DNA from: an uncultured Bacteroidales bacterium
Lineage (GTDB): Bacteria > Bacteroidota > Bacteroidia > Bacteroidales > Paludibacteraceae
DNA: 41,979 nucleotides
Assembly (NCBI GenBank): GCA_902780235.1
Contig: CACZEL010000015.1
Location: 1 to 41,979, forward strand
Direction: 5' to 3'
Under the pieces are notes generated by a model. That model made no database searches and was not told the DNA's origin. It worked only from the letters and a program-made list of their open reading frames with translations. Made by a program: the position numbers and the translations under genes. Positions 1 to 41,979 of the stretch are shown here, in pieces. The first letter of the stretch is position 1. Each line of letters opens with the position of its first letter.

Positions 1-121
1 TGTTGTCACAAACAATCAACCTTATATAGATGGATTTGTATCATCTTATGCGTAAAAATTAATTTTTTATTAAATTTTTTATTATAGTTCGTTAATAATG
101 TTAATCTTCCAATCTGTCTCA

Positions 122-1555
122 TCATTCTGCATGGAATAAGTCCTTGGCAGATAGCGACGAATGAACAAGCGAAGTGTGAAGTCCCTCTTTTAATCCATAC
201 GGGGTGACAAACGTCAATACAACGCCTCGGCTGATATCATTCTCTTCCATAAACAGCTGTTTGCGTTTGATAAGCCGTTCGGCATATTCTTTCTTAATGG
301 TATAAGGGGTAGCAGAAAACTTCATCTCGCATAGATGAATCATTTTATCGGCACGTGAAATGACCAAATCCACTTGTGCTCCTTTGCGTTTATCATTCTT
401 TCCCGGCACAAATCGCCATGAAGAAGCTTCGGTCGCCATACCGGAAATACCTAAACCGCGTTTGATATGAGGAAGATGTCTCAGACAGACCTCTTCGAAC
501 GTAAAGCCTTCCCAACTCTCCACGCTCCGGTCCTGGAAATGGTGTAACCAATATTGCTCATCCTTCGAACGGTTGTCCTTGACGTAACTAAAATAGAAAA
601 GTGTATAGAAATCGCACAAACGATATAGAGTCTGTTTGGTCTTATTGCCATATTGTGCGTAAGACACTATAAAATCGCACCGTTCCAAGTTCTCTAAAAT
701 TTTAGTCAGTCCGCCGCCGGAATAGCCGGTTTCATCCGAAATCTGCGTCTTTGTAAACCCTTCACGTTTGGTAGCTAATAGCTGCACTATCCGTATGTAC
801 TTATCCGCTTTTTTGAATAGCGCGTTATATAGTTCTTTGAACTCATCGCTCAACTCTCCGCCTCTACGAAAAATAAGGGCATCCACATTCTCCACCAGAC
901 TCAATTGGGGACGAAGCAAACTCATGTAATAGGGCACGCCGCCGAAGATCATATAAAACTGCAAAATCTGGTAGTCGTCCCAACTAAATCCATGAGATAG
1001 CAGGTATTGCTTACATTCGCTCAAATAGAACGGACGCAAATAGATACGATGGGTTATACGATTGTGTAATCCGCCTTGGTTATCTTCCAGTTTCTCTTTC
1101 ATCCAAGTAGTTGCGCTTCCGCACGCGATGAACACTATATCATCTCTGTTCTGCACCCAACTGGACCAGAAATACTCTAACTCACTTACAAAATCACTCT
1201 TTTGCGTATCTATCCACGGCATCTCATCAAAGAAGACCACTTTGCGAGCCTCTTTGCATTGCTCCAAGTAATTCGCCAACTGCCGAAATGCCTCATGCCA
1301 GTTGGTTAGTTCAGGAACGTCTACGTCAGGATTACAGCGCTGTAACGCCTCACGGAAATTAGTCAACTGCGCTTGGAGAGGCTGTTTATGTGCCCCCACA
1401 AAATGAAAACTATAGGTATCATTGCAGAAGCACCTTACTAAGAATGTTTTACCTACGCGCCTACGCCCATACAATATAACGAATTCCGAACGCTTCGAAT
1501 CCAAAGTTCTTTGCAATTCAGCCAACTCTAATTGACGTCCAATCAAGTTTTCCAT
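122..1555 (-). CDS. AAA ATPase with PD-(D/E)XK-like C-terminal domain (ATPase_2/DUF234 type)
   Basis: A 477-residue P-loop ATPase. Walker A is GRRRVGKT at residues 30-37, directly after the Y-G that ends the first beta strand, and Walker B is the hydrophobic run ending VVFFDEMPW. The middle holds a winged-helix-like stretch (FTKTQISDETGYSGGGLTKIL). The C-terminal part has a VDLVI strand followed by HLCEMKFS, which fits the D...ExK pattern of PD-(D/E)XK folds. Such ATPases are abundant in archaea and Bacteroidales; their cellular role is mostly unknown and I do not assign one. The reading frame is open 26 codons further upstream, but a good promoter (1579-1609) lies inside that extension, so I choose the ATG at 1555, which gives MENLIGRQ. 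The gene is monocistronic in this window and its downstream side is AT-rich non-coding DNA up to the window edge. Confidence 0.85.
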   Translation of the reverse strand: MENLIGRQLELAELQRTLDSKRSEFVILYGRRRVGKTFLVRCFCNDTYSFHFVGAHKQPLQAQLTNFREALQRCNPDVDVPELTNWHEAFRQLANYLEQCKEARKVVFFDEMPWIDTQKSDFVSELEYFWSSWVQNRDDIVFIACGSATTWMKEKLEDNQGGLHNRITHRIYLRPFYLSECKQYLLSHGFSWDDYQILQFYMIFGGVPYYMSLLRPQLSLVENVDALIFRRGGELSDEFKELYNALFKKADKYIRIVQLLATKREGFTKTQISDETGYSGGGLTKILENLERCDFIVSYAQYGNKTKQTLYRLCDFYTLFYFSYVKDNRSKDEQYWLHHFQDRSVESWEGFTFEEVCLRHLPHIKRGLGISGMATEASSWRFVPGKNDKRKGAQVDLVISRADKMIHLCEMKFSATPYTIKKEYAERLIKRKQLFMEENDISRGVVLTFVTPYGLKEGLHTSLVHSSLSAKDLFHAE

Positions 1556-1578
1556 ACCACTGTCTTTAAAAACCGGAG

Positions 1579-1609
1579 CAAAGGTACAATAATTTTTTGA
1601 ATTGACCAA
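1579..1609 (-). promoter_or_regulatory. Promoter of the AAA ATPase gene
   Basis: On the minus strand, TTG (1607-1609) is followed after 20 nt by TACCTTTG (1579-1586), which matches the Bacteroidetes -33/-7 pattern TTTG...TAnnTTTG. Transcription would start near 1572, leaving a leader of under 20 nt before the ATG at 1555. This excludes the longer ORF start. Confidence 0.7.
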
Positions 1610-1617
1610 ATAAATTT

Positions 1618-1715
1618 TGTGTTTTTTGTCCAAATCTATACTTTTTAACCCACATTTGGAAGAAAAACATGTGTTTTTTGTCCAAATCTATACTTTTTGA
1701 CCCACATTTGGAAGA
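1618..1715. repeat. Two 46-bp tandem direct repeats upstream of the ATPase promoter
   Basis: Copies lie at 1618-1663 and 1670-1715, 52 bp apart, and differ by one base (1647 versus 1699). Each contains TCCAAATCTATACTTTTT followed by a CCCACATTTGG block. The arrays sit immediately upstream of the -33 box of the ATPase gene. The position suggests a duplicated binding site, but this is inference. Confidence 0.9.
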
Positions 1716-1717
1716 TT

Positions 1718-1738
1718 TTCTGTTAGGAAACACCACTA
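1718..1738. repeat. 21-bp dispersed direct repeat, copy 1
   Basis: Twenty-one bases identical to 13854-13874. The core is CTGTTAGGAAACACCACTA. It lies between the small lipoprotein gene and the ATPase leader repeats. The two copies bracket the whole giant-protein operon. After the core both copies continue with TAAAGAAAAG, but copy 2 has 11 extra bases first. Confidence 0.85.
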
Positions 1739-1764
1739 TAAAGAAAAGAGCGAGCTTTTGCGGG

Positions 1765-2262
1765 TTACATGACCACCCATTGCGGACAATAGGGCTCTGC
1801 AACGGTACCGATAGAGGCATTATTGCGATACACAAAAGCATCCTTCACCTCAAAGAGGTTGGTATAATACGCTGAGTAATAACGCAGCGTGACGGTACCC
1901 TCCTCTGCGGAGAGATAGAGGTAAAACAGCCCGTCTTTGTACTCGGCGATACCGACACAGTTCTCTCCGATAAAAGCCGCAAGCAGATCATCGGCTCCTA
2001 CCATCGTGTCATCGATGGCTTGCCCGTTGAGCGTAGTGACCTTGATGATTGCGGTCATGGAAGACAGCAGATTGGACTCATCGGTCACCACCCATGAAGG
2101 ACGAGGTTGGTTTCCATGAATCGTTTGCTCTTCGGTGGCAGGAACAGGTACCGGAACCGTTTGAGGTTCGTTAACATCCTTCTTGCAACCTGCTACCGAT
2201 AGTAGCAGGATGCTGAGAAGGAGAAGATTACAATTTCTTACCAGTGACATCATATTTTTCAT
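1765..2262 (-). CDS. Small lipoprotein overlapping the end of the giant gene
   Basis: 165 residues. The N-terminus is a lipoprotein signal (hydrophobic LLLLSILLLSVAGC with the lipobox Cys near residue 26), so it is likely anchored in the outer membrane or periplasmic face. After a Pro/Val linker, one globular module follows: AIIKVTTLNG, then DDLLAAFIGENCVGIAEYK, then GLFYLYLSAEEGTVTLRYYSA. The same pattern (A.VKLN..., ...AFYQNECVGM, ...FRLWRA) occurs near residue 2800 of the giant protein, and a weaker one near 3118, so lipoprotein and giant share a domain family. The start lies 35 nt inside the giant ORF, so translation is probably coupled to it. ATGs at 2253 and 2250 are alternatives. No known function. 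Confidence 0.75.
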   Translation of the reverse strand: MKNMMSLVRNCNLLLLSILLLSVAGCKKDVNEPQTVPVPVPATEEQTIHGNQPRPSWVVTDESNLLSSMTAIIKVTTLNGQAIDDTMVGADDLLAAFIGENCVGIAEYKDGLFYLYLSAEEGTVTLRYYSAYYTNLFEVKDAFVYRNNASIGTVAEPYCPQWVVM

Positions 2263-5200
2263 TGTTTCGGATGATTACTACATGATTATCTTCAATTACC
2301 TTATACACGCGACTCGGTGCCTCAGGAACGAGAATGACGGGTTCCTCAAGCGATCCGTGATGCGAGTCAGGCACATAATTCATTGTGCATTGTGCATCGT
2401 ACATTGTTAATGGCTCCCCGTCCCCGGTCTCAAAGCGTAGTGTACCGGAATGATCGGATTGGATCGTGAGGAAGTATAATGGTGACGCTTCGCTTAATGA
2501 TGGAATGCTGTAAGGCTCCGCTACACCAACGAGCTCGTCGCCGATATAGACCATCACCTTGGTACTTGGTACTACTTCTCCTTGTACCTTCGCGATCATA
2601 GTCATGTTCGTTGCGGCAGCGGGGTTATGGAAATGATCCGTCGTCTTCAGTTCCGTCTCCTGCATCTTCTGAGGCGCATGATCCGTCGTTTGGTGATAGA
2701 ACGGAATCACTACGGTTCCCAGTCCCAGACGTCGGAAGAGGTATCCTTCGCCGGGTCGGAGAGCGGTCAGGTTTCCTTCCCATCTAAGATCCTCGGAGAA
2801 GACGGCAAAGCGGTCATGTGCCTTGATGAGGTCACCCGGTTGCGCTTTCTGGAAATAACTTGCGAGCGCTTCGGAGATCGGTGTGGTACGGTTGAAGAGG
2901 CAAGGCAGCATGCTCCATTGCCCGTCTCCACGCACCTTCACCCACATAGAGTCTTCCGGTAAGGAATCACCGGAGATACGCATCCTGTTGCCGGCTTGGC
3001 TGTACACCATGAAGATCTGCGAGTAATGCAGTTTATCCAGCGTACCCATAAACTCTGCGGACGTCTCACTATACGTGCTGAACTTACGGGTATTGGGGTT
3101 CTTGATGATGTCGCCTTCTTTCCACGGCTCATTAGCGCTCAGACAGTTCGCCAAATAGCCGCCGGAAGATGTGAGATCCATATTAGTGGATATCCAGTTC
3201 CATCCTGCCTCCAAATCGATCATCTGAACTTCGCTGCCATACGTGGTGAGGATGAGCGGGTCGCTATCACCACAGTTATAGACGAATCCGTGAGCAAAGA
3301 TCACATTGCGGTTGGTTGACAAGTCATAAACCCTACCTGTAGAGGCTCTCCACAAACGGAATTGAATCGGCTTACGGTTCATGGCATCATTGCCGTAAAC
3401 AGTCAGATAAACCTTGGACTTATGCGTATTCTCGTTGAAGGAGACATGATCCATTCCGACACACTCGTTCTGATAGAACGCATATACGATATCATTCGGA
3501 TCGGTGTCGAACTCTGTGTCGTTCAGTTTCACCTGCGCACAAACGGACATATTGAGCGGATATTTATGCTCATCTACAGCTTCGTAAGGCGGCAATGCTT
3601 CTATGGTTAGCTCAACCTTCATCGGTTCGGATAATCCGTTCTCGTCCGTCACGTAAACGATATCTTCGTAGATACCCGGAGCGATATCGGTATTCGCGGT
3701 GAAGATGAGGTATAGTTCCTCGGTGGGGTTGATCGAACCATATGCAGCGTTAACAGTGAGCCAATCGGGCAAGGACTCGATGGTATATTGATGGCGTTTA
3801 CCGGAGTGGTTAAGCACGCGAGTGATATACTCAACCCCGTCTGTCTCCTCGCCGTAGATCGCGTACATTTTGATGGTCTTTTCCTCCCATTTAAGGGCGT
3901 TCTTATCCACATAGGCCGTCCAAGTAACGGGAGAAACCATAGGGTTACCGTTGAGATCCTCCACATTGCGGACGGTGACATAGACGGTGCGTTTGTTGAT
4001 CTCACGGTCAAGCATATTCAGATTGATCATGAGTTCGTCATTGTTAAACGCCCAATCAAAATTGAGTTTGGTCAATTTGCCCATGTTATGAGTCGGCGCG
4101 GAGGTCGATTTGTCGGCATAGGTTTCGATTGGGGAAGCGGTAGTATTGAGAATGAGCGGTACCTGTTTGTTAACAATCGTGCCGTCAGTGGTCTTGAATA
4201 CGCGCTGGTCATTGACAGAGAAGATCTGCTCGTAAACACCATTGCTGTTCTCCTTCATCTCATTGAAAGGCAGAAAAGCCATCAGACCCATCTCGTTACC
4301 AACCGGAGAGATCATGGAAATGGACTCCAGGAGGGACTTCGGCAGCGCCTGCTCAAAGATCGCGAACTCGTCAATATTACCGGCAAAATTCTTACCTCCG
4401 AAATACATAGCGCCACTAATCGGACCCAATTTGCGGGCAGCGAAGGTCTGCTTCAGGATACCGTCTATATACACCGCCACATTATTATAGGTTCTATTGA
4501 CCGCCATGGCTACGTGATGCCATGCATCATCCGAATAGGATCCTGCCATCGGCCACGAAGTGCTGTCCGAGTAAAGGGTCAGGCCTCCGCTCGTCACCAT
4601 CATTTCAAAACCATGCTTGTTATCCGTCCTTCCGGCGGAGAAGAGCGTACCTGTGCCAGTGGTCTTAAACCAGAAGGTAAGGGTCTCATCCTGAATGTCG
4701 GAGCGGCTCATCAGGTTACCGTCAAGGGGTATCCGTTCATTCTCCGGAACACGGAGCGATATACCCGTCTGATGCTCCCAGGACGTTCCATGCGTGTACA
4801 GCGTCGCACCGGTAGCTTTGTCCATCAGGACATCACCCGTACCCTCATCCATAGGATAGTACGCAATCAGTTCGCGCTCGTAGCCGGTCAGCCGGTGCAT
4901 GTGGGTCTCTGCTACCTCATCCGCACTCAGCGCTTTGGACCAGAGGCGTACCTCCATCATGTTTCCATTCAGATTCCGACCGATAACAATAGGTGCATTA
5001 ATCGTCGATATCTTGAGGAAATCTATGAGAGGAGGCGTATTCGGATTGGTTATATCCTGCGTTCCGACAAAGAAACGCACAGCTCGGGTGGTATGGTCAT
5101 ATTCGGTCACAAAGCGCGTAAATGCAGTCGGGGGCTCAGGGAAAGGCAAGGAATGAGTAGCCTGTAACCCATTGATCAACAACATCAAGTGATTATTGCC

Positions 5201-8200
5201 ATATACCAGATGAATGCTTCCCTTCTCGGATCGCAATTCAAGAAGCATGGCAGTCTGACTCGGATCATTCAAACGAACCATCATGTCAATCGTAAACGAT
5301 TTATCCAGGAACGACCGCAACACTTTGGACTCGGCATACGAATCTATGGTACCGCCAAAATGGAGCGATGTACCGGCCGCAATACCCGATTCATTGGTAT
5401 ATCCTGCCAACTGGAAGTTATTGTCCTCGTCCAGATAATTACCGGCTATCGGTTCATTGAAGCGCAGCTTGAGGTTGTCGCCTACGCCCAGTATCGCGTT
5501 AGCGGGTTCGGGTTCACCGAAGACGCGTGGCGGGCGGGTGTCCTTGATACCCGTCAATACAGGCGAAGACTTGGTTACGAAACCCGATCCGTGACGGCAG
5601 AAGGATACTGCACGGAGATCGTACTGCTGCTCCATCGGATCCCGCTCACCGTAGAAGCGGAAATTCTCTATTCGTCCGCCCTCAATCATCGCTTTGGAGC
5701 CCGAAGCCTGTTGATAGAGACTATCTTCCGCATAATAGGAACAAAGGTTCACCCATGCGTCATTGGACTGGGTCGTTAGTTTGTATTGCAGTTCGATATG
5801 GTCAAAACCGTCGTAGTTCACATCAAAGCCGTCAATAGATACCGGCATGTAATAGCCGTTCTCGTCACGCGGAGAGAGTGTGTTCATGATCCATTTATCC
5901 GATGGAGAAGAGATATTCACGTCGCAACTAACCGGCATGTAATGGACGGAGAAGCACACTTTCTGACAGGTGATCGTAGGAGTACATTCCGATTGCAGGA
6001 TAAGACAAATGTCTTCATAATCATAATCATCTCCGGCACGTACCTCGATGGTCTTGATGATCGGAGTATTGCCTTGGAAGCGGAACTCGCGTCCATCGGA
6101 TAGAGGTACACCATCGATACTTATCTTGGCGCCCTTGATATTGGTGGCATCATCCATCTTGAGGGTCATGAACACAGCCGGACCGCTGGCAGCCCCCACG
6201 ACCTCATCGGTTTCGTTCCACATCGTGAGCTTGAACTTAGCGGCTTGATCATGCGGCACATTGCTGACCTCATGACGGTTAATAACCATTTGCGGGTTCT
6301 CTATCTTCTGAGTGGCAGCATTAAGCGGTGTACCCGGATTGTAGAAATAGGTCGAGTCCGCCGCCTCCCAAGGACACCTGGTAGCGCCACCTAAAGTGGA
6401 GTACATCAGTGAGCCAAAGAGGTATTTGTTCTTATTATCACTATTGAAGTCGTGTGCCTCATAACGCGTCTCTTTCGATTGCTCATTGAAATCATCCGTC
6501 AGCGATTTATACACATTGAACGTCAGATGCTCCAACGGATTGAGGGACAGTACGTAGCCAGTGGTCTTGCTCGAGCCAACGCTCTCACCATTCTCCGGCA
6601 GGAGGTTAAATCCGGTCTCTAAGATAAACTTGCAGTCCAGATCGAATTTCACACCACCCACCTCCGCTCGTACGTACTGCGAAGGAGAGGTACCTTTGTC
6701 GGCAGCATTCAGGTGTTTCATCAGTAATTGAAGTCCTTTAGACCCTTTGAACAAATCCTTCAGACGCGCTATTGCCAAAGGACCAAAGCCGTCTCCAAAA
6801 AAGCCACTCGAGCTCGTTACTCCTTCACCTGTCTGGTGATTCCACGGCCAAGCGAAATAAGCAGAACGGGTATCTACATACGAATACGACTCGGAGTATG
6901 TCTGCGTCAGACCGCCGCTGATAGAATGGGTGGTAAGCGGTGTTTTGGTCATAGCTAACACTTTCTCCGCCTCGTTGGTAGCAAGAACTCCGATCCAGTT
7001 ATCCACGGCTTTGTTGTCCAACTGTACTTGGTCGAAGATCATCCAGTTCAGCCCGTCCGGCGTGATGATCTCGTAGTTTCCTTCTTCACCGAATCCGAGG
7101 GAGTCCGGATGCACCTTACTCCAATAAACCGGCCGGTCTTTGGCTATAGCTTGGGTCACCGCTTCCTCTCGTGTGCCGGTCAACAGAAGACTGTTACGAT
7201 GGTAGAGCAGATCCGGAATGATTGTGCCGGTGATATACTGTTGTGTGTAAGCGAAGGAGGATTGGATAAATTTCTTGATCAGCACATCCTCGGTTCGCAT
7301 CAGATACCAGGGTTTGCCGTTGGCGTCCACACTCTGCTGAACGATGCGGTAACTCTTGTTGTTGATTTTCGCTTTTATCTGCTCGAAAGAGATCGAGTCC
7401 ACGATGCGGAAAGCGTCGGCTTTGGAGGTCATCACACCGTTGGTCACACCGATATAGACATCCGCATTGGTGCCAACCTGGTATGGACCGGAACCGGTCT
7501 GAATCCGTTCGGTGGTCTTAAACTCGTAGTCCGCTTGATTATATCCATACCATTGTACCGTAAGCGGGAAATTCCAATCGGTGGTTTTCTCAACTGTATT
7601 GAGTACGCCAGCTGTAGCACCTGCTGCCGGAGAGCCTGCGTAGGTACCTACGAAATACTGGCTGTTATTTCCCCATTTAACGAAGAGGTTGAGACCTATA
7701 CGGAAATTGGAAGGTTCTTTGTATTTGACGTGATAGGAAGTACCCTTCTCGAGGTAAGCATACGAGGCACTTCCGGGAGGGTCACGAAGTATATCGAGTA
7801 GCGTTATACCAGTCGAAGCTGTATCGCGCTGCATGAAATCCGTTGCTTTCTCCACGGCTCCTAAGACATACGCCTGGAGCGGATTGGAGGTAACATACTC
7901 TCCTTCGCTCTCCACCGAGAAATCCAATGAATGCAACGCATTCTCTCCGGTCTGGACAAAGGTCACCTGGTCGAAAATCACGTTCACCAGAGCGGAACCG
8001 TTGGCATCCAGCGGCGCGGATTGGATATCCGTTGTTTCACGCATGCCGTTGTAAATCTTAAGGTTTCCTCCCTTGAGGTAAACACGGTCGGGTACGCGCG
8101 TGCGATCATTATTATAATAGTAATCCTCATGTGCGGACACGCGGAACTGGTACTGCCCCGCCGTAAAGACCGGAGCACCAAAGAGGTAACTGTAACTTCC

Positions 8201-11200
8201 GTCCGCTTCTTGCGACACCAGATCCACTTTCATCTCCTCCCCATTGAGCGCCTCCGCTGTCCAGGATTTCAGACCGTAATAATCATACTCTTTGCCGTAA
8301 AGCGATTGTTTATAGGTCACCTCTATCGGTGTGCGATAGATGATAGAGAAGACACCGGGTTCGGTGTTGCTCAGATCAATGGTCTCGCTGGTTTTTCCTT
8401 GCGCGAAGAGCGTAGCGTAACCCTGCGCCGTAGCTTGTACCACCTTGTACTTGGTCGGGAACAAATCCGCCTCGTACTCACCGGTGATGGGATCGGGGTT
8501 GATGACGATACGCTTATGCTGATAATGGATCCGGGTGGCACCGATCGTGTATTCCAAGGTATCACGGGTCAGATCTTCGGGGTCACGCACGATATAGGCG
8601 ATGTTATCCCCTTCCAGCTCGAGCACGAGTTGCAGGTTATCACCGATATTATTACGGCTCAGCCCTTGTCCGAGCGGTAAGGAAGCCTGGTCGATACCGC
8701 CGACCACCCTACCGGCGAGACGTACCTTGGTCTGATCCCATATACGTACGCCGTCGAGCGCCTTGGAGAGGGTCAAGAGACTGTCGCCGTCGATACGGAC
8801 AAAACCGTCGCCCTCGAACGTATGGCCATTCTTAACGATCTGCAGCGTGAAAGCGGATCCTTTCGGTACCGAGATAGAGAAATTACCGGACATGTCGGTC
8901 TTCACCGCATCACCGGATTTCTTGACTGTCTTTCCGTTCAGCAGGATATTGGCATCCCGTACCGGCACCGAGGACAGTTTATAGAGCACCCGTCCGGAGA
9001 AGCGGACGGAAGAGATATTGTCAAAACTGAGGTTCTCCACCACATTGTTCTCCGCGGAGAGTGTGACTGCGGCGGTAGGAGAGCCGGTATTGTTGAAGAC
9101 GAACTCGGCTGTTTGCGAAGTAGGCGTGATGAAATAGTTGGTAGAAGTGCCGTAGAGGAGGCTGTCGAAGAGGAAAGCGCCCCTTTCGTCGGTCTCTACA
9201 TGTATATCCTCCGCGCCGTCTCGTGAGAGCGTGACGGTGGTACCATAGCAACCGCTTCCATCCTCGTATTGTACCCTACCGGCTATCAAGCCGTAGGGCG
9301 AACGACTACCTTCCGTGGAGGCTGTATGAACCGTCGTTGTGCCGTTACAGGAGAAAGAGGTTGAGACGCGATACTCGTAGCGCTGACCGGGTACGACCGG
9401 GTGCGAACCGTTCGCCTCGTCGAAATAGCCCTCTGTCTCCAGAATAGCGATCGTGTCGAAAGGTGCCTCTGAGCCTTGTATGCGGCGTTCGAGGATATAG
9501 TGATCTACCGAACCGGCGGTCGGTTGCCAGGTCAGGATGACGCCCCTTTTGTCGGTACCGTCGGTAGCTTCAAAAGAGGCGATCTGCGCCGAGGAGTTGG
9601 TATAGAGGTCCGGACCGGTGATCTCTATCGGTTCCAGCTGCTCGCTCTTCTGTACCTGGAGCAAGGCGTTGCTCTGATCAATACGCACGTCGTACCGGAA
9701 ATGTACGCAGCTCATGTCCGCCACATCCGTCATGTGCGCCAGATACGACCCGTCGGGCTGCAGGACGATACTGTCTTTAGGCACGCGGATCTCTTGTTTC
9801 AAACCGGTCTCCACCACGGTGCGGGTGAGTACCAGGTCCGCGTTGCGCTCCCATACGCAATGGTCTCCGGCTAACATCGTTTGCGCTTTGGCTTCCAAAA
9901 ACGGGTATAACCTGTTACGAAGCTCGTCCTGATCGATCTGCGCAAGAACCCTTGCCTGCAGCTCCTCATCCGTGAGGACATTACGCTCGTCCTTGGCTTG
10001 ATTATAGGTCAGCGTGAAGAGATTTTTATCGGAGTCTACCTTACTGTTGGTATAGACAGTTATTCCGCGTGTCGGAACCACGAACGAGAACGATAACTCG
10101 TTTCCTACATAGCCTTTCGACTCATCAAAAGCATCTTTCCAAGCCTTGGCTTTCACCGTCACACGCGCACCGCTCTGCGCAGTAAACGTATTCCTCGGGT
10201 GCCACATTTCGAGAGGGGTTATTACGCCGTTCAGCTCTTGCACTGCCGAATAGTGTACAAACAAGTAATCGAAACTCCACCCTGTATTATCCGTTTTGAT
10301 CGTCACCGGCACGGATACTCCGTAAGCCATATTCGGATCAACCGTTATCTCCAAACTGGTACGATCGACGCTGGGCATCACCGGTTCTATAGCGGGGTTG
10401 TCGATCTTGAGCAAGAAATGTACCTTCCGGTTGTTCTCAAAATCCGGATCGAGGGTATAAGGTTCCTGTGTAGGAGCCAAGGGAGAGAGATAATTACTCT
10501 TGACAATGGAAGTGGTAGCCATATAATCGGACGGGTTCCATCCCCACGTAGCGGCGGACGCACGGCGAACGCGGTAGAAGAGCGAAGCGCCCGGGATATT
10601 CACATCCGAATGGAGCGTAGCGGTAACGCGTGCATGAAGCCCATTATCGTTTTCTACCTCCACCTCATTTTGCGTCACCGAGATCTTGTTGGTATAGGAA
10701 TCGGTGTATAGACTGTCGTCGTGGAAGAGCTGCAGCACATCCTCAGCGGCATCGGTAAAGGAGTAGTTGTTCTCGCCGGTGACATAAGGCACCACCCCTA
10801 TGGACTGGGCGTCCGAGAAATCCTCCTTGGTAGCACGTTGCACCTCGTACATATCCGCCTCCAAGATGTCCTGGTCATTCGGATAAAGCGTGTGCCAGCT
10901 CAGCTGCACATCACCCGTCACGCTGTTCTGCGCATCCTTGACCTCCTCTGCCTCAAAACCGTAAATCTTATGGTAAGCGGGAATCATGACCGAGTTGGTC
11001 TTGAGACGCTGTTTGACACCGCCATCCTTATTGATCCATACATTGAAATCCGCATAGAAATGGTCCTGCACGGAGTCCTGCATGTCCACCAGGATCTTCT
11101 CGCTCCGCTCCGCTTGGGCTATCTCAGCAGACGGATTCAGAGAGGTATGGTAGGAGATAGGGTCTTGGAAGGTCATATATTGAACACCGGCTTTTCCCAA

Positions 11201-11965
11201 GGTATTGATGTCACTTCCCGCCATGCTGTAGAAGAACGGATCGAAGAGCTGCGGACTCTGCGGTATATCGCCGCCGTCGAAATAAGTCTCCCATTGCCAC
11301 CAGTACGCATTATGGAGATTGTTGTTCTTGACGTAGTAATCGCGGACATTCAGGCCGATGTAGAACTTCTTGTTCTGCAGCTCCACGGGGATATACCAGT
11401 CAAACTGGATATAGACATGATACTTGCCATAGGAAGAGTTCTTACGCGTGACATAGATCCAATTGGCTCGGCTGCTCTCATCATTATCACCGATTATCCA
11501 GTGGGATTTATCGTGGGCTTGAAGGGTCAGAGGAACCGAATTATAGGTGTTGGTTACGACGCAGGTACCGGTATCTACCAGCAGGTAAGCAGTACCGCTT
11601 CCTCCCTGATAACGACCATAATAGTTCTCCTGGCGCGTCGCGCCGAAGGAAGCAATACGGTGTACGTTCGCCGAACCGCGTCCCTGTCCCGGCAACTCGC
11701 TGAACCACACATAGGAGTCATTCGCGTCATTGTCATTTGCGGTGTGGGGGTTCAGATAATAGGTGTTACCGTCCCCCTCACCGTAGATCCACAACGGGAT
11801 GGTGAACCGCAATACGCCATTACCCATACTCATGATAGAGTAATTGTCGAATTTCTGCAAGTAATCATTGCCCGCCTGCACTTTGCATGGTGCAAGCATG
11901 AAAACGGTCAATGCAAGCAAAGTGATCATCAGATGCTTGCTGAAAGGATGGATTTTTGCTCTCAT
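2228..11965 (-). CDS. Giant secreted multidomain protein with LamG-like domains
   Basis: 3245 residues. It has an N-terminal signal peptide (basic start, hydrophobic LLALTVFMLAP, likely cleavage after VQA). Recognisable modules by approximate residue: fibronectin-III-like 795-890; two carboxypeptidase-regulatory-like beta domains 890-1070 (GLIAGRVQYEDGSG..., VRFSGRVLYK...); Ig-like (RPPRVFGEPEPANA) 2145-2200; two LamG/concanavalin-like domains about 2200-2380 and 2400-2550 (WHHVAMAVN, VYIDGILKQTF, GNIDEFAIF); BACON-like 2725-2790; a module shared with the downstream lipoprotein near 2800; and a C-terminal tail ending VIIRNNEKYDVTGKKL that is also found on two other proteins here. No catalytic motif was recognised. 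I infer a cell-surface adhesin or binding protein, possibly exported by type IX secretion. It is the third gene of a four-gene operon. Confidence 0.85.
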   Translation of the reverse strand: MRAKIHPFSKHLMITLLALTVFMLAPCKVQAGNDYLQKFDNYSIMSMGNGVLRFTIPLWIYGEGDGNTYYLNPHTANDNDANDSYVWFSELPGQGRGSANVHRIASFGATRQENYYGRYQGGSGTAYLLVDTGTCVVTNTYNSVPLTLQAHDKSHWIIGDNDESSRANWIYVTRKNSSYGKYHVYIQFDWYIPVELQNKKFYIGLNVRDYYVKNNNLHNAYWWQWETYFDGGDIPQSPQLFDPFFYSMAGSDINTLGKAGVQYMTFQDPISYHTSLNPSAEIAQAERSEKILVDMQDSVQDHFYADFNVWINKDGGVKQRLKTNSVMIPAYHKIYGFEAEEVKDAQNSVTGDVQLSWHTLYPNDQDILEADMYEVQRATKEDFSDAQSIGVVPYVTGENNYSFTDAAEDVLQLFHDDSLYTDSYTNKISVTQNEVEVENDNGLHARVTATLHSDVNIPGASLFYRVRRASAATWGWNPSDYMATTSIVKSNYLSPLAPTQEPYTLDPDFENNRKVHFLLKIDNPAIEPVMPSVDRTSLEITVDPNMAYGVSVPVTIKTDNTGWSFDYLFVHYSAVQELNGVITPLEMWHPRNTFTAQSGARVTVKAKAWKDAFDESKGYVGNELSFSFVVPTRGITVYTNSKVDSDKNLFTLTYNQAKDERNVLTDEELQARVLAQIDQDELRNRLYPFLEAKAQTMLAGDHCVWERNADLVLTRTVVETGLKQEIRVPKDSIVLQPDGSYLAHMTDVADMSCVHFRYDVRIDQSNALLQVQKSEQLEPIEITGPDLYTNSSAQIASFEATDGTDKRGVILTWQPTAGSVDHYILERRIQGSEAPFDTIAILETEGYFDEANGSHPVVPGQRYEYRVSTSFSCNGTTTVHTASTEGSRSPYGLIAGRVQYEDGSGCYGTTVTLSRDGAEDIHVETDERGAFLFDSLLYGTSTNYFITPTSQTAEFVFNNTGSPTAAVTLSAENNVVENLSFDNISSVRFSGRVLYKLSSVPVRDANILLNGKTVKKSGDAVKTDMSGNFSISVPKGSAFTLQIVKNGHTFEGDGFVRIDGDSLLTLSKALDGVRIWDQTKVRLAGRVVGGIDQASLPLGQGLSRNNIGDNLQLVLELEGDNIAYIVRDPEDLTRDTLEYTIGATRIHYQHKRIVINPDPITGEYEADLFPTKYKVVQATAQGYATLFAQGKTSETIDLSNTEPGVFSIIYRTPIEVTYKQSLYGKEYDYYGLKSWTAEALNGEEMKVDLVSQEADGSYSYLFGAPVFTAGQYQFRVSAHEDYYYNNDRTRVPDRVYLKGGNLKIYNGMRETTDIQSAPLDANGSALVNVIFDQVTFVQTGENALHSLDFSVESEGEYVTSNPLQAYVLGAVEKATDFMQRDTASTGITLLDILRDPPGSASYAYLEKGTSYHVKYKEPSNFRIGLNLFVKWGNNSQYFVGTYAGSPAAGATAGVLNTVEKTTDWNFPLTVQWYGYNQADYEFKTTERIQTGSGPYQVGTNADVYIGVTNGVMTSKADAFRIVDSISFEQIKAKINNKSYRIVQQSVDANGKPWYLMRTEDVLIKKFIQSSFAYTQQYITGTIIPDLLYHRNSLLLTGTREEAVTQAIAKDRPVYWSKVHPDSLGFGEEGNYEIITPDGLNWMIFDQVQLDNKAVDNWIGVLATNEAEKVLAMTKTPLTTHSISGGLTQTYSESYSYVDTRSAYFAWPWNHQTGEGVTSSSGFFGDGFGPLAIARLKDLFKGSKGLQLLMKHLNAADKGTSPSQYVRAEVGGVKFDLDCKFILETGFNLLPENGESVGSSKTTGYVLSLNPLEHLTFNVYKSLTDDFNEQSKETRYEAHDFNSDNKNKYLFGSLMYSTLGGATRCPWEAADSTYFYNPGTPLNAATQKIENPQMVINRHEVSNVPHDQAAKFKLTMWNETDEVVGAASGPAVFMTLKMDDATNIKGAKISIDGVPLSDGREFRFQGNTPIIKTIEVRAGDDYDYEDICLILQSECTPTITCQKVCFSVHYMPVSCDVNISSPSDKWIMNTLSPRDENGYYMPVSIDGFDVNYDGFDHIELQYKLTTQSNDAWVNLCSYYAEDSLYQQASGSKAMIEGGRIENFRFYGERDPMEQQYDLRAVSFCRHGSGFVTKSSPVLTGIKDTRPPRVFGEPEPANAILGVGDNLKLRFNEPIAGNYLDEDNNFQLAGYTNESGIAAGTSLHFGGTIDSYAESKVLRSFLDKSFTIDMMVRLNDPSQTAMLLELRSEKGSIHLVYGNNHLMLLINGLQATHSLPFPEPPTAFTRFVTEYDHTTRAVRFFVGTQDITNPNTPPLIDFLKISTINAPIVIGRNLNGNMMEVRLWSKALSADEVAETHMHRLTGYERELIAYYPMDEGTGDVLMDKATGATLYTHGTSWEHQTGISLRVPENERIPLDGNLMSRSDIQDETLTFWFKTTGTGTLFSAGRTDNKHGFEMMVTSGGLTLYSDSTSWPMAGSYSDDAWHHVAMAVNRTYNNVAVYIDGILKQTFAARKLGPISGAMYFGGKNFAGNIDEFAIFEQALPKSLLESISMISPVGNEMGLMAFLPFNEMKENSNGVYEQIFSVNDQRVFKTTDGTIVNKQVPLILNTTASPIETYADKSTSAPTHNMGKLTKLNFDWAFNNDELMINLNMLDREINKRTVYVTVRNVEDLNGNPMVSPVTWTAYVDKNALKWEEKTIKMYAIYGEETDGVEYITRVLNHSGKRHQYTIESLPDWLTVNAAYGSINPTEELYLIFTANTDIAPGIYEDIVYVTDENGLSEPMKVELTIEALPPYEAVDEHKYPLNMSVCAQVKLNDTEFDTDPNDIVYAFYQNECVGMDHVSFNENTHKSKVYLTVYGNDAMNRKPIQFRLWRASTGRVYDLSTNRNVIFAHGFVYNCGDSDPLILTTYGSEVQMIDLEAGWNWISTNMDLTSSGGYLANCLSANEPWKEGDIIKNPNTRKFSTYSETSAEFMGTLDKLHYSQIFMVYSQAGNRMRISGDSLPEDSMWVKVRGDGQWSMLPCLFNRTTPISEALASYFQKAQPGDLIKAHDRFAVFSEDLRWEGNLTALRPGEGYLFRRLGLGTVVIPFYHQTTDHAPQKMQETELKTTDHFHNPAAATNMTMIAKVQGEVVPSTKVMVYIGDELVGVAEPYSIPSLSEASPLYFLTIQSDHSGTLRFETGDGEPLTMYDAQCTMNYVPDSHHGSLEEPVILVPEAPSRVYKVIEDNHVVIIRNNEKYDVTGKKL
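2381..2408. repeat. Period-7 tandem repeat inside the giant gene
   Basis: Four heptamers: CATTGTG, CATTGTG, CATCGTA, CATTGTT. They encode the TMYDAQCTMN stretch near the C-terminus of the giant protein and preserve the frame. Confidence 0.75.
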
Positions 11966-11984
11966 CGTATTAGATTTTTAACTA

Positions 11985-12026
11985 TTAATATTCGTTTTAG
12001 ATTAGTTAATATTCGTTTTAGATTAG
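11985..12026. repeat. Perfect 21-bp tandem duplication before the giant gene
   Basis: Copies at 11985-12005 and 12006-12026 are identical; the core is AATATTCGTTTTAGATTAG. They fill most of the gap between the stop of the 47-residue peptide gene (12023) and the giant start (11965). No promoter-like TAnnTTTG is seen in them on the minus strand, so they form part of the intercistronic leader. Confidence 0.85.
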
Positions 12027-12166
12027 AACGGCGAAACGTCGGATCGTTTGGGAGCTCGTCCCCTACTCTGATCACCGCCTGTTTTGGTCTCGGTACTGGT
12101 ATTCAGTATCTGTCCCAACGCCTGTACCGGCTGCATCTCCACGGAGGGAGTTATGTATTTACGCAT
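12023..12166 (-). CDS. 47-residue peptide, RKYITPS type
   Basis: A short ORF in the gap between two larger genes, encoding a peptide that begins MRKYITPSVEMQPVQALGQ and ends RGRAPKRSDVSPF. Short peptides beginning M(K)KYI.P and ending in an R/G/D-rich tail are common in Bacteroidales next to surface-protein genes; their role is unknown. It starts 36 nt after the stop of the upstream 486-residue gene and ends just inside the 21-bp tandem repeat before the giant gene, so it is the second gene of the operon. An in-frame ATG at 12172 would add two residues (MK). No signal peptide or membrane segment is visible. The call rests on similarity of style and on operon position. Confidence 0.6.
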   Translation of the reverse strand: MRKYITPSVEMQPVQALGQILNTSTETKTGGDQSRGRAPKRSDVSPF

Positions 12167-12198
12167 TTTCATATTTTTGCATTTTCTCACTTTCGCAT
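12162..12198. repeat. Imperfect AT-rich repeat at the peptide gene leader
   Basis: Repeated CGCATTTTC / TGCATTTTC / TTTCGCAT words spaced roughly 8 to 18 bases apart. They supply several ATGs in different frames around the start of the 47-residue peptide. The pattern is weak compared with the other arrays. Confidence 0.4.
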
Positions 12199-12202
12199 AG
12201 GG

Positions 12203-13663
12203 TTATTTGATCATTTCACCGAGGATGCTATATTCCTTGCCACCATGACGGATAAGGAGGACGCCGTTCTTGATGATCTTTGTACATGGTACATTGTCCC
12301 TTTGTACATTCTCAACGCCGGTAGCCGTATTCTGTATGCGCCAAACGGCAGGCATATTGCGGTATCGCGCTGCACCCGAAGGTCCGTTACTATGCCCGTC
12401 CGGACCACCGCCCTCCAGGTAGAGATATGCCCGGAAGCCTTTCATCTTCGAGTCCGGGTATTGACTGTCATCCGGCCACCAAAGCGTGTTCTCCGCATCG
12501 ACAAAGAAATTATAGTGAGCTTGTTCGCCTGTTTGGTATCCAGGAATACGCTTACGGGGATAGAGGCCGTGGAACTTAATGTTCTCGTTGCCGGGGTCGG
12601 ACGGAGCCTCCGAGACGTCCTCTGCTACCCAATTCTCCACGTCGTCAAAACGCAAGAACGTCATCACCTCGCCCGTGTTCGCCCATTGGATGAGATAAGG
12701 CACGCCCGCTGAGAGACGGTTACCCGCCAACGGACTCACCGATAAGTTCAGCTGCTCATTTCCCGTCGTTCCACTCACCGTGCCACCATCAAACGTGTAC
12801 ACCTCCGCAGCCACCAAAGGCGAGGCATCGATATCCGGCACGTCAAACGGCAGGCAGATCGTGTTGAAATAACCGTCCTTGTAGAGCGTCCGGCGCATCA
12901 AAGCAAATGATTTCGAACGCGCCTCCGATAGTTTCGTCAAGAAAAGAGCCGTCTCGTCCATCTCGTCCAAGATAACAACCGTCCGAGCTAAACGAACGGA
13001 GTAATATGTATATTTGGGTCGATTATTCAAATCGTGAATATCCGACGCACCGGATTCATCGTTGAATTGCATACGATGGGCATTACTTGAACTATGCTCA
13101 TCCGCTGCCCAGTACGAACCGTGATCACTGACATTCTCGGTCTCATCCGGATCGACTTGTGTCTTCTCCCTCGGATCATTATATCCGTACCCCTCGCAGG
13201 GCAGGAAAGCAGCGCCGGACGATGCCATGATCGCCCATTGCTCAGAGGTATAACTATTCAACTCATAACCTATCCCATCCGACACCGGCACAAAATCAGG
13301 CACGCCAGTCGGTTGTACCCAGCCGTCCGGCAGAATGACCAAACCGTTTTGCCAGGTATCTTCACCCGTTTTGATTCGCCCCAGATTGTTCAAGCAGGTA
13401 TTGTAATGCTCCGCATCATCGCGGGTTACCAATAAGTAAGTCCACTCGTCGCTCGTCAGTACTCGCCAACCGTAGGTATCCTCCGTCGGCAGGGAGTACC
13501 ATTGCATCAATTTCGACTCGTTCATCTCTTTGAACTGCACGTACCTGTTGGGACCCACGGAGAAAATTCCTCGAGGAGCTTGAGGGTACGGGTCCTGACC
13601 CATCAGCGGCAGACACATCATGCCTGCCAGCCAACCTAACATTATTTTCAATCCTTGTTTCAT
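12203..13663 (-). CDS. Secreted FGE-like protein with C-terminal tail motif, first gene of the giant operon
   Basis: 486 residues with a signal peptide (LKIMLGWLAGMMCLPLMG, cleavage near GQ). Residues about 30-215 carry the pattern of Bacteroidetes formylglycine-generating-enzyme-like / 'paralogous' domains: GIFSVGPNRYVQF, WRVLTSDEWTYLL, GLVILPDGW, YTSEQWAIMASSGAAFLPCEGYG, GSYWAADEHSSSNAHRMQF. The second half (YKDGYFNTICLPFDV, EVYTFDGG, LSVSPLAGNRLSAGVPYLIQW) is a beta domain seen widely in Bacteroidales secreted proteins. The C-terminus, TKIIKNGVLLIRHGGKEYS plus ILGEMIK, matches the tail of both giant proteins. There is no sign of FGE catalytic cysteines, so it is probably a binding or structural version. 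The promoter at 13696-13726 leaves a leader of about 25-30 nt. Confidence 0.75.
   Translation of the reverse strand: MKQGLKIMLGWLAGMMCLPLMGQDPYPQAPRGIFSVGPNRYVQFKEMNESKLMQWYSLPTEDTYGWRVLTSDEWTYLLVTRDDAEHYNTCLNNLGRIKTGEDTWQNGLVILPDGWVQPTGVPDFVPVSDGIGYELNSYTSEQWAIMASSGAAFLPCEGYGYNDPREKTQVDPDETENVSDHGSYWAADEHSSSNAHRMQFNDESGASDIHDLNNRPKYTYYSVRLARTVVILDEMDETALFLTKLSEARSKSFALMRRTLYKDGYFNTICLPFDVPDIDASPLVAAEVYTFDGGTVSGTTGNEQLNLSVSPLAGNRLSAGVPYLIQWANTGEVMTFLRFDDVENWVAEDVSEAPSDPGNENIKFHGLYPRKRIPGYQTGEQAHYNFFVDAENTLWWPDDSQYPDSKMKGFRAYLYLEGGGPDGHSNGPSGAARYRNMPAVWRIQNTATGVENVQRDNVPCTKIIKNGVLLIRHGGKEYSILGEMIK
12282..12309. repeat. Degenerate period-7 repeat in the FGE-like gene
   Basis: GTACATG, GTACATT, GTCCCTT, TGTACAT. 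It encodes the NVQRDNVPCTK stretch just before the C-terminal tail motif, the same relative location as the heptamer array near the end of the neighbouring giant gene. Confidence 0.5.
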
Positions 13664-13695
13664 ATCGTTTTCGCATAAAAGATTATCTCACGGCG

Positions 13696-13726
13696 CAAAA
13701 TTATAAAAAAAAATGCACATACGCAA
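13696..13726 (-). promoter_or_regulatory. Promoter of the giant-protein operon
   Basis: Minus strand: TTG (13724-13726) in a TTGCGTATG context, 20 nt, then TAATTTTG (13696-13703), a full TAnnTTTG match. It is the only good promoter I see for the four-gene operon reaching down to 1765. Confidence 0.7.
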
Positions 13727-13742
13727 TACGCACGCGCAGAAA

Positions 13743-13785
13743 TTTACGCAAAGTATCATTTTTTATGTCGTTTTTTACGCAAAGT
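13743..13785. repeat. Paired 12-bp direct repeats upstream of the operon promoter
   Basis: TTTACGCAAAGT occurs at 13743-13754 and 13774-13785, spaced 31 bp (about three helical turns), directly upstream of the -33 box. This geometry suits a dimeric or tandem activator or repressor site. Inference only. Confidence 0.5.
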
Positions 13786-13820
13786 CATATAATAGTGTCA
13801 ATTTTTTCCACAAAGATGTA

Positions 13821-13849
13821 AAAAAACGCACCCGAAGATGCGTTTTTTT
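13821..13849. terminator. Hairpin terminator, probably bidirectional
   Basis: AAAAAACGCA (13821-13830) pairs with TGCGTTTTTTT (13839-13849) around an 8-nt loop. A and T tracts on the two sides make it usable in both directions. It is the second hairpin downstream of the leftward MATE gene. Confidence 0.65.
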
Positions 13850-13853
13850 CTAA

Positions 13854-13874
13854 TTCTGTTAGGAAACACCACTA
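13854..13874. repeat. 21-bp dispersed direct repeat, copy 2
   Basis: Identical to 1718-1738. After the core, the bases GTAATAGCTAA (13875-13885) are inserted relative to copy 1 before the common TAAAGAAAAG resumes at 13886. The inserted bases resemble the AGCTAAT-type short repeats found elsewhere in the window. Confidence 0.85.
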
Positions 13875-13895
13875 GTAATAGCTAATAAAGAAAAG

Positions 13896-13923
13896 AAAAA
13901 TCGTCCGAAATCGGGCGATTTTT
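13896..13923. terminator. Terminator of the mrp-MATE operon
   Basis: AAAAATCGTCCGA (13896-13908) pairs with TCGGGCGATTTTT (13911-13923), with one G-T pair. The A tract on the plus strand becomes a T tract after the hairpin in the leftward transcript. It lies about 120 nt after the MATE stop. Confidence 0.75.
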
Positions 13924-13977
13924 GGGCATATTTTACACATTAAACGCAACTTAGGCTATAGCATTAGTCACATGCCA

Positions 13978-13999
13978 AGATATAGATCGTACTATATCT
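13978..13999. repeat. Perfect inverted repeat downstream of the MATE gene
   Basis: AGATATAG (13978-13985) and CTATATCT (13992-13999) flank a 6-nt spacer. There is no T tract, so it is either a 3' UTR hairpin or a protein-binding palindrome. Confidence 0.6.
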
Positions 14000-14046
14000 C
14001 TAGAAATGCACAAATAATTGTTTTTATGAAATTTATTAAGAAATAG

Positions 14047-15408
14047 TTAATTTTCATTCACATCCTCAAATTGACCAATGTGTAATTTTCGGCGGGAGGC
14101 GAAGAGGACGATGATAGCTGTGATGGCAGAAATGGTGTCGCTGATAGGGATGGACCACCATACGCCGTCGATCGGATTGGTAAAAATCGTGGGCAGCCAG
14201 AGGACGAGCGGGATCAGATAAAGCACTTGGCGGGTGAGGCTTAAGAAGATCGCCTTGCCCGCTTTTCCGACTGAGGTGAACAGGTTACCTGTTACCATCT
14301 GGAAACCGATGATGAGCATCGTCGAGCAGACGATACGCATCGGGCGTACCGTTTGCGCGATAAGCACCGCATCATGGGTGAACATACGCGTCATCAGTTC
14401 GGGGAAGCACTCACCGAGTACAAAGACCACACCCATCACGCCGGTCGCGTATGCACAGGTAAGATAGAAAGACTTGAGTACGCGATCAAAATGCTTGGCG
14501 CCGTAGTTATATCCGGCAATAGGCTGCATGCCTTGGTTCAGACCCATCACCATCATTGCAAAGACGAAAGTCAGACGATTGATGACGCCGTACGAAGCGA
14601 TCGCCATATCGCCGCCGAATGTCTTCAATTGATTATTGATGATGATGACCACAAAACAATGCGCGATATTATATAAGAACGGCGACATACCGATCGCTAA
14701 AGCGCGCAAAGTGATATGCCGGTTCAGACGCCAAATACCCCGATGAAATCGAACCAATTCGTTCTTATCCATGAACTTGGTCAACTGCCAAACGACTGCT
14801 ACCGCCTGACTAATGACCGTCGCCAACGCAGCTCCTCGTACGCCCATATCGAGCCCGAAGATGAAGATCGGATCAAGGATGATATTGATGATCACCGCCA
14901 CAATAGTAGCCGTCATTGAGAAACGCGGATGACCCGCCGAACGCAGCATCGCATTGAGACCAAAATAGATATGGGTCAGTATATTTCCATAGAGAATGAT
15001 CTCCATGTACTCATGCGCATAGCCTAAGGTAGCCTCACTGGCACCAAACGCCATCAGGATCGGATCGAGCCATATCAGTCCTACCGTCATCACGATCGCC
15101 GAGAGGATAATATTCATCACGATCACGTTCCCTAATACGCGGTTCGCGCGCTCGTAGTCTTTCTCGCCAAGATAGATCGCCAAGAGGGACGAAGCCCCTA
15201 CTCCCACCAAACTACCAAACGCTGCACATATATCCATGAACGGTTTGGCTACCGTCAACGCACCCAAGGCCAATGCACCGCACCCATGCCCGATATAGAT
15301 CGTATCGACGATGTTATACAGCGAAGTGGCTGTCATCGCGATGATGGCAGGAAGGGCGTATTTCCATAGGAGTTTATGTACAGGCGCTGTGCCTAAGTTA
15401 TTTACCAT
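14047..15408 (-). CDS. MATE family efflux transporter
   Basis: 453 residues with about twelve hydrophobic segments in two similar halves, the layout of multi-antimicrobial extrusion (MATE) exporters. The N-terminus MVNNLGTAPVHKLLWKYALPAI followed by YNIVDTIYIGHGCG is the familiar first-helix pattern of the Bacteroidetes/NorM-DinF-like group. These inner-membrane antiporters use sodium or proton gradients to expel cationic compounds; the substrate here cannot be read from sequence. The start codon at 15406-15408 lies 19 nt after the mrp stop and inside a 15-bp tandem repeat, so the gene is co-transcribed with mrp. Two hairpins downstream close the operon. Confidence 0.9.
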   Translation of the reverse strand: MVNNLGTAPVHKLLWKYALPAIIAMTATSLYNIVDTIYIGHGCGALALGALTVAKPFMDICAAFGSLVGVGASSLLAIYLGEKDYERANRVLGNVIVMNIILSAIVMTVGLIWLDPILMAFGASEATLGYAHEYMEIILYGNILTHIYFGLNAMLRSAGHPRFSMTATIVAVIINIILDPIFIFGLDMGVRGAALATVISQAVAVVWQLTKFMDKNELVRFHRGIWRLNRHITLRALAIGMSPFLYNIAHCFVVIIINNQLKTFGGDMAIASYGVINRLTFVFAMMVMGLNQGMQPIAGYNYGAKHFDRVLKSFYLTCAYATGVMGVVFVLGECFPELMTRMFTHDAVLIAQTVRPMRIVCSTMLIIGFQMVTGNLFTSVGKAGKAIFLSLTRQVLYLIPLVLWLPTIFTNPIDGVWWSIPISDTISAITAIIVLFASRRKLHIGQFEDVNEN

Positions 15409-15433
15409 TTGGTCATTTACGATTTGGTCATTT
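15404..15433. repeat. 15-bp tandem repeat containing the mrp stop and the MATE start
   Basis: ACCATTTGGTCATTT (15404-15418) and ACGATTTGGTCATTT (15419-15433) differ by one base. The first copy holds the MATE start codon and the second holds the mrp stop codon, so the repeat forms the intercistronic junction. A related sequence lies in the mrp leader (16481-16513). Confidence 0.8.
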
Positions 15434-16471
15434 ATTTAGACATTTAGCTATTTGGCTAAACGCCTCAGCAGCGGGATGACCGATTTGTAAAGCGATAGGG
15501 GTTCCTTCATCGCCTCCCTCACGGATGGACTGTACGAGCGGGATTTGACCTAATAGCGGGATATGGAGTTCTTGCGCCAACGCTTTACCGCCGTCTTTGC
15601 CGAAGATATAGTATTTGTTTTCCGGCAACTCAGCCGGCGTGAACCATGCCATGTTCTCGATGAGACCGAGGATAGGCACATTCACTTTCTCATTGCGGAA
15701 CATTTCCACCCCTTTGCGGGCATCAACGAGCGCTACGGGTTGAGGCGTCGTCACGACGATGACACCCGTCAGTTGCAACTCAGAGATCAAAGTCAAATGA
15801 ATATCGCTCGTACCAGGAGGCAGGTCAATGAGGAAATAGTCCAGCTCTCCCCAATGGGCATCTTCGATGAGTTGTTTGATGGCATTGGAAGCCATACCTC
15901 CACGCCAAATCACCGCTTGTTCGGGATCGACAAAGAACCCGATCGAAAGCATCTTGACGCCATACTGCTCAATCGGTTCGATGAGCGTACGGCCGTCTTC
16001 CTCGACCGAGAAAGGCCGGCAGTCCTCGGTATGAAACATTTTCGGCATCGACGGACCATGGATGTCAGCATCCAGCAGTCCCACTTTATAACCCGCCTGC
16101 GCCAATGCCACCGCAAGGTTCGCCGTCACGGTCGATTTGCCCACCCCACCTTTGCCGCTGTGAATGGCGATCACATGCTGCGCATGGATGGCTTTTGGCT
16201 TTTGGCTATTAGCTGTTAGCTGTGTCTTGACGAATTTCGGATGGATATTAGCTACCACATTCGGGTCGATATAGGTCTGAAGGGCTACTTCAGAGGCCTT
16301 CATAACCGATTTGAGGAACGGGTCATTATCTTTGGGGAAGATCAACGAGAAGGAGACTTCAAAACCGGAGATGCGGATGTCGTCTTCCAGCATCCCGCTC
16401 TCAATCAGGTCTTTCCCTGTTCCCGGATAGCGCACATGGCGCAAAGCATCAATTATCTGTTGCGGATACAT
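15428..16471 (-). CDS. mrp: Mrp/ApbC-type P-loop ATPase, iron-sulfur cluster carrier
   Basis: 347 residues. The N-terminal 90 or so form a DUF59/MIP18-like domain. The Mrp ATPase domain then begins with the deviant Walker A SGKGGVGKS near residue 107, followed by GLLDADIHGPSMP and LIDLPPGTSDIHL. The family binds and transfers Fe-S clusters in the cytoplasm. The C-terminal CxxC of many Mrp proteins is not present: the equivalent stretch reads ENMAWFTPAELPENKYYIFGKDGG, which I recall as normal for Bacteroidetes. The linker between the two domains (QLTANSQKPKA) is encoded by a heptamer-type repeat. It is the first gene of a two-gene operon with the MATE exporter, and its own promoter is at 16520-16550. 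Confidence 0.9.
   Translation of the reverse strand: MYPQQIIDALRHVRYPGTGKDLIESGMLEDDIRISGFEVSFSLIFPKDNDPFLKSVMKASEVALQTYIDPNVVANIHPKFVKTQLTANSQKPKAIHAQHVIAIHSGKGGVGKSTVTANLAVALAQAGYKVGLLDADIHGPSMPKMFHTEDCRPFSVEEDGRTLIEPIEQYGVKMLSIGFFVDPEQAVIWRGGMASNAIKQLIEDAHWGELDYFLIDLPPGTSDIHLTLISELQLTGVIVVTTPQPVALVDARKGVEMFRNEKVNVPILGLIENMAWFTPAELPENKYYIFGKDGGKALAQELHIPLLGQIPLVQSIREGGDEGTPIALQIGHPAAEAFSQIAKCLNK
16190..16225. repeat. Period-7 repeat inside mrp
   Basis: GGCTTTTGGCTTTTGGCT followed by ATTAGCTGTTAGCTG. It encodes the linker between the DUF59-like domain and the ATPase domain. The words GGCTATTAGCT and GTTAGCTG are shared with arrays at 26432 and 28033. Confidence 0.8.
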
Positions 16472-16480
16472 CGAATTAAT

Positions 16481-16513
16481 TTACGATTTAGTCATTTACC
16501 ATTTCATCATTTA
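16481..16513. repeat. Short repeat in the mrp leader
   Basis: TTACGATTTAGTCATTTACC followed by ATTTCATCATTTA. It is closely related to the 15-bp repeat at 15404-15433, and lies between the mrp promoter and its start codon. Confidence 0.65.
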
Positions 16514-16519
16514 AGCGTG

Positions 16520-16550
16520 CAAAGGTACTGCTTTTTTGCGACATATGCAA
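16520..16550 (-). promoter_or_regulatory. Promoter of the mrp-MATE operon
   Basis: Minus strand: TTG (16548-16550) in CTTGCATATG, 20 nt, TACCTTTG (16520-16527). The leader of about 40 nt carries the short repeat. It is divergent from the metallopeptidase promoter. Confidence 0.75.
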
Positions 16551-16566
16551 GATTTCGGTAAGAATA

Positions 16567-16598
16567 TTTGTGTAATTAAGATTTTTTTTGTACTTTTG
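16567..16598 (+). promoter_or_regulatory. Promoter of the metallopeptidase gene
   Basis: TTTG (16567-16570), 20 nt, TACTTTTG (16591-16598). The start codon at 16619 follows about 20 nt later. Confidence 0.75.
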
Positions 16599-16618
16599 CA
16601 GCGCAAATAGATAAATTT

Positions 16619-18619
16619 ATGAACGTTAAACATTTTCTTCTTGGCTGCCTTATGTTAGCCTCATGTACCGCAAAAAGTCCGATGGAGCAATCGTTCCAAA
16701 TGGATAAGAAATCGTACGAATCCGCACCTCGCGGTGTACAACAAGCTGCTGCGTTATGGACGGCGCAGGACGGTTCTCAAGCCGATTTTGACCAATTGGT
16801 AGCGGACTATTACTGTCAGACGGACAGTGAGCGTCTGGCGTTGTATGAATCGCTGAGTCGTATCTTGGAGAACGTCTATCAGTCCGGCGACATGCTGACG
16901 GTAGAGTTACTGCGTCCGACGCAGTTGACGAACGCCTCCGAACCGGAGACACCGGATTGGATCATGTCCGGTTACAGTCCCTTGGCGCATTTCACGGACG
17001 ATATGTTCGCCAATAAATTGGCGTTCATCACGATCATCAATTTTCCGCATTACACGCTGGAAGAGAAGAACGAGTTGGGTAAGCACTGGACGCGTCTCGA
17101 ATGGGCATACGCGCGTATGGGCGATGTGTTCACTACCCGTATTCCCGCCGAAGTGAAGACGCGCATGGCGCAAGTGCTGGCCAACGCAGAGAACTATATC
17201 GCAGATTACAATATTTATATGGGTAACTTGCGCACGGACGATGATCGTCAGTTATGGGAGAACGACAAAGTGCTGCTGAGTCACTGGAACTTGCGCGATG
17301 AGTTGAAAGCTTTGTACGGCGTTGAGAACGGACAGGAGAAGCAGGAGATGATCTATCAGGTGATGCAACGCATTGTGGATCAGACCATTCCGGCAGAAGC
17401 GATCAATAATCCAAACTATGTTTGGAAGCCGTATAGTATAGTCGAAAGTCAAAAGTCAAAAGTCGAAAGCGAGCCTTATACAAGATATCAGAAGATTTTG
17501 GATATCGCACAGGCGTATATGGCGGAAGATGCCTATTGTCCGTCTGCCCCGACGGGTATTCAGCGTAATTTTGAAGAAGGGGTTGAGATTCCTGCGGCAG
17601 AGTTGGACTGTTTGTTTAGGGCTTTGGTGGGTTCGAATCAAGTGATGAAAGTGGCGACTATCATCCGCAAGCGTCTGGGACGGGATCTGCGTCCGTACGA
17701 TATTTGGTACGACGGCTTCAAAGCCCGTGCGTCTTTGAACGAAGACGAATTGAGTAAGCAGACCCGTACGCTCTATCCGGACGCGAATGCATTTGCTGCC
17801 GATATGGTACGTTTGCTGCAACAGATGGGTTTCTATAGCGAGGATGCCCGTCGTATCGCACATCATATCGCCGTTGAACCAGCTCGCGGTTCGGGTCACG
17901 CCTGGCCGTGTCTGGGTCGCAAAGAGGACGCACGTCTGCGTACCCGTATTCCTGCTTCCGGCATGGATTATAAGGGGTATAACATTGCCGTACATGAGTT
18001 CGGACATTGCGTAGAGCAGGTACTGGACATGTATTTCATCGATCATTACATGCTCTCCGGCGTACCGAATACGGCTTACACCGAAGCTTCTGCTTTCTTA
18101 TGGCAACATAGAGACTTGCAGTTATTGCCCGGCGCCAAGATGGGGAATGGCGTCAATAATCCCGATGAGGTGCTGGATCAGTTCTGGTCGATGTACGAGA
18201 TCATGGGTGTGAGTCTGGTGGATATGGCAATGTGGCGGTGGATATACGATCATCCGAAGGCGAGCGCCAAAGAACTGTGTGAAGCCACAATGCGCATTGC
18301 CAAAGATATCTGGAATCAATATTACGAACCTATTTTAGGCGAACATGACTGTATCTTGCTGGCGATCTATAGCCATATGGTGAATGCTCCGATGTATTTG
18401 CCGAACTACCCGCTCGGACATATCGTGCAGTATCAGTTGGAGGAGCATTTGGCGAAATGCGAGAATCAACAAGAGTTCGCACAAGAATACATGCGTATCT
18501 ATCGTTTAGGTCGTTTGACTCCGAAGCAGTGGATGATCGAAGCGGTAGGCGAAGCGCCGTCTATCGAACCTATACTCCGCGCAGTGGATACGCTTTGCGG
18601 AGCGCCTCAAAAGCAGTAG
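16619..18619 (+). CDS. Zinc metallopeptidase lipoprotein with an HEFGH motif
   Basis: 666 residues. The N-terminus MNVKHFLLGCLMLASC is a lipoprotein signal with the lipobox Cys at residue 17. The zinc motif HEFGH is at residues 459-463, and a likely third zinc ligand is Glu489 in TEAS, the arrangement of gluzincins (clan MA, M3-like). The C-terminal block (ILLAIYSHMVNAPMYLPNYPLGHIVQYQ) also resembles this group. A dipeptidyl peptidase III is unlikely because that family has HExxGH. I infer degradation of peptides at the cell envelope. An array of four heptamers (17441-17468) encodes the linker VESQKSKVES. The 3' end overlaps convergent pdxB by 50 bp, and the transcript terminator lies inside pdxB. 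Confidence 0.8.
   Translation: MNVKHFLLGCLMLASCTAKSPMEQSFQMDKKSYESAPRGVQQAAALWTAQDGSQADFDQLVADYYCQTDSERLALYESLSRILENVYQSGDMLTVELLRPTQLTNASEPETPDWIMSGYSPLAHFTDDMFANKLAFITIINFPHYTLEEKNELGKHWTRLEWAYARMGDVFTTRIPAEVKTRMAQVLANAENYIADYNIYMGNLRTDDDRQLWENDKVLLSHWNLRDELKALYGVENGQEKQEMIYQVMQRIVDQTIPAEAINNPNYVWKPYSIVESQKSKVESEPYTRYQKILDIAQAYMAEDAYCPSAPTGIQRNFEEGVEIPAAELDCLFRALVGSNQVMKVATIIRKRLGRDLRPYDIWYDGFKARASLNEDELSKQTRTLYPDANAFAADMVRLLQQMGFYSEDARRIAHHIAVEPARGSGHAWPCLGRKEDARLRTRIPASGMDYKGYNIAVHEFGHCVEQVLDMYFIDHYMLSGVPNTAYTEASAFLWQHRDLQLLPGAKMGNGVNNPDEVLDQFWSMYEIMGVSLVDMAMWRWIYDHPKASAKELCEATMRIAKDIWNQYYEPILGEHDCILLAIYSHMVNAPMYLPNYPLGHIVQYQLEEHLAKCENQQEFAQEYMRIYRLGRLTPKQWMIEAVGEAPSIEPILRAVDTLCGAPQKQ
17441..17468. 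repeat. Period-7 repeat inside the metallopeptidase gene
   Basis: GTCGAAA, GTCAAAA, GTCAAAA, GTCGAAA. It encodes a charged linker (VESQKSKVES) between N- and C-terminal parts. Confidence 0.85.
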
Positions 18620-19580
18620 GATCTGCTTTGAGTTGTTTGGTAATAGCAGCGAGCCATGGTTCGCTGTTATTTTTTCGGTATAACGGTATAACGGTATAAC
18701 GGTATAACGAAATATCAATTGGAGGCAAGCCGAATTGTTCAGCTATCGCGTCAAGACACATTTGCGAGGCATTGCGCTTGCCTTCCACCGAGTAGCCGGC
18801 GATATGCATGGACGCCAATTGGGCTTTAGACAGCACCTCAGGATTGATGTTCGGTTCATTCTCCCATGTATCGAGTATGAAGGGATGTCCGCTGCGCAAG
18901 AGAGCCTGCTCATCTACTACCCCACCTCGTGCGGCATTGATGATAAGAGCGTCGGGTTTGCACTTATTCAGAAAAGCCTCATTGCATAGATGGTGCGTAG
19001 ACTTATCAAGTGGCACATGGAAGGTGATGATATCGCAATCAGCGATTTCTCCGCCGCTAAATGGCTCGATTCCTTCGGATGCATCGAGCGAAACGCCTAT
19101 GCCTTTGGGCGGATCATTGAGCAGCACTTTCAGTCCGCGACGCTCAGCCATCTGCGCCACCAACGAACCCACGTGGCCGACACCGACAACGCCGATTGAA
19201 AGTTGAAAGTTGAAAGTTCTGCCGATCTGCTGACGCCGTATGGAAAGTTGAAAGTATTCTTCGATTGCTTCCTCGATATAATCGCAGACGGCTTGGGCGT
19301 TGCAGCCGGGACAGGACATCCAGCGGATGCCGTGGGAATCACAATAGGCTGTATCGATATGATCAAAACCGATGGTGGCGGTGCAAACCAATTGTACGCG
19401 TGAACCGGCTAATAAGGTCTCGTTGACTTTCGTACGGGTACGTACAACGAGTACATCGGCGTTGCGAACCGCATCAGCATCTATTTCCTCCGGTGTCAAC
19501 GGACAAATTTCCACTTGAGGCCACTCGTTTTGAATGGCTTCAAGCAGAAAAGGTATATGTTTATCGAAGATGATGGTCAT
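18570..19580 (-). CDS. pdxB: 4-phosphoerythronate dehydrogenase-like D-2-hydroxyacid dehydrogenase
   Basis: 336 residues. The NAD-binding loop is GVVGVGHVGS, and the catalytic region is seen in IINAARGGVVDEQALL, with DTWENEPNI further on. The early CTATIGFDHID and CPGCNAQAVCDYIEEA blocks are those of PdxB, which oxidises 4-phosphoerythronate in the DXP-independent supply of pyridoxal phosphate. The ATG at 19580 (MTIIFDKHIPF) is preferred to the one eight codons upstream. Two heptamer arrays (19196-19254) encode FQLSIRRQQIG...FNFQLS just before the NAD loop, and an octamer array (18676-18709) encodes LYRYTVIPLYR near the C-terminus. The last 16 codons are antisense to the metallopeptidase gene. 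It is likely co-transcribed with panC, whose stop is 73 nt upstream. Confidence 0.85.
   Translation of the reverse strand: MTIIFDKHIPFLLEAIQNEWPQVEICPLTPEEIDADAVRNADVLVVRTRTKVNETLLAGSRVQLVCTATIGFDHIDTAYCDSHGIRWMSCPGCNAQAVCDYIEEAIEEYFQLSIRRQQIGRTFNFQLSIGVVGVGHVGSLVAQMAERRGLKVLLNDPPKGIGVSLDASEGIEPFSGGEIADCDIITFHVPLDKSTHHLCNEAFLNKCKPDALIINAARGGVVDEQALLRSGHPFILDTWENEPNINPEVLSKAQLASMHIAGYSVEGKRNASQMCLDAIAEQFGLPPIDISLYRYTVIPLYRKNNSEPWLAAITKQLKADPTAFEALRKAYPLRGV
18642..18675 (+). terminator. Metallopeptidase terminator embedded in pdxB
   Basis: AATAGCAGCGAGC (18642-18654) pairs with GTTCGCTGTTATT (18659-18671), with two G-T pairs and a 4-nt loop, followed by a T run to 18675. On the other strand the same bases encode the NNSEPWLAAIT part of PdxB. 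Confidence 0.8.
18676..18709. repeat. Octamer array inside pdxB
   Basis: Four perfect copies of CGGTATAA plus CG, beginning right after the T run of the embedded terminator. In the pdxB frame it encodes LYRYTVIPLYR. Confidence 0.9.
19196..19254. repeat. Two heptamer arrays inside pdxB
   Basis: Three perfect TTGAAAG units (19196-19216) and two further units, TGGAAAG and TTGAAAG (19241-19254), separated by 24 unrelated bases. They encode two FQLSI blocks next to the NAD-binding loop. Confidence 0.85.
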
Positions 19581-19653
19581 AGGTATTGCATACGTTCCGA
19601 TCACGTAATAACCCCGTTCCGATTCTCTCTCGATAGTGTCTCGTTAGTCTGAT

Positions 19654-20520
19654 TTATCTACTATACTTGATATTATCAATTAAGCGAACCGGACCGCAAT
19701 AGACGGTGACGCAACCGATAGCGTGGTCGAAGGTGTCGGTAGGCAGGAGCGTCGATTGATCAACGATCTCGTAGTACTCCACTTCAAGACCTTCGACGGC
19801 ATTGATGGTATCGATGACGCGTTGTTGTACGGAAGCGACGGTAGCATCTGCTTCTTTTGCCCATTTCAACGACTCAAAAAGGGTCTTGGAGATCGCCAAA
19901 GCGGTCTCTTTTTCTGCCGCAGAGAGACGCTCATTACGGCTGGAGAGTGCCAAACCGGAGGCTTCGCGCACGATAGGACAGTCGATGATCTGCAGGTCTC
20001 CGAACGTACCGGCCATCGAACTGCGCTCTACCATATGATGGATGATAGCGAGTTGCTGGAAGTCTTTCTCGCCGAAATAGGCTTTGTCGGGTTGCACGAG
20101 ATAGAACAGACGGCTTACTACCTGAACCACGCCGTTGAAATGTCCCGGACGCATCTTACCTTCCATCACTTGGTCGAGTCCGGCAAAATCGAAGGCAAAG
20201 GTGCTATTCATCTCTTCCGCCGAATACATCTCTTCGGGCGTAGGCGCAAACACGTAATGGGCACCGATATAACTGAGCAGTTCGGCATCGCGCTCGATCG
20301 TACGCGGGTACTTGGCCAGATCCTCTTTGTTATTAAACTGCGTCGGGTTGACAAAAACCGAAACGACACATACATCGTTCTCTGCTACCGCACGTCTGAC
20401 GAGGCTCGCGTGCCCCTCATGCAAAGCCCCCATCGTGGGCACTAAACCGATCGTTTTTCCGGCATTCTTGCAGGCCTGAACAGCAGCTTGCAATTCTTGT
20501 TTTGTTTTGATGATTTGCAT
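19654..20520 (-). CDS. panC: Pantothenate synthetase
   Basis: 288 residues, the normal length for the family. It joins pantoate and beta-alanine with ATP through a pantoyl-adenylate, in the cytoplasm. The N-terminal PTMGALHEGHASLV contains the HxGH nucleotide-binding motif, followed by VSVFVNPTQF, then YFGEKDFQQL, and SGLALSSRNERLS as the KMSKS-like loop. These blocks are essentially invariant in PanC. The start codon at 20520 lies about 30 nt after a TATCTTTG -7 element. The divergent neighbour is the GT5-like gene, and pdxB follows downstream on the same strand. Confidence 0.95.
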   Translation of the reverse strand: MQIIKTKQELQAAVQACKNAGKTIGLVPTMGALHEGHASLVRRAVAENDVCVVSVFVNPTQFNNKEDLAKYPRTIERDAELLSYIGAHYVFAPTPEEMYSAEEMNSTFAFDFAGLDQVMEGKMRPGHFNGVVQVVSRLFYLVQPDKAYFGEKDFQQLAIIHHMVERSSMAGTFGDLQIIDCPIVREASGLALSSRNERLSAAEKETALAISKTLFESLKWAKEADATVASVQQRVIDTINAVEGLEVEYYEIVDQSTLLPTDTFDHAIGCVTVYCGPVRLIDNIKYSR

Positions 20521-20551
20521 ATATTTTTTCCTTATTTTTCAAAAAAACATG

Positions 20552-20559
20552 CAAAGATA
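20552..20559 (-). promoter_or_regulatory. Possible -7 element of panC
   Basis: TATCTTTG on the minus strand. No convincing TTG was found 20 nt upstream, so only the -7 half is supported. Confidence 0.4.
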
Positions 20560-20610
20560 CACAAAATTTATTAAAAAATAAAATTTTTTAGCACTTTTTC
20601 TTCGTTTTTT

Positions 20611-20641
20611 TTCGTTATATCAATTTTTTTTCGTACCTTTG
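20611..20641 (+). promoter_or_regulatory. Promoter of the GT5-like gene
   Basis: TACCTTTG (20634-20641) with a weak upstream element, TTCG at 20611-20614. Its position excludes the TTG start at 20639 and favours an ATG at 20660 or 20666. Confidence 0.55.
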
Positions 20642-20659
20642 CATTGCGAAAAAGTGCAC

Positions 20660-21505
20660 ATGCCTATGAAAGAGCCGAAACGTATCCTATTTATCTCCCA
20701 AGAGATAAACCCTTATTTGGCGGAGGAAACCCCTATCCGTCAGCTCAATCGTCAGCTTCCGGAGTACTTCCAGGGACATGGTTTTGAGACACGTACGTTC
20801 ATGCCGAAGTTCGGTGAGATCAACGAGCGTCGTAACCAATTACATGAGGTCATTCGTTTGTCGGGAATGAACCTGATCATCGAGGACTCGGATCACCCGT
20901 TGTTGATCAAAGTGGCGTCCATTCAGACGGCGCGAATCCAGATCTATTTCATCGACAACGATGATTTGTTCGGTCGCCGCAAAGGGTTGGCCGATGCCGA
21001 AGGCGTGGAGTACGCGGACAATGACGACCGCGTCATTTTCTATGCCCGCGGTGTGATCGAGACGGTGAAGAAACTGCGTTGGACGCCGGATATCATCCTC
21101 TGTTCGGGTTGGATGAGTGCGTTAGCGCCGCTGTATCTGAAGAAAGCTTTCAACGACGAGCCGTTCTTTGCGCATTCGAAGATCGTGCTGATGCTGGATG
21201 ACAATGAGTATCAGAAGCCCTTCCACTCCAAGTTCTCAGAGAAAATGCGTATCGACGGCATCACCAATACGGACGTCCGTTCGATTCAGGATTTCCCTGT
21301 AGGATACGAAGAGTTGATGCGTCTGGCGGTCGATTTCTCGGATGCGATCGTGTATGCTACTCCGAAGGTGAACCAGCGTGTAGCCAACTACGCAGAGACG
21401 AAAGGCAAGCCGATCCTCGCGTACGAAGAGACGGAAGACGTGGTAGCGGCATGTAAACGTCAGTATGATTTCTATCAGACATTATTACAAACGGAGAATG
21501 AATAA
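20660..21505 (+). CDS. Short glycogen/starch synthase-like (GT5 N-terminal domain) protein
   Basis: 281 residues, roughly the first half of a glycogen synthase. The readable blocks are RILFISQEINPYLAE, TRTFMPKFGEINERRNQLHEVIRLSGMN, IYFIDNDDLFGR and WTPDIILCSGWMSALAPLYLK, which match the GT5 N-terminal (starch synthase catalytic) domain. The K-x-G-G-L nucleotide-sugar motif after the first strand is missing (YLAEETPIRQL instead), and the C-terminal Rossmann domain is absent, so I doubt glucan synthesis. The arrangement panC, this gene, DUF4270 lipoprotein is one I recall as conserved in Bacteroidales. ATG 20666 is an alternative start. The 3' end overlaps the next gene by 8 nt. Confidence 0.75.
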   Translation: MPMKEPKRILFISQEINPYLAEETPIRQLNRQLPEYFQGHGFETRTFMPKFGEINERRNQLHEVIRLSGMNLIIEDSDHPLLIKVASIQTARIQIYFIDNDDLFGRRKGLADAEGVEYADNDDRVIFYARGVIETVKKLRWTPDIILCSGWMSALAPLYLKKAFNDEPFFAHSKIVLMLDDNEYQKPFHSKFSEKMRIDGITNTDVRSIQDFPVGYEELMRLAVDFSDAIVYATPKVNQRVANYAETKGKPILAYEETEDVVAACKRQYDFYQTLLQTENE

Positions 21506-22895
21506 ACGCTTTGCGTGTATAGGGTGGATGCTTGTAGCCGTGCTTTGTCTATGGACGGCATGCAAGAATGATGTGACGACGACGGGTGAATCGGTACTGG
21601 ATGCCGACGATGCGATCGTGGTGTTGGTAGATACGTTTGCTTTTCAGTCAGCCATAGACAGTTGCGAGGCGATCATCTCGCAAGCGGACTCGTTCTTATT
21701 AGGCGAGATAGAGACGGACTATGGTTTGCTGCGCGCGTCTATCCTGACGCAGTTGGCTTGCCCGGAGGGATATAAATACCCGGAAGGGTTCACGGTCGAT
21801 TCCGTCGATTCGATATGTCTGTTCATGTCGTACTCCAGTTGGGTCGGTGATGCCAATTCGCCGCTGGCGATCGATGTGTATAAGATGGACAAGAACACGT
21901 TCCGCTATAGCAGCACGTATGCTACGGACCTGAATATAGACGATTATTGCTCGCGGAACAAGAGTATCCTGACCAACCACCGCATTGTGGTAGCGTCCGA
22001 AAAACTGGATTCGATCGCAAGCAGTACCGGCGTCTATACGCCGATGGTGCGCATGCGTGTCAATGATGATTTCATGCGCGATTTTGCTTCCATCCAGTCG
22101 TTTGAGAGCCAGGAAGCGTTCAACGACCTCTTCAAAGGACTGCTCATCGAGACTTCGTTCGGTTCGGCAACCATGCTGAATATATCGGACATCGCATTAG
22201 GTGTCTTCTACCATTTCAGCTATAAGAAAGGCGACCGGGACACGACTGTGAATGACATGAAAGCGTTCTACGCCAATTCGGAGGTGCGTACGGTCAATCA
22301 CCTGACCTACGGCGACAAGAAAGCATGGATTGAGAAGCTGCAGAATGACTCCGACACCTATAATTATATTATTGCGCCCGCGGGCGCATACACGCGTATG
22401 CGTATTCCGATGGCGCAGATAGCGGATACGATCTTCCATAAAGTAGGAGAAAAACGTCCGTATGTCAATAAAGCCGAGGTGCTGGTAGCGGTGGAGAACA
22501 AAGAGACGGAGAAAGGACGTAACGCATGGTTGCAGCCAAGCAATTACATGCTCATGATCAAGGAGAGCAGTATGGAGCGGTTCTTCAAGAATAAAGAGTT
22601 ACCGACCGACACTTGTGCGCTCTTGGCTTCGCTGACCGAAGGTGTAGACTCGATCGGAAACCAGATCTTCTATTACAGTTATGACCTGTCGGATTTCCTG
22701 ACGAACCAATTACGCCAGACTTCGAATGACTCAACGCTGAACATGATGCTGGTACCGGTGACGGTAGGTACAACGCAGACCTCCAGTTCGACCACTACCG
22801 TCTCGTCCGTACTGCAACAGCAGACGATGTCAGCGACTAAGATACGCTCGGCAAAGAACGGTATGAAACTGGAAATCGTCTATAGCGGATTCTAG
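21498..22895 (+). CDS. DUF4270-like lipoprotein
   Basis: 465 residues. The signal peptide is MNKRFACIGWMLVAVLCLWTAC with lipobox Cys, so it is a lipoprotein. The body (YGLLRASILTQLACPEGY, VDSICLFMSYSSWVGD, LSVYKMDKNTF-like blocks, AGAYTRMRIPM) is that of the DUF4270 family, a beta-rich Bacteroidetes surface lipoprotein of unknown function. The start ATG overlaps the upstream stop by 8 nt with GGAG just before it, which indicates coupled translation. A 42-bp heptamer array and a bidirectional terminator follow the stop codon. Confidence 0.8.
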   Translation: MNKRFACIGWMLVAVLCLWTACKNDVTTTGESVLDADDAIVVLVDTFAFQSAIDSCEAIISQADSFLLGEIETDYGLLRASILTQLACPEGYKYPEGFTVDSVDSICLFMSYSSWVGDANSPLAIDVYKMDKNTFRYSSTYATDLNIDDYCSRNKSILTNHRIVVASEKLDSIASSTGVYTPMVRMRVNDDFMRDFASIQSFESQEAFNDLFKGLLIETSFGSATMLNISDIALGVFYHFSYKKGDRDTTVNDMKAFYANSEVRTVNHLTYGDKKAWIEKLQNDSDTYNYIIAPAGAYTRMRIPMAQIADTIFHKVGEKRPYVNKAEVLVAVENKETEKGRNAWLQPSNYMLMIKESSMERFFKNKELPTDTCALLASLTEGVDSIGNQIFYYSYDLSDFLTNQLRQTSNDSTLNMMLVPVTVGTTQTSSSTTTVSSVLQQQTMSATKIRSAKNGMKLEIVYSGF

Positions 22896-22924
22896 TCGAA
22901 AGATAAAAGACCGTTTCACTGAAA

Positions 22925-22966
22925 GACAAAAGACAAAAGATAAAAGATAAAAGATAAAAGGTAAAA
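22925..22966. repeat. Heptamer array after the DUF4270 gene
   Basis: Six units: GACAAAA twice, GATAAAA three times, GGTAAAA once. It lies between the stop codon (22895) and the terminator hairpin. Confidence 0.9.
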
Positions 22967-22967
22967 G

Positions 22968-22995
22968 AAAAACGCGGTGTTAAACCGCGTTTTTT
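22968..22995. terminator. Bidirectional terminator shared by the DUF4270 gene and clpX
   Basis: AACGCGG (22971-22977) pairs with CCGCGTT (22985-22991) with A and T tracts outside. The clpX stop codon (22980-22982) lies in the loop, so the last codons of clpX form one arm. Confidence 0.8.
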
Positions 22996-24227
22996 AGTCT
23001 GTATAAGTCTGCCTTTTCAAGTTTTTGTCGGGCATAATCCTTGGTGACCGTGAAGGACTGAGGTCCTACTTTCTTTTTATTCGGAATCTCATACATCAGA
23101 TCGGTCATGACGGCTTCCATCAGTCCGCGCAGACCACGCGCACCGAGTTTGTACTCCAGCGCCTTATCCACGATATAATCCAATGCCTCGTCATCGAACG
23201 TCAGTGTAAGCCCGTCCATCGAAAGCAATTTCTGATATTGCTTCGTGAGGGCGTTCTTGGGCTGCGTAAGAATATTGCGCAAAGCCTCATGGTCGAGCGG
23301 ATTGAGATAAGTCAAAACCGGCAGACGACCGATGATCTCAGGGATCAGACCGTACGACTTCAGGTCCTGCGGCGCGATATATTGGAGCATGTTGCTCTTA
23401 TCCAAATGCTCGGTCTCTTGCTGCGCCGTAAAACCGATGACCTGCGTATGCAGACGTTGCGCGATCGTGCGCTCGATCCCTTCGAAAGCGCCACCGCAGA
23501 TGAAGAGGATATTGCGGGTGTTGATATGAATAAACTCCTGATCGGGATGTTTACGTCCTCCTTGGGGCGGCACATTCACGATCGAACCCTCTAACATTTT
23601 CAACAGACACTGCTGCACGCCTTCCCCACTCACGTCACGCGTGATGGACATATTCTCGCTCTTACGGGAGATCTTGTCTATCTCATCGATGAAGACGATA
23701 CCTCGCTCGGCCTTGGTGACGTCGTAATCGGCATCCTGCAGCAGACGGACGAGGATGGTCTCCACGTCTTCGCCTACGTACCCGGCTTGGGTGAGGGAAG
23801 TAGCGTCGGTGATGGCAAACGGCACCTTGAGCAGCTTGGCTATCGTACGCGCAAGGAGTGTTTTCCCCGTACCGGTCGATCCCACCAAGAGGATATTACT
23901 CTTCTCGATCTCCACGTCGTCATTGCTGATCTCCTGCAAAGTACGCTTGTAGTGGTTATAAACAGCGACCGAGAGGAAGCGTTTTGCTTCCTCCTGGCCG
24001 ATGACATATAAGTCAAGAAAATCTTTTATCTCTTGGGGTGTAGGCAGCGAGTCGATATCCAAATCTCCGTCCGAGGTCCTTGTGCGCGGATGCTCGAGGA
24101 TGAGGCGATGCCCGGCCTCAACGCAATCCGTGCAGATCAGGGCGTCTCCGATACCGGAGAACATATTCGGCTTATTCAGCCCACAGAACCAACAGGTATT
24201 GGGTTTATGTCCGTTTTTATCTGCCAT
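22980..24227 (-). CDS. clpX: ATP-dependent Clp protease ATP-binding subunit ClpX
   Basis: 415 residues, normal length. An N-terminal C4 zinc-binding domain (CWFCG ... CTDC) is followed by the AAA+ core. Walker A is GSTGTGKT, the pore loop is GYVGED, Walker B is [11 protein letters not shown], and the ClpP-contacting IGF loop is present (QVIGFTAQQ). ClpX unfolds tagged proteins and feeds them to ClpP in the cytoplasm. No clpP is next to it here. Its ATG overlaps the secDF stop by one base (TAATG), so the two are translationally linked. A hairpin terminator straddles its stop codon. Confidence 0.97.
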
Positions 24228-27200
24228 TATTTTTTCTCAGCAGCTTTCTTCTCTGCGCGCTTAGCCTGTGCCAACTGAATGTCGTAAGCGATCGGCGAAG
24301 CGATGAACAGAGACGAATAAGTACCTACGATAATACCCATGAGGAGTGCGAACACGAAACCACGGATAGTCTCACCACCGAAGATAAAGATAGCGAGCAA
24401 TACAACGAACGTACTCATAGAGGTCGAGAACGTACGGCTGAGCGTGTTGTTCAACGCGTCGTTGATATTGATGCTCTTCTCACGCTTCGGATAGAGGCCG
24501 TTGTATTCACGTACACGGTCGAAGATGACCACGGTATCGTTGATCGAATAACCGATAACGGTCAGGATCGCCGCGATGAAGGCCTGGTCAATCTCCATGG
24601 AGAAAGGCATGATCTTCCACAGGATAGCGTACAGACCGAGGATGATCACGGTATCGTGTGCCAAAGCGGTCAATGCACCTACCGAGTAAGCGAAGTTGCG
24701 GAAACGCAGGAGGATATAGAGGAAGATCACCACAAGGGCAGCGAAAATAGCCCAAACGGCACTCGTCTTGATATCGTCTGCGATCGCCGGACCTACTTTC
24801 TGGCTCGACATGATACCTACCGATGCGTTCGAATCGGTCGAACGGAAGTCGTCGAAGGTGATGTCCTCGCCAAGGAACGGCTTGCATCCTTCGTACAACA
24901 GACCCTCGATCTGCTCGTCAGCCTCAGCGGTCTCTTCGTGGATACGATAGTTGGTAGAGATACGAACCTGGTTCGCGTCGTTACCATAGGTGATGACGTT
25001 GATACCGAAGGTCTCGCCCTCTTCGAGGGTTGCTTTGAAGACATCCTCCAAGCTCTCGCGTACATCCTGGGTATTGATGTTGTTGTCAAAACGAACAACA
25101 TAGTTACGTCCACCGGAGAAGTCGATACCGAGGTTCAGTTTACCGAACAAGTGCGGCTCCAGACCGAGGATAGCGAAGATTACGATAGCACCCGAGATGC
25201 AGTAAGCGTACTTACGTGCAGCCACGAAATCGAAGTGGATATTCTGCAGGAAGTTCTGCATCAGCTTGGTGGTGAAGCTCAGCTCCTTAGCGGTATCTTT
25301 CTTCGCGTAGTCCTCGAGCAACAGACGTGTGATGAACACAGCCGTCAGGAAGGACGAGATGATACCGATCATGTAGGTAACAGCGAAGCCCTTGATCGGG
25401 CCGGTACCGAAGATAGCCAAGATAGCACCGGTGAGGAACGAAGTCACGTTCGCATCGATGATGGCGGTGATGGCGCCCTTGAAACCGTCCTCAATAGCCT
25501 TACGCATACCCTTACCGCCACGAAGCTCCTCACGGATACGCTCGTAGATCAGCACGTTTGCATCGACTGCCATACCCATCGTCAAGACGATACCGGCGAT
25601 ACCCGGCAGGGTCAGTACGGCGCTGAACGAAGAGAGGATACCTACCAACAGGAAGACGTTGCAAACCAACGCAGCATCGGCGATCAGACCCGGGATCCAA
25701 CCATAATAGAAGATCATGTAGATCAGGATCAGGATGAAACCGAGGGCGAAGGACCAGAGACCGGATTGAATAGCCTCACGACCCAGAGACGGACCTACCA
25801 CACTCTCCTCGATGATACGAGCCGGAGCTGGCATCTTACCGGACTTCAGGGTGTTTGCCAAGTCTTTTGCCTCTTCTACGGTGAAGTTACCGGTGATCTG
25901 GCTGTTACCGCCTGCGATCTCATTCTGTACGGTCGGGAACGAATATACATATCCGTCGAGCACGATCGCTACCGATTTACCGATATTGTCTTTGGTGATA
26001 CGCTGCCAAGCCTTAGCGCCCTCAGCGTTCATCGACATCGATACATTAGCGTAAGCGCTGATCTGGCTGAAGTCCGCACGTGCGTCGGTGATCACGTCAC
26101 CCTCGAGGGATGCACGACCGTCACGCTGCGCCTTGAGGGCTACGAGCTGATAGTAAGCGTTGGCCTCGTCGATGGCTTTCACCGTCCAGTAGAAACGTGC
26201 GTCACGCGGCAGGATAGCCTTGGCGATCTGCGAGTTGAGCATAGCGTTCACTTTCGCGGTATCTACATAATGCACGGTACCGATAACCGGACCACGATAA
26301 GCCTGACCGGCTTGGTTAACCGACGGGTTGAGGATAGCGAACAGCGGGTTGCTCTTCTTGTACTCAGCGATCTGAGCAGCCTGGTCAGCCTCAGCAGCCG
26401 TACTGTCACCGAGCAACTCTGCGAGCTCGTCGTTGGCTGTTGGCTGTTGGCTGTTAGCTGTTGGCTCTTCTGCTTTCGGAGCTTCCTCTGCCTCCGGAGC
26501 GGTAGCAGCGAACTCACGGTTGATCTGAGCGAGCATCGGCAGCAACTCGGAAGCCTCGTAGGTCTCCCAGAACTCGAGGTTAGCAGAACCCTGGAGCAGT
26601 TTACGAACACGCTCCGGCTCTTTGATACCCGGGAGCTCGATCAGGATACGACCCGGTTGAGCGAGTTTCTGAATGTTCGGCTGAACAACGCCGAAACGGT
26701 CGATACGGGTACGGAGCACGTTGAACGAGTTCTGGATAGCACCGTCCACTTCTTCGCGGATCACTTTCTCTACCTCCGCATTGGTCGAGGTGAGGGTCAC
26801 TTTGTCTTTCAACTCGAAGGTCGAGAAGATAGAAGCCAACTGACCGTCCGGATCTACCTCATTGTACGACTCGATGAAGAGCGTCACGAAGTCCGCACCG
26901 CTGGATTTTTGTTTTTGCTTGGCAAGCGCCAAAGCTGCTTTGTAGTTCGGAGTCTCGTTGTGACCGCTCAGAGCATCCAAGATGTCCGGAACGGAAACCT
27001 CCATCGTCACGTTCATACCGCCCTTGAGGTCAAGACCCAAGTTGATCTCTTTCTCACGGCACTCTTTGAGCGTGTAACCAAACCACACTTTCTTTGCTGC
27101 AATCGAGTCCAGATAGAGGTACTCTTTTGCATCATCACCGGCTGCATATTCCTTCGCTTTCTTGTCATAATGACTCGTTACCAACGAGAACGACAGATAG

Positions 27201-27259
27201 AAAGCGCACACAAGTGCAAGGCAGACAGCCATAATTCTAACAAGTCCTTTGTTTTGCAT
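24227..27259 (-). CDS. secDF: Fused protein-export membrane protein SecDF
   Basis: 1010 residues: SecD and SecF in one chain, the usual form in Bacteroidota. The N-terminus has a hydrophobic first helix ([16 protein letters not shown]) and a large periplasmic region, then six helices including [30 protein letters not shown], and a second half with [15 protein letters not shown] and [24 protein letters not shown]. It uses the proton gradient to help Sec-dependent export. A Glu/Ala-rich periplasmic insertion contains [11 protein letters not shown], encoded by five heptamers (26432-26466). The gene leads an operon with clpX. Promoter at 27347-27377. Confidence 0.96.
26432..26466. repeat. Five-copy heptamer array inside secDF
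   Basis: GTTGGCT three times, GTTAGCT, GTTGGCT: exactly 35 bp. It encodes the [11 protein letters not shown] linker within the periplasmic part of SecD. Thirty-five is not a multiple of three, so the flanking bases must compensate. Confidence 0.95.
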
Positions 27260-27346
27260 AATTTTTTGTATTTATTATTTATTATATATGCATTGTTTTT
27301 CGCGTGTACGCAAGCGCATATTCGCGCACGACACACAAAAAGTGCG

Positions 27347-27377
27347 CAAAATTACAAAAATTATTTGATATATGCAA
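27347..27377 (-). promoter_or_regulatory. Promoter of secDF-clpX
   Basis: Minus strand: TTG (27375-27377) in CTTGCATAT, 20 nt, TAATTTTG (27347-27354). It leaves a leader of about 80 nt. Confidence 0.75.
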
Positions 27378-27395
27378 GAAAAAAGACAAAAAAAC

Positions 27396-27426
27396 TTGTG
27401 TATTTGTAAAAAAAGCAGTAATTTTG
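27396..27426 (+). promoter_or_regulatory. Promoter of the small membrane protein gene
   Basis: TTG (27396-27398), 20 nt, TAATTTTG (27419-27426), divergent from the secDF promoter. The start codon at 27448 follows after about 20 nt. Confidence 0.7.
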
Positions 27427-27447
27427 CAGCCGAAATTGGAGAATATT

Positions 27448-27981
27448 ATGAGTGAATTGATTGATCATGCTACTTTGAGCGCCATGTATCGCCGCTGGGC
27501 ATACATGGTTATTGCGATTGTTGCATCGGCGTTTATGTTCACACGTCCGGTGTTCAGTTTTCAGCAAGACAAGGGTATTATTTACGTCCGTAGTTTCTCG
27601 ATGGATCAGAAGCGCTTCTACGTCACGCAGACGGAGATGAAAACGGGTGCAACGGAGATCACGGCGGTGTCGTCCGTCAAGTGGCTATACTATTGCAACA
27701 AAGCGATGCTTTGGGGCAGCATCCTGTGCTTCTTATGCTTCTTCAGCAACCCGGTGCGTCTGGGTATCACCTATGCCGTAGCCGCTATTTCCGGATTCTA
27801 CTATGTGCTGATGGTCTATTACTCGATGTACCTGTCCGATCTGCATTATGCGACCATATCGCCTAACTACATGGCGATCTTCCCCGGTATCGTATGCGCG
27901 ATGATGGTGCTGACCGGTAAGAACATTATCCGGGACGGTATCGACCGCACGGACCGCGCCCTCGAGCGATACGATTTCTAA
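27448..27981 (+). CDS. Small polytopic membrane protein, unknown function
   Basis: 177 residues with about four membrane segments: WAYMVIAIVASAFMF, AMLWGSILCFLCFF, LGITYAVAAISGFYYVLMV and AIFPGIVCAMMVL. Between the first two is a soluble loop of about 45 residues with alternating hydrophobic strands. The layout resembles Bacteroidetes DUF4293-type proteins, but I cannot confirm it. The frame is open 48 codons further upstream; the promoter at 27396-27426 lies in that part, so MSELIDHATL at 27448 is chosen. Single-gene unit ended by the hairpin at 27997-28030. Confidence 0.75.
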   Translation: MSELIDHATLSAMYRRWAYMVIAIVASAFMFTRPVFSFQQDKGIIYVRSFSMDQKRFYVTQTEMKTGATEITAVSSVKWLYYCNKAMLWGSILCFLCFFSNPVRLGITYAVAAISGFYYVLMVYYSMYLSDLHYATISPNYMAIFPGIVCAMMVLTGKNIIRDGIDRTDRALERYDF

Positions 27982-27996
27982 AACAAGCAGGCATAC

Positions 27997-28030
27997 AAAA
28001 ATCAGGCACCCGATTGGATGCCTGATTTTT
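27997..28030. terminator. Bidirectional terminator between the membrane protein gene and pckA
   Basis: ATCAGGCA (28001-28008) pairs with TGCCTGAT (28019-28026), with AAAA before and TTTT after, so it can end both convergent transcripts. Confidence 0.85.
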
Positions 28031-28032
28031 AT

Positions 28033-28091
28033 AGCTGTTGGCTATTGGCTATTAGCTATTGGCTCAAAAAGGCTAACGGCTAATAGCTAAT
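28033..28091. repeat. AGCTATT-family short repeats in the pckA 3' region
   Basis: Tandem words of the type GCTATTGGCT and ATTAGCTATT, then in opposite orientation GGCTAACGGC and TAATAGCTAA. ATTAGCTATT (28051-28060) and AATAGCTAAT (28082-28091) form a perfect 10-bp inverted repeat, so the array can fold into a hairpin just downstream of the pckA stop. Confidence 0.8.
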
Positions 28092-28094
28092 GTT

Positions 28095-29699
28095 TTACAG
28101 TTGCGGGCCTGCAGCAACGAGGGCCTTACCTGCTTCGTTCGACGTATATTTGTCGAAGTTCTTGATGAAGCGAGCAGCGAGGTCTTTTGCCTTTGCTTCC
28201 CACTCAGCAGCGTTGGCGTAGGTGTCACGCGGATCGAGGATAGCAGGATCTACGCCCGGCAGAGCGGTCGGTACTTCGAAGTTGAAGTACGGGATCTTCT
28301 TCGTTGGAGCGCTCAGGATGTCGCCACCGAGGATAGCATCGATGATACCACGGGTGTCGCGGATCGAGATACGCTTGCCGGTACCGTTCCAACCGGTGTT
28401 AACGAGGTATGCCTTTGCACCGGATTTCTCCATCTTCTTAACGAGTTCCTCTGCATATTTCGTCGGATGGAGCTCCAAGAATGCCTGACCGAAGCAAGCA
28501 GAGAAGGTCGGAGTCGGCTCGGTGATACCACGCTCGGTACCTGCCAACTTAGCCGTGAAACCAGAGAGGAAGTAGTACTTCGTCTGCTCCGGCGTCAGGA
28601 TCGATACAGGAGGCAGTACGCCGAATGCGTCAGCGCTCAGGAAGATTACGTTCTTTGCAGCAGGACCTGCACTGATCGGGCGAACGATCTTCTCGATATG
28701 GTTGATCGGATAACTTACGCGGGTGTTCTCGGTTACGCTCTTGTCAGCGAAATCGATCTTGCCGTTCTCGTCCACAGTAACGTTCTCCAGCAGGGCGTTA
28801 CGACGGATAGCAGCGTAGATGTCCGGCTCGGACTCTTTGTCCAGGTTGATAACCTTTGCATAGCAACCACCTTCGAAATTGAACACGCCCTGATCGTCCC
28901 ATCCGTGCTCGTCGTCACCGATAAGCAGACGTTTCGGGTCGGTGGACAGCGTAGTCTTACCGGTACCGGACAGACCGAAGAAGATAGCGGTGTTCTTGCC
29001 TTCCATGTCGGTGTTCGCCGAGCAGTGCATCGAAGCGATACCCTTCAACGGCAGGTAATAGTTCATCATCGAGAACATACCTTTCTTCATCTCACCGCCA
29101 TACCAGGTGTTCAGGATAACCTGCTCACGGCTCGTGGTGTTGAAGGCTACGCAAGTCTCGCTGTTCAGACCGAGCTCTTTGTAGTTCTCCACCTTTGCCA
29201 ACGAAGCGTTGTAGATCACGAAGTCCGGCTCGAAGTTAGCGAGTTCTTCCTCGCTCGGCTGGATGAACATGTTCTTTACGAAGTGAGCCTGCCAAGCTAC
29301 CTCAACGATGAAGCGAACGGCCATGCGGGTGTCTTTGTTCGCACCGCAGAAAGCGTCCACAACGTACAGGTCCTTGCCGCTCAGCTCCTTGATAGCGAGC
29401 TCTTTAACTTTTGCCCAAACGTCCTCCGACATCGGGTGGTTATCGTTCTTGTAACCCTCGGTGGTCCACCAAACGGTGTCCTTCGAGTTCTCGTCCATGA
29501 CGATGTATTTGTCTTTCGGCGAACGGCCGGTGTAGATACCGGTCATTACGTTTACGGCGTTCAGCTCGGTGTTCTGACCTTTTGCGTAGCCGGTCAACTC
29601 GGGTTTGGTCTCCTCCGCAAAGAGGTACTCGTACGACGGGTTGTGTGCGATAACGGTCGCACCCTTGATACCATACTTGGTAAGATCTAATTCTTTCAT
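28095..29699 (-). CDS. pckA: Phosphoenolpyruvate carboxykinase (ATP)
   Basis: 534 residues, standard length. It interconverts oxaloacetate and phosphoenolpyruvate with ATP/ADP in the cytoplasm; in anaerobic Bacteroidales it often runs toward oxaloacetate during fermentation to succinate. Signatures: P-loop [11 protein letters not shown] from about residue 242, the metal/nucleotide block [32 protein letters not shown] near the N-terminus, and [15 protein letters not shown]. The start [11 protein letters not shown] matches the family. The leader has four decamer repeats (29713-29752) and the promoter at 29773-29803. Confidence 0.97.
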
Positions 29700-29712
29700 A
29701 ATGATATATTTT

Positions 29713-29752
29713 GTTTGATATAGTTTGACGTTGTTTGATGTGGTTTGACATT
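29713..29752. repeat. Four decamer repeats in the pckA leader
   Basis: GTTTGATATA, GTTTGACGTT, GTTTGATGTG, GTTTGACATT: exact 10-bp period with a GTTTGA core. They lie between promoter and start codon, so in the transcript they read as TCAAAC every 10 nt. This is one helical turn if a protein binds the DNA. Confidence 0.85.
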
Positions 29753-29772
29753 GTTAATTTTCAAACCGGCTA

Positions 29773-29803
29773 CAAAATTACTGCTTTTTTTGCAAATATG
29801 CAA
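29773..29803 (-). promoter_or_regulatory. Promoter of pckA
   Basis: Minus strand: TTG (29801-29803) in CTTGCATAT, 20 nt, TAATTTTG (29773-29780). The leader is about 65 nt. Confidence 0.75.
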
Positions 29804-29812
29804 GAGTAGCGC

Positions 29813-30277
29813 TTATTTTTTAAGAATTTTCTTAAAATTGGTACTTTTGCTTATCAAAACAATTTTCTTTTTGAGAAGATAGAGCATCGCGAGCACAAGC
29901 AGTACAAGCGGCGAACCGATCGGAGTTGCACCCACCTCACCAACCGCAAGTTCTTCGGATGGGTCCGTATCATTCCACGGATCATATTCTGAACGAGCCC
30001 TACGAGGCGAAGAAGTCTCGAAAGGATTGTACGTTTCGGCGGTCGTATAAGAGGTCTTTCCAACCACCGGCGTATAGGTAGAGGTTGATTGGAAACGATA
30101 GTCCGCCGGATAGAGATCATTGCTCATCACGGGTTTCGTTCGCCATGCGGACGGTTGCTGCGCAGACTGGTATGTCTGCACAAGCTGGTATGCCTGAACC
30201 GGAGACAGTGCGCCTCCGAGCATCAGTAACCAGATCGTTACTATTCCTATGTAAATACGATTGTTTCTACTCATCAT
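29813..30277 (-). CDS. Small exported protein with a C-terminal membrane anchor, partner of giant protein B
   Basis: 154 residues. There is an N-terminal signal (IYIGIVTIWLLMLGGALSPVQA), then a low-complexity Tyr/Thr/Ser-rich middle with no known domain. The C-terminus is a short VGATPIGSP motif, a membrane helix (LVLLVLAMLYLL) and a basic cluster (KKK). This tripartite end resembles PEP-CTERM/LPXTG-like sorting tails and is probably a membrane retention signal. The start ATG overlaps the giant-protein stop by one base (TGATG) with GAGG upstream, so translation is coupled. GTG at 30280 or ATG at 30274 are alternatives. No function known. Confidence 0.7.
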   Translation of the reverse strand: MMSRNNRIYIGIVTIWLLMLGGALSPVQAYQLVQTYQSAQQPSAWRTKPVMSNDLYPADYRFQSTSTYTPVVGKTSYTTAETYNPFETSSPRRARSEYDPWNDTDPSEELAVGEVGATPIGSPLVLLVLAMLYLLKKKIVLISKSTNFKKILKK

Positions 30278-33200
30278 CACCTCACTCTCTGTCCGAACAT
30301 CGTATATACATGTCCGCCACGCAGGATATATACCTGACCGTTGTATATGATTTTCTGTACTTCTTCAGCCTGTAGGGGTTGGGGTTCATGGGTGCCGATA
30401 CCGGTGGTAACACCCTCTCCGCCGGATTGCGCATCGGGGTTAAAGCCACGACGACGGATATAATAGCGCCGTTGATGGTTCGCCTCCGGTGTCTCGATCT
30501 TGATACAGATACCGTCGCAGATAGGACGCTCCGTACCCAAGAGCGCATCGTAGAGCACGAGACTGCCGTCGATATTATTCACGCCGGTGAACCACAGTTC
30601 GGTTGTCGGATCGTACGGCAAGGCACTCATGTAGAACGAGACCGGTACGTTCACGATCGAGTCACGCAGATCAATACTCAGACCATAGCCATCATTCATC
30701 GCGTAAATATTGAACGGCGTAGTCGGGGTATTGGTCATGTGGAAATTATCGATATTGACGGTAGTCAGCATCGCATCTTCTCCTTGGATGATCGCCTCGT
30801 GATAACCCTGACCTAAGATCAGGCGGGAGTTACATCTGGGCGAAACGGGATTGATTGCTGTCACGGTCATGATACCCGGAGTAATTGGTAATTGGTCATT
30901 GGTCATTGGTGAACGTTGCGGCGCTTGTGCCAGTTCCTGGTCACCACCGCCTCCACCGCAGGCATAGACCGCCGGCACTTTCTGCTCCACCTCGGTCAGC
31001 ACGCGATAGGCGTTGAGCACGAGTGTCTTCGAGTTGACAGCAGGTCCGTCACGCAGTTTGACTATCATCGCATGCATCGGCGGCAGGTAACGGTCTTTGT
31101 TCGTGATAATGTCTTCCGATCCTCCGGATTCTGCTACCGCTTGGGTCACCGATTGATAGCGACCGTTCGCATTGATATAATCGACCTCCTGCTTGAGGCA
31201 GTTATCGGCTACGAAGCCCCAGATGTCGATATAGCCCATAGAGGGGTTACCAAAGACGAACGAGGTGGTCGTTATATCGTCACCCTCTGCCGTAGTATCG
31301 TTCGTAATAGTGTATTCCTCGTAATCGGCATGGAAAGCCAGTTTGCCGGCTTCGGTACCATCTCTTGCTACATCGGTACGCAGCGCATTCAAGTTTTGCT
31401 CGTAGAGGTCATACATCTTATCACCAAACTTGTTGTAGTAATAATACTTGTCATCGTGTTTGGGCAGACGCACAACGGAGGTCTCGTTTGCCACGTTCGA
31501 ACGGGCATAAACCGACCAACCCATACCGGCCGGCATCGGCAGCGACAGACCGTTGGTCACTTTCGACCAGTCAGCAGTTGCATTCCGAATGGTATCTTCC
31601 GTATCTTCACCGTTACCCTTACGGAGGGTCGTGCGGCTGTAGAGTGAAAGCCAGAAGGAGGTATTACCGGTGGTATAATTACGTCCGGCAGCATCGAACT
31701 CACCTACCTCCCAAAGCGGTGTCTCGCCGTTGATATCGGCCTGAGCGCGGAAGAGGTCACCGCTGATCATACCCTCTACAGGTGATGCACGGAAAGCCCA
31801 TTTGTTATACGGCATGCTCATGTCGGCCACAGCGTCATTGTATTCCATACGTTGCTGCTGTCCCATCGCAGCTTCCGGCAGGAAGCGGATAGCGTTACAG
31901 GTGTTGTACTGGAAGTTCACTTTCTGAACCGAGTCCTTCCATTCGGTCGGCATCGGCGGTACAACCGGATAAGGCAACCCGTCTTCCATCTTCGGAATCA
32001 GGACAGATATACCTGCCATCGGGGCGAAGTGGGTCTCCGTTTCAATCGGATTGTTATACTCGTCGATAGCGATCCAGTTATCGGCGTTATTCCATCCGTT
32101 GCTTTGCTCCGATTGCGGCTCCCAACGCAGGTAACTCGGCACAACGGAGAGGATGAACGGCACCGTACCTACGGCACAACCACCCTTGATCGTATCATGG
32201 CCTAAGTAATCCTGCAGGTTGATATTGAAGGTATAGCTGTATCCCGGTCGCATATGGTAACTATCGGGGGTCGGAACCAAAAGGATACTATCGCCTTTTG
32301 CGTAATACGTTGCTATCTCAGCCGGGTAGGTTTTATCCGGAATAAGGCTCAGCGTATGAATACCTTCGCGGAACTCAGGATCGTTGGTCTCGCGGAGCGT
32401 GATTGTTTTGATACCTACGTTAGCTGCAATCGAATCGACACGCAGTTTGAACTCGTCATTTGCCACGGTCTCGGAAAGCAAGACCTCAATCGGCTTTCGC
32501 ATCTGCGTGGAGTCACGATGGAGGCCGCCGATGATAAGCGGCAAAGCGGCCTTGGTTGTATCCGGGCTAAGTTTGACAAATATCGGCGCCGGGCACACTT
32601 CTATATTGGCCTTGGAGAGCGCATCCGTACCTGTTCCTACAATCGGGAAGATGACGAATTTCGCCGTATCACCGGTGGTTACGGTCACGGTCTGCTTGCG
32701 TTGATAGAGCGTAAGGAAACCATTATTCACCAGCGAACTGATCATATCATACGCATCGAGCCCCGCTTGCTTAAACTCTTTTCCCTGAGCGTTACGCTTC
32801 AGCACGTTCTTATTGATAGACGAGAGGTTCGGGGCGAACTGGTTGACATTCGCGCCTTCCACACGCAGTACATCTCTGAGGACCTTTTTGATATCGCTGT
32901 AGTAGTAGCCATACCGTTCCTTACTGGAAGCCTCGGCTGTATCGCCGTAGAGCAACCAGTCGTTGATACACGAACCCTCCAAATCGATCGGCGCCACACT
33001 ATCGAGGTAGAGCGAACCTTTGACACGGAGGCTGACATTATAGGTCGAGTTGACACACATACCCATCACCTCGGTGTAAGGTTGCTCCATTCCGTTGAGT
33101 TCAAGGAGCATCCTGTTGCTCACTTTCAGACGACTCGTCAAACCGCATATACTGCTCAGCAGCATAGATGAATCCGGATACATATGCACCGTGAACTCAT

Positions 33201-36200
33201 CCTCCGGATTCAAGTTGGCCATATGAATCAAGTATTTCACAGGCCTACTCTCACCCTCCAATACCTCATAGACATATCCTTCTCTGAAGATAGCAGTATC
33301 CGGTTTGGACGGATTGTCTAAATGCTCTTGATGAATGGTAAACGTTTCCTCAAAGCGATCCAGCAGGTCGTTCATATTGGTAAAGATCGAGTCCGGGTCC
33401 GTTGGTTCATAGGTCTTCAACGGGATATATACTTTACCATAGAGCGTATCCGGTTTGAGCGGATCTTTATCTTTACTCTTCAGCGTATCTTCTTCCATGT
33501 ATCCGTCTTCCATCCGGACGAATCGCGTTTCGCCTGATTTATTCACCCCTTTGACGGTATAAAATATTTTATGACCGTTATAGTCTTCCACTTCGGCATC
33601 CCCATCTCCTGTTGATCCGACCATACCTTTATAGTCCACACGCAAGATGACATGAGTATCTTTCGTGTCGCCTTCTTCCTTACAAGCTGTACTTGCCTGA
33701 TAAGCGATCAACGGCGGTTTGGTAGCGAAGATACAGATATCGTCGATGATGAAGTCGTTTCCATCGAAGTCTGACGCCATATTATAAATACGCACGCGGA
33801 AATGCACGTAGTCTCCGCCGCTACCTTCTCGGGTGTGGTTGATCGGGAAAAGGATCTGATACCATTTATCCGAAGGATCCAGATCACCGGTCATGTAGGT
33901 CGTGATATCATCCCAAGTCGTGCCGTTGACAGAACCTTGTACGGAAAAGATGAAGTTCGGTTTTGCCACCTCTCTGGTCTGGCTACTCGGGTTTCCTACG
34001 TAAGCCGAAAGGAACATTTTCTGTCCCGCGCAGAGGGTCTTGTTGAGCGAGAGGGCAGCTACCTGACCGGACGAGGACATACCATCGCAGTAGATCATAT
34101 ATCCTTTCGAAGCGCCTCCATGCTGCTCCATCTGATACCAGTAGGAGGAATACGGGATACGGTTGATCAACCCGTACTCACCGTGGTTCGGGAAGTCGGT
34201 CTCATCGTGACGACGGTTATGCGGCAGATCAGCGGTCTCGGGATAGGTATATCCGTAGGAAGCGTCAGCCCAAGGCAGCGGATGGGGATATACCGTATAG
34301 CTGTTACCGGGTTCGTTATAGTCGAAATTCAAGCGCTCCAAGACCTCATACCGCTGCTCAATCTCGTCATTCGTGATGAGCGCACGCGTCTCTTTCTTGG
34401 ATTTCGTCTCTATCTTCGGTCCGTAAATATTCGGATAGTGATAGCAGATCTTATACCGGCAAATATTGAAGAAATAGTCGCCGACCACAGTAGAGTCTTC
34501 ACCTGATTTATCAGACAGTGTCTTCCAACTTCGTGCACGCAAGCAGTAATAGACGGTATCGACGTTGTTCTTCACCGGCACTTTGAGGAAGTCATCGCTC
34601 TCGGTGATGGAATAGTTGCATATGGTATATTTCTGTGTCTTAGGGTTGTAGGTGTACCATAAGCAATCGGCATCCCAGCCGCCGCACCAGATCATCGTAT
34701 CCTGACGTACGTCGCTCCATGCCGGAACGGCCTTGTCCCAGTTGTCATCGTGCATGTAGTAACCCAACAACGACTCCGAGAAACCGGTTTTATGCAGATT
34801 ATTGTAGTTATAGCGTTGCTCGGTAGAGAGCAGCAGTTTGGTACCTGTAGGCGCCATGACCACATGGTCCTCCATGTACTTCTCGCCCGCCAACGGATAG
34901 ACCTTGTCCTCCAGCCTTTCCCCTGCAACAGGGATGGCGCTCTTGTAATGATCCAGCGTATCTGCCATCTCGGTCCAGGGATGCAACTCAAACACCTCGC
35001 GTATCGAGAGGGTCGGTTCTTTGATCTCGAGGATCGTATCGAGCAAGGCGGTATCGACTTGGTTCTTCTGCGAGAGAGACAAAGGCAGGTTGTCATAGTA
35101 GTTACTGATATCGACAGCGTAGGTCAATGTCGGCTTGGTTGCCAATCCCAAGTCGGTGATAGGCGGTGCTACGCGGGCGTTCTTAGCCGGCGGATCTTTC
35201 TTCGATCCTTCATTGCCGTAGTCTTTCGAGCGATAATGGAAGACCGTCCAGCGACCCATGGTAATCGGAGGGCGCTTGCCTTCCTCAGGATTCTCCGGAT
35301 TGATCAAAACTGAATCACGTTCACCAATGATACGGTAAGGGTAATTATATTTACCTACATTTCGAGGCGGGACGCGCCATAAGGAATCCGGTATATCTGA
35401 ATCCGAGACAGTATCGCCCTTCACGTCTAATCCTTCGCGGTACCAACGCCACCAGCCGTAGAAATTTCGCTCACGAACCGGCAATTCCACATCTTGGTCC
35501 GGATAGTAATAGAGGATGCGCTTATTCTGATGCACCTGTTGCAAACCATCTGCACCAATCGGATCGCCCGATGCACCGGAGGAGTGAATCAGCTGCTGGT
35601 TCGTGGTATAATCGAAATGGCTGGCTTGCGAGATCGTCAGACGATAGGTCACAATATTCATCTGATCCTCCTCTAAGGTGATGACATATACCAAATAGAG
35701 GTCCACCGAACGCGGCGAACGAACGCCGTTAGACAAACATTGTACCGTGATCGTACTGTCGCCTTTCGCTTTGATCTTACACCACGTAGGCGTATTACCG
35801 TATTCATCCATCAAACGAATCTCAGCCAAGTCCTTGTTATTAAGGTGCATACCGATGATGCTATCGGCGGTAGCGCTTCCTTTCTTCTTGATGTCGTGCG
35901 TCACGTTGGAGGAGGTAGAACTGATCACCGAAATCACTTCATCCTCCGTACTCAGCAAATGGGTACCCTTATGACGAATCGTTTGGAATTGCAGCAAGAC
36001 TGTATCGTTGACTCCTTTTGTAATGGTGGCAGGGAAAGAATGGTTATACCATTCATTGATTTCCATGCATATAAGCGAGTCAAAGGGTGCCTCGTGATAG
36101 GTCTTACGCACCAAAGGTATCTTCAAGTTTCCATCTTCAATGCGCGTGAATGCGCTCCAATCGCCTTTGAAGCGATACTCCGGTGCCCCCGTATTCAGAC

Positions 36201-39200
36201 CGAGCGTCACACGCAAGGTATCTACTATGTCGATATACTTGTCTGCTCCACCATACGTCACATTCAGCGGACTCGCATCGGTAGGCGTGATAGTCGAGGT
36301 AAAGCCGCTATTGGAGAATGTATATCCTCTATCCACATTCGTACGCTTATCGTGTATCGTATCGATCGTACAGATTGTTCTCCACCGATATCCGGAAGCG
36401 GTACTGGTCAGGTCATTATAAGAGGTTCGCGTCTCGCGTCCGAAATACGTGAGTTTGTTATTCAACAGCATGGAGTACTCGCAGTATCCTTGGTAGGCTG
36501 TTGTAACCGTCACCTTAGCCGAAGCGTTATATCCGAGCGTGACGAGGTCACGGCTGGGGTACGTACCATTATTGAGCAAGTTATACTCCAGCAGCGGGTA
36601 CGCCCACGAGAAAGTGTCCGCCTCCAATTCATTTGTCGTCAGTACCAGTGCCGAACCGTTGAACTTCAGCCATTTATCCGGTCCGTACTTGAGTTTCACC
36701 TGTTCCTCGTAGTTCGCGTTGGTGTTCGCATAGACATCTGTAAACACATACGTCAGGGTACTCGTGGTGTCACCAACAGCAGGTGTGGTGCCGCTATTTA
36801 TGTTGAAATGAAGCGTATCGCTTGCCGTTAATCCGATCCGGAGTGTGAGTTGCTGAGCTGCTTGATTGACATAGGAGAAATGCCACGGTGTGATGTATCC
36901 TTCATCGCGGTTCGTCTTGTCTTTAGCTCCTTTGATCAACTGGTTTCCACCCACGCGTTTGTAGAGCGTGTTACCTTTTTGGGTATATTGACGGAAGATA
37001 AGACTGTCTTGGGTCGTCCCCTTTCCGGCCATAATGAAATAGCGCTGACCGTCATGCATCACCGACCAAATCAACTCATCTCCCTCCAGAGGTGCTTGAA
37101 TCAACGGTACACGTACGTCGCAGTCGTAATTGACGCCGTTATATTGGTATCTCGAAACCACCAAGGTATCGTAGTTGATACCGGAGGTGTTTTCATCAAT
37201 CACATCCAACGTAACGTGACTACCAGAGGTAAGACCGACATTGACTTTAACAAAATGTTTTACTCTCAAATCACAATATCCCGGCAGCATACCTAACTGC
37301 GTTGTCAGGGTATCAATAGATATGGTATCTTCGCGTACAAACGCGCCCTGCGCGTCCAATAAGTCGCGAACATGTTCGCGGGTGAGGATGAAGTTGATGT
37401 TGTCTTTCTGACCTACCAACGCACCGAAACCGTAACTCTCTTTTTCCGGTTTGAGCACCATACGCGTCTGCTCCTCACCATAGTGATAGGTCTTGGTCTT
37501 GACAATGATATCGCGGTGACGCGACAAACCGTCGGCACTAACCGTCAAACCGTCATCTTCGCCTTGTTTCTTCCAGCGACCGTAGTATTTCTTGATCTTA
37601 CTGATACGACCTTGACTAAGGGTGATACAGAAGGTATCGAGGATATCGATATAGTTACCGCTTGCATCCTTCACGTTCAGCGGAGGGTTGAGACCTCTTG
37701 TGACTGTATGATGCCAGTAATGATCGGTCGTTGAATAAGCCACGCGATCCTCTGCGGCTACCGATGTCACACGGCTATCCGGGATCCATTCAAAGATCTG
37801 CGTCACACGGAAGTCCTGAGACAGATAGAGGTTATTCGGGTCACTGATGATCTTATCGCGGTTAGGGTGGAAATAGACCGTATCACCATCTACGACCATT
37901 ACCGCCAACAGCTGCTTACCGATTAACGCCGACCAAATATCCTCTGTGGTCTTTTCTCCCTCATGGAAATCGAAGGTGATTGTATCGCTCCATGCATATG
38001 CCGTATCCGGCAGGATGATATAGTGCTCATCCGCTACCGAAATAGCCGATAGTTGGAAATCGGTAGCTGATGCCGAATCGGCTTGTCCATTAAACTGATT
38101 ATTTACAGGGTCGTATATGACATAGGGCTCTGCGAAATTAGTACGTTTCTTGAGAATCAGCGAGTCCGGTTTGTTCTCCGGATCATATTCCTCCACAAAT
38201 CGTTCGGATCTGATTTTAGCACTTGGTATATACGGCTGCTTAAAGGTTGGCCAGCTGGTCTCTGCTTTGCTGGTCGTCGTGAACAGACCCGCCCAGGTGT
38301 TGTTTGCCAAAATGACATTCGGATCCTTATAGTACAAACCGATGTACTCATCCTTTGACGGGTGGAAGTTCTCATAGAATGTGAGGGAGTCCACCAAACC
38401 CTTCATCGTGTAGCTTCGCGGGTCAAGTACGTGCTCTTCGTAATACAAACTATCTGTAACTCCGTCGTCTAGTTTCTTGATCTCATTGATCGGACACCGC
38501 ACTTCATAGGTAGTGAGGTAGTTTGGGTCCAAGTTTTGCGCATTCTCCATACCTTGCCAAGTATTGACCCAACTGTCGAAATGGCGAGCTCGAGCAAAAC
38601 GGAAACCGGTACCCATACCGGGATGTGTAAGGAAGTATCGCTTGCCGTCCTGCAAGAAGGATATTGCGATCTGCAAGGTACCATCGTAAGTAGCTTGGGC
38701 ATAGAGTTTTACTTCTCCTTTTTGGGAGAAGGTAAACTTATCGCCTATCTGATATCGCGTCCCCTTACCATCTTTTTGCGTATCCCATCCGAGGAAGGTA
38801 TATCCGGGTTTGATACGCGGCGCCAGAAGCGTTACATAACTTGAGTCTTTTAAGGGGTATTGGAGCGGCATCTCCAAACCCACTAATCCGTTGTTGTCAT
38901 AGCGAATCCATTTCAGGGTATCCGCTAAGATAAACACCATGTGTCCGTTCGAGTCGGTACTATTGGTTGTAATCTGTGCATAACCGGACTGACCTGCCGG
39001 AGTCAGCTTGTCGTGATCCTTTACCGGCACATCCGATCCGAATACGTCAATACTCCATCCTGCCACATCCGCTCCCGGGTCAGTCTCGCTAAAACTCGAG
39101 CCCGTCATCAGCGTGGCTTTGATAGTCTTTCCTACCCATTCCTCGTCAATCGTCCACATCTCTTCTGTTATCCAGGTACCATCACCGTTATCATGCATGC

Positions 39201-40485
39201 TGACGTTTTTACCGGAACTAACCTTCAGGAAATAGCCCGCCGGTTCGAACTTGATGCCTAAGTTATCTGCTGTCTCACTGGTATCTACGACCATCTTTCC
39301 GAACGCGCCAGCAGGAGCTTTGAGCGTCGGCAGATCCAACAACGGCAAATTGCGGATTTTCTCAAAAGCCGACTTGGCGGTAGAAGAGCCCAAAGGCTCA
39401 GAAGGTGTCGCGCCTCTACCATTACAATATTCGTTGTTATAGCCCACATAGTAGTACGTACTGTCCGGGACGGGCACACGCATCAGATCCGTCTGGTAGT
39501 ACTTCGTGTCGCCTATACGGCTCATACAGGTCATACGGTCTATCGTATAGATCTTCTTAGCCGCAGTACTATCGGATGACCGCTGCGGGTTGTTTTCGTT
39601 CATACGGTAGCGCTTATAATCCTGCTCGTCGGTCGCAAAGAAATAACTGCTGCAACTGTTAATAGGATCATCCAAGAGATAGAGACGGAAGATCGTACGA
39701 GGGGTCTTATCGTGTTTAGAATCCGCATAAGCATAAGCCGCTTTACCTTTTACTATATCACCTGCGCCCGAAGTTAATTTCCACGTTGATAGCGTTGTAT
39801 TAAAGGTCACCAAGCCGGCATTGGTATAGGATTGCGGGCTGTTGGCTTTCGGGATTTGTAACATATAGACTTCGCGGTAGGTCATACCTAAGAAACCCGT
39901 TCCCATCCTTCCGTTGAAAGGTGCTTTGAAAGGTGGTTCGCCTCGCCCCAACGTACCCTCCGGGTCAAAAGAAGAGAGACCGGCACGACCTGCTACCGTA
40001 GGCACACCGCGTTCGGTAGGAATAACGAACACAACATCACAGGCTTCACCATCGGTGTAACTACTCGTCAGGTTACCCAGGAACTTAAATTTATCGTTCG
40101 TTTTCAGGGTCTTACCGTCGTTCCAAATCGTATAAGCGATACCGCCCAGCGCTTTGTTACCGCGATCCAACGGCGCACCCACCAACCATTCGTTCACCTC
40201 AGTCACTTCCGTGGCAGGGAGCAGTTTCATATACGTTCCCGCCGGATAGTTGTAATAACCGCCCGTATAGCGGGTATAGTTACTAACGAAGAGCTCCTCA
40301 CCGTCTTCTTCTTTGCCGTTACCGTTCTTATCCACCCATACGGACAGCAGGAAGTGCTCACCCTGCTCCAGGTTCACTACCAAACCGGCATCCGTTGGCG
40401 TCCATCCGACGGCCAAAAGACGCGTCGAAGCCAACAGAAATATGCACGCCAAAAACGCACGTTCAATATATAGCATTCGTTTCAT
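30277..40485 (-). CDS. Giant secreted multidomain protein B
   Basis: 3402 residues. Signal peptide MKRMLYIERAFLACIFLLAS, cleaved near LLA. The frame is open upstream, but the promoter (40515-40546) places the transcript start near 40508, which selects the ATG at 40485. Modules by approximate residue: an InlB B-repeat-like unit (GYTFLGWDTQKDGKG) near 540-610; beta-rich domains in the middle with two related blocks, PLNVKDASGNYIDILDTFCITL and PLNVTYGGADKYIDIVDTLRVTL; a jelly-roll-like domain about 2128-2255 ending FIIDDICIFA; a late block WEPQSEQSNGWNNADNW; and the C-terminal tail KIIYNGQVYILRGGHVYT plus MFGQRVR shared with two proteins of the other giant operon. A heptamer array encodes MTNDQLPIT. 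Probably surface-exposed; no enzyme motif seen. Confidence 0.85.
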   Translation of the reverse strand: MKRMLYIERAFLACIFLLASTRLLAVGWTPTDAGLVVNLEQGEHFLLSVWVDKNGNGKEEDGEELFVSNYTRYTGGYYNYPAGTYMKLLPATEVTEVNEWLVGAPLDRGNKALGGIAYTIWNDGKTLKTNDKFKFLGNLTSSYTDGEACDVVFVIPTERGVPTVAGRAGLSSFDPEGTLGRGEPPFKAPFNGRMGTGFLGMTYREVYMLQIPKANSPQSYTNAGLVTFNTTLSTWKLTSGAGDIVKGKAAYAYADSKHDKTPRTIFRLYLLDDPINSCSSYFFATDEQDYKRYRMNENNPQRSSDSTAAKKIYTIDRMTCMSRIGDTKYYQTDLMRVPVPDSTYYYVGYNNEYCNGRGATPSEPLGSSTAKSAFEKIRNLPLLDLPTLKAPAGAFGKMVVDTSETADNLGIKFEPAGYFLKVSSGKNVSMHDNGDGTWITEEMWTIDEEWVGKTIKATLMTGSSFSETDPGADVAGWSIDVFGSDVPVKDHDKLTPAGQSGYAQITTNSTDSNGHMVFILADTLKWIRYDNNGLVGLEMPLQYPLKDSSYVTLLAPRIKPGYTFLGWDTQKDGKGTRYQIGDKFTFSQKGEVKLYAQATYDGTLQIAISFLQDGKRYFLTHPGMGTGFRFARARHFDSWVNTWQGMENAQNLDPNYLTTYEVRCPINEIKKLDDGVTDSLYYEEHVLDPRSYTMKGLVDSLTFYENFHPSKDEYIGLYYKDPNVILANNTWAGLFTTTSKAETSWPTFKQPYIPSAKIRSERFVEEYDPENKPDSLILKKRTNFAEPYVIYDPVNNQFNGQADSASATDFQLSAISVADEHYIILPDTAYAWSDTITFDFHEGEKTTEDIWSALIGKQLLAVMVVDGDTVYFHPNRDKIISDPNNLYLSQDFRVTQIFEWIPDSRVTSVAAEDRVAYSTTDHYWHHTVTRGLNPPLNVKDASGNYIDILDTFCITLSQGRISKIKKYYGRWKKQGEDDGLTVSADGLSRHRDIIVKTKTYHYGEEQTRMVLKPEKESYGFGALVGQKDNINFILTREHVRDLLDAQGAFVREDTISIDTLTTQLGMLPGYCDLRVKHFVKVNVGLTSGSHVTLDVIDENTSGINYDTLVVSRYQYNGVNYDCDVRVPLIQAPLEGDELIWSVMHDGQRYFIMAGKGTTQDSLIFRQYTQKGNTLYKRVGGNQLIKGAKDKTNRDEGYITPWHFSYVNQAAQQLTLRIGLTASDTLHFNINSGTTPAVGDTTSTLTYVFTDVYANTNANYEEQVKLKYGPDKWLKFNGSALVLTTNELEADTFSWAYPLLEYNLLNNGTYPSRDLVTLGYNASAKVTVTTAYQGYCEYSMLLNNKLTYFGRETRTSYNDLTSTASGYRWRTICTIDTIHDKRTNVDRGYTFSNSGFTSTITPTDASPLNVTYGGADKYIDIVDTLRVTLGLNTGAPEYRFKGDWSAFTRIEDGNLKIPLVRKTYHEAPFDSLICMEINEWYNHSFPATITKGVNDTVLLQFQTIRHKGTHLLSTEDEVISVISSTSSNVTHDIKKKGSATADSIIGMHLNNKDLAEIRLMDEYGNTPTWCKIKAKGDSTITVQCLSNGVRSPRSVDLYLVYVITLEEDQMNIVTYRLTISQASHFDYTTNQQLIHSSGASGDPIGADGLQQVHQNKRILYYYPDQDVELPVRERNFYGWWRWYREGLDVKGDTVSDSDIPDSLWRVPPRNVGKYNYPYRIIGERDSVLINPENPEEGKRPPITMGRWTVFHYRSKDYGNEGSKKDPPAKNARVAPPITDLGLATKPTLTYAVDISNYYDNLPLSLSQKNQVDTALLDTILEIKEPTLSIREVFELHPWTEMADTLDHYKSAIPVAGERLEDKVYPLAGEKYMEDHVVMAPTGTKLLLSTEQRYNYNNLHKTGFSESLLGYYMHDDNWDKAVPAWSDVRQDTMIWCGGWDADCLWYTYNPKTQKYTICNYSITESDDFLKVPVKNNVDTVYYCLRARSWKTLSDKSGEDSTVVGDYFFNICRYKICYHYPNIYGPKIETKSKKETRALITNDEIEQRYEVLERLNFDYNEPGNSYTVYPHPLPWADASYGYTYPETADLPHNRRHDETDFPNHGEYGLINRIPYSSYWYQMEQHGGASKGYMIYCDGMSSSGQVAALSLNKTLCAGQKMFLSAYVGNPSSQTREVAKPNFIFSVQGSVNGTTWDDITTYMTGDLDPSDKWYQILFPINHTREGSGGDYVHFRVRIYNMASDFDGNDFIIDDICIFATKPPLIAYQASTACKEEGDTKDTHVILRVDYKGMVGSTGDGDAEVEDYNGHKIFYTVKGVNKSGETRFVRMEDGYMEEDTLKSKDKDPLKPDTLYGKVYIPLKTYEPTDPDSIFTNMNDLLDRFEETFTIHQEHLDNPSKPDTAIFREGYVYEVLEGESRPVKYLIHMANLNPEDEFTVHMYPDSSMLLSSICGLTSRLKVSNRMLLELNGMEQPYTEVMGMCVNSTYNVSLRVKGSLYLDSVAPIDLEGSCINDWLLYGDTAEASSKERYGYYYSDIKKVLRDVLRVEGANVNQFAPNLSSINKNVLKRNAQGKEFKQAGLDAYDMISSLVNNGFLTLYQRKQTVTVTTGDTAKFVIFPIVGTGTDALSKANIEVCPAPIFVKLSPDTTKAALPLIIGGLHRDSTQMRKPIEVLLSETVANDEFKLRVDSIAANVGIKTITLRETNDPEFREGIHTLSLIPDKTYPAEIATYYAKGDSILLVPTPDSYHMRPGYSYTFNINLQDYLGHDTIKGGCAVGTVPFILSVVPSYLRWEPQSEQSNGWNNADNWIAIDEYNNPIETETHFAPMAGISVLIPKMEDGLPYPVVPPMPTEWKDSVQKVNFQYNTCNAIRFLPEAAMGQQQRMEYNDAVADMSMPYNKWAFRASPVEGMISGDLFRAQADINGETPLWEVGEFDAAGRNYTTGNTSFWLSLYSRTTLRKGNGEDTEDTIRNATADWSKVTNGLSLPMPAGMGWSVYARSNVANETSVVRLPKHDDKYYYYNKFGDKMYDLYEQNLNALRTDVARDGTEAGKLAFHADYEEYTITNDTTAEGDDITTTSFVFGNPSMGYIDIWGFVADNCLKQEVDYINANGRYQSVTQAVAESGGSEDIITNKDRYLPPMHAMIVKLRDGPAVNSKTLVLNAYRVLTEVEQKVPAVYACGGGGGDQELAQAPQRSPMTNDQLPITPGIMTVTAINPVSPRCNSRLILGQGYHEAIIQGEDAMLTTVNIDNFHMTNTPTTPFNIYAMNDGYGLSIDLRDSIVNVPVSFYMSALPYDPTTELWFTGVNNIDGSLVLYDALLGTERPICDGICIKIETPEANHQRRYYIRRRGFNPDAQSGGEGVTTGIGTHEPQPLQAEEVQKIIYNGQVYILRGGHVYTMFGQRVR
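30884..30910. repeat. Heptamer array inside giant gene B
   Basis: ATTGGTA, ATTGGTC, ATTGGTC, ATTGGT. It encodes the SPMTNDQLPIT segment in a Gln/Pro-rich linker about 200 residues before the C-terminus. Confidence 0.85.
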
Positions 40486-40514
40486 CACGGGCTTTACATA
40501 TGTAAAAATTCCTG

Positions 40515-40546
40515 CAAAGATACTGCTTTTTATTGAACTGTGCAAA
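40515..40546 (-). promoter_or_regulatory. Promoter of giant gene B
   Basis: Minus strand: TTTG (40543-40546), 20 nt, TATCTTTG (40515-40522). The leader is about 23 nt to the ATG at 40485. Confidence 0.75.
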
Positions 40547-40601
40547 TTTATCTTAATAAAATTAAGAAAAAAGTGTATTTTTTTAACTAAAGTTTACAAA
40601 T

Positions 40602-41822
40602 CTACAGTCCAAGTTTCTTGCGAATGTCCTTTGGAATGGCATTCTTATGCACGAGGATATCGTTCGTTTTGTACTGCATATAGGCTTCGCTGACGTACCA
40701 GATGCCTTTGTAATCGGAGCGCATCGTCCCCCATGAGTTTTTGATCATGTAATAGCGTTTGCCGTTCTGGTCGTGTGCCGTTCCGAAGATCTGCATCCCG
40801 TGGTCGTCGGTGTTCTCCCAGTTGTCGAACGCGTCCTGTCGCATCTGCTGCGTGATGGTCTTCTCCGGAAGCGGTTTTTTGGTCAACTCTTCCTTCTTCT
40901 TGTCGTTACTCATCCCTACCCATTTGGCCATGTCGCTACCGGTGATATCGGCTCCGTGATCATCGTCCGGCACGACACCAATACCCTTACGGGTAAAACC
41001 GATCTCGGACACGTCTGCTGCCCATGCGAGCGTGTATCCGTTGGCAAGCGCATTGTCGATGATACGCATCATGTCCTCCATCGGCACGTTGTACATCTGA
41101 TCCATGCGCCAGTTGTCCGGTACTTCAAGGGCAAATTTCTCATAGAACGGATGATGGGTATAACTTGTGATGGAGACGTAGTCTTCTTCCCTCAAACCGA
41201 GGTAGTCCACGAAGGACTTCGGCGTGTATTTTTTTCCGTTGAAATCGAAGGTTTCCGGACATTTACCCAGATAGGTATCATAGATCGCCTGCAGTCCTTC
41301 GCGCCATACGGGACTGATCTTCTTCAGTCCGGTGAGACCCTTCAGATAGCCGCTTGCTACCTTATCTAACTCCGCGTGCACGGGAAGGGTGTCGTTCGCC
41401 GTCCAGCCGTACCGGATACCCGGCATCACATCGCGCGGAACAAGGCCGTAATGGGACATGCAGTAGATCACGTCGTACGCACTGCCGCCGGGCGCGAAAT
41501 GGGGCTCGTTATACAGCCGTACGCAATACGTCGCGCGATCGATCATCGTCTTGCTCACTACATACATCGGGCTCAGATCCAAGGTGATACCTTTCGTACG
41601 CAAGACCTCCGACTCGAGGAAGCCGAGGGTAGAGAACGCCCAGCAGGTCGAACTGCGGTTCTGATCCTTGACCGGCGTGATAGCGATACTGTCGATCGTC
41701 GTGAACTGAAATCCTTCGATGCTGTCTTTCTGCGCAGCGGTCGTATCCGCCTTTACCTCATTTTGTCCCATGGCCGTCACACTCATCGCCGCCATGATCG
41801 CGATAGTAAGTAGTTTTTTCAT
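40602..41822 (-). CDS. C1-family cysteine peptidase (bleomycin hydrolase/aminopeptidase C-like), exported
   Basis: 406 residues. The signal peptide is MKKLLTIAIMAAMSVTAMG, cleaved near GQ, so unlike cytoplasmic PepC it is exported. Papain-fold residues: oxyanion Gln54 and catalytic Cys60 in KDQNRSSTCWAFS, His341 in DDHGMQIFG, Asn362 in YMIKNSWGT. The spacing and the GTAHDQNGKRYYMIKNSWG block fit the C1B (bleomycin hydrolase) branch. It would cleave peptides N-terminally in the periplasm. The ORF is open to 41939, but the promoter at 41843-41873 lies in that extension, so I start at 41822. No terminator was seen between it and the giant gene B promoter. Confidence 0.85.
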   Translation of the reverse strand: MKKLLTIAIMAAMSVTAMGQNEVKADTTAAQKDSIEGFQFTTIDSIAITPVKDQNRSSTCWAFSTLGFLESEVLRTKGITLDLSPMYVVSKTMIDRATYCVRLYNEPHFAPGGSAYDVIYCMSHYGLVPRDVMPGIRYGWTANDTLPVHAELDKVASGYLKGLTGLKKISPVWREGLQAIYDTYLGKCPETFDFNGKKYTPKSFVDYLGLREEDYVSITSYTHHPFYEKFALEVPDNWRMDQMYNVPMEDMMRIIDNALANGYTLAWAADVSEIGFTRKGIGVVPDDDHGADITGSDMAKWVGMSNDKKKEELTKKPLPEKTITQQMRQDAFDNWENTDDHGMQIFGTAHDQNGKRYYMIKNSWGTMRSDYKGIWYVSEAYMQYKTNDILVHKNAIPKDIRKKLGL

Positions 41823-41842
41823 AAAGCAATGTATTTTGACTG

Positions 41843-41873
41843 CAAAAGTACTGCAAAAAAATGAAATATGCAA
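41843..41873 (-). promoter_or_regulatory. Promoter of the C1 peptidase gene
   Basis: Minus strand: TTG (41871-41873) in CTTGCATAT, 20 nt, TACTTTTG (41843-41850). The leader is about 15 nt. Confidence 0.75.
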
Positions 41874-41933
41874 GTAATTCCGAGGGCACTGAAAAACTTT
41901 TTTTAAGAAATTGCACATTTTGTAAGCAAAAAC

Positions 41934-41964
41934 TTGCATATGTGCAATTTTTTTTGTATCTTTG
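41934..41964 (+). promoter_or_regulatory. Rightward promoter leaving the window
   Basis: TTG (41934-41936) in CTTGCATAT, 20 nt, TATCTTTG (41957-41964). Its gene must begin beyond the right edge. Confidence 0.65.
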
Positions 41965-41979
41965 TAGCGTAATTAGAAA

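Follow-up and report, generated by a model that had tools for sequence, protein, structure and literature searches.

Why does a 41,979-nt stretch of a rumen Paludibacteraceae genome (hereafter the window) carry so many short tandem repeats with a period of seven bases, inside genes as well as between them, and how did they arise there? The study genome, G000, is a metagenome-assembled genome (MAG) that is 79% complete.

Heptad arrays in the window and the genome

Period-7 arrays are genuine, far above chance and dispersed genome-wide. The window holds nine lag-7 identity runs of at least 10 bases and seven of at least 12 bases, compared with means of 0.00 and 0.00 in dinucleotide shuffles (50 for the shorter runs). 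Among lags 4–30 the runner-up is lag 14, a harmonic with four runs, and the remaining lags have at most two. In a genome sample of 440,576 bases (the window and 20 stretches of G000) there are 100 lag-7 runs against 0.67 as the mean of three simulations, with harmonics at lag 14 (80) and lag 21 (47) and at most 13 at the rest of lags 3–30. The observation of an earlier note on the window, widespread period-7 repeats in coding and non-coding DNA, is thus borne out: period 7 dominates genome-wide, in and outside open reading frames (ORFs) and far beyond composition. Small samples from 16 other Bacteroidales families have one tenth of the array density. Since ORFs of at least 100 aa cover 91% of the sample yet hold 52 of the 94 sampled arrays, arrays are denser outside ORFs. 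A plasmid search gave no match.

Tandem Repeats Finder (TRF) and direct reading confirm the seven period-7 arrays that had been listed for the window (arrays are given on the plus strand unless stated). A CATTGTG array (2381..2407) lies inside a 3,245-aa ORF (2228-11965, minus) and an ATTGGTM array (30881..30910) near the C-terminal end of a 3,422-aa ORF (30277-40545, minus). Two arrays are of the RTTRGCY family: one (16189..16223) occupies about residues 83–94 of a Mrp/ParA-family gene (15428-16471, minus), between its FeS_assembly_P (4–66) and ParA (98–343) domains, and the other (26432..26466) sits in the reading frame of the SecDF gene (24227-27259, minus), where it separates SecD_1st from the P1 head. 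An AGTCRAA array of 30 nt, that is, four units plus AG (17440..17469), encodes VESQKSKVES in frame in a 666-aa ORF (16619-18619, plus) for which no Pfam match was found. A TTGAAAG array (19196..19218) lies in a probable loop of a 2-hydroxyacid dehydrogenase gene (18570-19604, minus), and an AAAGAYA array (22922..22972) between a DUF4270 gene and a ClpX-type gene.

The related periods were likewise recovered by TRF or direct reading. Two exact copies of a 21-mer (11985..12026) separate ORFs 2228-11965 and 12203-13663. An ATTTACC/ATTTGGTC-type array with periods of 15 and 8 (15400..15458) covers the 5′ end of a MatE ORF (14047-15408, minus), the 3′ end of the Mrp/ParA-family ORF and the 19 nt that separate them. 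The CGGTATAA array of period 8 (18676..18709) lies in the 2-hydroxyacid dehydrogenase ORF, and an array of period 10, also 20, confirmed at 29713 (29711..29755), lies upstream of the PEP carboxykinase gene (28095-29699, minus). A degenerate array proposed at 12282 stands in part: GTACATT-like units are visible by eye, but TRF does not report it. TRF adds period-7 rows that the earlier list lacked, at 28034-28064, 27269-27289, 16205-16223 and 2558-2573 (2.3 copies), and a mixed 7/8/15 array at 16479-16513. The last is an ATTTACC-type array (16479..16513) upstream of the Mrp/ParA-family gene. The TATTTAT array upstream of SecDF (27269..27289) is almost the same in the close relative L113, and the RTTRGCY-family array between convergent ORFs (28034..28064), which has an inverted partner on the minus strand (28071..28092; complementarity 0.65 in the scan), is absent from it.

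Families, size and ends

The claim that the units differ and are not copies of one sequence proved half right: the 17440 array region has 40 further matches in its own genome. Nor are the units locus-specific, as a small number of heptad families turn up repeatedly at unlinked places. AGTCRAA is the commonest family inside ORFs, and a three-unit AGTCRAA pattern has 45 overlapping matches in G000. Units are identical in 225 of 4,312 pairs of G000 arrays (5.2%; 0.6–0.8% after per-unit shuffling), and between G000 and its congeners in 192 of 9,682 pairs (2.0%; shuffled, 0.2–0.3%). At SecDF loci, identical units occur in 8 of 103 same-species pairs versus 65 of 5,134 different-species pairs (Fisher p = 8e-5). 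Among 61 AGTC haplotypes, within-genome likeness is weak (.233 versus.180, permutation p =.04), and the haplotype counts are compatible with independent positions. Within the heptad, some positions hardly vary whereas others do, the comparison being seeded by the pattern. Because units are common to congeners and AGTCRAA is also present in other orders, the families may reflect inheritance or an intrinsic preference.

Arrays share a common size. The length mode of 29–33 nt accounts for 21 of the 52 arrays in ORFs and 16 of the 42 outside, and four units are present in 67 of 113 AGTC arrays. The last unit of these 113 arrays is followed first by A (97%) and then by G (95%), and the flanks beyond are close to random. 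Starts are less defined, with only 14 of 22 AGTC-family arrays beginning at AGTC and RTTRGCY starts variable. An open reading frame would favour four units, because 7n+2 gives a multiple of 3 at n = 4. Selection for it does not by itself account for the 30-nt size, since the mode is the same outside ORFs and 9 of 10 members of the TATTMAT family, with TATTAAT units that contain TAA, measure 29–32 nt. The long side of the distribution may be trimmed by selection, as arrays of at least 39 nt are seen outside ORFs only (6 of 42 versus 0 of 52). Larger arrays are found elsewhere: AGTC arrays outside the genus reach 13 units, mostly outside ORFs (one of 26 ‘phylum’ arrays, L168, comes from G000 and was dropped from the counts), and genome G131 has arrays of more than 100 nt, with 0 of 2,068 unit pairs identical to G000.

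Adjacent AGTC units resemble each other less than expected by chance, both in G000 (.405 versus.528, sd.072) and at other loci (.365 versus.568, sd.039), which argues against stepwise slippage and against length switches. RTTRGCY neighbours are about at chance, and TTGAAAR (.765 versus.655, sd.059) and AATTAAR neighbours (.708 versus.626, sd.057) lean alike. The idea of a locus-specific expansion yielding slippage-prone length switches is therefore not upheld, given also the same 29–33-nt mode in and outside ORFs and the in-frame arrays in housekeeping genes.

Sites in genes and across species

AGTCRAA arrays lie in frame in genes that encode, among others, gyrase B, UvrA and the CCA-adding enzyme, and 28 of 30 array-bearing ORFs scanned, from 35 listed, carry a Pfam domain. 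In four of the 30 (L017:7918, L018:15507, L025:12829 and L033:11966) the array falls within 25 residues of the beginning of the longest frame and may lie ahead of the start. Alanyl-tRNA synthetase was rejected as an array-bearing gene, as the array precedes the methionine at which translation probably begins. Arrays in ORFs are in sense orientation in 25 of 28 cases. Because 7 is coprime with 3, all frames of a stop-free heptad array read alike, giving by simple arithmetic one identical cyclic heptapeptide. Alignments and domain borders suggest that the array sites are protein loops; the predicted structure of the CCA-adding enzyme (mean pLDDT 44.8) is too poor for use. At three aligned loops the G000 gene is 24–36 nt longer than the short form of its relatives, which is found in 10 of 15, 8 of 15 and 21 of 30 of them, and net length changes at sites are 0, +24, +30, +36 and +42.

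For arrays with anchors in the sister locus, the unit at a given site often differs between sister species; among relatives in which a site could be aligned, the nearest is 86.5% identical. At the 22922 site L113 has a GGTGAAA-type array instead. The 2-hydroxyacid dehydrogenase loop is 42 nt longer in G000 than in L113, and its pattern was found in 28 of 81 sources, on which the counts rest; tandem runs of at least 8 occur in 19 of these 28 loops versus 5 of 140 control segments, and eight heptad arrays of the loop show eight different units. One and the same site holds different arrays in different species. In SecDF, with the pattern found in 40 of 81 sources, the 26432 array replaces a segment of the same length in the EAPKAEE linker of L113. 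A test for a local seed gave no signal over all 16 arrays (0.40 versus 0.41), at low power; by site, 4 of 4 SecDF arrays and 2 of 3 at CCA193 lean towards a local seed, and CCA342 contributed no array, its A/G alternation being below the run threshold. To some extent, array-free relatives already foreshadow the SecDF units (4 of 4).

Origin of the arrays and known systems

We tentatively favour, at less than even confidence, an origin in which the arrays represent several families of dispersed elements that spread in trans as patches and are then subject to selection. An element would consist of about four heptads, mostly 29–35 nt, and a stretch of an existing array, the presumed donor, would be copied elsewhere in the genome as a short patch, presumably whole and in one event, by enzymes of microhomology-guided template switching or short-patch illegitimate recombination. 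The patch would sometimes add bases and sometimes replace an equal length. Selection would filter afterwards: most families would persist between genes, and within genes a patch would survive only if it had no stop, kept the frame and lay in a tolerant loop or linker. Speaking for this origin are the further matches to the 17440 array and the identical units within G000, the common size and 3′ ends, the AGTC neighbours less alike than expected, the different arrays in one loop, the equal-length replacement in SecDF and the Pfam domains of array-bearing ORFs. With still more reserve, the ∼30-nt heptad elements could be an undescribed class that colonises loops of housekeeping proteins across the genus and is exchanged faster than the surrounding gene changes; such a genomic parasite would be indifferent to frame, since its period is coprime with three and a stop-free element gives the same peptide in any frame. 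Counting against patch copying are the weak AGTC haplotype likeness, the units shared with congeners, the variable starts, the varying net length changes, the SecDF seed lean, the likeness of TTGAAAR and AATTAAR neighbours, the long arrays of G131 and the 13-unit AGTC arrays outside the genus, which resemble ordinary slippage.

Local slippage, in which 7-nt units are duplicated in place until tolerant sites fill up, is a serious rival, which we rate somewhat less likely than patch copying. The step would be set by the polymerase, a proposal of Mrazek et al. 2007 as related in PMC4679880 and PMC4692102, according to which heptamers also top the long-repeat classes in many genomes. The alike TTGAAAR and AATTAAR neighbours and the arrays of at least 39 nt outside ORFs keep slippage in contention, as do the long arrays in G131 and beyond the genus, the other heptad of L113 at the 22922 site and the foreshadowed SecDF units. 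It accounts poorly for the recurrence of a few families whose ends and size are typical, for a size peak instead of a decay, for AGTC neighbours less alike than chance and, with weak power, for the absence of a seed signal over all 16 arrays. Sharp 3′ ends, a typical size and in-frame gene sites like those of Rickettsia palindromic elements (RPEs; PMC10969869) would also suit a dedicated mobile element, in which a transposase or reverse transcriptase would mobilise each family, much as proposed for RPEs and MITEs, and G000 has one RVT_1 gene. This is unlikely, as G000 (79% complete) has no Y1 transposase match, only 31 of the 151 genus genomes carry RVT_1, with G129, the genome with most AGTC matches, not among them, AGTC flanks show no target consensus beyond two bases and only 7 of 106 arrays have an inverted partner.

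A selected function, such as binding sites, intergenic RNA hairpins or useful flexible protein linkers, is quite improbable: places and units change between sister species and many relatives have the short loop (10/15, 8/15, 21/30). The nearly fixed heptad positions (seeded by the pattern), inverted partners in 7 of 106 arrays versus 0 of 106 controls and sense orientation in 25 of 28 ORF cases speak for it, but the sense bias can reflect peptide filtering. That the arrays are artefacts of metagenome assembly is very improbable indeed; all 80 SecDF loci are titled as MAGs or uncultured isolates, but orthologous arrays are kept across records of different projects (L059/L060, L094/L096) and ORFs stay open across arrays.

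Heptamer repeats are known elsewhere, so the earlier view that no equivalent had been described does not hold: PMC4692102 and PMC4679880 describe them in Xanthomonas (GGGAATC), Nostoc, Beggiatoaceae and five Bacteroidetes, one of which, Paludibacter propionicigenes, has two heptamer sets; TAACTGA is found in Beggiatoaceae and some Bacteroidetes, and the heptamers of cyanobacteria are known as STRR. Those heptanucleotide SSR/STRR share with the present arrays the period, dispersal and frequency far above chance and, in the same texts, some fixed-position degeneracy, occasional inversion and differences between close species. The present arrays differ in forming several families whose lengths peak near 30 nt. 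The papers also stress intergenic places, whereas 52 of 94 arrays here lie in ORFs of at least 100 aa, many of them housekeeping, if at a lower density than outside them. Rickettsia palindromic elements are also small in-frame repeats in unrelated genes (PMC10969869) but are palindromic and about 150 bp, compared with about 30 nt of direct heptads here. MITE/REP elements with a Y1 transposase differ in the enzyme, which has no match in the 79% complete G000. Phase-variable contingency repeats are likewise short and tandem, in or near genes, but the present arrays keep the frame of housekeeping genes open.

Short-patch double illegitimate recombination places a short foreign patch without long homology, in rare single events, and here there would be many patches of heptad form. 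Among the titles listed in literature searches (for this process, 12 of 965), none dealt with it or with in-frame heptads in Bacteroidales genes. The size, the in-frame loop sites and the exchange look like a novel form of heptamer repeat. Such repeats are an old observation in bacteria, and their origin is not known to have been tested; a genus with heptads in coding sequences of basic enzymes and with many species makes slippage, patch copying and transposition directly testable, and would reveal a route for new loop sequence into conserved proteins. Three candidate causes were set aside: RAYT/IS200 mobilisation (none in G000, 79% complete); telomerase-like heptad addition by a reverse transcriptase (RVT_1 in 31 of 151 genus genomes), RVT_1 not being required since G129 is 100% complete and lacks it; and loss of RecJ, which is present in 145 of 151 genus genomes, 139 of them over the cut-off.

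Period-7 arrays and their families

Identity between a base and the base 7 nt further on is the sole strong short-period signal in both the window and 440,576 bases of its genome, G000, a 78.6% complete assembly of 58 contigs and 2.28 Mb. Harmonics appear at 14 and 21, and the result bears out the period-7 dominance claimed in an earlier note. The arrays listed there are present in the window, apart from 12282, where only a degenerate look-alike is found. Period-7 arrays occur at 21.3 per 100 kb in G000 and at 9.8 in eight congeners (572,856 bases; range 3.2 to 22.0). The density is 6.9 in 80 SecDF loci (1,491,954 bases), 2.0 in 16 other Bacteroidales families (196,558 bases) and 2.5 in four genomes of another order (80,000 bases). 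The relatives that supplied the SecDF loci carry titles such as Paludibacteraceae and Bacteroidales; they are MAGs or uncultured isolates, many of ruminant origin. Lag-11 runs of 10 or more are also common (83) in these loci (L037-L116), perhaps a single conserved site counted repeatedly.

The G000 sample contains 94 arrays. Counted as chains of at least 20 nt, the families are RTTRGCY (33), AGTCRAA (22), AATTAAR (13), GGTKAAA (11), TATTMAT (10), AATTWTT (9), TTGAAAR (7) and ATTGGTM (2); AATTAAR and AATTWTT overlap in part, being the same arrays on opposite strands. Arrays of one family tend to share a common end: terminal AG is found in 20/22 AGTCRAA (AGTC) arrays and terminal GG in 9/11 GGTK arrays, and TATT starts 9/10 TATTMAT arrays. 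Starts are looser than ends, with AGTC opening 14 of the 22 AGTC arrays and RTTRGCY starts mixed. Array length most often falls at 29-33 nt, both within ORFs (21/52 arrays) and outside them (16/42), and arrays of at least 39 nt are found outside ORFs only (6/42). Of 113 AGTC arrays over the loci examined, 67 have four units, 27 three, 7 two, 6 five, 3 six, 2 seven and 1 thirteen. The scan begins at AGTC by design, and its short side is trimmed, many loci having been retrieved with an 18-23 nt pattern. Related literature includes papers on heptamer repeats (PMC4679880 and PMC4692102, through both of which Mrazek 2007 is known), Rickettsia palindromic elements (PMC10969869) and Bacillus repeats with constant size (PMC8161180), together with PMC4060949.

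Arrays inside genes

Of 25 AGTC arrays in the G000 sample, 23 fall in ORFs of at least 70 aa (20 sense, 3 antisense; one ORF has just 89 aa); for loci from other members of the genus the figure is 28 of 34, in ORFs of at least 100 aa (25 sense, 3 antisense). Among 35 array-bearing ORFs of at least 120 aa, 30 were scanned against Pfam and 28 of these contain a domain, the hosts including UvrA, an AcrB-type transporter, CCA-adding enzyme (PolyA_pol), gyrase B (which we take to be GyrB rather than ParE), UPF0004/radical SAM, GHMP kinase, RecR, DapB, CoaE, glycosyltransferase 28 and signal peptidase. For one gene product we presume the name IspE. The array falls between two domains in radical SAM, GHMP kinase, RecR and glycosyltransferase 28, as it does in the Mrp/ParA-family protein and SecDF of the window, and within one domain in PolyA_pol, CoaE and DHH. 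Judging from alignments and domain borders, the sites in the proteins are probably loops. In 4/30 scanned ORFs the array falls among the 25 N-terminal residues of the longest frame, possibly ahead of the true start, as is clearly the case for alanyl-tRNA synthetase. The window also contains giant ORFs at 2228-11965 (3245 aa) and 30277-40545 (3422 aa), the latter with a weak Listeria-Bacteroides repeat as its sole match.

The same loop can carry different arrays. At residue 193 of the CCA-adding enzyme, 10/15 sequences have a short loop (LNKDR or like) and five a longer one, filled by AGTCRAA in G000, GGTGAAA/GGTTAAA in L220 and L228, and other sequence in L218 and L219; at residue 342, 8/15 are short and 7 longer, and in gyrase B 21/30 are short and 9 longer. 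The loop of a 2-hydroxyacid dehydrogenase, presumably PdxB, could be matched in 28 of 81 sources, and a tandem run of at least 8 is present in 19/28 loops versus 5/140 control segments of the same genes. The periods are 7 (8 loops), 14 (2), 8 (3), 16 (5) and 10 (1). Eight heptad arrays of this loop, delimited by a separate rule, have eight distinct units. In L043, L048, L059 and L060 the loop is filled by a second family of 16-nt repeats (TCTTACAGCGAAGCGG-like), and the SecDF linker of L050, L068, L072 and L075 contains an element with the palindrome CCGGTTTAGAACCGG.

Units at one place can differ even between sister species (93.7-95.7% alike), as in CTTTCGA of L114 versus GATGGCT of L116 and TTACCAC of L075 versus TTCAGYT of L107, the latter read by eye. 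The array is kept between L060 and L059 with one change, and in L094/L096 at equal length with a different unit order. Alignment of L114 (~15980-16040) with L116 (~8820-8880), from species 93.7% alike, suggests inversion of ~50 bp with an AATTTTC array. The net length change of G000 relative to its close relative L113 is 0 in SecDF and +42 in the dehydrogenase, and relative to the short form of relatives it is +30 (CCA 193), +24 (CCA 342) and +36 (gyrase B); the event was therefore not one clean 30-nt insertion every time.

Units shared within and between genomes

Identical units occur in 225/4312 G000 array pairs (5.2%; shuffled 0.6-0.8%) and in 192/9682 pairs of G000 with SecDF loci (2.0%; shuffled 0.2-0.3%), and in none of 2068 pairs between G000 and a further genome, G131. 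Within the SecDF loci they occur in 8/103 same-species pairs, with arrays at least 500 nt apart, versus 65/5134 different-species pairs (p = 8e-5). Four-unit AGTC haplotypes from seven genomes show slightly greater likeness within a genome than between genomes (.233 vs.180, p =.04).

A three-unit AGTCRAA pattern is found in 82/151 genomes of the genus, with up to 128 matches, and the reversed control in 12/151, with up to 8 (tallied from rows). Across the phylum it is found in 21/395 versus 9/395 for the control, and 15 of the 21 are from one genus of another order. Outside the genus, 9/25 AGTC arrays (26 minus one locus belonging to G000) are in ORFs, with up to 13 units. AGTCRAA arrays are also present in viral contigs (L247-L285), 8/32 in ORFs and 24/32 outside, again with up to 13 units.

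Likeness of neighbouring units and origin of the arrays

At the R position, agreement between neighbouring AGTC units is rarer than expected by chance, both in other genomes (.365 vs.568, sd.039; 43 arrays) and in G000 (.405 vs.528, sd.072; 16 arrays), and stepwise copying of adjacent units is therefore unlikely for this family. Units three apart agree at.76 and.80, respectively. We tentatively propose that patch spread in trans combined with selection best fits the recurrent families, their typical size, the in-frame sites and the exchange of arrays. In this reading a stretch of an existing array would be copied from a putative donor to a new place as a short patch, by a copying act likewise putative, and selection would act afterwards. 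Slippage is a serious rival, and the longer arrays may have been built by it. It was reportedly the proposal of Mrazek (2007) for heptamers; earlier work also deals with short-patch recombination and with cyanobacterial STRR.

For some families other than AGTC, stepwise copying of adjacent units may still apply. Neighbour agreement is.579 vs.546 by chance (sd.023) in RTTRGCY,.716 vs.685 (sd.041) in GGTK and.278 vs.472 (sd.123, 6 arrays) in TATTMAT, and neighbours lean to likeness in TTGAAAR (.765 vs.655, sd.059) and AATTAAR (.708 vs.626, sd.057). At locus L017, an inverted GGTGAAA/TTGAAAR pair, its arrays ~20 nt apart, is present in two copies (11427-11505 and 12892-12970), close to the starts of two adjacent ORFs.
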